Below are positions 1 to 64,000 of a stretch of 64,000 nt of DNA, in pieces. This DNA is from Couchioplanes caeruleus (lineage in GTDB: Bacteria > Actinomycetota > Actinomycetes > Mycobacteriales > Micromonosporaceae): NCBI RefSeq assembly GCF_023499255.1, contig NZ_CP092183.1, forward strand, positions 3,468,501 through 3,532,500, read 5' to 3'. The notes beneath the pieces are model-generated. The model searched no databases and was not told the DNA's origin. It worked only from the letters and a program-made list of their open reading frames with translations. The stretch's first letter is position 1; each line of letters opens with the position of its first letter. The position numbers and the translations under genes are program-made.

Positions 1-140
1 GCGCCCAGGCGGACCACTTCGCCGCGGCCGACGCCCTGTCCGCCGCCCTGCGGTCCGTACTGGCCGACCTGCGGACGCGATCCACGGCCGAGCTGCTGGA
101 GAGCCGCCACGCGCGGTTCCGGCGGTTCGGCGCCACGTAA
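1..140 (+). CDS. C-terminal end of an acyl-CoA carboxylase carboxyltransferase subunit (partial)
   Basis: An open frame enters from the left edge and stops with TAA at 138-140, giving about 45 residues. They are rich in Ala, Leu and Arg and end in an RHARFRRFG-type tail. Such tails (LEARYAKFRxxG-like) are common at the end of carboxyltransferase alpha subunits and fused AccDA proteins. The next two genes in the same direction are a biotin carrier protein and a biotin carboxylase, which fits a complete acetyl-CoA carboxylase operon supplying malonyl-CoA. The identification rests mainly on that context because the catalytic part lies outside the window. Confidence 0.55.
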   Translation, partial: AQADHFAAADALSAALRSVLADLRTRSTAELLESRHARFRRFGAT

Positions 141-170
141 GGACAACCAGGACCTCCGGCACGAGACGAG

Positions 171-701
171 ATGAGCATCAGCATGGACGACGGAGTGGGA
201 GAGCTCGACCGTTTGATGGGCGACAGCCGGCAGGACACCCTGCCGGCCACACTGGAGATGACGCGGGACAGCGTCATCGAACTACTGGCCAAGATCTCGC
301 CGATGCCGCGGACCCTGAAGGTCTCCGTCGGCCCGGTGGCCATCGAACTGGACTGGACGGAGGGGATCGCGGGCCCGGTACGGCACGAGGCGCCCGCCCT
401 CCCCGCGGCCGCGCCGGAGACCCGGCCCGCGGCTGTCGCGGCCGACGACGACGTGGACCACGTGCACGCACCCATCGTCGGGGTGTTCTACGTGGCGCCG
501 GAGCCGGGGGCCCGGCCCTTCGTCTCCGTGGGCGACGTGGTGACCCCCGGGCAGCAGATCGGGCTGGTCGAGGCGATGAAGCTGATGATCCCGGTGGAGG
601 CCGACCGGCACTGCCGGATCGTGGAGTTCCTCCAGCCCAACGGCACCGCGGTGGAGTACGGCGATCCGCTGTTCGCCGTCGCGCCGGTGCAGGGCGGGTG
701 A
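171..701 (+). CDS. accB: Biotin carboxyl carrier protein of acetyl-CoA carboxylase
   Basis: This 176-residue protein carries biotin between the carboxylase and carboxyltransferase sites of acetyl-CoA carboxylase in the cytoplasm. The biotinyl domain fills the last 75 residues and contains the EAMKLM signature with Lys137 as the biotinylated residue. An Ala/Pro-rich linker (about 72-95) precedes it. The N-terminal 60 residues resemble the usual BCCP leader region. ATG at 171 is used; an in-frame ATG at 183 is possible. The gene sits 30 nt after the preceding carboxyltransferase end and 4 nt before accC, so it is part of one operon. In this setting the complex probably feeds malonyl-CoA to the iterative PKS further along. 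Confidence 0.9.
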   Translation: MSISMDDGVGELDRLMGDSRQDTLPATLEMTRDSVIELLAKISPMPRTLKVSVGPVAIELDWTEGIAGPVRHEAPALPAAAPETRPAAVAADDDVDHVHAPIVGVFYVAPEPGARPFVSVGDVVTPGQQIGLVEAMKLMIPVEADRHCRIVEFLQPNGTAVEYGDPLFAVAPVQGG

Positions 702-705
702 CGCG

Positions 706-2118
706 GTGTTCCGGAAGATCCTGATCGCCAATCGGGGCGAGATCGCGCTGCGGGTGGCGCGTGCGTGCCGCGAGATGGGCATCGCCACCGTCGCCGTCTA
801 CTCGCTGGAGGACCGCGACTCGGCCGTGGTGCGGTACGCCGACGAGGCGGTCCGGATCGGGCCCGCGTCGTCGCAGATGAGCTATCTCAACATCCCGGCG
901 GTCGTGGAGGCGGCGCTGCGTACCGGGGCGGAGGCCATCCATCCCGGCTACGGCCTGCTGTCGGAGAACCCGGACTTCGCCGAGGTCTGCGTGGCCAACG
1001 GCATCACGTTCGTCGGCCCGCCGCCGCAGGTGCTGGAGTCGCTCGGGGACAAGTCGACGGCGCGGTCGCTGATGCGCGCCGCCGGCCTGCCGCTGCTGCC
1101 CGGTGGCGCCGAGCCCGCCGACACGCTGGAGGAGGCGCGTTCGCTCGCCGAGGACATCGGGTGGCCGGTCGTCCTCAAGGCGGTGGCCGGCGGCGGGGGC
1201 CGGGGCATCACGGTGGTACGCGCGCCCGACGACCTGGCCACCGCGTACCGCGCGACGCGCCGTACGGCGGCCGCGGTCTTCGGCGACGACCGGGTCTACG
1301 TCGAGCGCTACCTCGACCGGGCCCGGCACGTGGAGGTCCAGGTGCTGTGCGACGGCGCCGGCAACGCCGTCCACCTGGGCGAGCGGGACTGTTCGGTGCA
1401 GCGCCGGCATCAGAAGCTGGTCGAGGAGTCACCGGCGCCGGGCCTCCCGCCGGAGGTACGCGAGGCGATGTGCGCGGCCGCCGTACGCGGCGCGCGCGCC
1501 GTCGGTTACGTGGGCGCGGGCACGTTCGAGTTCCTCGTCGACGACCTGAACCGCTTCTACTTCATGGAGATCAACTGCCGGGTGCAGGTCGAGCACCCGG
1601 TCACCGAGATGGTCTCCGCGGTCGACATCGTGCAGGAGCAGCTGCGGATCGCCGCGGGGGAGCCGCTGCGCATCACGCAGGACGACGTCCGGCTGTCCGG
1701 GGCCGCCATCGAGTGCCGGATCAACGCCGAGAACCCGGACGCGGACTTCAACCCGGCGGCCGGCCGCATCGACGACTTCGAGATGCCGGCCGGTCCGTTC
1801 GTCCGCGTCGACACGCACGCCTATCCCGGATACCGGATCTCGGTCTTCTACGACTCGCTGCTGGCCAAGGTGGTGGTCTGGGCGCCGGATCGGGCCGGGG
1901 CGGTGGCGCGGATGCGGCGCGCCCTCTCCGAGGTGCGGGTGACCGGCCACGGGGTGCGCACCACGACAGGGTTTCTCGACGGGGTGATGCGCAGCCCGGA
2001 GTTCGCCGAGGGCACCCACGACATCGGGCTGGTGCCGTTGCTGGCTCAGCGGGCCGCGGCCGCCCCCGGCCCGGACACCGCCGTCCGGGCCGGCGACCGG
2101 GACCTGCAGCGCGCCTGA
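706..2118 (+). CDS. accC: Biotin carboxylase subunit of acetyl-CoA carboxylase
   Basis: The 470-residue product carboxylates biotin on AccB using ATP and bicarbonate. ATP-grasp motifs are clear: HPGYGLLSENPDFA, the glycine-rich GGGGRGI loop, the ERDCSVQRRHQKLVEE block and a catalytic segment ending in RVQVEHPVTEM. The last segment reads EINCR where most family members have EMNxR, a small departure near the active site. Length is normal for a stand-alone biotin carboxylase. The GTG start at 706 lies 4 nt after accB, indicating translational coupling. A strong hairpin follows the stop codon and closes the operon. Confidence 0.92.
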   Translation: MFRKILIANRGEIALRVARACREMGIATVAVYSLEDRDSAVVRYADEAVRIGPASSQMSYLNIPAVVEAALRTGAEAIHPGYGLLSENPDFAEVCVANGITFVGPPPQVLESLGDKSTARSLMRAAGLPLLPGGAEPADTLEEARSLAEDIGWPVVLKAVAGGGGRGITVVRAPDDLATAYRATRRTAAAVFGDDRVYVERYLDRARHVEVQVLCDGAGNAVHLGERDCSVQRRHQKLVEESPAPGLPPEVREAMCAAAVRGARAVGYVGAGTFEFLVDDLNRFYFMEINCRVQVEHPVTEMVSAVDIVQEQLRIAAGEPLRITQDDVRLSGAAIECRINAENPDADFNPAAGRIDDFEMPAGPFVRVDTHAYPGYRISVFYDSLLAKVVVWAPDRAGAVARMRRALSEVRVTGHGVRTTTGFLDGVMRSPEFAEGTHDIGLVPLLAQRAAAAPGPDTAVRAGDRDLQRA

Positions 2119-2129
2119 CGAGGACACCG

Positions 2130-2162
2130 AAGGGGGCCGGAACATGTTGTTCCGGCCCCCTT
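2130..2162. terminator. Bidirectional intrinsic terminator between accC and the MMPL gene
   Basis: A perfect 13-bp stem (2130-2142 with 2150-2162) closes a 7-nt loop. The arms begin AAGGGGGCC and end GGCCCCCTT, so each strand has a short T-containing tail. It sits between two convergent genes and can stop transcription from both. Confidence 0.85.
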
Positions 2163-2186
2163 CGCGTGCGCCGAGCGGGTTCTCGC

Positions 2187-4316
2187 TCAGGCCTCGGCCG
2201 GGCTCACCTCCCGCGGGGCGGCCTCGGCCGCCGGCGGTTCGTCGTCGGTGCGCCTGGCCAGCCGGCTCGGCCACCACATGTGTCGCCCGACGTCCAGGTT
2301 GAGGGCGACGACCAGCACGGACCGGACCACGAGGGTGTCCAGCAGCACGCCGAGGGCGACCGCGAAGCCCATCTGGAAGAAGTTGGTCACCGGCAGCGTG
2401 AGCAGGACCGCGAACGTACCGGCCAGGACCAGGCCGGCCGAGGTGATCACACCGCCCGTGGCGCTGAGCGCGATCAGCGTGCCGCGCCGGGTGCCGTGCC
2501 GTTCCGCCTCCTCCCGTACCCGGGTCATCAGGAAGATGTTGTAGTCGATGCCGAGGGCCACCAGGAACACGAAGACGTAGAGCGGGAACGACGTGTCCGC
2601 GTGGTTGTGTCCCAGCACCGCCCGGAAGATCAGCGTGCTGATGCCGAGCGCGGACGCGAAGGACAGCACCACGGTCGCCATCAGGAACAGCGGCGCGACG
2701 ATCGCCCGCAGCAGCAGCATCAGGATGATGAAGACCACCCCCAGCACCAGCGGGATGATCAGGGCGCGGTCGTGCTCGGCGGCCTTCTGCAGGTCGAGGT
2801 TCACCGCGGTGGTCCCGCCCACGAGGGCCTGCGCACCGGGCACGTTGTGCACCGCCTCGCGGACGCGTTCCACCGTCCGGAAGGCGGCCTCGCTGTCGGC
2901 CGCGTCGGTCAGGGTCGCCTGGAGGTACGAGTACTCGCCCTGGGCCTCGGGCGGGGTGACGCTCTTGGACTCGATCCCGGGCGTACCGGCGACCGCGGTG
3001 CGCACCTGCTCGGCCTGATCGGGCCGGGATGAGACGATCAGCGGCACGCCGGAGCCGGCCGGGAAGTGCTTGGCCAGCACCTCCTCGCCGATGATCGAGT
3101 CCGGCTTGGTCCGGTACGACTGGGCGTTGGACAGCCCTCCGGCGTCGAGACCGACCAGCGGCAGGGCGAGGAGGGCCAGCAGCAGGGTGGTGAGGAGGGC
3201 CGTGACCCGGGGGCGGCGGGCGATGGCCGACCCGATCCGGTCCCAGATCCGGTGCGCGGTGACGCCCGACGACGGGTCGTAGGTGGGCCGGACCGGCCAG
3301 AAGACCCACCGGCCCACGGTGACCAGCAGGGCCGGGAGCAGCGTCACCATGACGAACAGCGCCACGATGACGCCGACCGCGGCCACCGGTCCGAGCCCCT
3401 TGGTGGAGTTCGTCTCGGCGAAGAGCATGAACAGCATCGCCGCCGCGACCGTGGCGGCGCTCGCCACGATGGCCGGGCCGGAGCGGTGCAGCGCCTCGGC
3501 CATGGCCGCGTGCCGGTCCTCGTGCCGGTGCAGCTCCTCGCGGTAGCGGGCGACCAGCAGCAGCGCGTAGTCGGTGCCCGCACCGAAGACGAGCACGGTC
3601 AGGATGCCGGAGCTCTGGAAGTTGACCGTCAGGCCGGCGTGTTTGGCGAGCAGATAGATCACCGCTTGGGCGGTGGTCAGCGCGGCGCCGGCGGAGAGCA
3701 CGGGGAACAACCACAGCATGGGGCTGCGGTAGATCAGCAGCAGCAGCACGACCACGATGCCGATGGTCGCGAGCAGCAGTGTGCTGTCGATCCCGGAGAA
3801 CGCGTCGGTGAGGTCCGCGGCGTTGCCGCCGGGGCCGGTGATGTGCACGGTCATGCCGGCGCTGTCGGCCTCGGCCACGTCCCGCAGCTTGTTGATGACG
3901 TCCGCCGCGGTGGAGTCGTTGTCGTCGTCCCCGAGGTCGAGCGGGACGATCGTCTGCGCCGCCCTCTTGTCGTCGGACGGGAAGGGCCCGGCCACCTCGC
4001 CGGGGAGGGTCATCACCTGGCCGAAGCGTTTCGCGTCCGCCCCGATCTTCGTCAGGTCGGCCGGGGTGAGTCCGGAGCTGCGCTCGTACACGATGATGGT
4101 GGCCACCGTCTGGTCGTCGACGGACGCGGCGGCCATCCGGTTCAGCAGCTTCGTCGACTCCGCATTGCCCGGCAACCACGATTCCGTGTCGTTCTTCTGG
4201 GCGTCGAACAGCTGGGTCGACAGCGGCGCCGCGACGGCGAGAATGCCGATCCAGAGAACGAGAACGACGTACTTCGTATAACGGCCGGCCACGAATGCGG
4301 CCAATGACCTCGGCAT
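2187..4316 (-). CDS. MMPL/RND-family membrane exporter
   Basis: This 709-residue protein belongs to the MmpL/ActII-ORF3 type of proton-driven exporters. It has a cytoplasmic N-terminus, a first transmembrane helix (VVLVLWIGILAVAAPL), a large extracytoplasmic loop, a five-helix bundle, and then a second loop and bundle. The motif GAGTDYALLLVARYREEL in the first bundle and GIDYNIFLMTRVREEAERHG in the second are the classic paired MMPL signatures with membrane-embedded Asp-Tyr. I chose ATG at 4316, preceded by GGAGAGGTT, over a 56-codon upstream extension with atypical composition. In a natural-product locus it is a plausible product efflux pump, but the substrate cannot be read from sequence. 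Confidence 0.85.
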   Translation of the reverse strand: MPRSLAAFVAGRYTKYVVLVLWIGILAVAAPLSTQLFDAQKNDTESWLPGNAESTKLLNRMAAASVDDQTVATIIVYERSSGLTPADLTKIGADAKRFGQVMTLPGEVAGPFPSDDKRAAQTIVPLDLGDDDNDSTAADVINKLRDVAEADSAGMTVHITGPGGNAADLTDAFSGIDSTLLLATIGIVVVLLLLIYRSPMLWLFPVLSAGAALTTAQAVIYLLAKHAGLTVNFQSSGILTVLVFGAGTDYALLLVARYREELHRHEDRHAAMAEALHRSGPAIVASAATVAAAMLFMLFAETNSTKGLGPVAAVGVIVALFVMVTLLPALLVTVGRWVFWPVRPTYDPSSGVTAHRIWDRIGSAIARRPRVTALLTTLLLALLALPLVGLDAGGLSNAQSYRTKPDSIIGEEVLAKHFPAGSGVPLIVSSRPDQAEQVRTAVAGTPGIESKSVTPPEAQGEYSYLQATLTDAADSEAAFRTVERVREAVHNVPGAQALVGGTTAVNLDLQKAAEHDRALIIPLVLGVVFIILMLLLRAIVAPLFLMATVVLSFASALGISTLIFRAVLGHNHADTSFPLYVFVFLVALGIDYNIFLMTRVREEAERHGTRRGTLIALSATGGVITSAGLVLAGTFAVLLTLPVTNFFQMGFAVALGVLLDTLVVRSVLVVALNLDVGRHMWWPSRLARRTDDEPPAAEAAPREVSPAEA

Positions 4317-4490
4317 AACCTCTCCTACGGTTGGTCCATCACGGTCGTCCGGCGCACCCGGTGCGGGGGCGGCGGACCGGCGCGAAATGGGGCGTACTGC
4401 GCTCATCCTTGCGGCGGCGTCTGATATATCCGTGACACCGGCCTGACACCGCAGGCAGGAGGGCTTCCGGTTCCGGCGGGGCACGCCGAA

Positions 4491-4520
4491 ACCCGCCGCC
4501 GGCCAGGGCCGGCGGCGGGT
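4491..4520 (-). terminator. GC-rich hairpin terminator after the metK-adenosine kinase operon
   Basis: A 14-bp perfect inverted repeat (4491-4504 with 4507-4520) has only a 2-nt formal loop, so the apex will open. It lies just after the adenosine kinase stop codon and upstream of the MMPL gene. Confidence 0.7.
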
Positions 4521-4542
4521 GGCGTCGGGGGCTTTCGTCAGG

Positions 4543-5535
4543 TCACGAGGCGGTCGCCGGTGCGGCAGCCCATGCGCGCCGTACCTGTTCCGCGGCCTCC
4601 GCTCCGTAGGAACGCGCCAGGTCCGCGGCGAAGCGTTCCCAGTCGAGCGCGTACTCCTGCGGCCCGGAGACCCGCAGCGCCTCGACCGCCAGCTGGCAGC
4701 CGACCTGGGCGGCCGTCACCAGCGGCAGGTGCCGGCCGAGCGCGGCGAAGAAGCCGGCCCGGAAGGCGTCGCCGACCCCGGTGGGCTCGGCGATCGTCTC
4801 GCAGTGTGCCGCCGGTACGTGCACGTCCGGGTGTCCCCGCTCGCGGATGCGCACCCCGTCCGCGCCCAGCGTGGTGACGTGCCGGCCGACGCGGTGCAGC
4901 AGCGCGTCGGCGTCGAGCCCGGTGCGCGCCTCCAGCAGGTGGTGCTCGTACTCGTTGGTGAACAGGTAGGCCGCGCCGTCGATGAAGCGCAGCACGTCCT
5001 CGCCGGACATCCGGGCGAGCTGCTGGGACGGGTCCGCGGCCATCGGTACGCCGTGCCGGCGGCAGGCGTCGGCGTGCCGGAGCATGGCCGCGGGCTCGTC
5101 CGCGCCGACGAGCACCAGCTCCGGCGGGGAGGCGGCGAACAACGCGCCCAGGTCGATCCCGCCGGCCTCGGCCATCGCGCCGGGGTAGAACGACGCTATC
5201 TGGCACATGTCGTCGTCGGTGGTGCAGACGAACCGCGCGGTGTGCGCCCGCGTGCTGACGTACAGGGCGGTGCAGTTCACCCCGTTGCGCTCCAGCCAGG
5301 AGCGGTAGTCGGCGAAGTCGTGGCCGACCGCGCCGACCAGGGTCGCGGTCGTGCCGAGCTGGGCGAGCCCGTACGCGATGTTCGCGGCCACGCCGCCGCG
5401 CCGCACGGTGAGCTCGTCGACCAGGAACGACAGGGACACCCGGTTCAGCGCCTCGGCGACGAACTGGTCGGCGAAGCGGCCGGGGAACCGCATCAGGTGG
5501 TCGGTGGCGATCGATCCGGTGACCATGATCGGCAC
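4543..5535 (-). CDS. Adenosine kinase-like PfkB-family carbohydrate kinase
   Basis: The 330-residue protein is a ribokinase-fold kinase of the actinobacterial adenosine kinase type, with the N-terminal signature VTGSIATDHLMRFPGRFADQ. The PfkB first signature is GGVAANIAYGLAQLG and the second is TGVGDAFRAGFF, where the Asp is the catalytic base. It should phosphorylate adenosine to AMP, removing the adenosine left after S-adenosylhomocysteine hydrolysis. I chose GTG at 5535 because GAGGGG lies 9 nt upstream; the ATG three codons in is too far from it. It starts 11 nt after metK, so the two form a SAM-supply and salvage operon. Confidence 0.85.
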   Translation of the reverse strand: MPIMVTGSIATDHLMRFPGRFADQFVAEALNRVSLSFLVDELTVRRGGVAANIAYGLAQLGTTATLVGAVGHDFADYRSWLERNGVNCTALYVSTRAHTARFVCTTDDDMCQIASFYPGAMAEAGGIDLGALFAASPPELVLVGADEPAAMLRHADACRRHGVPMAADPSQQLARMSGEDVLRFIDGAAYLFTNEYEHHLLEARTGLDADALLHRVGRHVTTLGADGVRIRERGHPDVHVPAAHCETIAEPTGVGDAFRAGFFAALGRHLPLVTAAQVGCQLAVEALRVSGPQEYALDWERFAADLARSYGAEAAEQVRRAWAAAPATAS

Positions 5536-5546
5536 GGTGCAACCCC

Positions 5547-6734
5547 TCAGATGGTGGCCTTGAGCGCCGCGGCGCGGTCGGTGTTCTCCCACAGCAGTTC
5601 CGGCAGTTCGCGGCCGAAGTGGCCGTACGCGGCGGTCTGCTGGTAGATCGGGCGCAGCAGGTCCAGGTCACGGATGATCGCCGCCGGACGCAGGTCGAAC
5701 ACCTCGTGGATCGCCTTCTCGATGCGCTCCACCGGCACGTTCTCCGTACCGAAGGTCTCCACGAACAGGCTCACCGGGTGCGCCTTGCCGATCGCATACG
5801 CGACCTGCGTCTCACACCGCTCCGCAAGGCCCGCCGCGACCACGTTCTTGGCCACCCAGCGCATCGCGTACGCCGCCGACCGGTCCACCTTCGACGGGTC
5901 CTTACCCGAGAACGCGCCACCACCGTGCCGGGCGTACCCACCGTACGTGTCCACAATGATCTTGCGGCCGGTCAGGCCCGCGTCGCCCATCGGACCACCG
6001 ATCTCGAACCGGCCGGTCGGGTTCACCAGCAGCCGGTAGCCCTCGGTGTCGAGACCGAGGTCTTCGAGCTCGGGGGCGATGACGTGCTCGCGGACGTCGG
6101 GAGCGAGCATCGATTCGAGGGAGATGTCGGCGGCGTGCTGGGAGGAGACGACGACCGTGTCGAGGCGGACCGGGCGCAGGCCGTCGTACTCGATCGTGAC
6201 CTGCGTCTTGCCGTCCGGGCGCAGGTACGGGATCGTCCGGTCCTTGCGGGCCGCGGAGAGCCGGCGGGCGAGGCGGTGCGCCAGGGCGATCGGCAGCGGC
6301 ATCAGCTCGGGGGTCTCCGAGCACGCGAACCCGAACATCATGCCCTGGTCGCCGGCGCCCTGCGCGTCGAGGAGGTGTTCGGAGTCGCCTTCGCGCAGCT
6401 CGAGCGCGCTGTCGACGCCCTGGGCGATGTCGGGTGACTGCGAGCCGATGGACACGCTGACGCCGCAGGACGCGCCGTCGAAGCCCTTCTTCGACGAGTC
6501 GTAGCCGATACCCAGGATCGTCTCGCGCACGATGCTCGGGATGTCGGCGTACGCCTGGGTGGTGACCTCACCGGCCACGTGCACCTGACCGGTCGTGATC
6601 AGCGTTTCCACCGCGACGCGGCTGCGCGGGTCCTGGGTCAGCAGGGCGTCGAGAATACCGTCGCTGATCTGGTCAGCGATCTTGTCCGGGTGGCCTTCGG
6701 TGACCGACTCGGAGGTGAACAGGCGATGTGCCAC
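5547..6734 (-). CDS. metK: S-adenosylmethionine synthetase
   Basis: The 395-residue enzyme makes SAM from methionine and ATP. Diagnostic motifs are [16 protein letters not shown] near the N-terminus, the ATP-binding [10 protein letters not shown] hexapeptide region and the phosphate loop [19 protein letters not shown] at 6734 is chosen because GGGAG is placed 6 nt upstream and the resulting [11 protein letters not shown] start is typical; a TTG six bases earlier is unlikely. It is divergent from the sugar dehydratase gene and coupled to adenosine kinase. This may be the housekeeping copy or a pathway-dedicated duplicate; counting metK copies in the genome would tell. Confidence 0.93.
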
Positions 6735-6860
6735 GGGCAACTCCCTTCATCGCGGGGACTATCGCGGCCGCGACTCGAGAACCGGTGGAATCCCGGCCTT
6801 GCCGTCGCCTTCCACGCCCCCTCGAGGTGGGTGCGAGCCCGGGCGCATACCTTCCGGCGC

Positions 6861-7859
6861 ATGACGAGGATGCTGGTGACCGGTGGGGCCGGATTCATCG
6901 GAGCGAACTTCGTGCACTACACCCTCCGGCACCGGCCGGAGTATCGGATCTGCGTGCTCGACAAGCTGACCTACGCCGGCGACCAGGCATCGCTGCGGCA
7001 GGTGGCGGACCGGATCCGGTTCGTGCGGGGCGACGTGGGCGATGCGGCGACGGTCGACGCGCTGGTCGCCGAGTCCGACGTGGTGGTGCACTTCGCGGCC
7101 GAATCGCACGTCGACAATTCGCTCCACGACCCGGAGCCGTTCCTGCACAGCAACGTGGTGGGCACGTACCGGCTCCTGGAGGCGGTCCGGCGCCACGGTG
7201 CCCGCCTGCACCACATCTCCACCGACGAGGTCTACGGCGACCTGCCCCTGACCGGCACGGACCGGTTCACCGAGGAGACCGCGTACGCCCCGTCGAGCCC
7301 GTACTCGGCGACGAAGGCGGCGTCCGACATGCTGGTGCGGGCCTGGTGCCGCTCGTACGGGGTGGCCGCGACGATCTCCAACTGCGCCAACAACTACGGG
7401 CCGTACCAGCACGTCGAGAAGTTCATCCCGCGGCAGATCACCAACGTGCTGACCGGCGGCCGGGCCCGGCTGTACGGCACCGGCGAGCACGTCCGGGAAT
7501 GGACGCACGTCGACGACCACAACGCCGCGGTGCACCTGATCCTGTCGCGGGGACGGGTCGGCGAGACGTACCTGATCGGCTCGGGCGTGGAGCGCAGCAA
7601 CCGGGAGATCGTCGAGACCCTCCTCGAGCTGCTGGGCCTGCCGCGCGACGACTTCGACCACGTCGCGGACCGGCCCGGCCACGACCTGCGCTACTCCAAC
7701 GACAGCACCAAGATCCGTACGCAGCTGGGCTGGCAACCCCGGTACGGCGACCTGCGCGACGGGCTCGCGGCGACGGTGGAGTGGTTCCACGACAACGAGT
7801 GGTGGTGGAAGGCGGCGAAGCAGGCCACGGAGGAGCGGTACCGGCTGCTCGGCCGGTGA
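6861..7859 (+). CDS. rfbB: dTDP-glucose 4,6-dehydratase
   Basis: A 332-residue extended short-chain dehydrogenase that converts dTDP-glucose to dTDP-4-keto-6-deoxyglucose, the entry step to deoxysugars. The NAD-binding motif is TGGAGFIGANF, the catalytic Thr-Asp-Glu is in STDEVYGDL and the YxxxK pair is in YSATKAASDM. The length and the NCANNYGPYQ and EKFIPRQI blocks match RmlB-type enzymes. ATG at 6861 is used; an in-frame ATG at 6870 is also possible and no strong Shine-Dalgarno precedes either. No nucleotidyltransferase, other deoxysugar gene or glycosyltransferase is visible in the window, so its link to the product is uncertain. Confidence 0.92.
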   Translation: MTRMLVTGGAGFIGANFVHYTLRHRPEYRICVLDKLTYAGDQASLRQVADRIRFVRGDVGDAATVDALVAESDVVVHFAAESHVDNSLHDPEPFLHSNVVGTYRLLEAVRRHGARLHHISTDEVYGDLPLTGTDRFTEETAYAPSSPYSATKAASDMLVRAWCRSYGVAATISNCANNYGPYQHVEKFIPRQITNVLTGGRARLYGTGEHVREWTHVDDHNAAVHLILSRGRVGETYLIGSGVERSNREIVETLLELLGLPRDDFDHVADRPGHDLRYSNDSTKIRTQLGWQPRYGDLRDGLAATVEWFHDNEWWWKAAKQATEERYRLLGR

Positions 7860-7881
7860 CCGCCCGCCCGCCGCCCGGTGG

Positions 7882-10218
7882 TCAGCCGAGCCGCACCAGC
7901 CGCCACACGTTGTCGGCGGTGCCGTTGTCGGAGTCCTGGACGACCTGGGCGCCCCAGGTGCTCGAGCCGTTGAGGATCGCCAGGAGCTTGCCGCTGTTGA
8001 CGTTGCGGATCTTGTAGGTGTCGTTGCCGAGGTCGACGAGCGTCCATCGGTGGTCGGCGGTCCCGCTGTCCGACCACTGCAGGACGCGGGCGTTGTCGGC
8101 GGTCGACATGTTCTCGACGCCGAGGACCTTGCCGCTGTTGACGTTGCGGAACCGGACGGCGCCGCCGTCGGTGACCTTGACCCAGTTGTGGTCGGCCGTT
8201 CCGGTGTCACCCCAGACCACGGCGAGGCCGCCGTCGGCGGTGGACATGTCCTGCACGCCGAGCACCAGGCCGGTGCCGGCGTTGACCAGCTTGTACGCGA
8301 CATCCGTGCTGCCGCCGCCGCCCGCGTTCCAGTAGACGGTGTAGTTGAAGCCGTGGGCGTCGTAGAACGGCCCGAGGCCGACCGATGTGCCGTTGGCGGT
8401 CGCAGTGAAGGACAGACCGGCCGTGCTCGTCCGGGTGATCGACGAGACGGCCAGCGACGGCAGCGCCGACAGGGCCGTGTTGCCGTAGTTGCCGCAGAGC
8501 ACGGTCGGCCCGTACGTGATCGCCTGGACGTTCGCGTTGTCGTTGGCGGCCTGCATGATCACCCGCATCGGGAGCCTGACCGTCAGCGTGTCCCCGGCAG
8601 CCCAGGCGCGCGTGACGGTCGCGTAGCTGCCCGGCGTCGCCGTGACGGCCTGCGTGCTGCCGTTGACGGCGATGACCGGGTTCTGGGTCCAGGCGGGGAT
8701 CCGGATCCGGATGCTCCAGGTGCCGCTCATGGTGCCGGACAGCGTCAGCGTGGTGGTGTCGCCGGCCGGGTACGCGGTGGCCTGCGTGACCGTGATGCCG
8801 CGCTGCGCCCAGGTCAGCGTCGAGGGCACGAACAGGTTCACGGTCAGGGTGGTGCCGGCGTAGAAGTAGATCGAGTCCATCAGCTTGGTGTTGGACTCGA
8901 TGCCGGTGCCCTGACAGCACCAGAAAGAGCTGTAGTCGGTGGAGTACGTGCCGCCGCCCCAGGCCGGGCCGACGCCACGGCGACCGCCGGGGCGCAACGG
9001 CGTGAAGTACGTGACCCCGCCGTGGCTGTCGGCCGGGTTCTGCGCGCCGACCACGTGGTTGAGCAACGCCCGCTCGTAGAAGTCGAAGTAGCCGGCCTGG
9101 TCCGGGTCGAGCAGCCACAGTTCGCGGGTGAGCTTGAGCATGTTGTACGAGTTGCAGTGCTCGCAGGTGTCGTTCGTCAGGTAGCCCGCGATGGCGTTCG
9201 GGGCCCGGAAATGCTCGGCCTGGCTGTTCCCGCCGATGGCGTACGTGTGTGCCCTGGTCGTGATGGCCCAGGCGTTGGTCGCGATGTCGCGGTAGCGGGT
9301 CGTGCCGGAGGCCTTGTACTCGCGGGCCGCGCCGATCCACTTGGGCACCTGCGTGTTGGCGTGCAGCCCGTTGAGCTGGTCGGAGTTGGCGGCCAGCGGG
9401 TTGAACACGGCCGCGTGGTCGAAGCGCTGCGCGACGGTCAGCCAGCGTGAGTCGCCGGTCTGCTGGCAGAGGTCGGCCAGCACCTCGTTCATGCCGCCGA
9501 ACTCGGTGCCCAGCACCGACTGCATCTGGCTCGCGCTCAGCCGTGCCGTCCGGGAGTCGACCCAGCCGGCGAGGGCGAGCAGCACGGTACGCGCCTGCGT
9601 GTTGCCGGCGTACCGCCATGCGTCGAGCAGGCCGGCGAGCGTCTTGTGGATGACGTAGTACGGCACGTTGCCGTTGGACAGCGTTCCGGCCTCGAGCGCG
9701 GTGAAGTCGGACTCCGGGAATCCGGACAGGTATCCCGCGGCGAATCCGGCCGCCCCGTTGTTCGCCTGGCACCTGGCCAGTTCGGCCACCATGGAGTTGA
9801 GCTTGTCGCGGCAGGTCGTGTCGCCGAGGGCCGCGTACGCCTGCGCCCAGGCGCTCAGGAAGTGGCCCTGCATGTGCGATCGGAACGGGAAGGTGGGCGC
9901 GTCCCAGCCGCCGTTGGACGCGGCGCCGTTGGTCGACAGCCGGTGGTTGGCCCGGAAGACGTAGAGCAGCCGCTCCACGTCGACGAACCGCAGGTAGTTC
10001 AGGGTCCTGGTCTGGTTGTCCATGAGCCGGCCGGCGGTCAGGCGTACCTGGCCGACGTCGAAGGCGGACGCGGCGGCGCCGATGTCCGGACGGGCCGGTG
10101 GCACGACCGCGGCCGCGGCGGGCCGCTGGTCGGCCAGGCCGGCGCCGGTGGCGGAGGCCACGACCGCGGCTCCGGTGGCCTGCAGCAGACGGCGCCGGCT
10201 GAGGGCGGACGAAGACAT
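7882..10218 (-). CDS. Secreted GH127-family (DUF1680) beta-L-arabinofuranosidase-like hydrolase with lectin repeats
   Basis: The 778-residue product has a twin-arginine signal (SRRRLLQATGAAVVAS) and a GH127/DUF1680-type catalytic region. Visible features are WDAPTFPFRSHMQGHFLSAW, CEHCNSYNMLKLTRELW and FWCCQGTGIES; the Cys pairs are the zinc/catalytic cysteines typical of GH127. The last 135 residues hold three ricin-like repeats with STADGGLAV, STADNARVL and SSTWGAQVV cores, each ending GTADxxW. It is exported folded through Tat and probably trims arabinose from plant polysaccharide. Start at 10218 is supported by GGAG 7 nt upstream. It is convergent with rfbB and downstream of the LacI gene in the same direction. 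Confidence 0.85.
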   Translation of the reverse strand: MSSSALSRRRLLQATGAAVVASATGAGLADQRPAAAAVVPPARPDIGAAASAFDVGQVRLTAGRLMDNQTRTLNYLRFVDVERLLYVFRANHRLSTNGAASNGGWDAPTFPFRSHMQGHFLSAWAQAYAALGDTTCRDKLNSMVAELARCQANNGAAGFAAGYLSGFPESDFTALEAGTLSNGNVPYYVIHKTLAGLLDAWRYAGNTQARTVLLALAGWVDSRTARLSASQMQSVLGTEFGGMNEVLADLCQQTGDSRWLTVAQRFDHAAVFNPLAANSDQLNGLHANTQVPKWIGAAREYKASGTTRYRDIATNAWAITTRAHTYAIGGNSQAEHFRAPNAIAGYLTNDTCEHCNSYNMLKLTRELWLLDPDQAGYFDFYERALLNHVVGAQNPADSHGGVTYFTPLRPGGRRGVGPAWGGGTYSTDYSSFWCCQGTGIESNTKLMDSIYFYAGTTLTVNLFVPSTLTWAQRGITVTQATAYPAGDTTTLTLSGTMSGTWSIRIRIPAWTQNPVIAVNGSTQAVTATPGSYATVTRAWAAGDTLTVRLPMRVIMQAANDNANVQAITYGPTVLCGNYGNTALSALPSLAVSSITRTSTAGLSFTATANGTSVGLGPFYDAHGFNYTVYWNAGGGGSTDVAYKLVNAGTGLVLGVQDMSTADGGLAVVWGDTGTADHNWVKVTDGGAVRFRNVNSGKVLGVENMSTADNARVLQWSDSGTADHRWTLVDLGNDTYKIRNVNSGKLLAILNGSSTWGAQVVQDSDNGTADNVWRLVRLG

Positions 10219-10245
10219 GACGCGCTCCAGGGGCAGAAGGCATTG

Positions 10246-10326
10246 GGTTACGTCGATGTTAACCTTCACAACCACGGCGTCAAGAGGGCGGCTCAGCTGC
10301 AAATAAGCAGAATGGTGAACGGTAAC
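10246..10326. promoter_or_regulatory. Candidate operator region for the GH127 gene
   Basis: GGTTAC (10246-10251) faces TTAACC (10259-10264). A second inverted pair is formed by GTTAACCTTCAC (10258-10269) and GTGAACGGTAAC (10315-10326), which match at 10 of 12 positions when one is reverse-complemented. Repeated palindromic half-sites just upstream of the GH127 start suggest a repressor site, perhaps for the adjacent LacI protein. This is by eye only. Confidence 0.4.
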
Positions 10327-10338
10327 AAGGCAGCCAGG

Positions 10339-11352
10339 TCACGCGGAGCCGCGCAGCACCAGCCGGGTCGGCAGGATGATGGACGAGCGTTCCTGCCCCG
10401 CGAGCACCGCGATCAGCAGCCGGGTCATCTCCTTGCCCAGGCCCTGGATCGACTGGTGGACCGTCGTCAGCGGCGGCTCGGTCCGCTCGGCTATGCCCAG
10501 GTCGTCGAAGCCCACCACGGCCACGTCACCCGGCACGGACCGGCCGTTGTCGCTCAGCACGCGCAGGGCGCCGGCCGCCATGTTGTCGTTGGCGGCGAAC
10601 ACGGCGTCGAGGCCGGGGTGCTCGTCGAGCAGGGTCTTCATCGCCGCGGCGCCGCCGGCCTCGGTGAAGTCGCCCTCCGCCGTACCGTGCGGGGTCAGGC
10701 CGGCGATGACCATCGCCTCGCGGTAGCCGCGGTCGCGGGCCGCGCCGGCCTCGGTGCACATCTGGCCGGTGATGCTGACGATCCGGGTACGGCCGAGACC
10801 GATGAGGTGCTCGGTGGCGAGCCGCGCCCCGCCGACGTTGTCGGAGTCGACGTACCACTGCGGTTCGAAGTGCAGCGGCCGGCCGCCGTAGACCGCCGGC
10901 ACACCCGCCCGCCGCACGATGTCGGTGAGCGGATCGTCGCCGCGCAGCGCCACCAGCAGGATGCCGTCGACGCCGCGGGTCTGCAGGAGCTTGGTCAGCC
11001 GGGCCCGGCCCCGGCCGGAGCTGGCCAGGCACAGCAGCAGGTGCAGATCGGTGTCCTCGAGCGCCGCGGACACGCCCACGATGACCTGGGCGAAGAACGG
11101 ATCGGCGAACAACTGCGGATCGTCATCGGGTACGGCGAGGGCGACGATCCCGGTCTGCCGGGTGGCCAGGGCGCGGGCCGTACGGTTGGGCAGGTAGCCC
11201 AGCTCCTTGACGGCCTTCTCGACGGCGTCGCGGGTGGCGCGGCTGACGTGCGGCGCCTTGTTGATGACGCGCGAGGCAGCGGAACGGGACACGCCGGCGC
11301 GCTCGGCCACCTCGTCGAGAGTGGGTTGCCACCGAGGTGTCAGTGCTGCCAT
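10339..11352 (-). CDS. LacI-family transcriptional regulator
   Basis: A 337-residue repressor of the LacI/GalR family. The N-terminal helix-turn-helix and hinge are TLDEVAERAGVSRSAASRVIN followed by the usual KAPHVSRATRDAVEKAVKELGY block. The remainder is a periplasmic-binding-protein-like sugar-sensing domain with the AVFAANDNMAAGALRVL and VPGDVAVVGFDDL motifs. It sits between the GH127 gene and the divergent GH6-GH95 operon. Two palindromes close to the CebR box lie in the intergenic region, so it probably represses the island until an oligosaccharide is sensed. The start codon lacks a strong Shine-Dalgarno. Confidence 0.92.
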   Translation of the reverse strand: MAALTPRWQPTLDEVAERAGVSRSAASRVINKAPHVSRATRDAVEKAVKELGYLPNRTARALATRQTGIVALAVPDDDPQLFADPFFAQVIVGVSAALEDTDLHLLLCLASSGRGRARLTKLLQTRGVDGILLVALRGDDPLTDIVRRAGVPAVYGGRPLHFEPQWYVDSDNVGGARLATEHLIGLGRTRIVSITGQMCTEAGAARDRGYREAMVIAGLTPHGTAEGDFTEAGGAAAMKTLLDEHPGLDAVFAANDNMAAGALRVLSDNGRSVPGDVAVVGFDDLGIAERTEPPLTTVHQSIQGLGKEMTRLLIAVLAGQERSSIILPTRLVLRGSA

Positions 11353-11456
11353 CGGGATGCCGGATCCTTCCGTGTGACGGGGGCTGTCGCCCGTCGGATG
11401 GTATCGACCGGCGATGACGATCGTCGATGCGCGCTCGACCGCCGTGTCCGTACGGC

Positions 11457-11470
11457 TGGAAGCGGTCCCA
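11457..11470. promoter_or_regulatory. CebR-box-like operator 1
   Basis: TGGAAGCGGTCCCA differs at two positions from the known actinomycete CebR operator TGGGAGCGCTCCCA. It lies between the divergent LacI and GH6 genes, about 105 bp from the LacI start. Confidence 0.6.
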
Positions 11471-11565
11471 GCATTTTTGGACCCCGGCCGCCCCGATGAT
11501 CCGGCGGCGAGGCCGGAACTTGCGGAAGCCTTGACATCGAAGCGAAATACATGGATGACTATCGC

Positions 11566-11579
11566 TGGAAGCGCTCCCA
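11566..11579. promoter_or_regulatory. CebR-box-like operator 2
   Basis: TGGAAGCGCTCCCA differs at a single position from the CebR operator consensus. It lies 38 bp before the GH6 start codon and 109 bp from operator 1, a good place for repression or looping. Confidence 0.7.
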
Positions 11580-11617
11580 GCCCGTCCTCCGCCGATGTGT
11601 CCAGAGGAGACCCGCCG

Positions 11618-12586
11618 ATGAAACGACCGACCCGTCCCCGCGTGCTCGCCGCCGCGCTGGCGCTGGTGGTGCCCGCCGTCCTGCTCGGCGCCCCCGCCGC
11701 CCACGCCGACCCGCTCAGCCAGACCAGCGGCTTCTACGTGAACCCGAACTCCAGCCCCGCCTCCTGGGTCGCCGCCAACCCCGGCGACGGGCGCGCGGCC
11801 GCCATCCGCACCCAGATAGCGCAGAAGCCCATGGCCAGTTGGTTCGGCAACTGGAGCGGCGACATCGGGAGCGCGGTCGGCGGATACGTCGGGGCCGCGG
11901 ACGCGGTGGACAAGCTGCCGCTGCTCGTCGCCTACAACCTCCCCGGCCGGGATGCCTGCGGCGGCCACTCCGGCGGAGGCGCCGGCAGCGTCGGGGCGTA
12001 CGACGCGTGGATCGCGTCCTTCGCCGCCGCCATCGGCAACCGGCCCGCCGTGGTGGTCCTCGAACCGGACTCGCTGGGCGACTTCAGCTGCATGAGCCAG
12101 GCCCAGGTCAACGACCGGGTGGGCATGCTGTCCCGCGCCCTCGGCCAGTTCCGCTCCAAGGCGCCCAACGCCTGGGCGTATCTCGACGCCGGCAACTCCG
12201 GATGGGTCGACGCCGCGACGATGGCGCAGCGCCTCAACTCCGCCGGTGTGGCCAACGCACACGGCTTCGCGCTCAACGTGTCGAACTACTTCACCACCGG
12301 CGAGAACGCGAACTACGGCAACCGGGTCGCCTCCGAACTGCGGCGCTTCGGGTACAGCAAGCCCTTCGTGATCGACACCAGCCGCAACGGCACCGGCTCG
12401 AACGGCCAGTGGTGCAACCCGGGTGGCCGCCGGATCGGCACCCCGAGCCAGCTGGGCGGCGGTGCGGAGATGCTGCTGTGGCTCAAGACGCCGGGCGAGT
12501 CCGACGGCAACTGCGGGGTCGGTGCCGGATCGAGCGCCGGGCAGTTCCTGCCCGAGGTCGCCTACAAGATGATCTACGGCTACTGA
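11618..12586 (+). CDS. Secreted GH6 cellulase (endoglucanase or cellobiohydrolase)
   Basis: The 322-residue protein has a Sec signal peptide ending near [10 protein letters not shown] and a single GH6 catalytic domain. The GH6 signature VVLEPDSL carries the catalytic acid Asp. [11 protein letters not shown], a [11 protein letters not shown] segment and [19 protein letters not shown], followed by [14 protein letters not shown], are typical of the family and carry substrate-binding and base residues. No cellulose-binding module is attached. ATG at 11618 has AGAGGAGA upstream. It begins a two-gene operon with the GH95 gene 4 nt later, under two CebR-like operators. Confidence 0.92.
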
Positions 12587-12590
12587 CGCG

Positions 12591-15437
12591 ATGACCGAAC
12601 TGACGCGAAGGAAGCTTCTCGCGGCCGGTGTGGCCGGTGCCGGAGCCGTCGTGCTGCCCACGGGGTGGACCGCTGACGCGCAGGCCGGCCCGGCGGCATC
12701 GGCGCGGGCCGCCGACGACCTGATGCTCCGGTACGACGAGCCGGCCGGGTCGGAGTGGCTGCGCGCCCTGCCGGTCGGCAACGGGCGCCTCGGTGCCATG
12801 GTCTTCGGCGCGGTCGACACGGAACGGCTCCAGCTCAATGAGGACACCGTCTGGGCCGGTGGGCCGTACGACTCCGCCAACTCCCGCGGTACGGCGGCCC
12901 TGCCGGAGATCCGGCGCCGCGTGTTCGCCGACCAGTGGACCCAGGCGCAGGATTTGATCAACCAGACGATGCTCGGGAATCCCTCGGGGGAGCTGGCGTA
13001 CCAGCCCGTCGGCAACCTGCGGCTCGCGTTCGGGACCGCCGGCGCGGCCGGGCAGTACGAGCGGACGCTCGACCTCACCACCGCGATCGCCACCACCACG
13101 TTCGTGCTGAACGGCGTACGCCACCGCCGCGAGGTCTTCGCGAGCGCACCCGATCAGGTCGTCGTCGTCCGGTTGACCGCCGACCGGGAGAACGCGATCA
13201 GCTTCAGCGCCACGTTCGACAGCCCGCAACGGACCACGGTGTCCAGTCCGGACCCGGCGACCATCGCGCTCGACGGCATCTCCGGCAGCATGGAGGGCAT
13301 TGCCGGCTCCGTCCGGTTCCTCGCCCTGGCCCGCGCCGCCGTCACCGGGGGTACGGTGAGCAGCTCCGGCGGCACGCTGCGGGTGGCCGGCGCGTCGAGC
13401 GTCACCGTGCTCGTGTCGATCGGCTCCAGCTACGTCGACTTCCGTACGGTCAACGGCGACTACCAGGGCGTCGCGCGGCGCCATCTCGACGCCGCCCGCG
13501 GTGTCGCGCCCGACCAGCTGCGCGCCCGGCACGTGGCCGAATACCAGTCGTTGTTCAACCGGGTGACGCTCGACCTCGGGCGCACCGCAGCGGCCGACCA
13601 GACCACCGACGTGCGGATCGCCCAGCACGCGAGCGCGAACGATCCCCAGTTCTCCGCGCTGCTGTTCCAGTACGGCCGGTACCTGCTGATCTCCTCGTCG
13701 CGGCCGGGCACCCAGCCGGCGAACCTGCAGGGCATCTGGAACGAGGAGATGGCGCCCTCGTGGGACTCGAAGTACACGATCAACGCGAACCTGCCGATGA
13801 ACTACTGGCCGGCCGGCACCACGAACCTCGCCGAGTGCCTCCTGCCGGTCTTCGACATGATCGACGATCTGACCGTGACCGGTGCCCGCACCGCGCAGCT
13901 GCAGTACGGCGCACGCGGCTGGGTCACGCATCACAACACCGACGCGTGGCGGGGCGCGTCCGTCGTCGACGGCGCGCTGTGGGGCATGTGGCAGACCGGC
14001 GGGGCCTGGCTCGCCACCCTGATCTGGAACCACTACCAGTTCACCGGCGACGTCGAGTTCCTCCGCACGAACTTCCCGGCCATGAAGGGTGCCGCGCAGT
14101 TCTTCCTCGACACGCTGGTCGCCCACCCGTCGCTCGGGTACCTGGTCACCAACCCGTCCAACTCGCCGGAGCTCACCCACCACCCGGACGCCTCGGTGTG
14201 CGCGGGCCCCACCATGGACAACCAGATCCTGCGCGACCTGTTCAACGGCTGCGCGCAGGCGAGCGACGTCCTCGGCGTGGACGCCACCTTCCGCACTCAG
14301 GTGCTGGCAGCACGGGACCGGCTGGCGCCGACGCGGGTCGGGTCGCGCGGCAACGTCCAGGAATGGCTGGCCGACTGGGTGGAGACCGAGCCGAACCACC
14401 GGCACGTCTCCCACCTGTACGGCCTGCACCCGAGCAACCAGATCACCAGGCGGGGCACGCCGCAGCTGTACGACGCGGCGCGCCGGACCCTGGAGCTGCG
14501 CGGCGACGACGGTACCGGCTGGTCACTCGCATGGAAGATCAACTTCTGGGCGCGGCTGGAGGACGGCGCGCGTGCCCACAAGCTCCTCCGCGATCTCGTC
14601 CGCACCGACCGCCTCGCGCCCAACATGTTCGACCTGCACCCGCCGTTCCAGATCGACGGCAACTTCGGCGCCACCTCGGGCATCGCGGAGATGCTGCTGC
14701 ACAGCCACAACGGCGAACTGCACGTGCTCCCCGCGCTGCCGCCGGCCTGGTCGGCCGGTAGCGTCGCAGGTCTGCGCGGCAGGGGCGGGTACACCGTCGG
14801 CGCGACATGGAGCAGCAGCGGCACGGAGTTCGTCATCACGCCCGACCGCGCCGGCACGGTCCGGGTCCGCGGCCGCGTGGTCACCGGCGACTTCGAGCTG
14901 CGCGACGACACGAGCGGCAGCCCGGTCCAGTCCGTACGGCTCGAGGCCGATCTCGTCGAGTTCGCCGGGCAGGGCGGCCACACCTACCGCATCTCCGCCG
15001 CGACATCGGGCCCCGGGGAGACCGGTGTGTACCGGCTCGTGGCGCAGCACAGCGGCAAGGCCGCCGACATCAACGGCGCCTCCACCGCCGCCGGTGCCAC
15101 GCTGATCCAATGGCCGGTCGGTGGCGGACTCAACCAGCAGTTCGAGCTGCTGGCCTCCGACGGCGGCTATTACCGCATCCGGGCCCGGCACAGCGGACTC
15201 GTCCTCCAGGTCGCCGGCACCGCCACCGGAGCCGACATCACCCAGCAACGCGACGCCGACATCGCCGCCCAGCAGTGGCGGATGGCCGACCACGGCGGGG
15301 AGGTGGTCAGCCTCATCAACCGGCAGAGCGGTCTGGCGATGGACGTGTGGCAGAGCTCCACCGCCGACGGCACCCGCATCTCCCAATGGACACCCACCGA
15401 CGCCGCCAACCAACGGTTCCACCTGCAACGCGTCTAG
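12591..15437 (+). CDS. Secreted GH95-family alpha-L-fucosidase/galactosidase with C-terminal ricin-type lectin domain
   Basis: A 948-residue protein with a Tat signal ([17 protein letters not shown]). The GH95 domain starts at [28 protein letters not shown], with [13 protein letters not shown] and the catalytic region around [19 protein letters not shown] and [12 protein letters not shown]. The final 140 residues form a ricin B-type module with QxW-like repeats ([21 protein letters not shown]). It is predicted to release fucose or galactose from plant xyloglucan side chains outside the cell. It follows GH6 by 4 nt in one operon and ends before a hairpin. Confidence 0.9.
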
Positions 15438-15484
15438 GACCCCCCCAGGCGTTCTCGGTGGCGGTGTCCTTTCGTGACGGCAGC

Positions 15485-15511
15485 GGGGCCTCCCCTTCCG
15501 GCGGAGGCCCC
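15485..15511 (+). terminator. Hairpin after the GH6-GH95 operon
   Basis: GGGGCCTCC (15485-15493) pairs with GGAGGCCCC (15503-15511) around a 9-nt loop, about 50 nt after the GH95 stop codon. There is no T tract, as is common in high-GC actinomycetes. Confidence 0.65.
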
Positions 15512-15524
15512 ATCATGACGGCTT

Positions 15525-15644
15525 CTATGCGCCGGCCCAGCGTTGGTTGGCGCCGGTGTGGCAGCTCCAGACGCGCGTGCCGGGGGTGCCGACCGGCACG
15601 TCCAGGAATTTGCCCGGCACCCGCAGTTCCTGCGGTGCCACTGG
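15525..15644 (-). pseudogene. Remnant of a ricin-type lectin C-terminus
   Basis: A 39-codon minus-strand frame bounded by stops (TGA at 15645-15647, TAG at 15525-15527) has no start codon. Its translation contains LRVPGKFLDVP followed by GTRVWSCHTGANQRW, the recognisable last repeat of a ricin B/CBM13 domain with its QxW motif. Nothing upstream in frame continues the domain. It is therefore probably the last relic of a secreted carbohydrase deleted from this island, lying between the GH95 gene and the arabinofuranosidase gene. The intact neighbours carry the same kind of module. Confidence 0.6.
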
Positions 15645-15709
15645 TCAGCGTCGGCGGTTTGCCGCATCCGGCGCTCGCATGGGTTCTCCCATCCCTGAGG
15701 TGGTGCGGC

Positions 15710-17197
15710 TCAGCGGTAACCGGCCGCGGTGACGTTGGCCTGCACCGCGTTCTCGGTGGCGTCGGAGGGGTAGCCCGCGACCATGGCTCCCTCGTAGAAG
15801 GTGCCGGCGCTGAGGTTGGCTCCGCCGCCGGGTTTGCAGCAGTCGCCGCCGCTGCCGAGGATGACGGCGCCCTGCTTCTTCATGGGGCTGTACCCGGGCG
15901 GCAGGGCGCCGTCCCAGAGCGTGTTGAGGCTTCCGGACTGGGCGTTGCTGCCCTTGATGGCGAAGCGGGACGTCCCGTTGTTCTTGAGCGTCGCCGTGAC
16001 GAACTTGCTGGTGAAGGCCCGCTGGTTCGGGTTCCAGGACTGGCTGCCACCGGGGTAGAGGCCCCACTCGAGGTCCGCCTGGACCCAGGGCCCGGTGCCG
16101 GAGCAGCCGCCGAACCAGCACTGCGTACCGAAGTTGAGGGCGTCCATGGCGCCGGCGGCATCGGCGGCCCGGGTCGTCTCGCTGTTGCCGTAGTCGAAGC
16201 AGCAGCCGTTGTTGACGTGGGTGCCGCTGAAGACCGCGTACATTCCCTCGGGCGCGCTTCCGGTCGGCACGCCGGTCGCGTGGCCGTCCCGCCAGTAGCT
16301 GTTACCCGGGTTGATGGAGAGCGAGTAGGCCTTGGCGCCGCCGATGGTCAGCGATTCGGACGTCGCGGTCGCCGGGCGGCTCTGCGAGGAGCCGGGGACC
16401 ACGCTCGATCCCTGGTACCAGAGGTCGTTCCCGCGCCCGGACTGGTCGTAGACGACGGTGATGACGCAGGCGGCCCCGGCGCAGAACGAGTCCTGCGCCG
16501 CGGCGTCGGCGGTGCCACCGGCGTTCAGGACGCCGACGTTGCGGGTGGCATTGTCGGACGAGCGCCGTACCTGGTAGAGGTTGCCGGCGTACGAGCGGTA
16601 GAGCGCGCGCACGGTGCTGTGGGCGGCGACGCAGGGCGTACCCCCGGACGAGTAGATGTCGCACGGGCCGCCGCCGGTCGGCGGAGGTCCGGCCGGCGAG
16701 GTCCACTGCTGGTTGGCCTGCCCGTTGCAGTCCCAGAGGATGATGGCCGTGCCGTTGGCCGTGCCGCGCGCGTTGGCGTCCAGGCAACGGCCGGACTGCA
16801 CGCCGGTGATGGTGCCGCCGGAGGTGACGTTCCACTGCTGGTTGGCCTGCCCGTTGCAGTCCCAGATGATGACCGCTGTGCCGTTGCTCGTGCCCTGCGC
16901 CGAGGCGTCCAGGCATTTGCCGCCGTACACCATGAGTTGCTTCGACGACGTGTAGGTCCAGGTCTGGGCGGCCGTCCCGCCGCAGTCCCACAACTGCACC
17001 TGCGTGCCGTTGGTCGTGCTGGAGTTCGCGACGGTCAGGCAGCGTCCGGATCCGGTGCCCACGACGGGGGCGCTCTGGCCCGGCTGGATGACCGCCGCTG
17101 CCGCCGCGGTGCCGGCACCGAGGGCGATGAGGACGGCGGCGCCCACGGCGAGCAGCCGCCGGTGGTGGTGGTGACGCCGGATTTTCGATACGACCAT
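15710..17197 (-). CDS. Secreted alpha-L-arabinofuranosidase (AbfB/GH54-like catalytic domain) with N-terminal ricin-type lectin
   Basis: The 495-residue protein has a His/Arg-rich N-terminus and a hydrophobic signal segment (LLAVGAAVLIALGAGTAAAA). A CBM13-like ricin domain with three repeats (QVQLWDCGG, AVIIWDCNGQANQQW, AIILWDCNGQANQQW) occupies residues ~40-165. A Pro/Gly linker leads to an arabinofuranosidase catalytic domain beginning PCDIYSSGGTPCVAAHSTVRALY. That domain contains VYDQSGRGNDLW, the vicinal Cys pair in NNGCCFDYGN, and MDALNFGTQCW. The usual C-terminal AbfB binding domain is absent and the lectin replaces it. GGAAGG precedes ATG 17197. It likely acts with the other hydrolases on arabinoxylan. 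Confidence 0.88.
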   Translation of the reverse strand: MVVSKIRRHHHHRRLLAVGAAVLIALGAGTAAAAAVIQPGQSAPVVGTGSGRCLTVANSSTTNGTQVQLWDCGGTAAQTWTYTSSKQLMVYGGKCLDASAQGTSNGTAVIIWDCNGQANQQWNVTSGGTITGVQSGRCLDANARGTANGTAIILWDCNGQANQQWTSPAGPPPTGGGPCDIYSSGGTPCVAAHSTVRALYRSYAGNLYQVRRSSDNATRNVGVLNAGGTADAAAQDSFCAGAACVITVVYDQSGRGNDLWYQGSSVVPGSSQSRPATATSESLTIGGAKAYSLSINPGNSYWRDGHATGVPTGSAPEGMYAVFSGTHVNNGCCFDYGNSETTRAADAAGAMDALNFGTQCWFGGCSGTGPWVQADLEWGLYPGGSQSWNPNQRAFTSKFVTATLKNNGTSRFAIKGSNAQSGSLNTLWDGALPPGYSPMKKQGAVILGSGGDCCKPGGGANLSAGTFYEGAMVAGYPSDATENAVQANVTAAGYR

Positions 17198-17240
17198 GGT
17201 CGGCCTTCCATTCCGGTCAGATATGTCGTCCGGGATGCAG

Positions 17241-17274
17241 AGCATGCGACCACGTATTGGTGAGAGTCAATACG
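17241..17274 (-). promoter_or_regulatory. Promoter and candidate operator of the arabinofuranosidase gene
   Basis: On the minus strand TTGACT (17265-17270) is followed after 18 nt by CATGCT (17241-17246), a plausible -35/-10 pair. A perfect 7-bp inverted repeat, CGTATTG (17253-17259) and CAATACG (17268-17274) separated by 8 nt, overlaps the -35 and fits an operator. It does not resemble the CebR-like boxes, so a different regulator is suggested. Confidence 0.5.
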
Positions 17275-17318
17275 ACCTTTACGGGGGTGAATTCATTACG
17301 GTTTTACGGCGGCCGATG

Positions 17319-18335
17319 TCACGGGAGGGCCGGGAGGAGGTGCCGGTGCTGCGGCGGGACCCGGGTGGTGAGCTGACGGCGTACGTACCGGCCGGGCAGC
17401 GCGGCCAGCGCACGGACCGTGGGGTCATCGCCGAGGCCCGCGGCCGCGGTGAGCGTTCGCTCCGACCGCCGGGCCAGGTCCCGGGCGAGGGCGACCGCCG
17501 CGCCCACGCCGTGCTCGCAGAGCAGGGACCGCACCCGGCGCCGCTCGTGGTCGTCGAGGCCCGGACGCAGCAGGGTGCGCAGCTCGGGGCTCGCCGCGAG
17601 CGCGTGGACGGCCGGGGCCGTGACGGTCCCGGCGGCGAAGTCGGCGCCGGTGGGCTTGCCGAGCAGGTCGTCGGTGCTGACCACGTCGAGCACGTCGTCG
17701 ACCAGCTGCAGGCAGGTGCCGAAGGACAGCCCGAAGGCGTCCAGGGCGGCCGTCAGCCGGGGGTCGGCGCCGGCCGCCTCGGCACCGAGCCGGCAGGCGA
17801 CGCGCAGCAGGGCCCCGGTCTTCGCCTCGATGGTGCCGATCACCTCGGCGAGGCTCAGCCCGGCGCGGTATCGGCCGGCCAGCTCGCGTGCCTCGCCGCG
17901 GCAGAGCTCGCTCAGGGTCGACGAGACGGCGGCCGCGGTCCGGGCGTCCACAGCGGCGGCCACCTCACCGGCCAGTGCGATGAGCGCGTCGCCCGCGACG
18001 ATCGCCGTGGCCGCTCCCTCGGCGCCGTTCACCGTGGGCACCCCGCGGCGGGCCCTGGCGGCGTCGATCAGGTCGTCGTGCACCAGCGAACTGCAGTGCA
18101 ACAGCTCCACCGCGACCGCCGAGCCGAGGGTCGCGGGGGTGAGGCCGCCGCCGGCACACGCGGCCGCCGACAGCACGAGGGTGGGCCGCAGGCGCTTGGC
18201 CGGCGCGGTGACGATCCGGCGGCAGGGCCCGGTGAGCGGCTCGGGCACGCCGGCGACCCGCTCGGCGAGCCCCTCCTCGACCGCGGCGAGCCATGACGCC
18301 GCGACGCCCGGGATCCGGGCCGGCGCGATCGTCAC
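17319..18335 (-). CDS. Polyprenyl diphosphate synthase, probably GGPP synthase
   Basis: This 338-residue trans-isoprenyl diphosphate synthase has the first Asp-rich motif in SSLVHDDLIDAARARRG (D87, D88, D91) and the second in CLQLVDDVLDVV (DDVLD, 213-217). The KRLRP block near residue 50 binds IPP. Small residues just before the first Asp-rich motif are compatible with a C20 product, but chain length is an inference from the adjoining class II diterpene-cyclase-like gene. The GTG start overlaps the stop of the upstream P450 (GTGA at 18332-18335), so the pair is translationally coupled and driven by the promoter at 19687-19729. Confidence 0.88.
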   Translation of the reverse strand: MTIAPARIPGVAASWLAAVEEGLAERVAGVPEPLTGPCRRIVTAPAKRLRPTLVLSAAACAGGGLTPATLGSAVAVELLHCSSLVHDDLIDAARARRGVPTVNGAEGAATAIVAGDALIALAGEVAAAVDARTAAAVSSTLSELCRGEARELAGRYRAGLSLAEVIGTIEAKTGALLRVACRLGAEAAGADPRLTAALDAFGLSFGTCLQLVDDVLDVVSTDDLLGKPTGADFAAGTVTAPAVHALAASPELRTLLRPGLDDHERRRVRSLLCEHGVGAAVALARDLARRSERTLTAAAGLGDDPTVRALAALPGRYVRRQLTTRVPPQHRHLLPALP

Positions 18336-19657
18336 CGTGCCTCGAGACGCATGCGCAGCCCGCGGGGGCGCAGCGTGGTGTCGACCGTACGGCGCACCGG
18401 ACGGCCGGCTACGGGGCGCAGCCGCCACCGCCGGGTGATCGCCGCGAGCGCCAGCGTCGCCTCGGTCATCGCGAAGGTGTCGCCCAGGCACTTGCGGGCG
18501 CCCGCGCCGAACGGGATGAAGACACCCCGGGCGGGCGGGCCGGCGCTCGTACCGTCCCAGCGGTCGGGGTCGAAGCGTTCCGGGTCGTCGAACAGGTCGG
18601 CGCGGTGGTGCATCAGGTACGGGCTGAACGCGACGGTCGTCCCCGCGGGGATGTCGTGCTCGCCCAGCCGGGTGGCGGCGGTGGTGCGCCGGGTGAACAG
18701 CCAGCCGGGCGGGTACACGCGCAGCGTCTCGGTGACGATGCGGCCGGTCAGGTCCAGCGACGGCAGGTCCTCGGGGCCGGGCAGGTCCCCGTTCAGCGCG
18801 TCCACCTCCCGGTGCAGCCGGGTCTCCAGGTCGGGGCGTTCGCCGAGGACGTGCAGCGCCCAGGCCAGGACGCTCGCCGCGCTCTCCGTGCCGGCGAGGA
18901 ACAGCGTCACCACCTGGTCGTGGATCTCGTCGTCGGTGAACCCGGGGCCCTGCGATCCGACCAGCACGCTGAGGATGTCGCCGCGGTCCGTGCCGGTACG
19001 GCGGTAGTCGGCGACGAGGTCCCCGACCGTGCGGCGGAGCCGGTTGCGGGCGGCCCGGTAGCGCAGGTTGCCGGGCAACGGCACCCGGTCGAGCGGGGCG
19101 GGCAGGAACATCCGGCGGTAGATCCCGGCGAGCACGGTGGCGAAGTCGTCCAGCGCGGTGGCGAGCGTACGCGCCGGCAGGCTGGTGGCGGCGAACATGG
19201 CCTCCACGACGGTGCCGCCGGTGAGCGTCAGCATCTCACCCAGCACGTCGATCTCCCGGCCGTCGCGCCACCCTCCGAGGACCGTGGCGATCTGGCGCCG
19301 CATCCCCTCGGCGTAGTGCGGGAGCCGTGCGGGGTGGAAGGCCGGGCGGGCCAGCCGGCGCTGCCGCTGGTGCTCGTCGTGCGGGCACGTGCCGACGCCG
19401 TTGCCGACCACCTCCCGGCCGCGCTCGACGAGCAGGCCACCCTTGTCGAACGTACGGTCGTCCAGCAGCACCGCGCTGGTCAGCCGGGGATCGCAGACGA
19501 GCGCCGCACGGGCGGGCCCGAGGCGGATCCAGACGACGTCGCCGTACTCCGGAAGGCTCTGCACGAAGCCCAGCGGGTCGCGCAGCAGCGGCCAGGCATG
19601 ACCCAGCAGCGGCCAGGCGCGAGGTGCGCGGATGGTGGGACGGCGTGTCAGCGTCAT
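18332..19657 (-). CDS. Cytochrome P450 (terpene-oxidase-like)
   Basis: The 441-residue P450 has an N-terminal PRAWPLLGHAWPLLRDPLGF membrane-proximal type start, an I-helix FLAGTESAASVLAWAL, the ExxR motif ETLRVYPP and the heme loop FIPFGAGARKCLGD with Cys390. The layout resembles bacterial sesquiterpene oxidases such as pentalenene oxygenase more than CYP107-type enzymes. GGGAGGGG precedes ATG 19657. It is the first gene of an operon with the prenyl diphosphate synthase and divergent from a second P450, so a terpene substrate is likely. Redox partners are not encoded nearby. Confidence 0.88.
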   Translation of the reverse strand: MTLTRRPTIRAPRAWPLLGHAWPLLRDPLGFVQSLPEYGDVVWIRLGPARAALVCDPRLTSAVLLDDRTFDKGGLLVERGREVVGNGVGTCPHDEHQRQRRLARPAFHPARLPHYAEGMRRQIATVLGGWRDGREIDVLGEMLTLTGGTVVEAMFAATSLPARTLATALDDFATVLAGIYRRMFLPAPLDRVPLPGNLRYRAARNRLRRTVGDLVADYRRTGTDRGDILSVLVGSQGPGFTDDEIHDQVVTLFLAGTESAASVLAWALHVLGERPDLETRLHREVDALNGDLPGPEDLPSLDLTGRIVTETLRVYPPGWLFTRRTTAATRLGEHDIPAGTTVAFSPYLMHHRADLFDDPERFDPDRWDGTSAGPPARGVFIPFGAGARKCLGDTFAMTEATLALAAITRRWRLRPVAGRPVRRTVDTTLRPRGLRMRLEAR

Positions 19658-19686
19658 GACCCCTCCCGGCGTCGGCGGTCAGACCG

Positions 19687-19729
19687 ACGCTAGGCCGTTG
19701 ACGTGCGGCGCAGCTTGTTCCTCCTTGCG
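19687..19729 (-). promoter_or_regulatory. Shared-module promoter of the P450/GGPP synthase operon
   Basis: On the minus strand the 16-mer CGCAAGGAGGAACAAG (19714-19729) is followed by 21 nt and then TAGCGT (19687-19692). This is one of 13 copies of the same arrangement in the window. Confidence 0.7.
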
Positions 19730-19744
19730 GTTGTCGGGCGCCTG

Positions 19745-19786
19745 AGCAATGGGCGAGAAGTGCCCGGGCGGCCGCGCTGGAACGAT
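19745..19786 (+). promoter_or_regulatory. Shared-module promoter of the P450/terpene synthase operon
   Basis: AGCAATGGGCGAGAAG (19745-19760) is followed by 20 nt and AACGAT (19781-19786). It is divergent from and 15 bp away from the minus-strand copy. Confidence 0.7.
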
Positions 19787-19810
19787 CGGCCGCGGGGGAG
19801 GTGCCGATCG

Positions 19811-21007
19811 ATGACCAGTGACGTCGCGCTGCCCGCCGGCCGGCTCGTGTTCCCCTTCGCGCGTACCGACGTGCTGCGCCCCGATCCGATCTACCGGCGG
19901 CTGCGCGCCGAGCGTCCGGTCGCCCGCGTCACCATGGCCAACGGGGTCGGTGCGTACCTGGTCACCCGGTACGCCGACGTCCGCGTGGTGCTCGAGGACG
20001 CGCGGTTCAGCCGGGCCGCGCTGTCCCGGACGGCTCCCGGTGAGCTCGTCGCATACGCGCCGCCGGCCGTCCCGGCGTCCACTGAGGACGGCCACTCGAT
20101 GCCCTACGAGCTGGTGAACCGGTGGTTCACGGCGCGGGCGGTGGAACGGCTGCGCCCCGGGACCGCTCGGATCGCGGACGAGCTGCTGGACCGCCTCGTC
20201 GCCACGGGACCGCCGGCCGACCTCGTCGCCGCGTACACCGCGGTGCTGCCGATGACCGTGATCGGCGAGCTGGCCGGCATTCCCGCCGCCGACCGGCCGC
20301 GGCTGCGGGACCTGGCGCCGCTGGTGACCGTCGACTCGCCCGGCGCGCAGTCGCGGGCGGCGTCCGCCACGGTGTTCCAGTACTTCCGGACGGCCCTCGA
20401 GCAGCGCCGCCGCGTCCCCGCCGACGACCTGCTCGGCGCGCTGGTCACGGCCGGCCACCGCCGCGCCGGGATGCGCCCGGAACGGCTGGCCACCCTCGCC
20501 ATGCGGGCCTGCCTGCCGGCGATGCACTCCGTCTCGGTGGTGCTGAGCAAGGCCGTCCCGATCCTGTTGCGCCAGCCCGAGGTGTACGCGGCCGTACGCG
20601 TCGACGACGGTCTGACCGCGCCGGTGGTGGAGGAGCTGCTGCGGCTCACCACGCCCGCCTCCGCCGCGCTGCCCCGCCTCGCCCGCTGCGACGTGGAGCT
20701 CTCCGGGGGCACGGTGCCCGAAGGGGCGGTGGCCGTCGCGAGCCTGGAGTCGGCCAACAGCGACGAGGAGCACTACCCGGACCCGGAGCGCATCGTCGCC
20801 GGGCGCGGCGCCGCCGACCACACGACGTTCGGCCGGGGCAGCAACTTCTGCCTCGGCGCGGCCCTGGCCCGGATGGAGGTGCAGGTGGCGGTGGCGGCAC
20901 TCGCGCGGCGGCTGCCCGGGCTCGCGCTCGCCGTGCCGGAGAGCGAGCTGCCGGTGCGTACCGGGGTGATCGCGCCGGACGTGACGGCGCTCCCGGTGCG
21001 GTGGTGA
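19811..21007 (+). CDS. Cytochrome P450 with atypical I-helix
   Basis: This 398-residue bacterial P450 has a normal heme-binding loop (FGRGSNFCLG, Cys347) and an ExxR motif (EELLR), so heme binding is expected. The I-helix region reads CLPAMHSVS (about 234-242) where AGxET/DT is normal: the acidic residue and the following Thr are Ser and Val. This pair usually manages proton delivery to bound oxygen, so the enzyme may use substrate-assisted chemistry or do a non-hydroxylating reaction. It starts an operon with the class I and class II terpene cyclases, with which it overlaps end to end. GGGGGAGG lies upstream of ATG 19811. Confidence 0.85.
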   Translation: MTSDVALPAGRLVFPFARTDVLRPDPIYRRLRAERPVARVTMANGVGAYLVTRYADVRVVLEDARFSRAALSRTAPGELVAYAPPAVPASTEDGHSMPYELVNRWFTARAVERLRPGTARIADELLDRLVATGPPADLVAAYTAVLPMTVIGELAGIPAADRPRLRDLAPLVTVDSPGAQSRAASATVFQYFRTALEQRRRVPADDLLGALVTAGHRRAGMRPERLATLAMRACLPAMHSVSVVLSKAVPILLRQPEVYAAVRVDDGLTAPVVEELLRLTTPASAALPRLARCDVELSGGTVPEGAVAVASLESANSDEEHYPDPERIVAGRGAADHTTFGRGSNFCLGAALARMEVQVAVAALARRLPGLALAVPESELPVRTGVIAPDVTALPVRW

Positions 21008-21951
21008 GGACCGTGCCCGAGCCGTACTGCCCGTTCACCGTACGGGTGAGCCCGTACGCCGCCGACGCCGAGCAATTTCTGGGGCTCAGCCTCGCGGAGG
21101 CCGGTGCGGGACCGGAGCTCGGCACCATCGGCATCGGACGGCTGGCCGGGCTGGCGTACCCGTACGCGGCCCGGGAGGCGCTGCGCATCGCGGCGCTCTG
21201 GTTCGCGTTCTTCTGGCTTTTCGACGAGGCCTGGGCGGACCGGCTGCCCCGGCACGAGGCGCCCCGGCTGGGTGGCGTGCACCGGCGGGTGGCCTCGGTG
21301 CTCGCCGGGGGGCGTACCGGACCGGGCGACGACCCGGCGGTGCGGATGCTCGGCCTGCTCGGTGACGCGATCGCGGCGTGGCGGCCCGGCTGGGACAGCG
21401 CCGCCTTCCACCACGAGATCCTGCGCTACCTGCGCGCCACGCTCTGGGAGGTCGAGCTGCGCCGGCGCGGCGCGGTGCCGACGCTGGCGGAGTACCTGCG
21501 CATGCGCCCGCTCACCGCCGCCGTGCCGCCGTCGCGGGAGCTCGGCTTCCTCCTCTGCGACCTGCGGCTCGACCCGGTGCTGCGGACCCACCCGGCCGTG
21601 CAGCTCGCCGGCGCCGCCGCCGGGGACTACTCGTGCTGGGTCAACGACCTGTGCTCGCTGGAGACCGAGCGGGGCGCCACCATGAACCTCGTCGTCGTCG
21701 CCGAGCGGGAGTTCGGCTGGGCACGGCACCGGGCGGCGTCCTGGGTGGAGACCGTGGCCCGGGGTGAGGTCGAGACGTTCCGGTCGGTGCGCGCGAGCCT
21801 GCCGGCCACCGTGCTCGTCGGCATCGACCTGCCCGGCGCGGCCGCGGACCTGGAGCGGTACCTGAGCCACTACGAGGGCTGGTTCGTGGCCAGCGCGCGC
21901 TGGATGCCCCGCACCCCGCGGTACCGCCCCGTCGCCACGGTCGCGCCATGA
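21004..21951 (+). CDS. Class I terpene synthase
   Basis: The ~315-residue alpha-helical protein has the NSE metal-binding triad NDLCSLETE (N214, S218, E222) near the expected position, and a C-terminal segment ending PRTPRY that resembles the RY pair. The Asp-rich motif is unusual: FWLFDEAWAD (D74, E75, D79) instead of DDxxD/E. With the neighbouring class II cyclase it probably ionises a bicyclic diphosphate. GTG at 21004 overlaps the P450 stop (GTGA); GTG at 21013 is an alternative start. The downstream gene also overlaps (ATGA), so P450, class I and class II enzymes are made from one message. Confidence 0.85.
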   Translation: MRTVPEPYCPFTVRVSPYAADAEQFLGLSLAEAGAGPELGTIGIGRLAGLAYPYAAREALRIAALWFAFFWLFDEAWADRLPRHEAPRLGGVHRRVASVLAGGRTGPGDDPAVRMLGLLGDAIAAWRPGWDSAAFHHEILRYLRATLWEVELRRRGAVPTLAEYLRMRPLTAAVPPSRELGFLLCDLRLDPVLRTHPAVQLAGAAAGDYSCWVNDLCSLETERGATMNLVVVAEREFGWARHRAASWVETVARGEVETFRSVRASLPATVLVGIDLPGAAADLERYLSHYEGWFVASARWMPRTPRYRPVATVAP

Positions 21952-23456
21952 CCGCGCTGCTCGCGGACGTCGCCGGCGAGGTCGGCCGCCGGCTGCTCGC
22001 CATCCGGCACGCGCCGACCAGCGATCTCGGACCGTCCTGGTACGACACGGCCCAGGTGCTGCGGTTCCGGCTGCGGGAGCCCCGGCTGCTGCCCGACGAC
22101 CTCGCGTACGCCGGCCTCGTGTCCCTGCTCGAGGCGCAGCAGCCCGACGGTGGCTGGGGACCGCCGGAGATGTCCCGCGGCTACCGGACGGTTCCCACGC
22201 TCGCCGCCGCCACCATGCTGTGCGCCCTGGGCACGGCACAACCGCCGGAGCCGATGCGTACGCGCGCAGCCACGGCGACCCGCGCAGCGCTGACCTACCT
22301 CGCCGCCGACCCGCACGCCCTCGCCCCGGCGGCGCTGCCGGACCTGATCGCGGTGGAGTTCACCGTCCCCGCCCTGCTGGAGTCGCTGGTGCGGGCCCTC
22401 GCCCCGGACGACGCGGCGCTGCCCGGCGTACGCGTGGCGTTGAGCCTGCACCGCGACGGCCTGCGAGCGCTGCACCGGCACCGCGCCGCGGCCGCCTCCG
22501 GTGCTCGCCTGCCCGCGGCGGCCCACTACTCCCTGGAGGTCCTCGACGGGTTGCCGGCCGCCTTCGCCGCGCGACCGTTGGCGGACGGATCGCTCGCCTG
22601 TTCCCCGGCGGCCACCGCGGCGGCAGCGGCGTGGAGCGGCCGGCCGTCCCCGGCGGCGGCCGGCTACCTGACGGCCGAGGGCCGGCGGCTCGGTGGCGCC
22701 TGGCCCACCGTCGCGCCGGTGACCGTCTTCGAGGCGGCGCATCTGGCCGGGGTGGCGGACCGGGCCGGGCTGACGCTGCCCGCGGCGGTGAGCGCCGGCC
22801 TCGGCCCCTGGCTCGCCGCTCAGCTCGGCGAGGCCGGCTGTGGTGCCGGGCCCGCGCTGGCCCCGGACAGCGACGACACCGCCATCGTGCTGGTGGCCCT
22901 GCAGGCGCTGGGCCGCCCGGCGGACGTACGGCTGCTGGCGCCGTACGAGCACCCGACGCACTTCGCCACGTTCCCGGGCGAGCGGAGCGTGTCCTCCTCC
23001 ACCAACGCGCACGTCCTCGAGGCGCTGTGCGGCGCCCGGGACGCGGGGAGCCGCGACGCCTTCATCCGCCGGGGCATCGCGGTGGCCGGGACCTACCTGC
23101 TCGACGTGCAGCACCCCGACGGGCACTGGGACGACAAGTGGCACGCGTCGCCGTACTACGCCACGGCGAGCGCGGTGGCGGCGTTGCGCCGGTTACCGGA
23201 TCCGCGGTCGCGCGCCGCCGTCGCCCGCGCGGCCGACTGGGTCCGGGGCACCCGGCGATCCGACGGCGCCTGGGGCCGCTGGCGAGGCACCCGCGAGGAA
23301 ACGGCGTACGCGTGGCAGATCTCGGGTGCGGCGGCCGGGGCGCGGCTGCCCGAGACCCCCGGCGGGGCCGCGCTGTGGCACGCGAAGGAGCTGTACGAGC
23401 CCCGCCGCATCACCGGCACGCTCGCCCTGATCGCCACCGCCGGGGGACACCGCTGA
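21948..23456 (+). CDS. Class II (protonation-initiated) diterpene cyclase
   Basis: The 502-residue protein has a beta-gamma-domain architecture with QW-like repeats (EAQQPDGGWG near residue 63 and DVQHPDGHWDDKW near residue 388). The catalytic acid motif is DSDD at residues 307-310, the DxDD of copalyl diphosphate synthases. It lacks an appended class I domain, matching bacterial CPP synthases of about 500 residues. It should cyclise GGPP, presumably from the synthase at 17319-18335, to a bicyclic diphosphate used by the preceding class I enzyme. The ATG overlaps the upstream stop. Product stereochemistry cannot be deduced. Confidence 0.88.
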   Translation: MTALLADVAGEVGRRLLAIRHAPTSDLGPSWYDTAQVLRFRLREPRLLPDDLAYAGLVSLLEAQQPDGGWGPPEMSRGYRTVPTLAAATMLCALGTAQPPEPMRTRAATATRAALTYLAADPHALAPAALPDLIAVEFTVPALLESLVRALAPDDAALPGVRVALSLHRDGLRALHRHRAAAASGARLPAAAHYSLEVLDGLPAAFAARPLADGSLACSPAATAAAAAWSGRPSPAAAGYLTAEGRRLGGAWPTVAPVTVFEAAHLAGVADRAGLTLPAAVSAGLGPWLAAQLGEAGCGAGPALAPDSDDTAIVLVALQALGRPADVRLLAPYEHPTHFATFPGERSVSSSTNAHVLEALCGARDAGSRDAFIRRGIAVAGTYLLDVQHPDGHWDDKWHASPYYATASAVAALRRLPDPRSRAAVARAADWVRGTRRSDGAWGRWRGTREETAYAWQISGAAAGARLPETPGGAALWHAKELYEPRRITGTLALIATAGGHR

Positions 23457-23459
23457 AAC

Positions 23460-23501
23460 CGCAAGCGGCAGGAAAGAAAGCGCAGGTCACGCCGGTAGGT
23501 T
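23460..23501 (+). promoter_or_regulatory. Shared-module promoter of P450 at 23559
   Basis: CGCAAGCGGCAGGAAA (23460-23475), 20 nt, then TAGGTT (23496-23501), immediately after the class II cyclase stop codon. It gives the third P450 its own promoter of the common type. Confidence 0.65.
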
Positions 23502-23558
23502 CGGCCCATCGGCGGGTCCGGCCGCGCGTCGGGCGGCCCGCGCTGAAGGGAGCGGCAC

Positions 23559-24797
23559 ATGACCGGACTCAGAACCTTCGACATCCTCGATCCCGCCTTC
23601 AAGGCCGATCCGTACAGCCGGTACGCGCGCCTGCGCGACGACGAGCCCGCGGCCCGGGTCGTGCTGCCCGACGGGCGCGAGGCGTGGCTGCTGACCCGCT
23701 ACGCCGACGTGTCGGCGGTGCTCATGGACCGCGACCGGTTCAGCACCCGGTCGTTCCTGGGCCAGATCGACGAGGGCCCGGCGCTGCCGCCGCACGTTCG
23801 CGGGGTCTACATGCTGTTCAACGAGATCATGCTGGGCAAGGACCCGCCGGAGCACACCCGGCTGCGCAAGCTCGTCCAGAAGGCGTTCACCGCGCGGCTC
23901 GTCGAGGGGCTGCGGCCCAACGTCCAGCGGCTGGCCGACCGGCTGCTCGACGCGGTCGAGGAGCGCGCCGCGGCCACCGGCGAGCGCACGATGGACGTGA
24001 TCGCCGACTTCGCGTTCCCCATCCCGGTCACGATCATCATGGACCTGCTCGGCGTGCCCGAGGAGCGGCGGGCGGACATCCGGCGCTGGTCCACCGCGCT
24101 GGCCGCCTTCGACGGCAGCCTGGAGCTCGCCGAGCGGATCGCGCCCGAGGTCGACATGTTCATCGACTACCTGCGGGAGCTGACCGCGCGGAAGCGGCGG
24201 GACCCGGCCGACGACCTGATCAGCGCGCTGGTGCACGTCGAGGAGGACGGCGACCGGCTCTCCGAGGACGACCTGCTCGCGATGGTCTACGTGCTGATCT
24301 TCGCCGGGCACGAGACGACGCTGCATCTGATCGGCAACGGCACGCTGGCCCTGCTGACCCATCCCGGGCAGCCGGACCTGCTGCGCCGCGATCCGGGGCT
24401 GCTGCGCGGCGCGGTCGAGGAGCTGCTGCGCTTCGACCCGTCGGTGGAGGTGCCGCGGGCGCGTGTCGCGCTGGCGGACGTCGAGCTGGCCGGCGTCACG
24501 ATCCGCCGCGGCGACGTGGTGCTGGTGTCGATCGCCAGCGCCAACCGCGATCCGCGGGCGATCCCCGGTGGCGACACGCTCGACGTGACCCGTGCCGGGA
24601 CCCACCACCTGACGTTCGGCAAGGGCATCCACGTCTGCGTCGGCGCGCCGCTGGCCCGGGTCGAGGGACAGGTCGCCTTCGCGACGCTGCTGCGCCGCAT
24701 GCCCGCCTTGGCGCTCGCGGTCGACCCGGCGGAGCTGACCTACCGCCCGGGCGGCATCTTCCTGCGGGGACTCTCCGCGCTGCCGGTGACCTTCTGA
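23559..24797 (+). CDS. Cytochrome P450 (CYP107-like)
   Basis: A 412-residue soluble bacterial P450 with the I-helix FAGHETTLHLIGNG, ExxR in EELLRFDP and heme loop FGKGIHVCVGAPLAR (Cys360). AAGGGAG precedes ATG 23559. It is closely similar along its length to the P450 at 26050-27282: both share the DPPxHTRLRxLVQKAFT block, the RWSxALAxFDxS block and the C-terminal LRGLxALP. The two look like products of a duplication. Its position after the terpene cyclases suggests a terpenoid substrate, but the paralogue sits among the enediyne-side tailoring genes, so either scaffold is possible. Confidence 0.9.
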   Translation: MTGLRTFDILDPAFKADPYSRYARLRDDEPAARVVLPDGREAWLLTRYADVSAVLMDRDRFSTRSFLGQIDEGPALPPHVRGVYMLFNEIMLGKDPPEHTRLRKLVQKAFTARLVEGLRPNVQRLADRLLDAVEERAAATGERTMDVIADFAFPIPVTIIMDLLGVPEERRADIRRWSTALAAFDGSLELAERIAPEVDMFIDYLRELTARKRRDPADDLISALVHVEEDGDRLSEDDLLAMVYVLIFAGHETTLHLIGNGTLALLTHPGQPDLLRRDPGLLRGAVEELLRFDPSVEVPRARVALADVELAGVTIRRGDVVLVSIASANRDPRAIPGGDTLDVTRAGTHHLTFGKGIHVCVGAPLARVEGQVAFATLLRRMPALALAVDPAELTYRPGGIFLRGLSALPVTF

Positions 24798-24801
24798 GAC
24801 G

Positions 24802-24846
24802 ACGGACGGCCGGCGGGGTCCGATGAGGAACCCGCCGGCCGTCCGT
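24802..24846. terminator. Long perfect hairpin between convergent P450 and SnoaL genes
   Basis: A 16-bp perfect stem (24802-24817 with 24831-24846) closes a 13-nt loop containing GATGAGGAA. It lies 5 nt after the P450 stop and 26 nt after the SnoaL stop on the other strand, so it should terminate both. Confidence 0.85.
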
Positions 24847-24871
24847 GCCGGGGTCTCCGGCGGGCGCGTCG

Positions 24872-25384
24872 TCAGCCCGGCTGACGCCGGCCGGTACGCC
24901 GGTTGCGGCCCATCAGCCCGTCGCGGATCAGCTGGCGCTGCATCTCGCGGTCGAGCTGGCCGGTACGGGCCAGGGCGTGCACGCGCGCCTTGGAGTAGTA
25001 GTCCCAGTGCTCGACGATCTTGCCGTCGGCGACCCGGATGAGGTCGGCGCCGTTGACGTGCACCCGCTCGCCCCGGCCCGCCCGGCGCCCGTACAGCCGG
25101 CCGCGGTGGCTGCCCTCCATCCGCCAGCCGATGAACGTGTACGTGTCGTCCGCGATCACCACCTCCTCGGTGTACCGCTGGTCGGGGAACGCCTCGCGGG
25201 GCAGGGCGATCTCCGACGGCGAGGGCCGGGCGCCGCGCGCCGCCAGCCCCAGCGGGTGCGGGAAGAACCGCACCGCGCGCTCGTCGAGCAGGTTCTCCGG
25301 CAGGTGTGTCTCGCCGTGTTCGTTCCAGGAGGCGACGAGTTGCCGGGCCACCTCCCGGTTGGTCTCGCGTGCCGGACCGGGCAT
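24872..25384 (-). CDS. SnoaL-like / NTF2-fold protein
   Basis: The 170-residue protein has the signature pattern of SnoaL-like cyclase or ester-cyclase proteins: an N-terminal helix with VARQLVASWNEHGETHLPENLL, a central strand region, and GADLIRVADGKIVEHWDYY near the C-terminus. Members include polyketide cyclases but also many isomerases and binding proteins with the same small cone fold. AAGGAGGAA precedes ATG 25384. It starts 26 nt after the SnoaL-like gene at 25411-25905 and shares that gene's promoter. A catalytic role in ring closure or isomerisation of the enediyne or terpenoid intermediate is inference. Confidence 0.75.
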   Translation of the reverse strand: MPGPARETNREVARQLVASWNEHGETHLPENLLDERAVRFFPHPLGLAARGARPSPSEIALPREAFPDQRYTEEVVIADDTYTFIGWRMEGSHRGRLYGRRAGRGERVHVNGADLIRVADGKIVEHWDYYSKARVHALARTGQLDREMQRQLIRDGLMGRNRRTGRRQPG

Positions 25385-25410
25385 TGTGCTTCCTCCTTGG
25401 GGCCGGGTGG

Positions 25411-25905
25411 TCAGAGCATTCCGCCGGAGCGCAGGCTTGCGATCACGTCGTCGTCGAGGGCGTCGATGAGGATCAGGGACTCCAGCCGCGGCTTGAGCCA
25501 GTGGTCCCAGTGCTCGACGATGAGGCCGTTGCGGAACCGGATCACCTCACCGCCGTGCAGTTCGAACTGCAGTCCGGTGGGCGGTCTGCCGAAGATCCCG
25601 CCGGTGTCCGTCCCGGTCGCCACCCACGCCAGGAACACCTTGTCGCCGTCGGCGATCGTCACTTCCTCACGGAACGTGATGTCCCCGAACGAGCTCTTCT
25701 GGAGGTCGATCTCGTTCTCCAGGCGCTGGGTCCCCGCCGGCCGGGGAGAATTGCTGCGCAGCTCCGGATCCACGAACTGGGCGACGACGCTTCTGTCGCC
25801 GGTCGAATAGGCATTGACCATGGCCCGGGTGACCTCGAGATTATGCGCCTCTTCTGCGGTGTGTACTGGTTGGGAAATCTCCTGCGGTTCCGGCTCGTCT
25901 GACAT
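25411..25905 (-). CDS. SnoaL-like / NTF2-fold protein
   Basis: The 164-residue product has the NTF2-like layout: a first helix ARAMVNAYSTGDRSVVAQFVDPEL-type region, then strands including VTIADGDKVFLAWVATGTDTGG, and ending in GGEVIRFRNGLIVEHWDHW. The latter block is nearly the same as in the next gene (GLIVEHWDHW versus GKIVEHWDYY), showing common ancestry. GGGAGAAGCG precedes the ATG at 25905. It heads a two-gene operon and faces the divergent P450 at 26050, both with shared-module promoters. Confidence 0.78.
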   Translation of the reverse strand: MSDEPEPQEISQPVHTAEEAHNLEVTRAMVNAYSTGDRSVVAQFVDPELRSNSPRPAGTQRLENEIDLQKSSFGDITFREEVTIADGDKVFLAWVATGTDTGGIFGRPPTGLQFELHGGEVIRFRNGLIVEHWDHWLKPRLESLILIDALDDDVIASLRSGGML

Positions 25906-25947
25906 CGCTTCTCCCGATGGGAACTGGAAACACCACGGTGTCTGGAA

Positions 25948-25990
25948 ACACTAGCCACGCGACCCGCGATCAGCTTTCTCCCGGCTTGCG
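25948..25990 (-). promoter_or_regulatory. Shared-module promoter of the SnoaL pair
   Basis: Minus strand: CGCAAGCCGGGAGAAA (25975-25990), 21 nt, then TAGTGT (25948-25953). Confidence 0.72.
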
Positions 25991-25999
25991 AAAGCGAGC

Positions 26000-26042
26000 C
26001 GCAATCTGGGAGTAGCCGGTACGGCGGGCCCGGCCCTACCGT
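26000..26042 (+). promoter_or_regulatory. Shared-module promoter of P450 at 26050
   Basis: CGCAATCTGGGAGTAG (26000-26015), 21 nt, then TACCGT (26037-26042). The hexamer ends 7 nt before the ATG, so the transcript is probably leaderless. Confidence 0.72.
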
Positions 26043-26049
26043 CGCTCGG

Positions 26050-27282
26050 ATGACGACGACGGCGAATGTCGACCTCTTCGATCCCGGCTTCCACGCGGAT
26101 CCGCACGCCACCTACCGGCGGTTGCGGGAGGAGGCGCCGGCGTGCCGGGTGACCATTCCGGACCGTGGCGAGGTGTGGCTGCTGACCCGCCACGCGGACG
26201 TGCTGGCCGTCCTGCGCGACGACGCCCGCTTCTCGACCCGGGCCATGGTCTCGCAGGGCGCCGACGCGCCCGCCGTCTCCCCGGGCGCGCGCGGCGTGAT
26301 GGCGCTGTTCGACTCGTTCATGTCCAGCAACGACCCGCCGGACCACACCCGGCTGCGGGCGCTGGTGCAGAAGGCGTTCACGCCCCGGCTCGTCGAGGAG
26401 ATGCGCGGCTTCGTCCAGGAGCTCGCCGACCGCCTGCTCGACGCGGTGCACGAGCGCGCCGCGGCGACCGGCGACCGCTCGATGGACCTCATCGCCGACT
26501 ACGCCTTCCCGCTGCCGGTCACGGTCATCATGAACCTGCTCGGCATCCCCGAGCGGGATCGGGAGGACCTGCGGCGCTGGTCCCGCGCGCTGGCCCGGTT
26601 CGACCGCAGCCCGGCCGGCGCGGAGGCGCTCACGGGCGAGCTCGTCCCGTACCTCGACTACGTCCGCGGCCTGCTCGACGCCCGGCGGCGGGCGCCCGGC
26701 GACGACCTGCTCTCCGCCCTGGTCGCGCCGGACCGGGCCGACTCGCTGTCCGAGACCGAGCTCGTCTCGATGACGTTCGGGCTGACCTTCGCCGGCCACG
26801 AGACCACCACCCACCTGCTGGGCAACAGCGTTCTGGCGCTGCTGGAGCACCCCGATCAGCTCGCCCGCCTGCGGACCGATCCGGAGGCGATGCGGTGGGC
26901 CGTGGAGGAGTTCCTGCGCTACGACGGCCCGATCGAGCTGCGCCGCCGGATCGCGCTGGAGGACGCCGAGGTGGGCGGGGTGCTGATCCGCCGGGGCGAG
27001 GTCGTGCTCGTGTCGCTGGCCGCCGCCGACCGGGACCCCGCGGTCTTCGACGCGCCGGACCGGCTCGACATCACCCGCGAGGACACCCACCACGTGGCGT
27101 TCGGCCGGGGCGTGCACGCGTGCCTCGGTGCGCCGCTGGCGCGCCTGGAGGCGGAGATCGCGCTGAGCACCCTGCTGCGCCGGATGCCGGATCTCCGCCT
27201 CGCCGTGCCGAGCCACGAGCTGCAGTGGAAGCCGAGCGGCCTGCACCTGCGCGGGCTGGCCGCCCTTCCGCTGCGCTTCTAG
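26050..27282 (+). CDS. Cytochrome P450 (CYP107-like, paralogue of the P450 at 23559)
   Basis: This 410-residue P450 has FAGHETTTHLLGNS in the I-helix, ExxR in EEFLRYDG and the heme loop FGRGVHACLGAPLARLE (Cys358). All catalytic landmarks are intact. No Shine-Dalgarno lies before ATG 26050 and the predicted -10 ends 7 nt upstream, pointing to leaderless translation. Its stop codon overlaps that of the convergent flavin oxidoreductase gene in a CTAG. It probably oxidises the enediyne-side or terpenoid intermediate. Confidence 0.9.
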   Translation: MTTTANVDLFDPGFHADPHATYRRLREEAPACRVTIPDRGEVWLLTRHADVLAVLRDDARFSTRAMVSQGADAPAVSPGARGVMALFDSFMSSNDPPDHTRLRALVQKAFTPRLVEEMRGFVQELADRLLDAVHERAAATGDRSMDLIADYAFPLPVTVIMNLLGIPERDREDLRRWSRALARFDRSPAGAEALTGELVPYLDYVRGLLDARRRAPGDDLLSALVAPDRADSLSETELVSMTFGLTFAGHETTTHLLGNSVLALLEHPDQLARLRTDPEAMRWAVEEFLRYDGPIELRRRIALEDAEVGGVLIRRGEVVLVSLAAADRDPAVFDAPDRLDITREDTHHVAFGRGVHACLGAPLARLEAEIALSTLLRRMPDLRLAVPSHELQWKPSGLHLRGLAALPLRF

Positions 27283-29396
27283 CGCCCCCGGCCCGGATCC
27301 GCGGCGGCCCGCAGCGCCGCCGCGGGACGGGCGAACGCCTCGGCGGCGATCGGGCGCAGCAGCTGCTCCATCGTGGTCCGCGGCGCGTCCGTCTCGCCGA
27401 TCAGCCGGGCGAACTGCTGCCCCTCGAACGTCGCCTCGGCCAGCCCGCGCGGCGCCAGGGCGTCGCCCACCAGGAACACCTGGCCGACCTCGCCGGCCAG
27501 CAGGTCGGCCAGGCCGGCCCGCGGCTTGCGCATCGTGGCCATCACCACGGCGCAGACGCCGGACAGCGTCTCCTCCTCGTCGGTGAAGACGTCGAAGAGG
27601 GTGACCGCGCCCGGATCGATGCGGCGCAGATGCGTACGGGTCCGCAGGCGTACGCCGAGGCGTGCCAGCCGCTGCAGGATCAGCGGCAGGTGACCGTCGA
27701 AGACCAGGGCCGGGACCAGCTGCGGATGCCGCGTCACGAAGTGCACCTCCGCGCCACGGCCGGCCAGCACCTCCGCCACGCCGACGCCGGTCTGCAGGCC
27801 CTCGTCGTCCAGCACGACGACGGTGCCGGTGGGCGACACCCGGCCGCCGAGCACGTCCTCCGGCGTGATCACGAAGTTCTGGTCGTGGCCGGGCACCGCG
27901 GCCGGCAGGAAGCCGCTCTCGCCGGTGGCGGCGTACCGGGCGCCGGTGGCGACGACGACCGCGTCGGGGCGTTCACCGAGGACGGTCGCGCGGTCGGCCG
28001 GCGTTCCGGTGCGGATCTCGACGCCGAGGCGGGCCAGCTCGCGCTCGTACCAGGAGACGGTCCGCGCGTGCACCTCACGGCCGGGGAGGGCCGCCCACAG
28101 GCCGAGCTGGCCCCCGGGGTGCCCGGCCCGCTCCAGCACCACGACCTCGTGACCGCGCAGGCGCGCCACCCGGGCCGCCTCCAGCCCGGCCGGTCCGGCG
28201 CCGGCCACGACGACCTTTCCCGTACGCGGGGCCGGTGTGAACGACGCGTTCCCCCAGCGCCGCTCCCGGCCGCTCGCCGGGTTGAGCGCACAGCCGAAGG
28301 AGCCGGAGTGCTGCACGCCGGCGATGCAGTAGTTGACGGCCACGCACGTCCGGCTGTCCTGCTCGCGGCCCTCGCGCGCGTGCCGGACGAGCTCGGGCTC
28401 CGCGATGAGGCCCCGGGCCGCCCCGACCATGTCGGCCACGCCCTCGGCCAGCATCCGTTCCGCGTCGGCGATCGAGGTGACCCGGCCCAGCGAGCTGATC
28501 ACCGCGATCTCCGGCGGCAGGTCCTTGCGGACCGCCGCGACGAGGTCCCGCAGGTGCAGCGGTGCGATCAGCGACGGCGTCGTCATCAGCGTGGCCTGCT
28601 GCGGCTCGACGGCGATGTCCATGTCGGCGTAGTCGATGAGGTGCCGCCCGGCCAGCACGGCGAGGATCTCGCGGACGTCGTCCGGGGTCAGCCCGCCGGG
28701 CATCCGCTCGTCGCAGATCATCCGTACGCCCAGCGCCACGTGCGCGCCGGCGGCTTCGCGTACGGCCTCGAGCGTCTCGGTCAGCAGCCGCATCCGGCCG
28801 GCCGCGGTGCCCCCGTACCCGTCCGTGCGGTGGTTGAAGTACGGCGACAGGAAATGCTCCATGAGCACCCCGTGCGAGGCGTGGATCTCGATCCCGTCGT
28901 ACCCGGCCCGGCTCAGGTTCGCGGCGCCCCGGGCGTACAGGTGAATGATTTCGGCGATCTCGGCGGTGCTCAGCTCGTGGCACGTGTCGTAGCGCTCGTA
29001 CCGCTGGTAGCTGGAGGCGCCGAGCACCGGCGTGCGCGGCGTCAGCGGCTCCCAGGCCCCCGACGTCAGCGTCGAGTAGTGCAGCTGGCCGAAGATGCGC
29101 GAGCCGTGCTCGTGGACCATGTCGGCGACCGTGGCGAACGACGGCACCGACTCCGGGTACGCCGGGCAGGGGAGCCCGCCCAGCAGCGGCAGCACCGACA
29201 GGCTGTGGCCGAAAAGTGCCACGCCGGCCTCGGCGCGCGCGGCGTAGTAGTGGGCGAAGTCCTCCGAGGGCACCCGGGTGCCGTGCGGCCCGGGCGCGAC
29301 CAGCGGGATCCCGTGCGGCGGCATGAAGATGCGGTTGGCGACCTCCATCGGGCCGATCCGCAGCGGGCTGAAGACGTGCGGGTAGTCGCTGAGCAC
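27279..29396 (-). CDS. Old-Yellow-Enzyme-type NADH:flavin oxidoreductase with FAD domain (2,4-dienoyl-CoA reductase-like)
   Basis: The 705-residue protein joins an N-terminal FMN TIM barrel to a C-terminal FAD/NAD(P) domain. The barrel begins VFSPLRIGPMEVANRIFMPPHG and has GYDGIEIHASHGVLMEHFLSPYFNHRTDGYGG. The FAD part shows VVVAGAGPAGLEAARVARLRGH. Between them Cys residues in TCVAVNYC and SGSFGC fit a [4Fe-4S] site as in 2,4-dienoyl-CoA reductase. It could reduce a conjugated enone or polyene on the pathway. Start ATG 29396; its promoter is a shared-module copy at 29442-29484. It is convergent with the P450, sharing the stop region. Confidence 0.88.
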   Translation of the reverse strand: MLSDYPHVFSPLRIGPMEVANRIFMPPHGIPLVAPGPHGTRVPSEDFAHYYAARAEAGVALFGHSLSVLPLLGGLPCPAYPESVPSFATVADMVHEHGSRIFGQLHYSTLTSGAWEPLTPRTPVLGASSYQRYERYDTCHELSTAEIAEIIHLYARGAANLSRAGYDGIEIHASHGVLMEHFLSPYFNHRTDGYGGTAAGRMRLLTETLEAVREAAGAHVALGVRMICDERMPGGLTPDDVREILAVLAGRHLIDYADMDIAVEPQQATLMTTPSLIAPLHLRDLVAAVRKDLPPEIAVISSLGRVTSIADAERMLAEGVADMVGAARGLIAEPELVRHAREGREQDSRTCVAVNYCIAGVQHSGSFGCALNPASGRERRWGNASFTPAPRTGKVVVAGAGPAGLEAARVARLRGHEVVVLERAGHPGGQLGLWAALPGREVHARTVSWYERELARLGVEIRTGTPADRATVLGERPDAVVVATGARYAATGESGFLPAAVPGHDQNFVITPEDVLGGRVSPTGTVVVLDDEGLQTGVGVAEVLAGRGAEVHFVTRHPQLVPALVFDGHLPLILQRLARLGVRLRTRTHLRRIDPGAVTLFDVFTDEEETLSGVCAVVMATMRKPRAGLADLLAGEVGQVFLVGDALAPRGLAEATFEGQQFARLIGETDAPRTTMEQLLRPIAAEAFARPAAALRAAADPGRGR

Positions 29397-29441
29397 GGCG
29401 GGCTCCCATCTGCCGCCGCCGCGTGCGGCGACCCGCCCGGA

Positions 29442-29484
29442 ACCCTAGGAGCGAACGGTGCCCGCGGTCTTCTCCCCGGTTGCG
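29442..29484 (-). promoter_or_regulatory. Shared-module promoter of the flavin oxidoreductase
   Basis: Minus strand: CGCAACCGGGGAGAAG (29469-29484), 21 nt, then TAGGGT (29442-29447), 45 nt before the start codon. Confidence 0.75.
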
Positions 29485-29486
29485 GG

Positions 29487-29846
29487 CTACGCCGGACGGT
29501 CCTTCTTGGGCAGTTTCGAGACGATCAGGCGGTACGACTCGTCGACCGCCTCCAGCACCTCGTCGTCCGGGATCGCCCCGCCGAAGCGCAGATCGTTCCA
29601 CCCCGACCGGCCGATGTAGGCCATCACCGAGGCGTCCTGCGGGTAGCGCTTCAGCCACTCGTCCGCGGTGTCCCGGTTGGGCCCGCACTTGACGCCCACG
29701 CTGCCGTGGGTCTCGGCGCCGCCGCCCGAGCCGAAGAAGGCGAAGATCTTCGGACCGACCTTGACCACCGTGTCGCCCTCCCACGGCTGGTCCACCCACG
29801 CCCCGGGTTTCGCCAGGCAGTGCGCCAGCAACTCGTCCTTCGTCAC
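29487..29846 (-). CDS. MmcQ/YjbR-family small protein
   Basis: A 119-residue protein with the MmcQ/YjbR pattern: TKDELLAHCLAKPGAWVDQPWEGDTVVKVGPKIFAFF, KCGPN, and the SGWNDLRFGGAIPDDEVLEAVDESYRLI C-terminal region. The family has a CyaY-like DNA-binding-type fold and no established enzymatic function. GTG at 29846 is the only plausible start, preceded 7 nt upstream by TACGGT, so it may be translated from a leaderless message. It is divergent from the F420 oxidoreductase gene. A role in the pathway is not evident; it may be a housekeeping passenger. Confidence 0.78.
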   Translation of the reverse strand: MTKDELLAHCLAKPGAWVDQPWEGDTVVKVGPKIFAFFGSGGGAETHGSVGVKCGPNRDTADEWLKRYPQDASVMAYIGRSGWNDLRFGGAIPDDEVLEAVDESYRLIVSKLPKKDRPA

Positions 29847-29870
29847 ACGCCCGACCGTAGCGGGATTCAG

Positions 29871-29912
29871 CGCAACAGGCGAGAAGGTGCGCGGCGCGGT
29901 GACTGCCACGAT
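29871..29912 (+). promoter_or_regulatory. Shared-module promoter of the F420-dependent oxidoreductase
   Basis: CGCAACAGGCGAGAAG (29871-29886), 20 nt, then CACGAT (29907-29912), 6 nt before the ATG, again suggesting a leaderless transcript. The ACGATCG around the hexamer is identical to that of the promoter at 19745. Confidence 0.72.
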
Positions 29913-29918
29913 CGAGGC

Positions 29919-30866
29919 ATGGACCTCGGTGTCACGCTGCCCACCTCCGGCCCGCACGCCGGTCCCGACGCGATCGTCCGGGTCGCCCGCGAGGCGGAGG
30001 CCCTCGGGTACGCCTCGGTGTGGACGTACGAGCGGCTGCTGTGCCCGCTCGGCGACGTGCCGCAGCCCGGTGGCCCGCCGCGTCCGCTGCCCGAGCACTA
30101 CCGCACGACGTACGAACCGTTGGAGACGCTCGCGTACGTGGCGGCGCACACGCGGACGGTCCGCCTCGGTACGAGCGTGCTGACCGCCCTGTTCCACGTA
30201 CCCGTGACCCTCGCCCGGCGCCTCGCCACGCTCGACCGGTTCAGCGGCGGACGGGCCGTCGCGGGGCTCGGGCAGGGCTGGATCCGGCAGGAGTTCACGG
30301 CCGCGGGCGTGCCCCCGAGGCGCCGCGGCCGCGGGTTCGAGGAGTTCGTGGCGGCGCTGCGCGCGGCCTGGGGTCCGGACCCGGTGGGCTTCGACGGCGA
30401 CTTCTACCGGATCCCGCCCTCGGCGGTGAACCCCAAGCCGTGCCGGCCGGGCGGCGTGCCCGTGCTCATCGGTGGCTTCGCGCCGGCCGCCGTGCAACGC
30501 GCGGGCCGGATCGCGGACGGCTTCAACCCGATGCTGGTCTCGCCGGAGGCGCTGGCGTCGGCGATCGGGCGGTTCCGTGCCGCGGCCGCGGCCGCCGGGC
30601 GCGATCCCGGCCGGCTCACCGTCGCCGTCCGCGCCAACACGCCGATGACCGCCGAGGCGTGGGACGAGCGGCGGCCGTTCCTCGGCGGGTCACCGGAGCA
30701 GATCGCGGACGACCTGCCCCGGGCCGCCGGGATGGGCGTGGACGAGGTCCTCTTCACCAACCCCCTGCAGCCGCCGGTGGACGAGCAGCTGCGCCTGCTC
30801 GAGCGGCTGAGCGTGCGTGCGTCCCGGGTTGCTCAGCCCGCGGCCCGCGCCGCCACGACGCCATAG
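29919..30866 (+). CDS. LLM-class (F420-dependent) oxidoreductase
   Basis: The 315-residue protein is a luciferase-like TIM-barrel oxidoreductase with features of actinobacterial F420 enzymes: MDLGVTLPTSGPHAG start, VRLGTSVLTALFHVPVTLARRLATLDRFSGGRAVAGLGQGW, and GGVPVLIGGFAPAAVQRAGRIADGF. It likely transfers hydride between F420 and a pathway intermediate, though an FMN monooxygenase role cannot be excluded. The ATG is 6 nt behind a predicted -10. Its 3' end overlaps the convergent methyltransferase gene by 34 bp, so transcripts are antisense to each other at the ends. Confidence 0.87.
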   Translation: MDLGVTLPTSGPHAGPDAIVRVAREAEALGYASVWTYERLLCPLGDVPQPGGPPRPLPEHYRTTYEPLETLAYVAAHTRTVRLGTSVLTALFHVPVTLARRLATLDRFSGGRAVAGLGQGWIRQEFTAAGVPPRRRGRGFEEFVAALRAAWGPDPVGFDGDFYRIPPSAVNPKPCRPGGVPVLIGGFAPAAVQRAGRIADGFNPMLVSPEALASAIGRFRAAAAAAGRDPGRLTVAVRANTPMTAEAWDERRPFLGGSPEQIADDLPRAAGMGVDEVLFTNPLQPPVDEQLRLLERLSVRASRVAQPAARAATTP

Positions 30867-31840
30867 CCGTACCGGGTCACGTCGACGCCGGTCAGCTCCA
30901 GCCCGGCGTCGGCGCAGAGCTCCCGGAACTCCGCCTCGCTGCGCTCCCGGCCGCCGTGGCTGCCCACCAGCATGAGCAGGTCCATCAACTTGCCGGGGGA
31001 GGGGATGTTGCCGGGCGGCAGGACGAACTCGACGATCCACACCCGACCGTCGGCCGCCATCGCCTTGCGGCAGTTGGCCAGCACCGAGGCGGCCTCCGCG
31101 TCGGCGAACCCGTGCACGATGCTCTTGAGCAGGTAGACGTCGCCGCCGGCCGGCACGGACTCCAGGTAGTCGCCGGCCACCGTGCGGCACCGGTCGGACA
31201 CCCCGGCCCGGCTCAGCACTTCCGGCGCCCGTTCCAGGGCGCGCTCGGTGTCGTACAGCACGCCACGGGCGTCCGGGTGCGCGGCGAGCACCGCGGCGAT
31301 GAGCTCGCCCCGGCCGCCGCCCACGTCCACGACGGTGGCGCCCGCCGGCAGGTCCCGGGCGGCGAGCACCGGACCCATCGGGGCGCTCTGACGCGCCATG
31401 AACTCGTCGAAGACCGCGCCGTGCTCCGGGTTGCGGGTCAGGTACTCGTAGAACTCGCAGCCGAACAGCTCGTCGAAGGCGGGCTCGCCGGTACGCACGC
31501 TGTGGTCCAGGGAGCCGAACAGCTCGTAGCTCGGAGGACCGGACCACAGGGCGAAGGCGTGCTTGGACTCGCGGGTGCCCGTCCGCAGCAGGTTGGCGAT
31601 CGGGGTGAGGCCGAAGCGCCCCTGCTCGTCCTCGGCGAAGACGCCGTACCCGGCCAGCACCCGCAGCAGCCGGTACAGGGCCCCGGCGTGCAGGCCGGCC
31701 GCGGCGGCGAGGTCCGGCGCGGTCCGCGGGCCGTCGGCCACCAGGTCGGCGATGCGGAACTTCGCCGCGACGTGCACCGCCTGCTGAACGCGGTTACCCA
31801 GCAGGATGCGGCTCAGCGCCGCGCCGGGGGACTCCTCCAT
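30833..31840 (-). CDS. SAM-dependent O-methyltransferase
   Basis: This 335-residue enzyme belongs to the plant-caffeate/DnrK/TcmN-like O-methyltransferase family. It has an N-terminal dimerisation winged helix (FRIADLVADGPRTAPDLAAAAGL, ALYRLLRVLAGYGVF), the SAM motif VVDVGGGRGEL, and the catalytic block LKSIVHGFADAEA with the general-base His. AAGGAG precedes ATG 31840. It probably methylates a phenolic or enolic hydroxyl of the product. A degenerate version of the shared promoter 16-mer is present upstream (31904-31919), but no hexamer lies at the right distance, so I do not count it. Confidence 0.9.
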   Translation of the reverse strand: MEESPGAALSRILLGNRVQQAVHVAAKFRIADLVADGPRTAPDLAAAAGLHAGALYRLLRVLAGYGVFAEDEQGRFGLTPIANLLRTGTRESKHAFALWSGPPSYELFGSLDHSVRTGEPAFDELFGCEFYEYLTRNPEHGAVFDEFMARQSAPMGPVLAARDLPAGATVVDVGGGRGELIAAVLAAHPDARGVLYDTERALERAPEVLSRAGVSDRCRTVAGDYLESVPAGGDVYLLKSIVHGFADAEAASVLANCRKAMAADGRVWIVEFVLPPGNIPSPGKLMDLLMLVGSHGGRERSEAEFRELCADAGLELTGVDVTRYGYGVVAARAAG

Positions 31841-31939
31841 CACTGCTCCTTGCGCTCGTACGGTCAGCGTCCACCCAGCTTCGTGCCCGCCGGCCCGGCG
31901 CGGCTGCTCGTGCCTTGCTGTTTCCGCCATCGCGCTTTT

Positions 31940-31981
31940 CGCAAGGTGGGAGTAGGCGCGGACGCGGCCACGCACTTGGAT
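31940..31981 (+). promoter_or_regulatory. Shared-module promoter of the SnoaL-VOC genes at 32.0 kb
   Basis: CGCAAGGTGGGAGTAG (31940-31955), 20 nt, then TTGGAT (31976-31981). The 16-mer is very close to the one at 26000; the -10 match is weaker than in other copies. Confidence 0.6.
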
Positions 31982-32021
31982 CGGCTGCGAACGAGCCGTA
32001 CGGCCGGGGAGGGAGCGCGCG

Positions 32022-32447
32022 ATGCCCGCGGAGCGCAACAAGGATCTGGTCCGCCGGATGACGGAGGCCTTCAACACCGGCGATCTCACGGTCGTCGACG
32101 AGCTGCTGAGCGCCGACCCGGATCCCGGGGGCGGACCGGGCGCCCCGAAGACGAGCACCGACCTCAAGCGGAAGATCACGGCGCTCCGGAAGGCCTTCCC
32201 GGACCTGCGCTACACCGTCGACAGGATGGCCGCCGAGGGCGAGACCGTGGCGTTCCGGTGGACCATGACCGGCACCCACCTCGGCCCGCTGCTGCGGCAT
32301 CCACCGACCGGCCGGGCGATCGAGCACGCCGGCACCGACCTGGTGACCTTCGGCGACGGCCGGATCGTCGAGCACTACGCGGCGGACAACTTCGGCGATC
32401 TGCTCGCCAAGCTGGGCATCGAACCCGTCGGCTCGCGGGCCGGGTGA
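32022..32447 (+). CDS. SnoaL-like / ester cyclase-family protein
   Basis: A 141-residue NTF2-fold protein with the ester-cyclase-like pattern: NKDLVRRMTEAFNTGDLTVVDELL, then KRKITALRKAFPDLRYTVDRMAAEGETVAFRWTMTGTHLGP and TDLVTFGDGRIVEHYAADN. It is the third SnoaL-like gene in the window. GGGGAGGGAG precedes ATG 32022. It is followed 63 nt later by a VOC gene and probably shares its transcript. Possible roles are cyclisation, epimerisation or binding; no catalytic dyad can be assigned by reading alone. Confidence 0.8.
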   Translation: MPAERNKDLVRRMTEAFNTGDLTVVDELLSADPDPGGGPGAPKTSTDLKRKITALRKAFPDLRYTVDRMAAEGETVAFRWTMTGTHLGPLLRHPPTGRAIEHAGTDLVTFGDGRIVEHYAADNFGDLLAKLGIEPVGSRAG

Positions 32448-32510
32448 CGAGGGCTATCGTCGGCTCTGCCACGTACGGCATTCGTGAAGATCGTCCCGTT
32501 AGGAGAAGTC

Positions 32511-32852
32511 ATGATCACCGGTGCCCACGCCATCGTCTACAGCGACAAGGCGGACGAGACCCGCAGGTTCCTCAGCGACGTGCTGCAGCTGCGCTCGGTC
32601 GACGCCGGCGGCGGCTGGCTGGTGTTCGCGCTGCCGCCCACCGAGCTGGCCGTGCACCCGAGCGAGGGTCCCGGCGGCCACGAGCTCTACCTGCTCTGCG
32701 ACGACCTGGACGCCACGATGGCCGAGCTCGGCGAGAAGGGCGTCGAGTTCGGCGCGGTCAGCCAGCAGAGGTGGGGACGGCTGTCGTCGATCAAGCTGCC
32801 CGGCGGCGGCGATCTGGCGATCTACGAGCCGAGCCACCCCACCGCCTTCTGA
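32511..32852 (+). CDS. Single-domain VOC (glyoxalase/bleomycin-resistance-like) protein
   Basis: The 113-residue protein has one vicinal-oxygen-chelate domain: MITGAHAIVYSDKADETRRFLSDVLQLRSVD, a GGHELYLLCDDLDATMAELGEKGVEF middle, and GGGDLAIYEPSHP at the end. The C-terminal Tyr-Glu-Pro-Ser resembles that of the double-domain VOC proteins nearby. AGGAGA is placed well before ATG 32511. Proteins of this size dimerise and either chelate metal for catalysis or bind antibiotics, as BLMA does for bleomycin. It is the only single-domain member here. Confidence 0.85.
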   Translation: MITGAHAIVYSDKADETRRFLSDVLQLRSVDAGGGWLVFALPPTELAVHPSEGPGGHELYLLCDDLDATMAELGEKGVEFGAVSQQRWGRLSSIKLPGGGDLAIYEPSHPTAF

Positions 32853-32973
32853 CGGCGGCCAAGAGAGCAACGGACGAGAAGGAGGCCGCCGCCGGTCGCG
32901 GCGAGCATGGCGGGGTACGGCCCGCCGGGCGTCCCGGGCACACCGGGCCGCCCGTTCCCGGAGGTCTGCTGCG

Positions 32974-33927
32974 ATGCTCACCGGCGCCCGGATCACCTCG
33001 CTCATCATGTACGCGCACGACGTGGCCGAGTCCGCCGACCACTACCACCGGCGGCTCGGCCTTCCCGTGCTGGAGACCACGCCGGAGCGGGTACGGCTCG
33101 ACGCCGGGCTCCTCGAGATCTGGCTCGAACCGGCCGCGCGGCACGGCGTACGCCTCTTCGGCCGCCGCGACGACTCCTCGGACGTGGTGTTCTTGACCGA
33201 GGACCTCGAGGCGACGCGGGCCGCGCTGGAGTCCCGTGGCGTGACCTTCGAGCGGCGGCGCAGCTACGAGGTCGGGCTGGTGACCGACTTCTACGACCCC
33301 AACGGGCACCGGCTGATGCTCTACCAGCCGTCGGCGGAGTCGCTGACCTGGCCGAGCGCGCCGAAGGTCCGCGAGGTGTGGCGCCGCCGCGGCCGGGGCA
33401 CCGACCGGGCCATCGGGCCGGCGTCCGCTGCGGCGCAGGGACCGCCGGAGCTCACCGGCCTGTCCGGCAACCCGCTGATCTACCTGTTCATGTTCGAGAA
33501 CGACCAGATGGCGGCGCTCGGCTTCTACCGTGACGCGCTCGGGCTCGCCCTGCTGGAACGCGTGCACTGCTGCAACCAGGACTGCGACGCCGAGATCGAG
33601 GGCATCGGCAAGTACGACGGCGGCGGTGTGCTGCTGTCCACCCACCACATGCACGAGCGCACCATGGTCTTCGACGACCTGGGGCGGCCGTACTCGCCGC
33701 GGGTGTTCACGCCGGCGCACGGGCAGGGGATCGCGCCCGTGTTCGAGGTCGGCGACATCGAGGCGACGGTCACGGCGCTGCGGGCCAACGGCGTCGGCGT
33801 CGCCGGCGTGACCGGGCACGACGCGGGCCTGTTCGCGCGTTTCGAGGACCCGTTCGGCCACCCGTTCTTCCTGCTGCAGCCCGAGCCGCTCGCCCGCGCC
33901 GGCGCCGGCGAATCGGCACTCAGGTGA
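32974..33927 (+). CDS. Tandem-domain VOC protein
   Basis: The 317-residue product contains two VOC units: residues ~5-125 (YAHDVAESADHYHRRLGLPVLE to NGHRLMLYQPSAESLTW) and ~165-305 (NPLIYLFMFENDQMAALGFYRDALGL to FGHPFFLLQPEP). The second unit has an inserted CCNQDCD cluster before the KYDGGGVLLST strand. Where metal-dependent VOC enzymes have a Glu ligand in the last strand, this protein has hydrophobic residues, so binding rather than catalysis is more likely. GGAGG lies upstream of ATG 32974. The stop codon is the first base of the next shared promoter module. Confidence 0.85.
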   Translation: MLTGARITSLIMYAHDVAESADHYHRRLGLPVLETTPERVRLDAGLLEIWLEPAARHGVRLFGRRDDSSDVVFLTEDLEATRAALESRGVTFERRRSYEVGLVTDFYDPNGHRLMLYQPSAESLTWPSAPKVREVWRRRGRGTDRAIGPASAAAQGPPELTGLSGNPLIYLFMFENDQMAALGFYRDALGLALLERVHCCNQDCDAEIEGIGKYDGGGVLLSTHHMHERTMVFDDLGRPYSPRVFTPAHGQGIAPVFEVGDIEATVTALRANGVGVAGVTGHDAGLFARFEDPFGHPFFLLQPEPLARAGAGESALR

Positions 33928-33968
33928 GCAAATCACGAGAAGGCCCGCCGCCCCGGCGCCGTCAGAAT
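33927..33968 (+). promoter_or_regulatory. Shared-module promoter of the operon starting at 34028
   Basis: AGCAAATCACGAGAAG (33927-33942), 20 nt, then CAGAAT (33963-33968). It begins on the last base of the VOC stop codon. Confidence 0.65.
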
Positions 33969-34027
33969 TGTTGACGAGCCATTTCGCGTGGCCGCGAAGA
34001 ATGCGGTGGCCAGAAGGGGAAATCAAT

Positions 34028-35035
34028 ATGTCGGTCAATGTCTATCGCAATGAGTCGCTCGTGCAGATGGAGACCTACGAGGCTGACCCCGCGTCGGTCG
34101 ACGAGCTGGTGGAGAACGTGCGCGCCAAGTGGTCGCTGCTGCGCGAGCACGGGTACGCCGGCGATTACCCGATCGAGGTCCTCCGCGGCGCCCGCAACGG
34201 CCACGAGAACATCAAGGTCGTCGAGGTGTTCCGCTGGCGGTCCGTGCAGGACCGGGTGACCGCCCAGTCCGATCCCGACTACATCGCCCTTGCCGGGCGC
34301 ATCAACTCACTGTCGGTGACCGAGGGCGGCAAGGAGACCTTCACCCAGGCGGTCCGCGGCTTCAACCACAACTTCCCGTCGATCGGGGGCGTCGAGCTGC
34401 TCAAGGGCGTCTGCTCCTGCCTGCTGACCATCGACGGCATCGTCGAGAACTACCAGATGAGCGTGAAGAACGGCATCGTGCTCATGCACCGCAGCCCGCG
34501 GATGGACCTCGACGGCGACGGCCGCAACGAGATGTACCTGAAGATCCTCATGCACGGCGGCGAGATCATCCAGGCCGCCCTCGGCCCGATCCGGGTCGAG
34601 CAGAACTTCAGCCGCCCGAACGACGGCATCGTCAAGGCCAACAGCGCCGACGGCTCCGACTTCCCCGGCACGGCCATCTGGCGGGTGTCCTGGAAGATCC
34701 ACACGGCCCTCGGCCCGGTGCTCACCGACCCGGACCGGCCGCTCATCTTCGGCCCGGCGACGGTCAACCACTACCCGCCGGTCGGCACCCACTTCCACTC
34801 ACCCACCGGCCCGGTCGCGCTCGTCCTCGAGTCGACCGGCGAGCGGGTCGGCACGCTCACCCCGGGCGAGCTCACCGCGTTCGACATCGTGGTGACCAAG
34901 GATGACGAGATCTTCGCCGACGTGCTGAACACCCCGCCCGCGGACATCTTCGAGGTGATGGAGGAGTGGCGCGCCCGGATGGACGGCAACGAGGTCGCGC
35001 CCGTCGTGGCCGGGGCCACCGACGGCGTCATGTGA
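34028..35035 (+). CDS. Two-part protein of unknown function
   Basis: I do not recognise this 335-residue protein. The first ~95 residues (SVNVYRNESLVQMETYEADP, then ENIKVVEVFRWRSVQDR and LAGRINSLSVTEGG) look like a dimeric ferredoxin-like barrel similar to small heme or quinone monooxygenases. The rest (FTQAVRGFNHNFPSIGGVELLKG, IVLMHRSPRMDLDGDGRNEM, YPPVGTHFHSPTGPVALVLES) has no signal peptide or membrane segment and appears beta-rich, with a DLDGDGRNE calcium-loop-like stretch. It is first in an operon with FAD, VOC and BBE-type genes, under a shared-module promoter, and overlaps the FAD gene start, so it is very likely a pathway protein. Confidence 0.8.
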   Translation: MSVNVYRNESLVQMETYEADPASVDELVENVRAKWSLLREHGYAGDYPIEVLRGARNGHENIKVVEVFRWRSVQDRVTAQSDPDYIALAGRINSLSVTEGGKETFTQAVRGFNHNFPSIGGVELLKGVCSCLLTIDGIVENYQMSVKNGIVLMHRSPRMDLDGDGRNEMYLKILMHGGEIIQAALGPIRVEQNFSRPNDGIVKANSADGSDFPGTAIWRVSWKIHTALGPVLTDPDRPLIFGPATVNHYPPVGTHFHSPTGPVALVLESTGERVGTLTPGELTAFDIVVTKDDEIFADVLNTPPADIFEVMEEWRARMDGNEVAPVVAGATDGVM

Positions 35036-36204
35036 CGCCGGGGATCGTGCCGGCCCCGTGGCTCGCGACCGCCGGCCCCGACCCGTTCCCCGCGCCGGCC
35101 GTGCTGCCGGCCGAGGTGGACGCGGTCGTGGTCGGCGGCGGCCTGGCGGGCGTCGCGACGGCCTACTGGCTGGCCCGCTCGGGCTGGGCGGTGCTGCTGG
35201 CCGAACGCCGCGTGCTCGCCGGGGGTGCGAGCGGCCGCAACGCCGGGGTCTTCCTGCCCGGGCCGCGCCCGCTCGAGCAGCCCGGGCTCGTCCGGTCGGT
35301 GCTGGCCGAGGAGGGGATCGACGCGGGGTTCCGGCGTACGGGGCACCTGGCGCTCTCCTCCTCGGCGGCCGTCCTCGCCGAGGTCCGCGCCGAGGTGGCC
35401 CGCCGCTCGCCGGACGCGTCGCCGCTGCGGGCCCTGGACCGGCCGGAGTGCGAGAAGAAGGCCGGGATGCCGATCGCACCCCGGTACGCGGGCGGCCGCT
35501 GGGCGCGCGACGGCCACGTCGTGCACCCCGTCCGGCTCGTCCACGGGCTGGCTGCCGCGGCGATCCGGCGGGGCGCCCGCGTGGCGACCCGTACCGCGGT
35601 GCGGGAGGTGGTGCCGGGGCGCCGGCGCGGCTGGCGCGTGCACACGGCGCGCGGACCGGTCGAGGCGTCACACGTGGTCTACGCGTGCGCGGCGCAGACC
35701 GGCACCTTCCACCCGGGCCTGAAAGAGGTGATCACTCCCGTGCGGGGACAGGTCCTCGCGACCGAGACGCTGCCGCCGATGATCGCGCCCGCGATGGCCG
35801 TCGACTTCGGCAGTGTCTACTGGCGACAGACGGACGACGGGACCGTGGTCGTCGGCGGGTGCCGGTCGGCCGACCCCGCCGCCGAGACGGGTACCCGCGC
35901 CGAGCGGGTGAACGCGGCGATCCAGCAGGCGCTGTCGGCCTTCCTCGCCGCCACCTTTCCCGGCTTCCCGCCCCACACGGTCACGGACCGCTGGGCCGGG
36001 ATCATGGACCAGACCGCCGACGGCCGGCCGCTCGCCGGCGCGCTGCCGGGCGGCGCACGGCAGTGGGTCATCGCCGGCTTCGGCGGCCACGGGCTGCCGC
36101 CGGCGCTCGGGACGGCCCGCGCGCTCGCCGCCACGATGACGACCGGGCGGCCGGACCCGCTGCTCGCCCCCCTCGACCCCGCGCGCTTCGGAGGTTCCGG
36201 ATGA
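35032..36204 (+). CDS. FAD-dependent oxidoreductase (DAO family)
   Basis: The 390-residue enzyme has the dinucleotide motif VVVGGGLAGVATAYWLARSGWAVLLAE followed by the DAO-type GGASGRNAGVF block. The C-terminal FAD-closing region is MDQTADGRPLAGALPG and AGFGGHGLPPALGTARALA. DAO-fold proteins oxidise amines or amino acids to imines, so an amino intermediate is a plausible substrate. The GTG start overlaps the upstream stop (GTGA at 35032-35035) and the stop overlaps the next start (ATGA), so the whole set is translationally coupled. Confidence 0.87.
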   Translation: MTPGIVPAPWLATAGPDPFPAPAVLPAEVDAVVVGGGLAGVATAYWLARSGWAVLLAERRVLAGGASGRNAGVFLPGPRPLEQPGLVRSVLAEEGIDAGFRRTGHLALSSSAAVLAEVRAEVARRSPDASPLRALDRPECEKKAGMPIAPRYAGGRWARDGHVVHPVRLVHGLAAAAIRRGARVATRTAVREVVPGRRRGWRVHTARGPVEASHVVYACAAQTGTFHPGLKEVITPVRGQVLATETLPPMIAPAMAVDFGSVYWRQTDDGTVVVGGCRSADPAAETGTRAERVNAAIQQALSAFLAATFPGFPPHTVTDRWAGIMDQTADGRPLAGALPGGARQWVIAGFGGHGLPPALGTARALAATMTTGRPDPLLAPLDPARFGGSG

Positions 36205-36983
36205 TCACCGAGCAGGACGGCCTCGCCGGCTCGCCGCTGATGTTCGTGTTCGTCGACGTGTCGTCGCTCCCGCGGCACCGCCGCCTGTACGAGGACGAGT
36301 TCGGCCTCGCCGTGGTGGAGAACCAGTTCCACCCGCCGCACGAGCACCACGGCCTGGTCAAGTACGACGCGGGCGGCACCCTGCTGGCCGTCAACCTCTT
36401 CGCCGAGCGCAAGTTCCGGGGCGAGGCCGCGGACGGCGTCACCATCGTCGTCCGGGTCGCCGACCGCGCCGTCGTGGACCGCCGGGGCGTCGCGTTCACC
36501 GACGCCGACGGGCACCACTACGTGTTCGCCGGCGAGCGCCCCGCCGATCCGGCGCTGCGGGCCGACATCTGCGAGCTGCGGTTCGCGGTGACCGACCCGG
36601 CCGCCTCGCTGATCTTCTACCGCGACGTGCTGGGCCTGACCCTCGTGGCGGAGGACGAGAAGAGCTGCCGCTACCGCACGGGCTCGCTGGACCTCGTCAC
36701 GTACCACGGCGAGCACGCCCCCGACGGGCGCCCGATCCGGTACAACGCCTTCCTCGGCGTCTTCTACGCCGCCGACGTGGTCGCCGCCGAGCGGGCGCTG
36801 CGGGCGCGCGGGCTGCGGTTCAGCTCGCCGTCGGGGTTCAGCGACATCGGCGGCACCGCCCGGTTCCGCGACCCGGACGGGCACACGTTCTGCCTCTACC
36901 AGCCGTCGGCGGAGAGCCTCACCTGGGGCAGCGCCGCCAAGGTGCTCGACCTCATCAGCGGGGGCGCCGCCGCGCACCGCTGA
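36201..36983 (+). CDS. Tandem-domain VOC protein
   Basis: A 260-residue protein with two VOC units: the first SPLMFVFVDVSSLPRHRRLYEDEFGLAVVE with HGLVKYDAGGTLLAVNLF, the second from LRFAVTDPAASLIFYRDVLGLTLV to DGHTFCLYQPSAESLTWGSAAKVLDLI. The C-terminal SAESLTW signature is the same as in the protein at 32974. The first unit is shortened near its end, ending at DGHHYVFAGERP. The first His-rich loop (HPPHEHHG) might bind metal, yet the usual Glu ligand is not present. ATG overlaps the previous stop. Confidence 0.85.
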   Translation: MITEQDGLAGSPLMFVFVDVSSLPRHRRLYEDEFGLAVVENQFHPPHEHHGLVKYDAGGTLLAVNLFAERKFRGEAADGVTIVVRVADRAVVDRRGVAFTDADGHHYVFAGERPADPALRADICELRFAVTDPAASLIFYRDVLGLTLVAEDEKSCRYRTGSLDLVTYHGEHAPDGRPIRYNAFLGVFYAADVVAAERALRARGLRFSSPSGFSDIGGTARFRDPDGHTFCLYQPSAESLTWGSAAKVLDLISGGAAAHR

Positions 36984-37020
36984 TCCGTGCCTCACCGCAC
37001 CCGAGAAGGGAAGTCCCACC

Positions 37021-37983
37021 GTGCTCACCGATCCCCGCGTCGTCTACCTGTTCCTCTACGTGCGCGACATGGGCGTCTCGCGCGACTTCTTCGAGCGGAC
37101 CCTGGGCCTGCGGGTCCTCGAGGAGGACGCCCAGTCCGTCAAGTACGACACCGGAGAGGTGATCCTCGCGCTGAACCGGGCGTCGGACTTCGGCGTCACC
37201 CTGCCCGGCGAGCACGACCACTCCACCGACATCGTCTTCCTGGTGGACGACGTCGACCGGGCCCGGGCCGCCCTGGAGGCGCGCGGCGTCGCCTTCACCG
37301 AGACGCACCGGTACGAGATCGGCGCCATCACCGACTTCTACGACCCCGACGGGCACTGGTTCACCCTGTACGAGACCTCCGAGGAGTCGCTGACCTGGCC
37401 CAGCGGTGACCGGATCGAGGCCGTGCGGGCGCTGTCGCGCCGTCGCGCCGAGAACACGGCCCCACCGGCGGCCGCGGCCGACGACGGCTTCACGCTCGAC
37501 GGCAAACCGCTGATCTACCTGTTCCTGTTCGTCCGGGACGCCGACGAGGCGTTCGCGCTCTACTCGCAGACCCTCGGGATCCGCGACCTCGAGGGCGGGC
37601 CGTGCAGCCGCGCGTCCACGGCGGACGAGGAAGGCGTGGTCAAGTACGACACCGGCGGGATCATCCTCACCACCCACTCGCTGGAGACCGTCCGCGAGGA
37701 GGAGGAGATCATCGATCACCCGTGCCCGCCGCGTACGGTCAATCCCGTCGAGATGGGCGGCAAGGCGGTGGTGCTGCACGCGCCCGACATCGAGGTGACC
37801 GTCAAGAACCTGCGGGAGAAGGGCCTCGAGTTCCCCGAGGGCGTGGTGCGCTCCGGCATCGGCGCCACGGCCCGCTTCGTCGACCCGTCCGGGCACGTCT
37901 TCTTCCTGTACGAGCCGTCGCCGGAGTCCCTGCGCCTGCCCAGCGGCGAGGTGCTGCGACGGGTCCTCGCCGAGACGTACTGA
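37021..37983 (+). CDS. Tandem-domain VOC protein
   Basis: This 320-residue protein contains two VOC units, one from RVVYLFLYVRDMGVSRDFFERTLGLRVLE to DGHWFTLYETSEESLTWPSG, the second from KPLIYLFLFVRDADEAFALYSQTLGI to SGHVFFLYEPSPESLRLPSG. Both units end in the LYE(T/P)S-ESL-PSG signature shared by the family in this window. KYDTG precedes a hydrophobic strand in each half, as in its paralogues. The GTG start at 37021 has AAGGGAAG upstream. It sits in the operon between another VOC gene and the BBE flavoprotein. A carrier or sequestration role, or a non-redox rearrangement, are both open. Confidence 0.87.
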   Translation: MLTDPRVVYLFLYVRDMGVSRDFFERTLGLRVLEEDAQSVKYDTGEVILALNRASDFGVTLPGEHDHSTDIVFLVDDVDRARAALEARGVAFTETHRYEIGAITDFYDPDGHWFTLYETSEESLTWPSGDRIEAVRALSRRRAENTAPPAAAADDGFTLDGKPLIYLFLFVRDADEAFALYSQTLGIRDLEGGPCSRASTADEEGVVKYDTGGIILTTHSLETVREEEEIIDHPCPPRTVNPVEMGGKAVVLHAPDIEVTVKNLREKGLEFPEGVVRSGIGATARFVDPSGHVFFLYEPSPESLRLPSGEVLRRVLAETY

Positions 37984-37984
37984 G

Positions 37985-39433
37985 GTGGAGCTCGCCACCG
38001 CGGCCGTCCGGGACCTCGCCGGCGCCGTGCACGGCGCGGTGCTGCGCGCCGGCGACGAGGGCTACGACGAGGCCTGCCGGCTCTGGAACGCCGGCGCGGG
38101 CGGGCGCCGGCCCCTGGTGGTGGTGCGCTGCGCCGACGCGGCGGACGTCGCGACGGCGATCCGGTACGCGGCCCGCCACGAGCTGGAGCTGTCGGTGCGC
38201 AGCACGGGGCACAACGTCACCGGCCGGGCGGTGAGCGACGGCGGTGTCACCGTCGACCTGTCGGGCCTGCGCGACGTCCGCGTGGACCCCGGCCGGCGCC
38301 TCGCCTCCGTGCAGCCGGGAGTGCTCTGGGGCGAGCTCGACGCGCGGACGCAGGAGGCCGGGCTCGCCACCACGGGCGGGCGGATCTCGACGACCGGCGT
38401 GGCCGGGCTGACCCTCGGTGGCGGCTTCGGCTGGCTCATGCGCCGGCACGGCCTGGCCGCGGACAACCTGCTGGCGGCCGACGTGGTGACGGCGGACGGC
38501 ACCGGGATGCGGGCGGCCGAGGACTGCGAGCCCGGCCTGTTCTGGGCGTTGCGCGGCGGCGGCGGCAACTTCGGCGTGGTCACCTCGCTCGAGTTCCGCC
38601 TGCATCCGGTGGGACCCGTGGTCACCGGTGGCGCGGTCTTCTACGCGGCGGAGCAGGCGGCCCGGGTGCTGCGCTGGTACCGGGATTTCCTCGCCGGAGC
38701 CCCGGACGATCTCTCCGTCCAGTGCAACCTGTTGCGCCTGCCGCCCGCGCCGTTCGTGCCGCCGGAGCTGCGCGGCCGGCCCGCGGTCGCGCTCGCCGTG
38801 TGCCACCTCGGCACGGTGGAACGGGCGGGCCGCGATCTGGCTGCGCTGCGGGAGCTCGGCGAGCCGCTGCTGCGCCGGCTGGGCCCGATGCGCTACACGT
38901 CCCTGCAGCGGCTCTACGACATGGCGGGCCGGTTCGGGTCCTTCGTGTACGGCCGCTCCGGCTACCTGCCCGAGCTGACCGACGCCGCCGTCGACGCGCT
39001 GACCGCGCCCGGCTGTGCCGTACCGGGGGCCGGCTCCATCGTGATGATCTCTCCGCTGGGCGGCGCGGTCGCCCGGGTGGGGGAGCTCGACACCGCGGTG
39101 GGGCACCGGGGTGCCGCCGTCAGCTGCTCGGTGGACGCGGTCTGGCAGCGGCCCGGAGCCGCCGCCGCCCACGTGGCCTGGGCCGACCGGGTCTGGGCGG
39201 GGCTACGGCCGCACTGCTCGGGCGCGTACGTCAACGAGCTGGGCGACGAGGGCCCGGAGCGGGTGCGCGAGGCGTACCACCCGGTGGCCTGGCAGCGGCT
39301 GCGCGTGCTGAAGACGCACTACGACCCCGGCAACGTGTTCCGGCTCAACCAGAACATCCCGCCGGCGGCCGGGAATGCCGGGTCCCGGACCGTGTCGCCG
39401 CCGGCCGGGGACGCCGGGTCCCGCAAGCCGTGA
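37985..39433 (+). CDS. Berberine-bridge-type FAD-linked oxidase
   Basis: The 482-residue enzyme has the PCMH-type FAD domain (RRPLVVVRCADAADVATAIRYAARH, SVRSTGHNVTGRAV, GLTLGGGFGWLMRRHG) and the BBE C-terminal motif near YHPVAWQRLRVLKTHYDPGNVFRLNQNI. The His in RSTGHN is the expected 8-alpha-histidyl FAD anchor. The second anchor Cys of bicovalent enzymes is absent (GGRISTTGVAG), so FAD should be attached by His only. Such enzymes catalyse oxidative ring closure or alcohol oxidation in polyketide tailoring. The C-terminus carries a short duplicated tail (AAGNAGSRTVSPPAGDAGSR). GTG 37985 lies one base after the VOC stop. Confidence 0.88.
   Translation: MELATAAVRDLAGAVHGAVLRAGDEGYDEACRLWNAGAGGRRPLVVVRCADAADVATAIRYAARHELELSVRSTGHNVTGRAVSDGGVTVDLSGLRDVRVDPGRRLASVQPGVLWGELDARTQEAGLATTGGRISTTGVAGLTLGGGFGWLMRRHGLAADNLLAADVVTADGTGMRAAEDCEPGLFWALRGGGGNFGVVTSLEFRLHPVGPVVTGGAVFYAAEQAARVLRWYRDFLAGAPDDLSVQCNLLRLPPAPFVPPELRGRPAVALAVCHLGTVERAGRDLAALRELGEPLLRRLGPMRYTSLQRLYDMAGRFGSFVYGRSGYLPELTDAAVDALTAPGCAVPGAGSIVMISPLGGAVARVGELDTAVGHRGAAVSCSVDAVWQRPGAAAAHVAWADRVWAGLRPHCSGAYVNELGDEGPERVREAYHPVAWQRLRVLKTHYDPGNVFRLNQNIPPAAGNAGSRTVSPPAGDAGSRKP
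39361..39425 (+). repeat. Imperfect direct repeat at the 3' end of the BBE gene
   Basis: Two copies of a ~28-nt unit (39361-39388 and ~39397-39425), each containing a GCCGG-rich start and GCCGGGTCCCG end, encode the duplicated AGNAGSR/AGDAGSR tail. The second copy runs directly into the shared promoter module of the next gene. Confidence 0.6.
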
Positions 39434-39464
39434 GAAGACCGCCGCGGCCGGTCCGGCGGATGCT
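39422..39464 (+). promoter_or_regulatory. Shared-module promoter of the acyl-CoA ligase operon
   Basis: CGCAAGCCGTGAGAAG (39422-39437) overlaps the last codons of the BBE gene, including its stop; 21 nt later GATGCT (39459-39464). The 16-mer is a full match to the consensus. Confidence 0.68.
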
Positions 39465-39493
39465 GGGGCGGACGCCGATCGCGGGAGCTGCCC

Positions 39494-41074
39494 ATGGATG
39501 CCGATCAGCCGTCGACGCTGGCCGACGCCCTTTCCGCCGCCTGGCGGCGCCGGCCCGACCGGGAAGCGCTGGTCTGTCCCCACCACCGGCTGACCTACGA
39601 GGCGATGGCCCGGGCGGCACGCCGGCTCGCCGGCATCTACGCGTGGTACGGCATCGCGCCCGGCGACCGGATCGTGTGTGCCGTCGGCAACCGCTGCGAG
39701 CACCTGGTCGCGATGGCCGCCGCCTGGTCGTACGGGGCCGTGCACGTGGCTGCCGACCATCGTTGCACCGGGGCCGAGCTCACCGCCATCGCCGGGAAGA
39801 CCCGGGCCGCCGCGCTGCTGTACGAGCCGTCCGGCGACCGGCAGAACCCGTTCCGGACGGCGGCCGAGGTGCGGCGCCGGGTACCGGGCCTGCGCGTCGT
39901 CGCCGTGACCGAGCACCTGATGCCAAACGACTATCCGCGGTGGAGCCTGGACGGCGACGGCGCACCCGCCGAGCTGCCGCCGCCCGGGGCCGGGCCCGCA
40001 CCCGCGGATCCCGCGGTCGTCTTCATCTCCTCCGGCACCACCGGCACCCCGAAGGCGACCGTCGGCTTCCACGGCAACCTCGCCCGCCGCTGGCCGGGGC
40101 TGGCACGCTGGCAGGGCTTCGGCCCCGACGACGTGCACCTCGTGCAGCTCCCGCTCAGCCACGGCTTCGGGATGATGATGGCGCTGGCCGGGCTGCTCGG
40201 CGGCGGCCGGCTCGTGCTGCTCGACCACTTCTCGGCCGAGAACGCGCTGCGGGCCGTCACCGACGAGGGGGTGACCGTGCTGAACGGCGCCCCGGCGCAC
40301 TTCACGATGCTGCTCGACCGGCTGGGGGAGCGCCACCGGGTCGACTCGGTGCGGCTCGCGGTCGGGACGGCCGGGCGGTTCCCGCCCGGACTCGTCAACG
40401 CCGTCTGGGAGCGGTTCGGCGCCGACCTGACCATCATGTACGGCTCCAGCGAGGCCGTCGGCGTGGCCACCAGCGACCCAGAGGACGTCCTGCGCGGCTC
40501 GGTGGGCCGCCCGGAGCCCGGCTCGGTGACGATCGTGGGACCGGACCGCGCGCCGCTGCCCGTCGGTGAGGTCGGCGAGGTGGCGTTCTCCCGCGGCGTG
40601 TTCCCGGTCCGCTACTGGACGTCCGGGGACGACGCCGTGGCCCCGCGCCAGCCCGAACCGCGGCCGGACGAGTGGTACTACTCCGGCGACCTCGGCCACC
40701 TCGACGAGCGGGGCCGCCTCTACATCCACGGGCGGATCAAGCACCAGATCGACCGCGGCGGGCTGAAGATCGACCCCACCGAGGTCGAGCTGGCCCTGCT
40801 GCGCTGCCCGGAGGTCGCCGACGCGGCGGTGCTGGGCCGGCCCGATCCCGTGGTCGGCGAGACGGTGTGCGCGTGCGTACGGCCCGCCGACGGCCGCGTC
40901 CCCACCCTCGCCGGGGTCCGTGCCGCGCTCGCCGGCGTGCTGGCGCCGTTCAAGCTGCCGGAGGAGCTGTGCCTGCTCGACGAGATACCGCGGACGGCCA
41001 TCGGCAAGGTCGACCTGCCGTGGCTGCGTGCTGCGGTCGAGGCCGCGCCGACCGAGCGGCTGGTCCGCGGATGA
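39494..41074 (+). CDS. AMP-dependent acyl-CoA synthetase/ligase
   Basis: The 526-residue adenylating enzyme has the P-loop core SSGTTGTPKA, the YGSSEAVG block, the WYYSGDLG hinge and the C-terminal Lys in TAIGKVDLPW. Domain length is normal for stand-alone aryl or fatty acyl-CoA ligases. It likely activates a carboxylic acid to an acyl-CoA that is attached to the core or fed to the next gene, a CoA-transferase whose start overlaps its stop. GGGAG precedes ATG 39494. No carrier protein domain is fused. Substrate cannot be predicted by reading. Confidence 0.9.
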   Translation: MDADQPSTLADALSAAWRRRPDREALVCPHHRLTYEAMARAARRLAGIYAWYGIAPGDRIVCAVGNRCEHLVAMAAAWSYGAVHVAADHRCTGAELTAIAGKTRAAALLYEPSGDRQNPFRTAAEVRRRVPGLRVVAVTEHLMPNDYPRWSLDGDGAPAELPPPGAGPAPADPAVVFISSGTTGTPKATVGFHGNLARRWPGLARWQGFGPDDVHLVQLPLSHGFGMMMALAGLLGGGRLVLLDHFSAENALRAVTDEGVTVLNGAPAHFTMLLDRLGERHRVDSVRLAVGTAGRFPPGLVNAVWERFGADLTIMYGSSEAVGVATSDPEDVLRGSVGRPEPGSVTIVGPDRAPLPVGEVGEVAFSRGVFPVRYWTSGDDAVAPRQPEPRPDEWYYSGDLGHLDERGRLYIHGRIKHQIDRGGLKIDPTEVELALLRCPEVADAAVLGRPDPVVGETVCACVRPADGRVPTLAGVRAALAGVLAPFKLPEELCLLDEIPRTAIGKVDLPWLRAAVEAAPTERLVRG

Positions 41075-42762
41075 GCGTCCCTCGGCCGCTCGCGGCCGTC
41101 CCGGAGCACCTGCGGCTGCTGGGCGTCCGCACGCAGGGCCCGGGGTTCGCGGTGCAGGACGAGCGCGGCCGGGTGGAGCTGTCCGTGGCGCGCCCCGAGC
41201 CCGAGCCGGTGCTGCAGGCGCTGACCGGCCTGATGGCTGTCCACGGCCGGGACCACGGCGCACCGCGACGCCTGGGCATCGACGTCGCGACGGTGGCCAC
41301 CGGCCTGCTCGCCGGGCAGGGACTGCTGGCCGCCCTGATCGCCCGCCGGCGTGGCCTGCCGGTCACCGCCGTCGGCCTGCCCGCCCCGGCCGGCGCGCTG
41401 CAGTTCCTCACCCACCATCTGGCCATCGCCACCGGCGGAGGAACCTTCCCGTACGCGCCCGCGGGTGTGCCGGGGCCGCCGTTCACCACCGCGGACGGCG
41501 TGCTCGTGGAGCTCGAGGTGCTCTCCGGCGACGACTGGGTCGCGTTCTGGCGCCGGCTGGGCCGGGACCGGGCCGACGAGGTGGGCGCGGCCTGGCTGCC
41601 GTTCGTGTACCGCTACCTCGCCGGACGGTGCGAGCTGCCGCCGGCCCTCTCCCAGGCCGTACGCCGGCACAGCTTCGCGCAGGTCCGTGCGGCGGCCGAG
41701 GCGTGCGGCGCGGTGGCTGTGGCCGTACGCGAGCCGGCGACCGTCGCCCCGCCCTGGACGATCACCCCACATCCCGGCGCCGCGGCGGCGGACGGGCGGC
41801 CGCGCCCACCGATCGCCGCGCCGCTGCAGGGACTGCGCGTCGTCGAGGCCACGTCCCGGCTGCAGGGCCCTCTCGCGGGACTGCTGCTGCGCCACCTCGG
41901 GGCGGAGGTGGTCAAGGTGGAGCCGCCGGGCGGCGACTTCGGCCGGTACAGCCCGCCGCTCGCCGGTGCCGTCGGGGCGGCCTATCTGGCGTACAACCGC
42001 GGCAAGCGGGTGGTGGAGATCGACTACAAGCGGCCGCCCGGCCGGGACGACCTGCGTGAGCTGGCCGCCGGGGCCGACGTGTTCGTGCACAACTGGCGGC
42101 CGGGCCGGGCCGAGGCGCTCGGCGTGGACAGCGCGGACATCGCCCGGCTCAACCCGGCGGCCGTCTACGCGTACGCGTCGGGGTGGGGCGGCGTGCCGGA
42201 CGCGCCCGGGCCGATCGCCGGGGACTTCACCGTGCAGGCGTACGCCGGGACCGGAGCCCTGCTGCACCCGCCCGGCGATCCGCCGGTGCCGTCGCGGCTG
42301 ACCCTCGTGGACGTCACGGGTGGCCTGCTCGTCGCCGAGGCGATCCTGGCGGCGCTGCACGAGCGGGAACGGACCGGGCGCGGTGGCCGGGTCGGCACCT
42401 CGCTCGTCGGCGCGGCGACCGTGCTGGCCGGCGCACCGCACCGCCGCTGGGGTCCGCTGCAGGAGCCGATCCCGACGCCGGCCGGTCATCTCGTGGTCGC
42501 GCCGGACGACACACCCGTACGCGATCTCGCCGGGTTCTGCGGCCTGCCGCCGGACGCGGATCCCGCGACGATCGCCGACCGGCTGGGTGCACGCCCGGCG
42601 GCGCAGCGCGTCGCGGAACTGGACGCCGCGGGGCTCCCGGCTGCCGTGGTCCGTACGGAGCCGGCGGAGCTACCCGCGGACCCGCGCCTGGCCGGCCTGC
42701 TCGACCACGTGGACGGTGCCTGCTGGGTGCCCGGGACGCCGTGGCGGTTCCATGTCCGATGA
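41071..42762 (+). CDS. Unusual family III (CaiB/BaiF) CoA-transferase with extra N-terminal half
   Basis: This 563-residue protein is longer than typical ~400-residue CaiB enzymes. Residues ~255-560 contain the standard start GLRVVEATSRLQGPLAGLLLRHLGAEVVKVEPPGGDFGR, the NRGKRVVEIDYK strand, and an IAGDFTVQAYAGTG segment where the catalytic Asp is expected. The first ~245 residues include PPFTTADGVLVELEVLSGDDWVAFWRRLG and FAQVRAAAEACGAVAVAV, which look like the C-terminal half of the same family. The gene therefore resembles a permuted or one-and-a-half-domain version. It overlaps the ligase upstream (ATGA) and the PIG-L gene downstream. Confidence 0.8.
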   Translation: MSVPRPLAAVPEHLRLLGVRTQGPGFAVQDERGRVELSVARPEPEPVLQALTGLMAVHGRDHGAPRRLGIDVATVATGLLAGQGLLAALIARRRGLPVTAVGLPAPAGALQFLTHHLAIATGGGTFPYAPAGVPGPPFTTADGVLVELEVLSGDDWVAFWRRLGRDRADEVGAAWLPFVYRYLAGRCELPPALSQAVRRHSFAQVRAAAEACGAVAVAVREPATVAPPWTITPHPGAAAADGRPRPPIAAPLQGLRVVEATSRLQGPLAGLLLRHLGAEVVKVEPPGGDFGRYSPPLAGAVGAAYLAYNRGKRVVEIDYKRPPGRDDLRELAAGADVFVHNWRPGRAEALGVDSADIARLNPAAVYAYASGWGGVPDAPGPIAGDFTVQAYAGTGALLHPPGDPPVPSRLTLVDVTGGLLVAEAILAALHERERTGRGGRVGTSLVGAATVLAGAPHRRWGPLQEPIPTPAGHLVVAPDDTPVRDLAGFCGLPPDADPATIADRLGARPAAQRVAELDAAGLPAAVVRTEPAELPADPRLAGLLDHVDGACWVPGTPWRFHVR

Positions 42763-43423
42763 ACCCGCGGGCCGCGTGCTGGTGGTCACCGCGCACCCCG
42801 ATGACGCCGAGTTCCACTTCGGAGCGACCATAGCGGCGTTCGTGGCCGCCGGCGCCGATGTGTCGTACCTGGTCTGCAGCGACGGCGCGCAGGGCGGCGC
42901 CGCCGAGGTCAGGGCCCGCGAGCAACGGGCCGCCGCCGCGGTTCTCGGCGTCCGGGCCGTCGCCTTCCTCGGCCGGCGTGACGGCCGCCTCGAGCCCGAT
43001 CTGGCCCTGCGTCGCGACATCGCCCTGCACGTACGCCGCGAGCGCCCCACGCTCGTCCTCACCCACTACCCCCGGCGGGTGCTGAACCTTCCGGTGGAGG
43101 CGTCACACCCCGACCACGTCGCGGTGGGCGAGGCCACCCTGGCCGCCCTCTACCCCGACGCCGGGAACGCGCGCGCCTTCCCCGACGTGCCGGACGCCCC
43201 GCCGCCGCATCAGGCGGCCGAGGTCTGGGTCCCGGGCTACGAACGCCCGGACCACCACGTCGACGCCACCGCCCACGTGGACCGGAAGCTGGCGGCGATC
43301 CGCTGCCACCGCAGCCAGGTCGGTGCGGCGGTGCCCGCCTGGGTCCTCGAATGGATGCGCCTGGCCGGCAAGCAGCCCGGCTACGAGTTCGCCGAGGCGT
43401 TCCGCCGGATCCGCCTCACGTGA
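42752..43423 (+). CDS. PIG-L/LmbE-family zinc deacetylase
   Basis: The 223-residue protein has the LmbE zinc site: VVTAHPDDAEFHFGATIAAFVAAGADVSYLVCSDGAQGG (His and Asp-Asp) and the second His pair in ASHPDHVAVGEATL. These enzymes remove acetyl groups from amino sugars such as GlcNAc-inositol or from antibiotic precursors. Its ATG lies 11 nt before the CoA-transferase stop, so it is coupled to the ligase and transferase; acyl-group editing is a reasonable joint theme. It could also be a mycothiol-type S-conjugate amidase acting on detoxified thiol adducts. Confidence 0.88.
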   Translation: MSDEPAGRVLVVTAHPDDAEFHFGATIAAFVAAGADVSYLVCSDGAQGGAAEVRAREQRAAAAVLGVRAVAFLGRRDGRLEPDLALRRDIALHVRRERPTLVLTHYPRRVLNLPVEASHPDHVAVGEATLAALYPDAGNARAFPDVPDAPPPHQAAEVWVPGYERPDHHVDATAHVDRKLAAIRCHRSQVGAAVPAWVLEWMRLAGKQPGYEFAEAFRRIRLT

Positions 43424-43433
43424 GGAGAAGCCC

Positions 43434-44237
43434 ATGCTGTCCGCGTCCCGCCTCGCCCGCATCGTGCTGCCCGTACCGGACGTCGCCGCGGCCGCGGAGT
43501 TCTACGAACGGCGGCTGGGGCTGCCCCGCGGCGGCGAGGCACCGGGCGAGGCGCACCTGCTCGCCGGGGGCGTCGAGCTGTGGCTGCGCCCCGGGGAAGG
43601 CGCGGCCGGGCCGTGCGACCTGGTCTTCCTCACCGACGACCTGCCCGGCGCCTGCCACGCGTTGCGCAGCCGTGGCGTGCCGCCGGGTACGCCCCACCGG
43701 CAGGCCCTCGGCACGCTCGTGAGCCTGCACGGCCCCGGAGGGCACCGGCTGAGGTTGTACGAGCCCTCGGCGGCGGCGCTCGCCGGCCCGGCCGGGCCCG
43801 TCATCCGCGACGTGCGGCGGGTCCACGGCGCCGGCCGGCCGAACCCCATGCCGCTGCTGGCCGTGGTGGTCCCGGAGACGGACCGGCGGGCCTCCCGCGA
43901 GCTGTACTACTCCGGGCTGGGGCTGGCCCTGCTCGGCCGGTCGCCGTGCGGGGAACCGGGGCGCGCGGCGGCCACGCTGGACGCGTACGACGCCGGGTGG
44001 GTCCTGCTGGTGACGCGGCACGGGCCCGTACCGGAGCGGGCCCCGGGCGTCGCCTTCGTCTACGAGGTGACCGGCGCCGACCGGCTGTGCGCGCGGCTCT
44101 CCGGGCGGCCCGTGCCGGTGGCACCCGGGATGGGACAGCTGGTCCGGCCGGCGGATCCCGGCGCGCCGGCCGTCTATCTGTGCGAGGACTGCACGCCGGA
44201 GCCCGGTGAGCCGGCGCTCCCCGCAGCCAGGTGGTGA
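43434..44237 (+). CDS. Tandem-domain VOC protein
   Basis: The 267-residue protein has a clear first VOC unit (LARIVLPVPDVAAAAEFYERRLGLPRGG to GGHRLRLYEPSAAALAGPAG) and a degenerate second unit (MPLLAVVVPETDRRASRELYYSGLGLALLG to PAVYLCEDCTPEPG). It keeps the family tail LYEPSAAAL. GGAGAAG precedes ATG 43434 and the gene follows PIG-L by 10 nt, ending the operon. Its last 64 bp overlap the convergent AraC-type gene. It probably binds the product or an intermediate; the metal Glu is missing in the last strand of unit one. Confidence 0.82.
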   Translation: MLSASRLARIVLPVPDVAAAAEFYERRLGLPRGGEAPGEAHLLAGGVELWLRPGEGAAGPCDLVFLTDDLPGACHALRSRGVPPGTPHRQALGTLVSLHGPGGHRLRLYEPSAAALAGPAGPVIRDVRRVHGAGRPNPMPLLAVVVPETDRRASRELYYSGLGLALLGRSPCGEPGRAAATLDAYDAGWVLLVTRHGPVPERAPGVAFVYEVTGADRLCARLSGRPVPVAPGMGQLVRPADPGAPAVYLCEDCTPEPGEPALPAARW

Positions 44238-45058
44238 CCGCCCGCGGCCGCGCCCATCAGCAGGGGCAGCGCGAGGATGACCGGCGGGTCCGTGTCGCGG
44301 CGCGGGCGCAGCCGCAGCTCCACCTCGGGCGGATCGCCCGCCGGGCCGCCGATCTCCACCGGCACCGGCGCCGCGGCCACGTAGCAGCCGTGGTCCAGGT
44401 CGGAGGCCATCATGGCGTCCGCGAGCGTCACCGACTCGTCGAAGCACACCGCCATCGGATGGAACAGGCCGTCCGGCAGGTCGCCGAGGCGTACGGTCGC
44501 CGGCAGCTCGGTGATCGCGCACGCCGCGGGGCGCCCCTGCGGGATCCCCGACGGGAACAGGCCGACGGCGACCAGGGCGCCCCGGTCGGGGCCGCCCGTC
44601 ACGGTGACGGTCACCTGCGGCGTGACCGGCTCGGGCGGGCGTGGCGACGCCTCCAGCGCCTCGTGCAGGGCGATGTCCGCGCAGTCACCGACGACCCGGC
44701 GGAAGCGGCCGGGCGGCACCCCCACGACCCGGGCGAACTGCGAGGTGAAGGTGCCGAGGCTCGTGTAGCCGATGCGCATGCAGATGTCGGTGACGCTCTC
44801 CGAGCCGTACGCCAGCATCCGCTTCGCCTCCGCCATCCGCCACGCGGCGAGGAACCGGGCCGGCGTCGCGTCGGTCACCCGCTGGAAGATCCGGTGGAAG
44901 TGGAACGGGCTGAGCCGCGCCGCCTGCGCCAGGGTCTGCAGGGGCAGGTCGTCGCCGAAGCGTTCGCGCATCGTGGCGATCGAGCGCAGGACCGCGTCCG
45001 TCCAGGCCTCGGCCGTCGCGGGGCCCGGCGGCCGGTTCGGCCGGAATGGGACAGTCAT
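44174..45058 (-). CDS. AraC-family transcriptional regulator with N-terminal HTH
   Basis: A 294-residue regulator whose AraC double helix-turn-helix is at the N-terminus (residues ~15-115): LQTLAQAARLSPFHFHRIFQRVTDATPARFL and VTDICMRIGYTSLGTFTSQFARVVGVPPGRFRR. The C-terminal ~170 residues are an effector-like domain similar in sequence to that of the AraC gene at 46545 (FPSGIPQGRPAAC..., FHPMAVCFDESVTLADAMM). The ATG overlaps the stop of the UbiB-like kinase (ATGA), so they are co-translated. It likely controls part of the locus. Confidence 0.88.
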   Translation of the reverse strand: MTVPFRPNRPPGPATAEAWTDAVLRSIATMRERFGDDLPLQTLAQAARLSPFHFHRIFQRVTDATPARFLAAWRMAEAKRMLAYGSESVTDICMRIGYTSLGTFTSQFARVVGVPPGRFRRVVGDCADIALHEALEASPRPPEPVTPQVTVTVTGGPDRGALVAVGLFPSGIPQGRPAACAITELPATVRLGDLPDGLFHPMAVCFDESVTLADAMMASDLDHGCYVAAAPVPVEIGGPAGDPPEVELRLRPRRDTDPPVILALPLLMGAAAGGHHLAAGSAGSPGSGVQSSHR

Positions 45059-46347
45059 CGCGCCTCCTCGGCACTTTCCTTGATCTGCAGCGCCTTGAGC
45101 AGCGTCGGCACGGCCTCGCGCTGGAAGTCGACGTCCACGTCCAGGTCGAGGACCATGCCCTCCAGGGTCAGCAGCGAGAGCAGGGGGAACACGAACTCCG
45201 GCGCCGCGGTGATCCCGTGGGTGCGCTGCAGGGTGAACAGCCGGTTGGCGAACGATGCGAGGCGGAACTGGCCCGCCCGGCGCCGGTGCGTCGAGGCGAT
45301 GAGGTCGCGGATCCCGCGCCGGAAGCCGTCCAGGTCGCTGTGCGGGGGAACGGGCGCGGCGCTGGCGAGCACCACGTCCGCGCAGGCGTCGCCGTTGCCG
45401 AGGACCATGTGGAGGAAGAACTGCGCGAACTGTTTGCGTACGCGGGGGGTGAGCTCCACGACGAAGCCCGCGTCGACGATGACGACCTCGCCGGAGCGCC
45501 GCAGGTAGAGGTTGCCGGGGTGCAGGTCGCAGTGCACGAGGCCGTCCGCGAAGAGCATGCGGTAGATCGCCCGCAGCACGTTGCGCACGATCGTGCGGCG
45601 CCGGGCCGGCTCGAACGCGCCGGGGTCGAAGCGTTCCAGCCCGTCCAGGAACTCCATCACCAGCACGCCGTCGCCGCACGCCGGCGGCACCGGGGCGGGG
45701 ACGCGGACGAGACCGTCGAGGTTGCGGCGCAGCCGGTCCAGCATCCACGCCTCGCGGCGCAGATCGAGCTGGTTCAGCACCGCGGGCGCGACCTGCTCGA
45801 CCATCCGGCGCATCGGCGTGCCCCGCAGGCCCGGCAGCCGCTGGGCCAGGTCCGCGCCGAGGGCCAGCAGCCGGAAGTCCGCGCGCATCCGGCGGCCGAT
45901 GCCGGGGCGGCGTACCTTCACCGCCACGTCCCGCCCGTCGTGCAGCCGTGCCCGGTAGACGCAGGCGATGCTGCCGCTGGCCACCGGCGTACGGTCCAGC
46001 GCGGCGAACGGCCAGTCGCGCCCCGGCGGGTACGCGGCCGCCAGCGCGCGTCGGGCGGCCGGGAACGGCATGGGCTCCATCCGGTCGGTCAGCCGCCCGA
46101 GCGGGGCACACCAGGACGGTGGCAGCAGATCCGCCCGGCTGCTCATGATCTGGCCGCCCTTGACGAAGCTCGGGCCCAGCCGGACCAGGCCGGCGGTGAG
46201 GATCTCGGCCGGCGTGCGGCCCGGGGTGGCCCGGCCGGCGCGCGCGGCGGCGCTGCGCAGCCCCGCCGCGGTCAGGCACCGCGTCCCGGTGACCGTCCAC
46301 GTCGCCGCCCGCGCCACCAGGTACGGCCAGTCGGCCGTCCGTCCCAT
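45055..46347 (-). CDS. ABC1/AarF/UbiB-family atypical kinase
   Basis: The 430-residue protein has the UbiB signature KGGQIMSSRADLLPP (KxGQ), the Ala-rich ASGSIACVYRARLHDGRDVAVKVRRPG nucleotide loop with catalytic Lys, the ExD region, and the catalytic block LVHCDLHPGNLYLRRSGEVVIVDAGF. These proteins support biosynthesis or extraction of lipophilic compounds such as quinones. GGGGAGG precedes ATG 46347. It is coupled to an AraC regulator. Its appearance in a natural-product locus is unusual; a role handling a lipophilic polyene or terpenoid intermediate is speculative. Confidence 0.88.
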   Translation of the reverse strand: MGRTADWPYLVARAATWTVTGTRCLTAAGLRSAAARAGRATPGRTPAEILTAGLVRLGPSFVKGGQIMSSRADLLPPSWCAPLGRLTDRMEPMPFPAARRALAAAYPPGRDWPFAALDRTPVASGSIACVYRARLHDGRDVAVKVRRPGIGRRMRADFRLLALGADLAQRLPGLRGTPMRRMVEQVAPAVLNQLDLRREAWMLDRLRRNLDGLVRVPAPVPPACGDGVLVMEFLDGLERFDPGAFEPARRRTIVRNVLRAIYRMLFADGLVHCDLHPGNLYLRRSGEVVIVDAGFVVELTPRVRKQFAQFFLHMVLGNGDACADVVLASAAPVPPHSDLDGFRRGIRDLIASTHRRRAGQFRLASFANRLFTLQRTHGITAAPEFVFPLLSLLTLEGMVLDLDVDVDFQREAVPTLLKALQIKESAEEAR

Positions 46348-46544
46348 GCCGGCCTCCCCGTGCTCGACGGTGCTCGGCTCTGCTGGCCCGATTCAATGCG
46401 GGCCCCCGGCGCGCGGCAAGGTCGCGGCGGCAGGACGCCAACCTCGAAGACCCGTTCGCGGGCACGTCAAGAACTCGTCAAGCCCGGCGGGGCAGACTCG
46501 GCAGCGCACGCCCGAACGACGACGGGGGAGGCGTACGGACGGGG

Positions 46545-47342
46545 ATGGCGACGGCATACCGGGATGCGAGATCGGATCCGACACGCGCGGCGCACATCGG
46601 CGCCGTGGTGCGCGCGGTCGCCACGATGCGCGCCGGCCTGTCGCGACCGCAGCCGCTGACCGAGCTCGCACGCGCGGCGATGTTCGACCCGTACCACTTC
46701 CACAAGATCTTCCGTGAGCTGACCGCGCTCACCCCCGGCCGCTTCCTGGCGGTGCTGCGGATGGCGGAGGCGCGGCGGCTCCTGCTGCACTCGGCGCTGC
46801 CGGTCGCGGACGTCGGCGCCCGCGTCGGCTACCGCAGCGCGGGTACGTTCTCGCGGCAGTTCACCCGTCTGGTGGACGTCCCGCCGGCCCGGTTCCGGGG
46901 ACTCGCCCGGGCCCTGGCCGGCGAGCGCGCGGGCAGCCGCCCGGTGCTGCCCCCCGCCGAGCCCGGCCCCTCGCCGATGATGGCGCTGTCGGTGGCACCC
47001 GGCCCCGGCTCGCTGATCTTCCGGTGCCTGGCCGGCGAGGGGAGCGTCTGCCCGGGCAGCGGTTGCTGGACCGTGGCCACCGGGCGGGCGCTGGTGCCCC
47101 TGCCCTGGCCGTCCGCCCCCGGCGCGTACGCGGCATTCGTGCTGGTCGTGCCCGTGGGGGTGCGCCTCGCCGACGCGCTCGTGGACGACCTGCCCGGCAG
47201 TTACCTGATCGGGCGCGCGCCGATGGAGCTGTCCCGCGACCGGCGCCCGGTGACGGTCCGCGCCGCCCTGCGCCGGCCGGAGCCGACCGACGCGCCGATC
47301 GCCGCACTCACCGCCCCGCGGTGGCCGACCGGGTACGGATGA
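46545..47342 (+). CDS. AraC-family transcriptional regulator, paralogue of 44174-45058
   Basis: The 265-residue protein has an N-terminal AraC HTH (LTELARAAMFDPYHFHKIFRELTALTPGRFLAVLRMAEARRLLLH and VADVGARVGYRSAGTFSRQFTRLVDVPPARFRG) and a shorter C-terminal domain homologous to that of the other AraC gene (MALSVAPGPGSLIF, FVLVVPVGVRLADALVDDLPG). GGGGGAGG precedes ATG 46545. It is divergent from the UbiB/AraC operon and upstream of the SARP gene in the same direction. The pair may be sensors for related ligands. Confidence 0.88.
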   Translation: MATAYRDARSDPTRAAHIGAVVRAVATMRAGLSRPQPLTELARAAMFDPYHFHKIFRELTALTPGRFLAVLRMAEARRLLLHSALPVADVGARVGYRSAGTFSRQFTRLVDVPPARFRGLARALAGERAGSRPVLPPAEPGPSPMMALSVAPGPGSLIFRCLAGEGSVCPGSGCWTVATGRALVPLPWPSAPGAYAAFVLVVPVGVRLADALVDDLPGSYLIGRAPMELSRDRRPVTVRAALRRPEPTDAPIAALTAPRWPTGYG

Positions 47343-47485
47343 TCGCTGCGAGGCTGAAATCAGATAGAAGCTCGGCCCGTCGGCGGATCGATAACCCGGG
47401 TAGCCGAGATGCACACTATCCATAGCACCCGCCGGACGAGCCCCACACCCAAGGTCCACGGTAGAAGGTCAACGGGAGCAAGCCC

Positions 47486-49366
47486 ATGTCCGATTCCAGG
47501 GCGGCCCTGCGCGTCGACGCCCTCGGCTCGCTGGAGGTGCATCGCGGCCCCGTGCCGGTCGACCTCGGGCCGGCCAAGCAACGCGCGGTGTTCGCGGTGC
47601 TGGCGCTGCACGCCGGGCACACGGTCTCGATCGAGTCGATGCTCGACGTCGTGTGGGGCGCCGATCAGCCGGTGAGCGCGCGCCAGCTCGTGCACACGTA
47701 CGTCGCGCGGCTGCGCCGGCTGCTCGAGCCGGAGCTGCCACCCCGCGCGCGCAACCACATCATCAGCTCGGCGACGGGCGGCTACCGGCTCACCCTCAAC
47801 CAGGAACTGGCCGACGTGACCCGTTTCGGGCAGCTGTTCCGCGAGGCCCGGCAGCACCTGTCGGCCGGCGACACCGTCCGGGCGTTCGAGCTGCTCGGTG
47901 AGGCGATGCGGTTGTGGCGTGACCCGGACCTGACCGAGCTGTCCACGCTGCTGCAGACGCCGGACATGCTCGACCCGCTGCGCCGCATGTGGTGCGACGC
48001 GGCGCTGGACTACGTCGGCACCGGCCTCGACCTCGGTGAGGCGTCGCTGGTGCTGCCGGTGGCGCGGCGGCTCGCCGAGAGCGAGCCGATGAACGAGATC
48101 GCCCAGGCGCGGTACCTGGCGGCGCTGGAGCAGACCGGCCGGCGCGCGGCCGCCATCCAGCACTTCAACAACATCCGCGTGATCCTCAGCGCCGAGCTGG
48201 GGGTGCCACCGGGCGCGCAGCTGTCGGAGGCCTATCGCAAGGTGCTCGCCGGCGGGGCGGCCGGAGTGCCCCGGCGGCACACCACGGCCGTCGCGGACCC
48301 GGCCCGCCCGCCGTGGCGGGGGCCCGGCCCGGGGCTGGGCGAGCTCATCCACCGCGACCGGGACCTGCAGGCCGTCCGGCGGCTCCTCGCCGAACAGCGC
48401 CTTCTCACGATCACCGGGCCACCGGGCTGCGGCAAGTCGGCGCTGGCGCTGGAGGCGGCGGCCCGGCTGCGCGACGACGTCACGGGCGGCGTGGTGGTGC
48501 TCGAGTGCTCGCGCATCGCCGCCCCGCACGGCCTCGCGCCCAGCCTCACCGCCGCGCTGGACGGCGTCCCGGACGTCGACACACCGTGCCGGCTGGTCCG
48601 CGCCCAGCACGTCCTGGTGCTGCTGGACAATGTGGAGCACCTGATCGACGCGACCGTGGCGGTGGTCGAGGACGTCGTACGGAACTGCCCGAACGTGTCC
48701 GTGGTGGTGACCTCGCGCGAGCCGCTGGGGCTGCCGTACGAGGCGGTGTGGCGGCTGCACACGCTGAGCCCCACGGAGAACGGGTACGCCTCGCCCGGCC
48801 GCCCGCCCGCGGTGCGGCTCTTCGCCCGGCGCGCCGGGCAGGTCTGCCCCGGCTTCCGGCTGGGCGCGGACAACGCCCTCGAGGTGGCCGCGCTCTGCCG
48901 GCAGCTCGACGACCTGCCGCTCGCCGTGGAGATGGCCGCCGAGTGCCTCGCGATGCAGACCCTGGACGAGCTCGTCCGGCGCCTGGACAACCCGCTGCAC
49001 GAGCTGCAGCCGCCCCGCCGCTGCCAGCCGGTGCACCACCGGTCACTGCGGGCCGCGTTCCGGCGCAGCCTGGAGTGCCTCGACGCGCCCGAGCGCTGGT
49101 GTTTCGCGCGGCTGAGCACACTGCCGCGGCACTTCCGGCTGGCCGCCGCGGAACGGGCGTGGGCGGGTGCCCGGTACGGCCCCGTCGACGCCCGGCTCAT
49201 GCTCACCTCCCTGGCGGACAAGTCCCTGCTGATCGTGCGCCACGACGCGGCGGGGCCGGCGTACGGGATGCTCGGCCTGCTGCACCGCTTCGCCGTGGAG
49301 GTGCACCTCGCGGAGCTCGGCAGGGACGACGTGCTGCGCGCCTCGCCCGTCACCGGTGGCGGCTGA
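47486..49366 (+). CDS. SARP-family (AfsR-like) transcriptional activator with NB-ARC domain
   Basis: This 626-residue activator has an OmpR-type winged helix (~15-103, ending SSATGGYRLTL), a bacterial transcriptional activator domain (~110-255) and an NB-ARC ATPase (Walker A GPPGCGKS at 311-318, Walker B LVLLDNVEH, then VVVTSREPLGLPYE). It ends at residue 626 without the long TPR sensor of full AfsR-type proteins. Such regulators bind direct repeats about 11 bp apart near the -35 of pathway promoters. Its stop abuts the stop of the convergent enediyne thioesterase gene. It is the best candidate for the pathway-specific activator. Confidence 0.9.
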   Translation: MSDSRAALRVDALGSLEVHRGPVPVDLGPAKQRAVFAVLALHAGHTVSIESMLDVVWGADQPVSARQLVHTYVARLRRLLEPELPPRARNHIISSATGGYRLTLNQELADVTRFGQLFREARQHLSAGDTVRAFELLGEAMRLWRDPDLTELSTLLQTPDMLDPLRRMWCDAALDYVGTGLDLGEASLVLPVARRLAESEPMNEIAQARYLAALEQTGRRAAAIQHFNNIRVILSAELGVPPGAQLSEAYRKVLAGGAAGVPRRHTTAVADPARPPWRGPGPGLGELIHRDRDLQAVRRLLAEQRLLTITGPPGCGKSALALEAAARLRDDVTGGVVVLECSRIAAPHGLAPSLTAALDGVPDVDTPCRLVRAQHVLVLLDNVEHLIDATVAVVEDVVRNCPNVSVVVTSREPLGLPYEAVWRLHTLSPTENGYASPGRPPAVRLFARRAGQVCPGFRLGADNALEVAALCRQLDDLPLAVEMAAECLAMQTLDELVRRLDNPLHELQPPRRCQPVHHRSLRAAFRRSLECLDAPERWCFARLSTLPRHFRLAAAERAWAGARYGPVDARLMLTSLADKSLLIVRHDAAGPAYGMLGLLHRFAVEVHLAELGRDDVLRASPVTGGG

Positions 49367-49801
49367 CTACGGCCGTACGCCCGGCGCGTAGCGGCTCAGA
49401 GCCCGGCCCAGCTCCTCCGGCACGGGTACGGACTCCAGCCCGCCCGGCCCGCGCCGCATGCACGCCACGCTCTGCCGGCCGCGAGCCAGCAGCTCCGGCG
49501 TGGGGGTGCTGCTGCGCACGTAGTCGAAGCCCATGGCGACCCGGTTTCCGGCGATCCTGTCGAGTCGCATCCGGACCTCGATGCGGTCACCGGCGAAGCT
49601 CTCCGCGTAGAACTCGGCGGCACAGTCGACGGTCACCAGCACCAGCCCGCTGGTGAGCGCCGCCAGCACGCCCGGCGCGTGGTCGGCCAGGAACTGTTCC
49701 CGGCAGTGCCCCTGCCAGCGCAGGTAGTGGGCGAAGTAGACGTTGCCGACCAGGTTGGTCTCGTCGAAGGTCACCCGGTGCTCGTAGACGTAGACGGTCA
49801 C
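49367..49801 (-). CDS. tebC: Enediyne thioesterase (TEBC / E10-type hotdog fold)
   Basis: The 144-residue hotdog-fold protein matches the enediyne thioesterase family by its VTFDETNLVGNVYFAHYLRWQGHCREQFL start. The Asn-containing GNVYF segment and the DCAAEFYAESFAGDRIEVRM strand follow. It releases the polyene chain from the ACP of the iterative PKS. Its GTG start overlaps the pksE stop (GTGA at 49798-49801), the arrangement seen across enediyne loci. Length and position leave little doubt. The gene ends exactly where the convergent SARP gene ends. Confidence 0.95.
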   Translation of the reverse strand: MTVYVYEHRVTFDETNLVGNVYFAHYLRWQGHCREQFLADHAPGVLAALTSGLVLVTVDCAAEFYAESFAGDRIEVRMRLDRIAGNRVAMGFDYVRSSTPTPELLARGRQSVACMRRGPGGLESVPVPEELGRALSRYAPGVRP

Positions 49802-52800
49802 GGCAGCTCACCCACCCCGGCGCAGATCGCGACCCGCCCGGCCGTGGTGTCCAGCACCCGGCCGGCCAGCGTGTACCGCCCCGAGACCAGAGTTCCGGGG
49901 TCGTCGGTGAGCAGCAGCGGGTCCCCGGCGGGCCGGCCCAGCTTGGCGAGCGCCTCGCGGGCCGTCCACACCCGGTAGCCCGCGCCGTGCGGATCGGTTC
50001 CGGCGAGCCGGGCCAGCTGATCGGCCAGTTCCCGGTCGGCCGCGCCGAGCGGCGCCGGCGCTCCGCCGACGGCCTCCCAGTCCACCGCGACCCGGCCGGG
50101 GCCGGCCCCGACCAGCACGTACGCCCCCAGGTGGCTGGCCGACACCGTGCCGGGACCGGTGCCGACGAGCCGCCCGTCGGCCGCGTGGGTCGCCGGTGCA
50201 CCCGCCAGCCAGCCCGCCACGGCAGCCGTGCGGCCGGGGTCCTCCCGGTCACCCCGGGCCACCGCCAGGTCGACGTCGCGGTACGCGGCCCGCCGGCTCA
50301 GATCCCGCGCGAGCAGGGCGCCCACCACCTCCACCGGCCACGGCCCGGGCTCGACGGCGCCGACCGCGCGCAGCGCCAGGCCGGACCACTGCTCGACCGG
50401 TGTCCCGTCCGCGTCCAGGACCAGCAGGTCGAAGACGTACCCGTCGTCGCTCTCCGCGCGTTGCCGGGCGTGCACGGTCAGCCGCCCCTGCGGGCGCCGG
50501 ATCATCCGGATCCGCCCGGCGCCCGTCGGCAGCACCCGCCGGCCGGGCACGCAGACCTGCAGAAGGTGCAGGAAAGCGTCGCGGACGCCCGGATCTCCCA
50601 GCTCCAGCCGCTGATCCAGGAACTCGCCGAACCACCGCCCCCGCGGGTCGGCGTCGACCACCGCCACGCACCGCCGGGCGGCGACCGCCTGGTAACCGGC
50701 CACCCGCCGGAACCGCGGCCCGTGGAAGAACAGCGGCCCGTAGAGGTGACGCGCGGGCAGGAGCGGGCCGGTGAGCGGCTCGCCGGGGGCGGCCTCCGGC
50801 GGGTCCGGGGCGGTGACGCCGTACCGGGCCCGGAAGTGGTCGGCCGCGAAGCCGGTCTCGTCGCTGCGCAGCGCCACGTCGACCGTGCCGTCCTCGCGTG
50901 CCAGCGCCGCCGTCCGCACGGTCCGCGGCTCGCGTTCCGGAACGGTGACGGGACGGGTCAGGGCCACGTCGCAGAAGACCCGCGGTGCGTCACGGTGCAC
51001 CACCGCGGCGGCCTGGGCCATCGCCTCGAGGCCGAACACCGCGGGCAGGACGACGGTGCCGTCGATCCGGTGGTGATCCAGGTACGGGTCGGTGCCGAGC
51101 GACAGGCCGGCGCCCGCGACGACCTCGACGCCGGGCGTGGCCGTCAGGGGCTCGGCCAGGAACCTGCCGCCCGGCGGGCCGGCGTCGGCGCCGCACCAGC
51201 GCAGCGTGGGCGCCGCCGGGGTCCGTCCGGCCACCACCACGACGGGCGGGGTGGGGACGCCGCCGAGCAGCCGCAGCAGCCAGGCGGTCGCCTCCGCGGG
51301 CGGGATCGGGCTCAGGCCCTGCCGGGAGAGGCTGTCCAGTACGCCGAGGCCGACGCCCATGCCGGCACCGGACCAGGCCGACCACTCCACGGCCAGCCAC
51401 CGGACGCCGGGCTCGGCCACGGCCAGGTCCGCGCACCGGCGGGCGAGCCACTCGTTGGCGACGGCGTAGTGCGCCTCGCCGGGCAGGCCGATGCGGGCGA
51501 TCAACGAGCTGAACGCCACGGCACAGCGCAGCCGCGATACGTCGATCGCGGCGAGCACGGTGTCGAAGCCGGTCACCTTGACGGCCACCGCCTGCGCCAG
51601 CGCGTCCGGTGTCAGGCCGGGGATGCGGACGGGAACGTTGATCCCGGCCGCGTGCAACAGCATCCGTACCGGACCGTGCTCGCGCCGCAGCGCCGTCATC
51701 GTCGCCGTGACCGCCGCGGCGTCGGCCACGTCGACCCGGTGGTACGTGACCGGGGACCCCGCGGCGGCCACCCGGCGGAGCGTGGCGCGGACCGCCTCGT
51801 CGGATTCCGGGCTGCGGCCGAGGAGCGCCAGGTGAGCGCCGGTGGCCTCGGCCAGGGCGACCGCACACTCGGCGCCGATGCCCTTGGCGCCGCCGGTCAC
51901 CACGCAGAGCTCGCCGGCGCCGGCCGGGAGCGGTCCGGCGTCCGGGGCCGTCAGGGGAGCGAGCACCGGCACGGTACGCGCACCGTCCGTGTCGTATCCC
52001 ACCTCCGCGTAGTCGGCCGGCGGCCGGCGGGCCTCGGCGGCGGCCAGGGCGATCCCGTGCCGGTCCGGCGCGGTCTCGACCACCAGCACCGCCGCGTCCG
52101 GGCGCTCGGCGGCGAGGCTGCGGCCCAGCGCGGCACCCACGCCGCCGTGGTGCAGCACCACCACCGGCAGCCCGTCGGCGATGCCGCGCTGCAACGCGCT
52201 CACGAGCTCGGGCAGCGGCGTCGCGTCGAGGCCGGGCGGCAGGGCGATCAGCCGGGTACGCGTACCGCCCGGCTCGTCGCGGAACGCCTCGCGGATCGCC
52301 GTACCGAGCGGGTGCCGGGCGAGGTCCCCGACGATCTCCCAGGTACGCGGCACCCCGGGTCCCGCGGGCCGGGGCTCGGCGAGCCGGCGCGGGGCGAAGG
52401 CACGTACCCAGCCGGCCACCCCGGCGACGGGCGGTTCGGCGGTGTCCGCGGCCGGCAGCGCCGCGACGACCTCGGCGAGCTCGGCGACCGTGGCGGTGGC
52501 GAGGCTCAGCGGCGCCGCCGGCATGGCTCGGCCGAGGCGGGCCGCCACGTCCCCGGCGAGCCGGCCGACGAGCAGCGAGCTGAGGTGCAGGTCGGCCAGG
52601 AGCCGGGCACCGGACGGGACCGCCGCCGGATCGAGCTCGCACGCGTCCGCGACCGCCGCCACGGTCGCCGCGAGCGGCTCGGCCTCCTCATCGGCCGGGC
52701 GGGGCTGCACGGTGTCCGCCGGCTCCGGCACGGCGTCGTCCACCGCGGCGGCGTCCACCTCGGGCACGGCGGTCTCGCAGGCACCGACGAGGACGTCGGG

Positions 52801-55452
52801 GCGGTGGCCGAGCTCGAACGGGCGGGTGAAGCGGCGGGCGTACCAGGGCACCACGGTCCCGCACCGGCCGGCGGCGAACAGGGCGGCGGTGACCGTGGCG
52901 ACGCCGGCGGCCGAGGGCGATCCGGCGTCCATCGCGACCGCGCGGCCGCCGGTCAGGCCGGTCAGCAGGTGCCCGGGTCCCACCTCGACGAAGAGCCCGG
53001 CCCGGCACCGGTCCAGCGCCTGACGGAAGCGTACGGGCGCGGTGAGCTGACGGACGAGCAGCTCGACGGCGTCCTCGGCGGCGAACCAGTCGCCGGTGAC
53101 CGTCGAGACGAACCGGCGTTGCGCGGGACGCCACGGCACGGCTGCCGCCGCCTCCTTGAGCCGGTCCGCGGCCGCAGCCATCGCGGGGGAGTGGAACGCG
53201 TGCGCCACCGGCAGCAGACCCGCCCGGATCCCGGCCGCGGCCGCCCGCTCGAGGACCCGGCGCAGCTGCGCCCGGTCACCGGAGACGACCAGCTGCCGGG
53301 GGCCGTTGTCGGCGGCGACCACGACGTCGGTGCCGGCCAGCAGCGGGGTCAGCTCCTCCTCGGTGGCCTCGAGCGCGGCCATGCCGCCGGAGACGGGGTC
53401 GGCCTGTGCCATCGCCGCGCCACGGGTGCGGGCGAGGTCGTACGCCTCGTCCTCGTCCAGGGCGCCCGCCCAGACCAGGGCGCCCAGTTCGCCGAGGCTG
53501 TGCCCGACCGCCTCGTCCGCCTCGGCGCCGAGCGCGTCCAGCCAGCGCAGGCCGGCCAGGGTGGCGCGCAGGATCGCCGGCTGGGCGACGGCCGTGCCCA
53601 CCGGACCGCCCGGCGGGGCGGCCACCGGCAGCGCACCGGCGTACGCCGCCGGCACCTCGTCGAGCAGGTCCCCGAGCGCGCCCGCGTCCGGGTAGCAGGG
53701 CGCGGCCTGCCCGGGGAACAGCAACGCCACCCGCAGCCGGCCCTCGGCGAGGAACAGGCGCCGCGCCGGATCGACGATCTCCGGATCGCCGGCCGCCAGC
53801 CGGGTCAGCGCGTGCTCCGCGGCCGCCGCCAGCTCATTGGGTGAGGCCACCGCGGCGGCGAACCGCACCGGGGCGTCGGGTGGCTCGGTACGGGCCAGCC
53901 CCGCGCCCAGGTCGCCCAGCTCGGCGCGGGACATCGCGGCGGCCGCGTCCCGGACCGACGTCAGCTTCGCGGCCAGGGCCCGGCGATCGGCCCCGGTGCA
54001 GACGATCACCTCGTGGCTCGGGTGCCGCCCCGCGAGGTGCCGCTCGGCCGGGTGCAGCCGCCGTCCCGCGCCGCCCGGCCCGCCGAGGACGACGTGGGCG
54101 TTGATGCCGCCGAAGCCCATCGCGCTGACCCCGGCGTACCGCTCGCCGGCCGGCCACGGGCGCGCCTCGCCGAGGACCGTCAGGCTCGCCTCCGGCCCGC
54201 AGAGCAGCGGGTGCGGCTCGGCGCATCCCGTGGTGGGCGGCAGGACGCCGCGATGCACCGCCAGGGCCGCTTTGAGCAGGCCCGCCACCCCGGCCGCCGC
54301 CTTGGTGTGCCCGATGTTCGCCTTGATGCTGCCGAGGGCGGCCCGGCGCGGGGTCCGGCCGCGGACCTCCAGCAGCGCCCGCAGTTCCGTGCTGTCGCCG
54401 ACCTCGGTGCCCGTGCCGTGGCCCTCGATCAGGGCCGCCTCGGCGGGGTCGAGGCGGGCGTGCTCGTACGCGCGGCGCAGCGCGAGCAGCTGCCCGGCGG
54501 CCTCCGGCCGGATCAGGCCGCCGTGGCCGTCCGACGACGTGCCCCAGCCGAGCAGGTACGCGTACGCCCGCAGCCCGTGCCGCACGGCGAAGTCCTCGCG
54601 GCACAGCACCACCAGCCCGCACCCCTCGCCCGGCAGGAACCCGGTGGGCCGGCGGTCGTACACCCGCATCTCGTCGCGGGCCAGCGCCCCCGCCCGGGCG
54701 AACCCGACGAGCTCGAACGGGTCCAGGCTCAGATCCACCCCGCCGGCCAGCGCCACGTCGAGCCGCCCGGCGTCGACCGCGTCGGCGGCATGCGACACCG
54801 CCAGCAGCGACGAGGCGCAGGCCCCGTCCACCGTGTACCCGGTGCCGTGGAAGTCGAAGTGGTTGCAGATCCGCCCGGCGATCGTGTTCGACAGCGCGCC
54901 GGCCAGGGTCTCGTCGGTCGGCGCGGGGAACGGTTCCTTGTAGCGGCGCTCGACGGCCCGCAGCAGCGCCGCCCGGTCGTCGGGGCCCAGCGGGGATTCG
55001 GCCAGCGCGGCGAGCACGGTGCGGCGCACGTACGGCCACCGCGTGCGCAGCGCGGCCGCCCGGGAGAACTCACCGGTCAGCGAGTTGCCCAGGATCACGC
55101 CGACCCGGCTCGCGTCGAGGCCGTCGCCGTCCGGGAAGCCGGCGTCCGCGAGGGCGGCGGCGCTCACGTCCAGGGCGAGCCAGTGCGCGGTGTCCGCGGC
55201 GCGGTACGCCGGTCCCGCCACCCGGAAGCGTTGCCGGTCGAAGTGCCAGCCGGTGAGCAGCGCGGCGTGCGTGACGTAGGTCTGGTCGGCGCCGTCGCCG
55301 CCGTAGTCGGCCAGTGGCAGGCGCTCGGGCGGCATCCGGCGGAACGCGGCACGCCGCGCCATCACGCTCTGCCAGAGCCGGTCCGGCCCCGCGGCGTCGG
55401 GGTAGCGGCAGGCCAGGCCGACGACGGCGATGCGCCGGGACCCGGGCGTCAT
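49798..55452 (-). CDS. pksE: Iterative enediyne polyketide synthase (PKSE)
   Basis: The 1884-residue synthase shows the complete enediyne domain order. KS has Cys212 in VDGACASSLL, with His345 and His382. AT has GHSLGE around Ser652 and HAFHS at 751-755, a malonyl-type site. The ACP has DLHLSSL with Ser959 as probable phosphopantetheine site. KR has TGGAKGIGAE at 1186 and Tyr1329. DH has the YLDHHRIDG block near 1458. A C-terminal integrated phosphopantetheinyl transferase has Asp1791 in VDWE and WTAREALAK at 1829, with Arg where WxxKEA usually has Lys. It builds the polyene precursor. The ATG overlaps the unbU stop. Nine- versus ten-membered class cannot be decided by eye. Confidence 0.97.
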   Translation of the reverse strand: MTPGSRRIAVVGLACRYPDAAGPDRLWQSVMARRAAFRRMPPERLPLADYGGDGADQTYVTHAALLTGWHFDRQRFRVAGPAYRAADTAHWLALDVSAAALADAGFPDGDGLDASRVGVILGNSLTGEFSRAAALRTRWPYVRRTVLAALAESPLGPDDRAALLRAVERRYKEPFPAPTDETLAGALSNTIAGRICNHFDFHGTGYTVDGACASSLLAVSHAADAVDAGRLDVALAGGVDLSLDPFELVGFARAGALARDEMRVYDRRPTGFLPGEGCGLVVLCREDFAVRHGLRAYAYLLGWGTSSDGHGGLIRPEAAGQLLALRRAYEHARLDPAEAALIEGHGTGTEVGDSTELRALLEVRGRTPRRAALGSIKANIGHTKAAAGVAGLLKAALAVHRGVLPPTTGCAEPHPLLCGPEASLTVLGEARPWPAGERYAGVSAMGFGGINAHVVLGGPGGAGRRLHPAERHLAGRHPSHEVIVCTGADRRALAAKLTSVRDAAAAMSRAELGDLGAGLARTEPPDAPVRFAAAVASPNELAAAAEHALTRLAAGDPEIVDPARRLFLAEGRLRVALLFPGQAAPCYPDAGALGDLLDEVPAAYAGALPVAAPPGGPVGTAVAQPAILRATLAGLRWLDALGAEADEAVGHSLGELGALVWAGALDEDEAYDLARTRGAAMAQADPVSGGMAALEATEEELTPLLAGTDVVVAADNGPRQLVVSGDRAQLRRVLERAAAAGIRAGLLPVAHAFHSPAMAAAADRLKEAAAAVPWRPAQRRFVSTVTGDWFAAEDAVELLVRQLTAPVRFRQALDRCRAGLFVEVGPGHLLTGLTGGRAVAMDAGSPSAAGVATVTAALFAAGRCGTVVPWYARRFTRPFELGHRPDVLVGACETAVPEVDAAAVDDAVPEPADTVQPRPADEEAEPLAATVAAVADACELDPAAVPSGARLLADLHLSSLLVGRLAGDVAARLGRAMPAAPLSLATATVAELAEVVAALPAADTAEPPVAGVAGWVRAFAPRRLAEPRPAGPGVPRTWEIVGDLARHPLGTAIREAFRDEPGGTRTRLIALPPGLDATPLPELVSALQRGIADGLPVVVLHHGGVGAALGRSLAAERPDAAVLVVETAPDRHGIALAAAEARRPPADYAEVGYDTDGARTVPVLAPLTAPDAGPLPAGAGELCVVTGGAKGIGAECAVALAEATGAHLALLGRSPESDEAVRATLRRVAAAGSPVTYHRVDVADAAAVTATMTALRREHGPVRMLLHAAGINVPVRIPGLTPDALAQAVAVKVTGFDTVLAAIDVSRLRCAVAFSSLIARIGLPGEAHYAVANEWLARRCADLAVAEPGVRWLAVEWSAWSGAGMGVGLGVLDSLSRQGLSPIPPAEATAWLLRLLGGVPTPPVVVVAGRTPAAPTLRWCGADAGPPGGRFLAEPLTATPGVEVVAGAGLSLGTDPYLDHHRIDGTVVLPAVFGLEAMAQAAAVVHRDAPRVFCDVALTRPVTVPEREPRTVRTAALAREDGTVDVALRSDETGFAADHFRARYGVTAPDPPEAAPGEPLTGPLLPARHLYGPLFFHGPRFRRVAGYQAVAARRCVAVVDADPRGRWFGEFLDQRLELGDPGVRDAFLHLLQVCVPGRRVLPTGAGRIRMIRRPQGRLTVHARQRAESDDGYVFDLLVLDADGTPVEQWSGLALRAVGAVEPGPWPVEVVGALLARDLSRRAAYRDVDLAVARGDREDPGRTAAVAGWLAGAPATHAADGRLVGTGPGTVSASHLGAYVLVGAGPGRVAVDWEAVGGAPAPLGAADRELADQLARLAGTDPHGAGYRVWTAREALAKLGRPAGDPLLLTDDPGTLVSGRYTLAGRVLDTTAGRVAICAGVGELP

Positions 55453-56414
55453 CTGACCGGTACGGCCGTGCGCCCGCCGACGGTCGCCACGGCCGGCGCG
55501 GTGGCCTCGGCCTGGCGGCCCGGCTCGGCGCGCCCGGCGCCGCGCAGCGATCGCGCCCAGGTGAGCACGAAGCGACCGGCGCAGACGATGGTGAGCGCGT
55601 AGAACAGGCCGAAGGTGATGCCGGCGACCACCAGCGCGCCGTAGACGAGCGCGGTGGTGAGCCCGAACACCACCTGGTCCCGCGGCCGGCCCGGGGTCGT
55701 GCCGGGGTCGGTGATCATGTAGTTGGTGAACAGGATGAACGCGACGCCGGTCATGGTCAGCAGCGCGGAGGCGGGCGCGTGGCCGAACAACAGCGCCCGC
55801 AGCACCGCCTGCAGCACGAAGCCGCCGGCCCAGGCGGCGATCAGCGGCATCCGGCCGGTGAGCCTGCCGTTGATCATCGAGCCGGCGACCAGGATCGCGC
55901 CCGGCAGCAGCCAGTCGACGACCGAGCCGACGTTCTCGGTGAACTCGTACGGTGGCGCGATGGCGACGCTCGTGCTGAACAGCACCAGGGTGGCGCTGAT
56001 GCCGAGGTTGCTCGGGTTGAACAGGTGCCGGGGCTGACCGCCGATCCGCAGGCGCAGCACGTACTTGCCGCAGATCGCCACGGTCACCGCGAACACCGTC
56101 GGCAGCAGGCGCTGGTTGCCGTAGAGCAGCATCGCGCAGGCCAGCGCCGCGATGTGCGCGGGCAGCAGGAACGTCACGAGGTTGCCGGGCGAGCCGCCGT
56201 AGCGCACCGGGCGCCCGTGCCCGCGGGCGTCCACCCACTCCAGCAGCAGGCTCAGGGCGTACGCCGTCAGCAGCGCCACGACCGGCGTGAGGTACGCCTG
56301 CTCGAAGCCGAGCAGCAGGTGTCCCACGACGGTGAACACCGTGATCGACACGGCGAACCGGCGGAGCGCCGTGATGCCCTTCGGGGTCCGGTTGGGAATG
56401 GTCGGTTGCGCCAT
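55449..56414 (-). CDS. unbU: Enediyne core membrane protein (UnbU / E5, RnfD-like)
   Basis: A 321-residue integral membrane protein with about nine or ten helices, including YLTPVVALLTAYALSLLLEW and GVAFILFTNYMITDPGTTPG. It resembles the RnfD/NqrB membrane subunit fold, including the HLFNPSNLGISATLVLF block and the TDPGTTP loop. UnbU is one of five genes always present in enediyne loci; its biochemical role is unsettled. GGAG lies 8 nt before ATG 56414. It follows unbV by 25 nt and overlaps pksE by ATGA. Confidence 0.94.
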   Translation of the reverse strand: MAQPTIPNRTPKGITALRRFAVSITVFTVVGHLLLGFEQAYLTPVVALLTAYALSLLLEWVDARGHGRPVRYGGSPGNLVTFLLPAHIAALACAMLLYGNQRLLPTVFAVTVAICGKYVLRLRIGGQPRHLFNPSNLGISATLVLFSTSVAIAPPYEFTENVGSVVDWLLPGAILVAGSMINGRLTGRMPLIAAWAGGFVLQAVLRALLFGHAPASALLTMTGVAFILFTNYMITDPGTTPGRPRDQVVFGLTTALVYGALVVAGITFGLFYALTIVCAGRFVLTWARSLRGAGRAEPGRQAEATAPAVATVGGRTAVPVR

Positions 56415-56439
56415 CGGAAGGCTCCTCGGCTCTGTCCCG

Positions 56440-58329
56440 TCACGCCAGCACGAGGTCGTGCCAGCCGGGGGAGAGGGACGTGGTGGTGGTGTGCGGGCCG
56501 GACGCGTCACGCCACGTGACCGTGACCGGGACCGGCGTGCCCGCTGCGGCGCCCAGCCCGAAGAGCAGCTCCGGGCCGTTGACGCCGGTGTGGCCGTTGG
56601 CGGGGAACAGCTGCTGGCGCAGGACCCTGCCGTCGGCGCGGGTGACGGTGACCGCGGCGCCGATCGCCGGCCGCGGGTGACCGCCCGGCGCGGCGGCCGG
56701 CAGCAGCGGGCGCAGCCCGAGGTACGCCCCGGCCGGCCCGGTGTTGCGCAGGAACTGCGACCGGGCCCACTGGTTCGCGATGAGCACGTCGGCGCGGCCG
56801 TCGTGGTCGACGTCGGCGACGGCGATGCCGCGGCTCGGTCCCGCGTTCGCGATGCCCAGACGCTCGCCGATGTCGACGTAGCGCCCGTCGGCGTCGCGGA
56901 CGAGGAACGGGTCGCGCTGGTGCCCGGCGATGTCGGTGCCCGGCCCGAAGTTCGGCCACGCCCACGGGAAGCGCAGCACGTCGTCGTTGGTCATGGCCAG
57001 CTCCTGCAGCTGCGGCCAGTCGTTGCCCCGGCCGGCGACGAAGCCGACCGCCTGGATCAGCTCGTCGGTGCCGTCGTTGTCGAAGTCGGCCGCCTTGACG
57101 TCCCAGCCCCAGCCGCTGCGCGACAGCCCGAGCGGCTCGCTGCGGTCCGTGTACGGGGCCGGCCGCCCCCGGATCGGGCCGGTGCCGGTGCTCACGTACG
57201 CGAAGTTGCTCTCCTGCAGCCCCCACTGTGTGGTGATGTTGCTGACCACGATGTCGGGCCGGCCGTCGGCGTTGAGGTCGGGGAAGGCCACGCCCATGCT
57301 CTTGAAGGAGTCGTTGCCGATCACCTTCGACTTCGGCATGCTCGCCGAGCGCCGCCCGCGCAGCTCGGTGAACGCGATGTGCCCCGGCGTGGACCGGTTG
57401 TCCAGCAGGTGGTCGCGGCCGAAGTCGTTCGCCGTGTACAGCTCGGGCAGGCCGTCGCCGTCGAGGTCCTGAGCGCCGAAGGCCAGCGTCCACGACCGCG
57501 CCTGGTCGTCCGGGAACGCCGCGGAGGCGTCGGCGTAGCGCGGGAGCGGCACCGGCCCGGTGCGGTCGACGTGGTCCAGGCGCAGGATCCGGTTGCGGCC
57601 GCCGTTGGTGGCGTTCGACATCGAGTCCTGCATCCGGATGAGCGGGTCGTCGTGCGCGCTCGCGTCGAGCACCCGGGCGCCGTCCGGGAAGTAGTTGCCG
57701 ATGAGCAGGTCGAGGTGCCCGTCGCCGTCGAGGTCGGCGAGGTCGGCGGTGGTGCTGTTCCAGATCTCGCCGGAGCCGCCGGTGACGTCGAAGGCCCGGA
57801 ACGCGGTGGCCGCGAGCGTGGTTCCCGGCACCCGCAGGAACGCCAGCGGCGTGCGGCCCCAGAAGTAGACCAGCACGTCGGTGAGGCCGTCCTCGTTGAG
57901 GTCGCCCGGCATGCAGCCCATCGGGGCGACGGCCGCGGGCACGTTCCCCGGTGGGCCCGGCACCAGCGGGAAGGCGGCGTACCGGGCGCCGGTGCCGGGA
58001 GCCGGGAGGACCGTCACCGCGTCGTCGCGCGGGTCGACCAGGCACACGTCGTCGGGCCGGGCGTTGCCGTCGAGGTCGGCGAGGCCCGCCGACGCGCCCA
58101 CGGCGGAGATCCAGGCCCGGATGTGCCGCAGGGCGGGCTCCACGGCCCGTTCGGTACGCGCCGCGGGCGGATCGCCGTTGACGTCGGTGATCGCCCAGGA
58201 GAACCGCCGTGCCAGCGCGTCCGGGTCGCCCGCGGCGGCCGGTGCCCGGGTGGCCCAGCCGACGCCCACGCACAGCGCGATCGCCAGGGCGGGGGCCAGG
58301 GCCGGGCGCAGGTCCCACCGGCGGCTCAT
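56440..58329 (-). CDS. unbV: Enediyne core protein UnbV / E4 (VCBS-ASPIC repeat protein)
   Basis: The 629-residue product has an N-terminal signal-like helix (LAPALAIALCVGVGWATRAPAAAG) and multiple FG-GAP/VCBS calcium-binding loops: DLNEDGLTD, DLDGDGHLD, DLDGDGLPE, DLNADGRPD, DFDNDGTDE and DVDHDGRAD. Together they form a beta-propeller. The C-terminal ASPIC/UnbV domain is at GAAVTVTRADGRVLRQQLFPANGHTGVNGPELLFGLG. It is probably exported or periplasm-facing. UnbV proteins are a hallmark of enediyne cassettes, but their function remains unclear. The ATG overlaps the unbL stop (ATGA). Confidence 0.95.
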   Translation of the reverse strand: MSRRWDLRPALAPALAIALCVGVGWATRAPAAAGDPDALARRFSWAITDVNGDPPAARTERAVEPALRHIRAWISAVGASAGLADLDGNARPDDVCLVDPRDDAVTVLPAPGTGARYAAFPLVPGPPGNVPAAVAPMGCMPGDLNEDGLTDVLVYFWGRTPLAFLRVPGTTLAATAFRAFDVTGGSGEIWNSTTADLADLDGDGHLDLLIGNYFPDGARVLDASAHDDPLIRMQDSMSNATNGGRNRILRLDHVDRTGPVPLPRYADASAAFPDDQARSWTLAFGAQDLDGDGLPELYTANDFGRDHLLDNRSTPGHIAFTELRGRRSASMPKSKVIGNDSFKSMGVAFPDLNADGRPDIVVSNITTQWGLQESNFAYVSTGTGPIRGRPAPYTDRSEPLGLSRSGWGWDVKAADFDNDGTDELIQAVGFVAGRGNDWPQLQELAMTNDDVLRFPWAWPNFGPGTDIAGHQRDPFLVRDADGRYVDIGERLGIANAGPSRGIAVADVDHDGRADVLIANQWARSQFLRNTGPAGAYLGLRPLLPAAAPGGHPRPAIGAAVTVTRADGRVLRQQLFPANGHTGVNGPELLFGLGAAAGTPVPVTVTWRDASGPHTTTTSLSPGWHDLVLA

Positions 58330-59303
58330 GACGGCCTGCCCGGCTGCACCGCGGCGGCCGTCGCCTGGACGCGCTGCCGCCAGGCCCGGTAGTCCTCGGC
58401 GCCGGCGCCCGGCCGGTCCAGCCCGCGCCGCGCGTCCCACGTCCACCCGGCCGCCCGCTCCGGCGAACCCCCGGTGAGAACCTCGGCCGCCACCGCGGCG
58501 TGCGGCGGGGTGTACGCGCACAGCCGCCACGCCTCGGCGCCGAACGCGCAGCCCTGGGCCAGGGCGTCCCGGTGGCCGGCGGCGCGGTCGTACAGCTCGG
58601 CGTAGACCGGGTCGTCGACCCCGCCGGCGTAGGTCGCGGCGAGCGCCACCCCGCTCCACGCGTCGCCGCGGTGCCGGACGGGCAACGCTGCCACCGACGC
58701 GGCGACGGCCGACGGGTCGCCGCAGGCGCGGAACCACAGCGCCCGTCCGAAGCCCTGGTAGCGGATGTCGCAGGTGGCGGGGCAGGTGCCCGGGTGGTCG
58801 CTCCAGCGGTTCAGGGCGCGGGGTGAGGCGAAGAACGCCGTGCAGAAGCCCATCCCGTCGTACGCCAGCCAGCGCAGCAGGGGCGCCCCGGCCCCGGTCC
58901 GGCCGAGCCGGCCGCGGCGCAGCTTCGCCAGCGCCCAGCCGGCGCCCACGTGGATCAGATAGGCGTAGCGGTCGTCGTGCGCGGTGTGCAGCGCGGCCGA
59001 TCGGGGTGCGCCGGCCGGACGCAGGCTGTCGAGCAGCACGGCCGCCATGGCCGCACCCTCGGCGGCGAACCCGCGCCGTCCGGCCGGTACGGCGGACAGA
59101 TCCGGCGGCTCGCCGGGCCGGGTGGCCAGCTCGGCGTGATAGCCGTCGAGGAAGGTCCGGGCCGCCGCCTCGAGGACCGTACGCGTCCGCGCGGGCCCGG
59201 TGCGGAAACCGCGGCGCTCGAAGTCCACCATCGACGGCGGCAGGCGCAGCAGCCGCCGCCAACCGGGCGCGGTCGCCGTCGCGAGCACTTCGGAGCCGGC
59301 CAT
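58326..59303 (-). CDS. unbL: Enediyne core protein UnbL / E3 (DUF1702)
   Basis: The 325-residue protein starts with the family-typical LRLPPSMVDFERRGF, followed by LDGYHAEL, AFAAEGAAMA-like and LIHVGAGWALAKL blocks, and YDGMGFCTAFF, CDIRYQGFGRALWF. These are DUF1702/UnbL features. It has no signal peptide. AGGGAGG lies before ATG 59303, and it is the first gene of the unbL-unbV-unbU-pksE-tebC operon. UnbL is required for enediyne formation in studied systems, though the reaction is not assigned. Upstream lies a 166-bp divergent region shared with the MerR gene; no convincing copy of the shared promoter faces unbL. Confidence 0.94.
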   Translation of the reverse strand: MAGSEVLATATAPGWRRLLRLPPSMVDFERRGFRTGPARTRTVLEAAARTFLDGYHAELATRPGEPPDLSAVPAGRRGFAAEGAAMAAVLLDSLRPAGAPRSAALHTAHDDRYAYLIHVGAGWALAKLRRGRLGRTGAGAPLLRWLAYDGMGFCTAFFASPRALNRWSDHPGTCPATCDIRYQGFGRALWFRACGDPSAVAASVAALPVRHRGDAWSGVALAATYAGGVDDPVYAELYDRAAGHRDALAQGCAFGAEAWRLCAYTPPHAAVAAEVLTGGSPERAAGWTWDARRGLDRPGAGAEDYRAWRQRVQATAAAVQPGRPS

Positions 59304-59387
59304 GCGCGCCTCCCTGGGGTGCGGAAATGCGGGAAGCCTCGCAAACCCCGGTTGAGCACTTCTGTACTCGGCTATACGCCGGCTGGA

Positions 59388-59429
59388 CCCAAACGCCGAG
59401 AAGAATGTGCCGTTGCCGCGTCGTACCCT
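59388..59429 (+). promoter_or_regulatory. Shared-module promoter of the MerR-type regulator
   Basis: CCCAAACGCCGAGAAG (59388-59403), 20 nt, then TACCCT (59424-59429). It lies in the divergent unbL/MerR region and suggests that the MerR gene is part of the same regulon, or autoregulated. Confidence 0.65.
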
Positions 59430-59469
59430 GAGGTCGCGGCGCCTCCCGGCACCAGCTGGCGGTGAGAGC

Positions 59470-60120
59470 ATGCGGATCGGTGAACTGTCGCGGCGGAGCG
59501 GCATCGTGATTCCGACCATCAAGTACTACCTGCGCACGGGCCTTCTCCCGCCGGGGGTGCCGAGGGCGCGCAACCAGGCCGACTACGGGCCCGGCCACCT
59601 GCGCCGGCTGAACGTGGTCGACGCCCTGCTCCGGGTCGGCGGCATGAGCGTTCCCGGGGTGCACGCCGTGCTCGCCGCGATCGACGACACCGCGACGTCC
59701 CCGGCCGGCCTGATCACCGCCGTCGAGGAGGCTGTCTCGGCGCGGCACCCCCGCGGCGTGGACGAGCGGTACGCAACCGCCGGCGCCCGGGTCGCCGCAA
59801 CGCTGGACCGGCAGGGCTGGCACCCACCGGGTACGGCCCTGCGGGAGCGGCTGACCGAGGCGTGCGCGGTGGCGGACGTCCTCGACCTCACCGACCTGTG
59901 GCCGGTGCTCGACCGGTACGCGGCGACCGCGGCCGAGGCCGCCGGGAACGACCTGGCCGTGCTGTGGACGTACGCGACCCGCAGGCAGCTGGACCGCGAC
60001 CCGGCGGACCCGGTGCTGCGGGAGGCCGTCGTCGTGGTGGCCGTGCTCGGCGCGGTCGTGCAGTCCGTCATGACCGGCATCGCGCGGCACGAGGCGCTGC
60101 GGCAGCTGCTCGCGGAGTAG
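59470..60120 (+). CDS. MerR-family transcriptional regulator
   Basis: The 216-residue protein begins with a MerR winged helix (MRIGELSRRSGIVIPTIKYYLRTGLLPPG, then YGPGHLRRLNVVDALLRVGGMSV). The C-terminal ~130 residues are helical and lack the Cys/His metal-binding loop of metal sensors. They are a separate ligand-sensing type I cannot name. It is divergent from the enediyne core operon and convergent with the aminotransferase gene, ending 9 nt from it. It is a good candidate regulator of the core operon, since MerR proteins often act on the divergent promoter. Confidence 0.88.
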   Translation: MRIGELSRRSGIVIPTIKYYLRTGLLPPGVPRARNQADYGPGHLRRLNVVDALLRVGGMSVPGVHAVLAAIDDTATSPAGLITAVEEAVSARHPRGVDERYATAGARVAATLDRQGWHPPGTALRERLTEACAVADVLDLTDLWPVLDRYAATAAEAAGNDLAVLWTYATRRQLDRDPADPVLREAVVVVAVLGAVVQSVMTGIARHEALRQLLAE

Positions 60121-60128
60121 CCGGCCGG

Positions 60129-61490
60129 TCAGGGCCCGAGGAGCTCGTGGAAGAGCGCGATGCGGCGGCCGGAGAGCGGCACGGTGAGGCGCAGCTGACC
60201 CGGCCGGGACGGCGTGAGGCCGCGGATGCCCCGGTCGGCGAGGAGGCGCCCCTGCGAGCCGTCCCCGTCGTGGATCACGACCCACGGGACGTCCTCGTGC
60301 CCGGGTACGACGGTCAGCCCGGCCTCGGCCAGGCGCCGGGTGAACGGCGGCTTCACCGCCCGGATCCGGGCCCGCAGGCCCTTCAGCACGTCCCCCGCGG
60401 CCAGCATGCCCAGCGCGGCCCGCAGCGCGAGTTCGCTGATCTGCAGCGGCGTCATCAGCTCGCGGACCCGGGCCTCCAGGCCGGGCGAGGCGACCGCGAA
60501 CCCCGCCCGCAGGCCACCCCACGAGTACGCCTTCGTGAACCCGCGCAGCACCACGAGGTTGCCGGCGCCGGCGGCCACCGTGACCGCGCTGCCACCCGGC
60601 CCGAGGTACGGCGCGGCGCTCTCGTCGACCACGAGGGCCGGCACGGCGTGGGACGCGGCCACGATCTCGTCGAGCGCGTACGGCCGCCCGCTGAACCCGG
60701 GCTGGTCGAGAAGCAGCAGATCGGGACGGGTACGGGCGATCTCGCCGAGCAGCGGCGCGGCCGGCTCGGACATCACGTGGACCGTCGCGCCCCGGCGCAC
60801 CGCCAGCGCCGGCAGGTCCGGGTGGGCGTACGCGGGGGTGAGCACGACGCCTCCCTCGGCCAGGTCGGCGAGGTCGCGCAGCAGGCCGCTCACGCCCGCG
60901 CCGAAGAACAGCCGTTCCGCCGGGACGGTACGGCCGAAGAAGCGGCTGACCACCGGCGCACCGCGGCGGCTGCCGAACGGATCGTCCACCGGGTAGTGCC
61001 CGGCCGCATCGGCGTCGAAAGCCCCGTCCGAGGCGAGGTCCGCCCACACCTCCGCGGGCGACGGGTCCATCCACTCCGCCTCGTCGTCGGCGTACCGCAG
61101 GTCCAGGCGGATGCCGGGCATCTCTTCGCCCCAGGCGGTCACCGCCAACGCCTCCGGCGGCGCCGGCAGTGGACGCGCGACGAGGCGTACGCCCTCGCCG
61201 GCGGGCTCGGTGTGCTCCACGGCGTAGCCGGCGCAGCGGACCAGCGCCGCGAGGTCCGCGGGGCACCGGAGCCGCTGCTCGACGATCAGGACGCCCGTGG
61301 GGCTCATCGCGCGCCGGATGTCGCCGAGCAGGCGCCGGTGGGCGGCCTCGCGACCCGGTGGGGGCCAGTCCGCGCAGACGACCGTGCCGGCACCCGCGAG
61401 GTCCGGCGCCGTACCGCCGGGGCCGGCCCGGACGACGCGGCCGCTGCCGTGGCGCGCCACGAACGCGCCCAGGTCGTCGTCCGTGCTCAC
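60129..61490 (-). CDS. Class I/II PLP aminotransferase fused to a partial methyltransferase-like N-terminus
   Basis: The 453-residue protein carries a HisC/class I aminotransferase domain from about residue 110: FFGAGVSGLLRDLADL, VVDESAAPYLGPGG, and the PLP-lysine block VVLRGFTKAYSWGGLRAG with Lys320. The first ~108 residues (VVCADWPPPG, RRLLGDIRRAMSPTGVLIVE, LAALVRCAGYAVEHTEPAGEG) look like the second half of a Rossmann methyltransferase and lack the GxGxG SAM loop. The GTG at 61490 overlaps the VOC stop (GTGA), so the whole fusion is translated. It could install an amino group or use an amino-acid-like substrate. Confidence 0.82.
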   Translation of the reverse strand: MSTDDDLGAFVARHGSGRVVRAGPGGTAPDLAGAGTVVCADWPPPGREAAHRRLLGDIRRAMSPTGVLIVEQRLRCPADLAALVRCAGYAVEHTEPAGEGVRLVARPLPAPPEALAVTAWGEEMPGIRLDLRYADDEAEWMDPSPAEVWADLASDGAFDADAAGHYPVDDPFGSRRGAPVVSRFFGRTVPAERLFFGAGVSGLLRDLADLAEGGVVLTPAYAHPDLPALAVRRGATVHVMSEPAAPLLGEIARTRPDLLLLDQPGFSGRPYALDEIVAASHAVPALVVDESAAPYLGPGGSAVTVAAGAGNLVVLRGFTKAYSWGGLRAGFAVASPGLEARVRELMTPLQISELALRAALGMLAAGDVLKGLRARIRAVKPPFTRRLAEAGLTVVPGHEDVPWVVIHDGDGSQGRLLADRGIRGLTPSRPGQLRLTVPLSGRRIALFHELLGP

Positions 61491-62176
61491 CGGGAACCGG
61501 CCAGGATCGCGCGGACCGCCCGCCCGCTGTCCCACCGCAGCGCCGCCTCGGACGGCTCGTACAGGCACAGCCGGTGGCCGGACGGGTCGGTGAAGCGGAT
61601 CGTCCACCCGATCTCCTTCGAGCCCACGTCGCGTCCCGAGTAGGTCAGCCCCCGGCCGGCGAGCTCGTCGCGGAGCTTCCGGATGTCGCCGGTGTGGAAC
61701 ACGAGCAGAGAGGTGTCGTGCCGGCCGGACGGCCCCGGTTCGAGCACGAGCGGCACGCCGGCGGTGCGGACCGTGGCGGTGGTCGCCGACCGGTCGCACT
61801 CCAGGCCGAGCACGTCCCGGTAGAACGCCACCGAGGCGCCGAGGTCGTCCGTCCGCAGGCGGAGCCCGGCCACCGGCTGCCCGGGGACGCCGAGCAGATA
61901 GTGGTGGCCGTGCGGGTCGGTCCGCGGCTCGGTACCCCCGGCGAACACGATGGTCAGGCCTTCGCCGGCGGCGGGAGCGAAGCGGCTCGCGGGGGAGAGG
62001 TTGAGCGCGAGGATCACGGTGCCGGCGTCGTACTTCACCACGCCGTGGCGGTGCCGCGGGTCGGGGTCGGTCTCCAGCACCGGCAGGCCCGCGTCCGACT
62101 CCAGGAACCGGCGCTGCGCGGCGAGATCGTGGGCCTCGAGGAAGACGTACAGCAGGGGATGGTCGCGCAGGGACAC
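61487..62176 (-). CDS. Tandem-domain VOC protein
   Basis: The 229-residue protein has two VOC units: HPLLYVFLEAHDLAAQRRFLESDAGLPVLE with HGVVKYDAGTVILALNLS, and GLRLRTDDLGASVAFYRDVLGLECD ending SGHRLCLYEPSEAALRWDSG. It is closest in layout to the protein at 36201, with a shortened first unit, and carries the same LYEPS-AALRW tail. AGGAGGAG lies before GTG 62176. It is first in an operon with the aminotransferase and is under a shared-module promoter on the far side of the enediyne core. Confidence 0.86.
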   Translation of the reverse strand: MSLRDHPLLYVFLEAHDLAAQRRFLESDAGLPVLETDPDPRHRHGVVKYDAGTVILALNLSPASRFAPAAGEGLTIVFAGGTEPRTDPHGHHYLLGVPGQPVAGLRLRTDDLGASVAFYRDVLGLECDRSATTATVRTAGVPLVLEPGPSGRHDTSLLVFHTGDIRKLRDELAGRGLTYSGRDVGSKEIGWTIRFTDPSGHRLCLYEPSEAALRWDSGRAVRAILAGSR

Positions 62177-62204
62177 CGGCTCCTCCTCGTGGGCGTACGC
62201 CGGG

Positions 62205-62247
62205 AGCGTAGGAACGCCGGACCGGCGGCCGCTTCTCCGACGTTGCG
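62205..62247 (-). promoter_or_regulatory. Shared-module promoter of the VOC-aminotransferase operon
   Basis: Minus strand: CGCAACGTCGGAGAAG (62232-62247), 21 nt, then TACGCT (62205-62210), 29 nt before the GTG. Confidence 0.75.
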
Positions 62248-62261
62248 AGGATCGGGGTTTG

Positions 62262-62304
62262 CGCAAGCGGGAAGAAAAGCGGCGGCCGGGTGCGTGCATA
62301 GCGT
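62262..62304 (+). promoter_or_regulatory. Shared-module promoter of the His-rich membrane protein operon
   Basis: CGCAAGCGGGAAGAAA (62262-62277), 21 nt, then TAGCGT (62299-62304), 35 nt before the ATG. It is divergent from the minus-strand copy 15 bp away, the same spacing as between the two copies at 19.7 kb. Confidence 0.72.
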
Positions 62305-62338
62305 CAGACGACTTCGACGGCTCATCCGGGAGGTATTG

Positions 62339-62854
62339 ATGGACACTCCCCGCTACCACAGAACGGCGCTGACCGCGTTCCTCGTCGTGGTGCTCGCGCA
62401 CTGGGCGGAGCATCTCGTGCAGGCGTACCAGATCTGGGTGCTGCATTCGCCCCGCCCGCAGGCTCGGGGCGTGCTCGGCCAGTTCTTCCCGTGGCTGATC
62501 ACCTCGGAGTGGCTGCACTACGGGTACGCGATCGTCATGCTGGCCGGGCTGTTCCTGCTGCGCCCCGGCTTCACCGGCCGGGCCCGGACGTGGTGGACGG
62601 TGGCCCTGGTCATCCAGTTCTGGCACCACATCGAGCACCTGCTGCTGCTGATCCAGGCGCAGACCGGGCACTACTACTTCGGCGGCTCGGTGCCGACCAG
62701 CGTGGCGCAGACCGTCTTCCCCCGCGTCGAGCTGCACCTCTTCTACAACTCCGTGGTGTTCGTACCCATGGTCATCGCCATGTACCACCATCTCCAGCCG
62801 GCGCCGGTCGCCGAGCCGGAGCCCGCCGCCGAGCCGGTGGCCGGCCCCCGATGA
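62339..62854 (+). CDS. Small His-rich integral membrane protein of unknown function
   Basis: I do not recognise this 171-residue protein. It has about four transmembrane helices (LTAFLVVVLAHWAEH, YGYAIVMLAGLFLL, WWTVALVIQFWHHIEH, LFYNSVVFVPMVIAMYHH). Histidines are concentrated at membrane edges: HWAEH (21-25), HHIEH (96-100), His133 in ELHLFYN and HH at 150-151. The H-x-x-E-H pattern occurring twice suggests metal binding within the membrane, as in diiron or heme membrane proteins. GGGAGG precedes ATG 62339. The start of the CopC-like gene overlaps its stop. The shared-module promoter ties it to the locus. Confidence 0.78.
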   Translation: MDTPRYHRTALTAFLVVVLAHWAEHLVQAYQIWVLHSPRPQARGVLGQFFPWLITSEWLHYGYAIVMLAGLFLLRPGFTGRARTWWTVALVIQFWHHIEHLLLLIQAQTGHYYFGGSVPTSVAQTVFPRVELHLFYNSVVFVPMVIAMYHHLQPAPVAEPEPAAEPVAGPR

Positions 62855-63426
62855 GGACGTGGCTCGCCGCCGGCGCGGCCGCCGCCCTCCTGGCGCTGCT
62901 GCCGTCACCCGCGCGTGCCGGCGGCCCGTCCGTCGTCGGCACCGATCCGCCCGACGGCGCCGCGCTGGCCGCGGCACCCGCCCGGGTCCGCGTGATCGGC
63001 TCGGCGGCGCCGGACCCCGCGCGGTCGCACCTCACCGTCCGCGACCCGCGCGGCCGCACGGTCGGCCCGGACACGACGCCGGAGGCCGCGGGGTACGAGC
63101 TCAGCCGGCCGGTCCGCCTCACCGGCACCGGGGTGTTCACGATGGTGTTCCACGTCGCGTTCACCGACGGCCGGGACGCCGCCGGCGAGATCCGGTTCAG
63201 CGTCGGCACCGGCGTCGCGCCTCCCGCCGTACGGCGCGCAGCGGCGGCGGCCGCCGGGCACGACCACGGCCCGGATCCGCTGAGCGCGGGGCTCCTGCTG
63301 CTCGACGGTGCCGTGGTGGCCGTGGTGGCCCTGCGGCTCGCCCTCGGCCGCCGCGGGATGCCGTCGGCGCGCGTCGGGCCCGCGCAGCATCTATCGTCGC
63401 CTGATGGGAGAAGCCGCCGCCGCTGA
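62851..63426 (+). CDS. CopC-domain secreted protein
   Basis: The 191-residue protein has a signal peptide (WLAAGAAAALLALLPSPARA), a CopC-like Ig domain (VVGTDPPDGAALAAAPARVRV, RDPRGRTVGPD, MVFHVAFTDGRDAAGEIRFSVG) and one C-terminal transmembrane helix (SAGLLLLDGAVVAVVALRLAL). Canonical CopC starts with His after the signal and has a DGH motif; here the mature start is Gly-Gly-Pro and the motif is DGR, so copper ligands appear lost. A short AGHDHG stretch precedes the helix. The ATG overlaps the upstream stop (ATGA). It partners the His-rich membrane protein. Confidence 0.8.
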   Translation: MRTWLAAGAAAALLALLPSPARAGGPSVVGTDPPDGAALAAAPARVRVIGSAAPDPARSHLTVRDPRGRTVGPDTTPEAAGYELSRPVRLTGTGVFTMVFHVAFTDGRDAAGEIRFSVGTGVAPPAVRRAAAAAAGHDHGPDPLSAGLLLLDGAVVAVVALRLALGRRGMPSARVGPAQHLSSPDGRSRRR

Positions 63427-64000
63427 CGCCCCGCTCGAGGATCTCGTCGGCCGGTACCTGTCGCGGGCGGTCCCGGTGCACCGCGAGGACTCCACGGCCG
63501 AGGTGATCGTCGACGGCCGGCCGTGGATGCTGCGGATGCGCGAGCTGATCCGTTCGACCGGCCCCGGCGACGCCGTGTACATCTGCGGTCTCCAGCTCGA
63601 CCACGACATGGATCTGACCGGGCTCGCACCGGGCGACCCGGATCACGAACCCCTCGGTGAGCTGCTGGCCGCCTCGGCGGCGCGGGGGGTCGACGTGCGG
63701 GTGGTGCTCGCCGGCGCGGTCGTGGCCAGCAGCCTGGTGCACGTGCGGATGGGCCCGTTCCGGGACAACGTGCGCACCGCGTACCGGCTGCGGCACTGGC
63801 GTCCGGCCACGGCCCCGGCGGCGCCGCCCCCGCTGCGCGGCCGGGTGCTGCTGGACTGGTCCGGCTCCGGGCTCGGCTCCAACCATCAGAAGATGACCGT
63901 GGTCCGGCGCGGCGCCGAGATCACCGCGGCGCTCGGCGGCATCGACTACGTCGCCAGCCGGATCGACGAGGCCCCGCACCGGCGCCTCAGCGTGCGCGGC
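63404..64000 (+). CDS. Phospholipase D-like protein (partial, runs off the window)
   Basis: An open frame starts at ATG 63404, inside the end of the CopC-like gene, and continues to the window edge for about 199 codons. It encodes MRELIRSTGPGDAVYICGLQLDHDMDLTG and LGELLAASAARGVDVRVVLAGAVV. The HKD-type motif is NHQKMTVVRRGAEITAALGGIDY, with His and Lys of the first PLD half. The family includes phospholipases, cardiolipin synthases and nucleases. Only the first HKD is seen. Translation overlaps the previous gene by 23 bp, so it is probably co-expressed with it. Confidence 0.8.
   Translation, partial: MGEAAAADAPLEDLVGRYLSRAVPVHREDSTAEVIVDGRPWMLRMRELIRSTGPGDAVYICGLQLDHDMDLTGLAPGDPDHEPLGELLAASAARGVDVRVVLAGAVVASSLVHVRMGPFRDNVRTAYRLRHWRPATAPAAPPPLRGRVLLDWSGSGLGSNHQKMTVVRRGAEITAALGGIDYVASRIDEAPHRRLSVRG

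What the first reader, a model, noticed from the sequence alone, without database searches (positions are those of the whole stretch)
19687..62304. One promoter module repeated 13 times links the terpene block, the tailoring block and both flanks of the enediyne core
By eye I find (C/A)GCAA-N5-GAGAAG (allowing 1-4 mismatches) followed after 20 or 21 nt by a TAnnnT-like hexamer. Motif starts are 19714(-), 19745(+), 23460(+), 25975(-), 26000(+), 29469(-), 29871(+), 31940(+), 33927(+), 39422(+), 59388(+), 62232(-) and 62262(+). Eight of the 13 hexamers fit TAnnnT exactly. Every copy precedes a start codon in the right orientation: three P450 genes or operons of the terpene block, SnoaL genes, a P450, the flavin reductase, the F420 enzyme, the unknown-protein operon, the acyl-CoA ligase, MerR, VOC-aminotransferase and the His-rich membrane protein. 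GCAA and GAAG half-sites are 11 bp apart, the period seen for SARP activators, and a SARP gene is present. No -35 is recognisable, fitting activator-dependent promoters.
Basis: seen in the sequence. Interest (0 to 1): 0.92.

Follow-up and report, generated by a model that had tools for sequence, protein, structure and literature searches.

The report
AraC-type promoter box of enediyne clusters
Fifteen promoters in this enediyne antibiotic gene cluster carry the same short DNA switch, and the same switch turns up in many other enediyne clusters, mostly where a particular AraC-type regulator gene is linked to them, so that protein probably turns these genes on together.

Summary
All 13 sites are present, and two were missed (32866+, 31904-). 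In 15 of 15 the best TAnnnT-like hexamer lies 20 or 21 nt after the box. In 1.14 Mb of unselected own-genome DNA no composite reaches the weakest of the 15; scored leave-one-out, 14 of 15 still exceed the best background hit. The SARP reading is not supported for the box: its halves are not repeats, and SARP sites end 8 bp from the -10. GCAA-N5-RAGAAG, centred near -41, has the layout of an AraC/XylS class II site, and the cluster encodes two AraC proteins. In 54 dereplicated enediyne loci of other genomes the spaced box occurs in 18 of 25 with a linked AraC1-family gene and 2 of 29 without (p = 6.5e-7); SARP shows no association (p = 1). A different, SARP-like element precedes the enediyne core operon and AraC2. 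Best reading: SARP drives the core operon and AraC2; an AraC activator, most likely AraC1, drives tailoring, terpene and membrane-protein units. Binding and activation are inferred, not shown.

The parts
19687..19729 (-). AraC box 19714-19729 + -10 TAGCGT 19687-19692; promoter of P450 (start probably 19657) and GGPP-synthase-like gene
   Evidence: the N. flavum cluster has 15 matching sites
19745..19786 (+). AraC box 19745-19760 + -10 AACGAT; P450 19811, terpene synthase 21001, class II cyclase-like 21948
23460..23501 (+). AraC box + -10 TAGGTT; P450 23559
25948..25990 (-). AraC box 25975-25990 + -10 TAGTGT; SnoaL genes 25411 (start probably 25905) and 24872
26000..26042 (+). AraC box + -10 TACCGT; P450 26050, predicted leaderless
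29442..29484 (-). AraC box 29469-29484 + -10 TAGGGT; old-yellow-enzyme-like reductase 27279-29396
29871..29912 (+). AraC box + -10 CACGAT; luciferase-like enzyme 29919, predicted leaderless
31877..31919 (-).
   Evidence: same site in N. flavum
31940..31981 (+). AraC box + -10 TTGGAT; SnoaL 32022 and unknown 32484
32866..32908 (+).
   Evidence: same site in N. flavum
33927..33968 (+). AraC box + -10 CAGAAT; operon 34028-39433 (unknown, DAO, VOC, VOC, BBE)
39422..39464 (+). AraC box + -10 GATGCT; acyl-CoA ligase 39494, CoA-transferase, PIG-L
59388..59429 (+). AraC box + -10 TACCCT; MerR gene 59470
62205..62247 (-). AraC box 62232-62247 + -10 TACGCT; VOC 61487-62176 and aminotransferase 60129
62262..62304 (+). 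AraC box + -10 TAGCGT; unknown 171-aa protein 62339 and CopC-like 62851
44174..45058 (-). AraC1: N-terminal AraC-type DNA-binding domain (about residues 20-126) plus C-terminal beta-sandwich; proposed reader of the box
45055..46347 (-). ABC1/AarF kinase-like gene beside AraC1
46605..47342 (+). AraC2: second AraC protein, HTH 52% identical to AraC1 over 98 residues
47486..49366 (+). SARP (Trans_reg_C + BTAD + ATPase); proposed reader of the core element, not of the box
59335..59366 (-). SARP-like element of the core operon: TACAGAA-N4-TCAACCG-N8-GAGGCT
   Evidence: found in the window and 7 of 7 related E3 upstream regions aligned
46467..46498 (+). SARP-like element before AraC2: TCAAGAA-N4-TCAAGCC-N8-CAGACT
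   Evidence: 25.9 bits; next hit in the window outside the core site 10.3, best in 1.14 Mb background 17.2

Best explanation
The repeated module is a class II activator promoter read by an AraC/XylS-family activator of the cluster, most likely AraC1 (44174-45058). The box VGCAA-N5-RAGAAG is a single two-part AraC site: one helix-turn-helix is proposed to read GCAA and the other RAGAAG, about one helical turn downstream. It spans about -49 to -34, stands in for a -35 element, and lets RNA polymerase use a weak -10 20-21 nt further down. The 15 copies tie the terpene, tailoring, ligase, VOC/aminotransferase, MerR and membrane-protein units into one regulon; no further copy was found in the 20 kb left and 60 kb right of the window. 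The core operon (E3-E5-E4-PKS-TE) lacks the box here and carries a SARP-like element that also precedes AraC2, suggesting two tiers: SARP to core and AraC2, AraC to tailoring and terpene. Shown: the boxes, spacing, cluster specificity, conservation and co-occurrence with AraC genes. Inferred: DNA binding, activation, the positions relative to transcription starts, which of the two AraC proteins binds, and any ligand of the C-terminal domain.
For: 15 boxes, 15 of 15 with the best -10 at 20/21; 0 comparable composites in 1.14 Mb of the same genome. N. flavum (G170) has 15 sites; six further clusters with AraC1 at about 60% identity have 8, 8, 8, 9, 5 and 3. PWM trained on the window alone and applied to other genomes: 164 box hits, 81 with the best -10 at 20/21; mirrored PWM 21 hits, 1 at 20/21; 12 column-permuted PWMs on half the loci gave 3-22 hits against 82 real. 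Loci chosen by E5, not by AraC: 18 of 25 with a linked AraC1-family gene have the spaced box, 2 of 29 without (p = 6.5e-7; 19/26 vs 1/28 after relinking L159 through). In the 11 of 48 searched genomes with no full-length AraC1-family hit the E5 loci have 0 sites. Regions around AraC genes away from the E5 loci: 18 of 20 have a site, mirror 0 (refined PWM). A group of 9 target proteins is represented by an AraC protein, i.e. likely autoregulation. Layout agrees with XylS TGCA-N6-GGTA and the RamA class II site near -41. G190 has 3 boxes with AraC1 but no AraC2 detected in 40 kb. In tiancimycin an AraC regulator, TnmR7, activates tailoring units by qRT-PCR.
Against: No binding or expression data. 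Seven of 25 AraC-linked loci show no site within 10 kb of E5; five of 20 regions at AraC homologues of about 40% (L104, L105, L108, L109, L111) show none even with the refined PWM, and L203 and L213 show none. L140 has a site without a linked AraC gene found. Linkage beyond 10 kb was assigned by hand; counting only AraC genes within the locus gives 11/15 vs 9/39, p = 0.0012. Dereplication was by E5 at 80% identity, with no tree-aware test. MerR also shows an association (5/6 vs 15/48, p = 0.02). The PWM assumes 74% G+C, so sites in low-G+C genomes are easier by chance: Herpetosiphon (L195) has 2 sites and 1 mirror hit with the refined PWM. AraC1 and AraC2 cannot be separated inside the window. 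Several -10s in the window are weak (GAAGCT, GATGCT, GAGCAT).
Confidence: 0.8

Rival explanations
1. The SARP (47486-49366) reads the 15 boxes as 11-bp-spaced half-sites.
For: A SARP gene is in the cluster and GCAA and GAAG are 11 bp apart.
Against: The halves are not alike; SARP sites are direct repeats with the 3' copy 8 bp from the -10, and the afs box is centred at -29.5; here 20-21 nt and about -41. Boxes occur in 17 of 47 loci without a SARP, 3 of 7 with one (p = 1). A better SARP-like element is at the core operon and AraC2.
Confidence: 0.04
2. AraC2 (46605-47342), alone or together with AraC1, reads the boxes; AraC1 has another task.
For: AraC2 has a related HTH (52% over 98 residues) and sits behind a SARP-like element, which would make a cascade SARP to AraC2 to tailoring genes.
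Against: G190 has 3 boxes with AraC1 but no AraC2 detected in 40 kb; several box-bearing loci, such as L147, L149, L152 and L153, hold a single full-length family member within the locus.
Confidence: 0.12
3. The MerR protein (59470-60120) reads the boxes.
For: One box precedes merR; MerR shows an association with the box (5/6 vs 15/48, p = 0.02).
Against: The box is not a palindrome and lies upstream of, not inside, the -35/-10 spacer; 15 of 48 loci without this MerR have boxes.
Confidence: 0.02
4. The box is the -35 element of an alternative sigma factor rather than an activator site.
For: It has a fixed distance to a -10-like hexamer and no separate -35 is visible.
Against: It is a 16-bp two-part site 20-21 nt from the -10, longer than usual sigma spacers (recalled); Pfam named no sigma factor among the 40 window proteins scanned.
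Confidence: 0.02

Closest known systems
TnmR7 / UcmR7 / SgcR2, AraC-family regulators of enediyne clusters (PMC9464397: abstract, passages and section 6 seen; PMC8210685 and PMC2657911: passages seen)
   Same: AraC-family regulator in an enediyne cluster; the tiancimycin cluster also has ABC1/AarF kinases; TnmR7 is deduced to activate tnmDFGH, tnmM1M2 and tnmNOPR2 from qRT-PCR; UcmR7 homologues are said to be conserved among several enediyne clusters.
   Different: No DNA site is given for them in what I saw: TnmR7 was insoluble and not tested by EMSA. Whether AraC1 is their orthologue was not tested, as their sequences were not at hand.
XylS/Pm and MarA/SoxS/Rob/RamA class II promoters (PMC5481539, PMC8811837: passages seen)
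   Same: Two-part AraC site, TGCA-N6-GGTA (XylS) or CACT-7X-AAA (RamA at micF, near -41).
   Different: Different letters; one box only (no second copy 21 bp upstream), unlike XylS; DNA-binding domain N-terminal and fused to a beta-sandwich.
SARP promoters, afs box of AfsR (PMC10936776: passages seen)
   Same: Activator-dependent promoters of antibiotic clusters; the core-operon element found here has 11-bp direct repeats 8 bp from a -10-like hexamer.
   Different: The 15-copy box itself has none of the repeat and distance features.

Membership tests
SARP target promoter | Direct repeats of one short sequence at 11 or 22 bp | tested here: not met
   MGCAA and RAGAAG differ; no third copy conserved
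SARP target promoter | 3' repeat 8 bp from the -10 | tested here: not met
   20 or 21 nt in 15 of 15; rule from PMC10936776
SARP target promoter | Presence follows a SARP gene | tested here: not met
   3 of 7 with SARP, 17 of 47 without, p = 1
AraC/XylS class II activator promoter | Non-palindromic two-part box with halves about one helical turn apart | tested here: met
   GCAA and GAAG 11 bp apart, spacer hardly conserved
AraC/XylS class II activator promoter | Box overlaps the -35, centre near -41 | tested here: met
   Inferred from the -10 hexamer, box about -49 to -34; transcription starts not mapped
AraC/XylS class II activator promoter | AraC-family protein encoded with the sites | tested here: met
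   AraC1 and AraC2; 18/25 vs 2/29 loci
AraC/XylS class II activator promoter | The protein binds the box and activates transcription | not testable with these tools
   Needs bench work
AraC family protein (AraC1) | Two HTH motifs of the AraC DNA-binding domain | tested here: met
TnmR7/UcmR7/SgcR2 orthologue group | Sequence orthology to these proteins | not tested
MerR target promoter | Palindrome inside a 19-20 bp spacer (recalled) | tested here: not met
   Box is non-palindromic and lies upstream of the spacer
SARP target promoter (core-operon element only) | 11-bp direct repeats with the 3' copy 8 bp from the -10 | tested here: met
   Window and 7 of 7 related E3 upstream regions; also before AraC2
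SARP target promoter (core-operon element only) | Presence follows a SARP gene | tested here: inconclusive
   6 of 6 loci scoring 22 bits or more among L101-L220 have a SARP, most of them used in training; L125 and the Amycolatopsis loci have a SARP-type hit without the element

The most novel reading that the evidence does not exclude
The box is the binding site of an enediyne-associated AraC regulator family found across actinobacteria, with a few cases in Gammaproteobacteria and Chloroflexota: an old, transferable regulatory code of enediyne clusters. In the Actinoplanes-like clade a SARP tier took over the core operon and AraC2, while a diterpene-like block was wired into the AraC tier by gaining three boxes. 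The C-terminal beta-sandwich domain may sense a pathway intermediate.
Probability: 0.45. Interest if true: 0.8.

Novelty: new member of a known kind. Interest (0 to 1): 0.7.

Why it matters
AraC regulators have been reported in enediyne clusters, but I found no DNA site for them in the papers or passages seen. A defined box with a fixed -10 distance would make the AraC regulon of an enediyne cluster readable from sequence, help set cluster borders, tell which units should depend on the AraC protein, and suggest how a diterpene-like block and an enediyne came under one switch.
Full report
Observation. The 13 sites are present as described. A PWM built on 14 (the 13 plus 32866(+)) showed one more, 31904(-), at 14.2 bits; the next hit has 10.6. 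With at most one mismatch to MGCAAN5RAGAAR the window has 15 matches against 1.14 expected from 100 dinucleotide shuffles.

Genome specificity. G000 is a single 8,421,026-base contig and the window is 3468501-3532500. The exact consensus MGCAAN5RAGAAR occurs 13 times, 9 in the window; the other 4 have no -10-like hexamer at 20/21. With up to one mismatch the genome has 224 places against 138 for the reversed pattern. In 57 unselected 20-kb stretches (1.14 Mb, including the 20 kb left and 60 kb right of the window) no site reaches the composite score of the weakest window site (best 17.0 against 18.9); one reaches its box score, without a -10. Those window scores include the sites themselves. 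Leave-one-out box scores are 13.0-20.6; with the -10 score added, 14 of 15 stay above 17.0 and the weakest, 31904, is about 16.3.

Genes under the boxes: P450/GGPP synthase-like; P450/terpene synthase/class II cyclase-like; P450; two SnoaL; P450; old-yellow-enzyme-like; luciferase-like; O-methyltransferase; SnoaL; VOC; the 34028-39433 operon; acyl-CoA ligase/CoA-transferase/PIG-L; MerR; VOC/aminotransferase; 171-aa unknown/CopC-like. Predicted 5' leaders are 0-60 nt if the P450 starts at 19657 and the SnoaL at 25905; two are predicted leaderless.

Comparative test. AraC1 relatives were found in 178 of 300 genomes of the family at E 1e-15, a threshold that also admits partial matches. Of 20 regions at AraC homologues of about 40% identity, 12 have a composite of 17 or more; with a PWM refined on these and the E5 loci, hence partly circular, 15 of 20 have a site, and L104, L105, L108, L109 and L111 have none. 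The second marker was the enediyne gene E5: 80 named loci (the best 80 of 360), not chosen by AraC. The window-trained composite (19 or more) is found in 30 of 80 and its mirror in 0 of 80, including Salinispora, Lentzea, Nonomuraea, Nocardiopsis, Streptomyces lilacinus, Luteibacter, a Lysobacterales MAG and Herpetosiphon. The cases in lower-G+C genomes are weaker, since the PWM assumes 74% G+C; with the refined PWM Herpetosiphon has 2 sites and 1 mirror hit. After grouping E5 at 80% identity and dropping one short locus, 54 loci remain: AraC1-family gene linked 18/25, not linked 2/29 (p = 6.5e-7); SARP 3/7 vs 17/47 (p = 1); MerR 5/6 vs 15/48 (p = 0.02). One of the two exceptions, L159, has an AraC1 homologue on a contig of its length (P0041, 542,180 bases), giving 19/26 vs 1/28. 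Links beyond 10 kb were assigned by hand from coordinates and contig lengths; with only AraC genes inside the locus it is 11/15 vs 9/39, p = 0.0012 (counted by hand, test). Regions fetched around AraC genes lying away from the E5 loci: 18 of 20 have a site with the refined PWM, mirror 0; several of them are second enediyne clusters.

Spacing as independent evidence. With the box PWM alone, trained on the window and applied elsewhere (N. flavum excluded), 81 of 164 hits have their best -10 at 20/21, where 2 of 40 positions would be chance; mirrored PWM 1 of 21.

Targets elsewhere: of 217 sites (refined PWM, near-identical species not removed), 199 have a coding frame starting 30-270 nt downstream (random positions 287 of 400 by this loose measure). 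The largest groups, named by one representative each, are the group holding the 171-aa protein (21), E3/DUF1702 (21), PKS (13), VOC (12), O-methyltransferase (11), E5 (10), SnoaL (9 and 9) and AraC (9). So in other clusters the box also serves core genes.

A second element. The core operon of the window clade lacks the box. Eight E3 upstream regions share TMMAGAR-N4-TCAAC and, 8 bp after the second heptamer, a hexamer ending in CT. The same element precedes AraC2 (46467-46498, 25.9 bits; best in 1.14 Mb background 17.2). Before AraC2 orthologues it scores 23.7 (G170), 18.3 (G220), 13.5 (G126) and 8.5 (G152), the last two below the best background score and borne out by position alone; it is not among the top two hits of the G056 stretch. 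L126, not used in training, has it 1.1 kb upstream of its E5 gene (22.5) and, weakly (14.8), just before its AraC gene. The 6 of 6 loci at 22 bits or more among L101-L220 have a SARP, but L125 and the Amycolatopsis loci have a SARP-type hit without the element. The layout fits SARP rules and suggests two tiers.

Literature. In tiancimycin, tnmR7 and tnmR4 are AraC-type and tnmR2/R3 ABC1 kinases; TnmR7 is deduced to activate tnmDFGH, tnmM1M2 and tnmNOPR2 from qRT-PCR, but the protein was insoluble and no site is given in what I saw (PMC9464397, abstract, passages and section 6). UcmR7 homologues are called conserved among several enediyne clusters (PMC8210685, passages). SgcR3 binds the sgcR1R2 promoter (PMC2657911, passages). 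Searches listed no paper that I saw to describe an AraC site in an enediyne cluster; most subscription journals are not held.

Verdict. The promoter module is real and cluster-specific; an AraC-type class II box is the best reading (0.8); the SARP reading is unlikely for the box but plausible for the core operon.

Noticed in passing
window 59335-59366 (-) and 46467-46498 (+): SARP-like element with 11-bp direct repeats, 8 bp from a -10-like hexamer, before the enediyne core operon and before AraC2; also in related loci and L126.
   Followed up: yes
window 17319-24797: A diterpene-like block (polyprenyl synthase, class I and class II cyclase-like genes, three P450s) lies beside an enediyne core under the same box; of the seven related clusters only N. 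flavum (G170) has it, and 19 of 394 genomes searched in the class have the class II cyclase-like gene at E 1e-30.
   Followed up: partly
window 44174-45058: The AraC1 C-terminal half is predicted as a beta-sandwich with weak matches to transthyretin and other beta-sandwiches; role unknown.
   Followed up: partly
window 62339-62854: The 171-aa protein without Pfam match is 59-78% identical in distant enediyne clusters, and its group is one of the two largest box target groups (21 sites).
   Followed up: partly
window 26050 and 29919: Two genes are predicted to start within 1 nt of the transcription start, i.e. leaderless mRNAs.
   Followed up: no
L202, L205, L207: Genomes whose E5 locus (L128, L131, L135) lacked AraC1-family gene and box carry a second enediyne cluster on another contig that has both.
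   Followed up: partly
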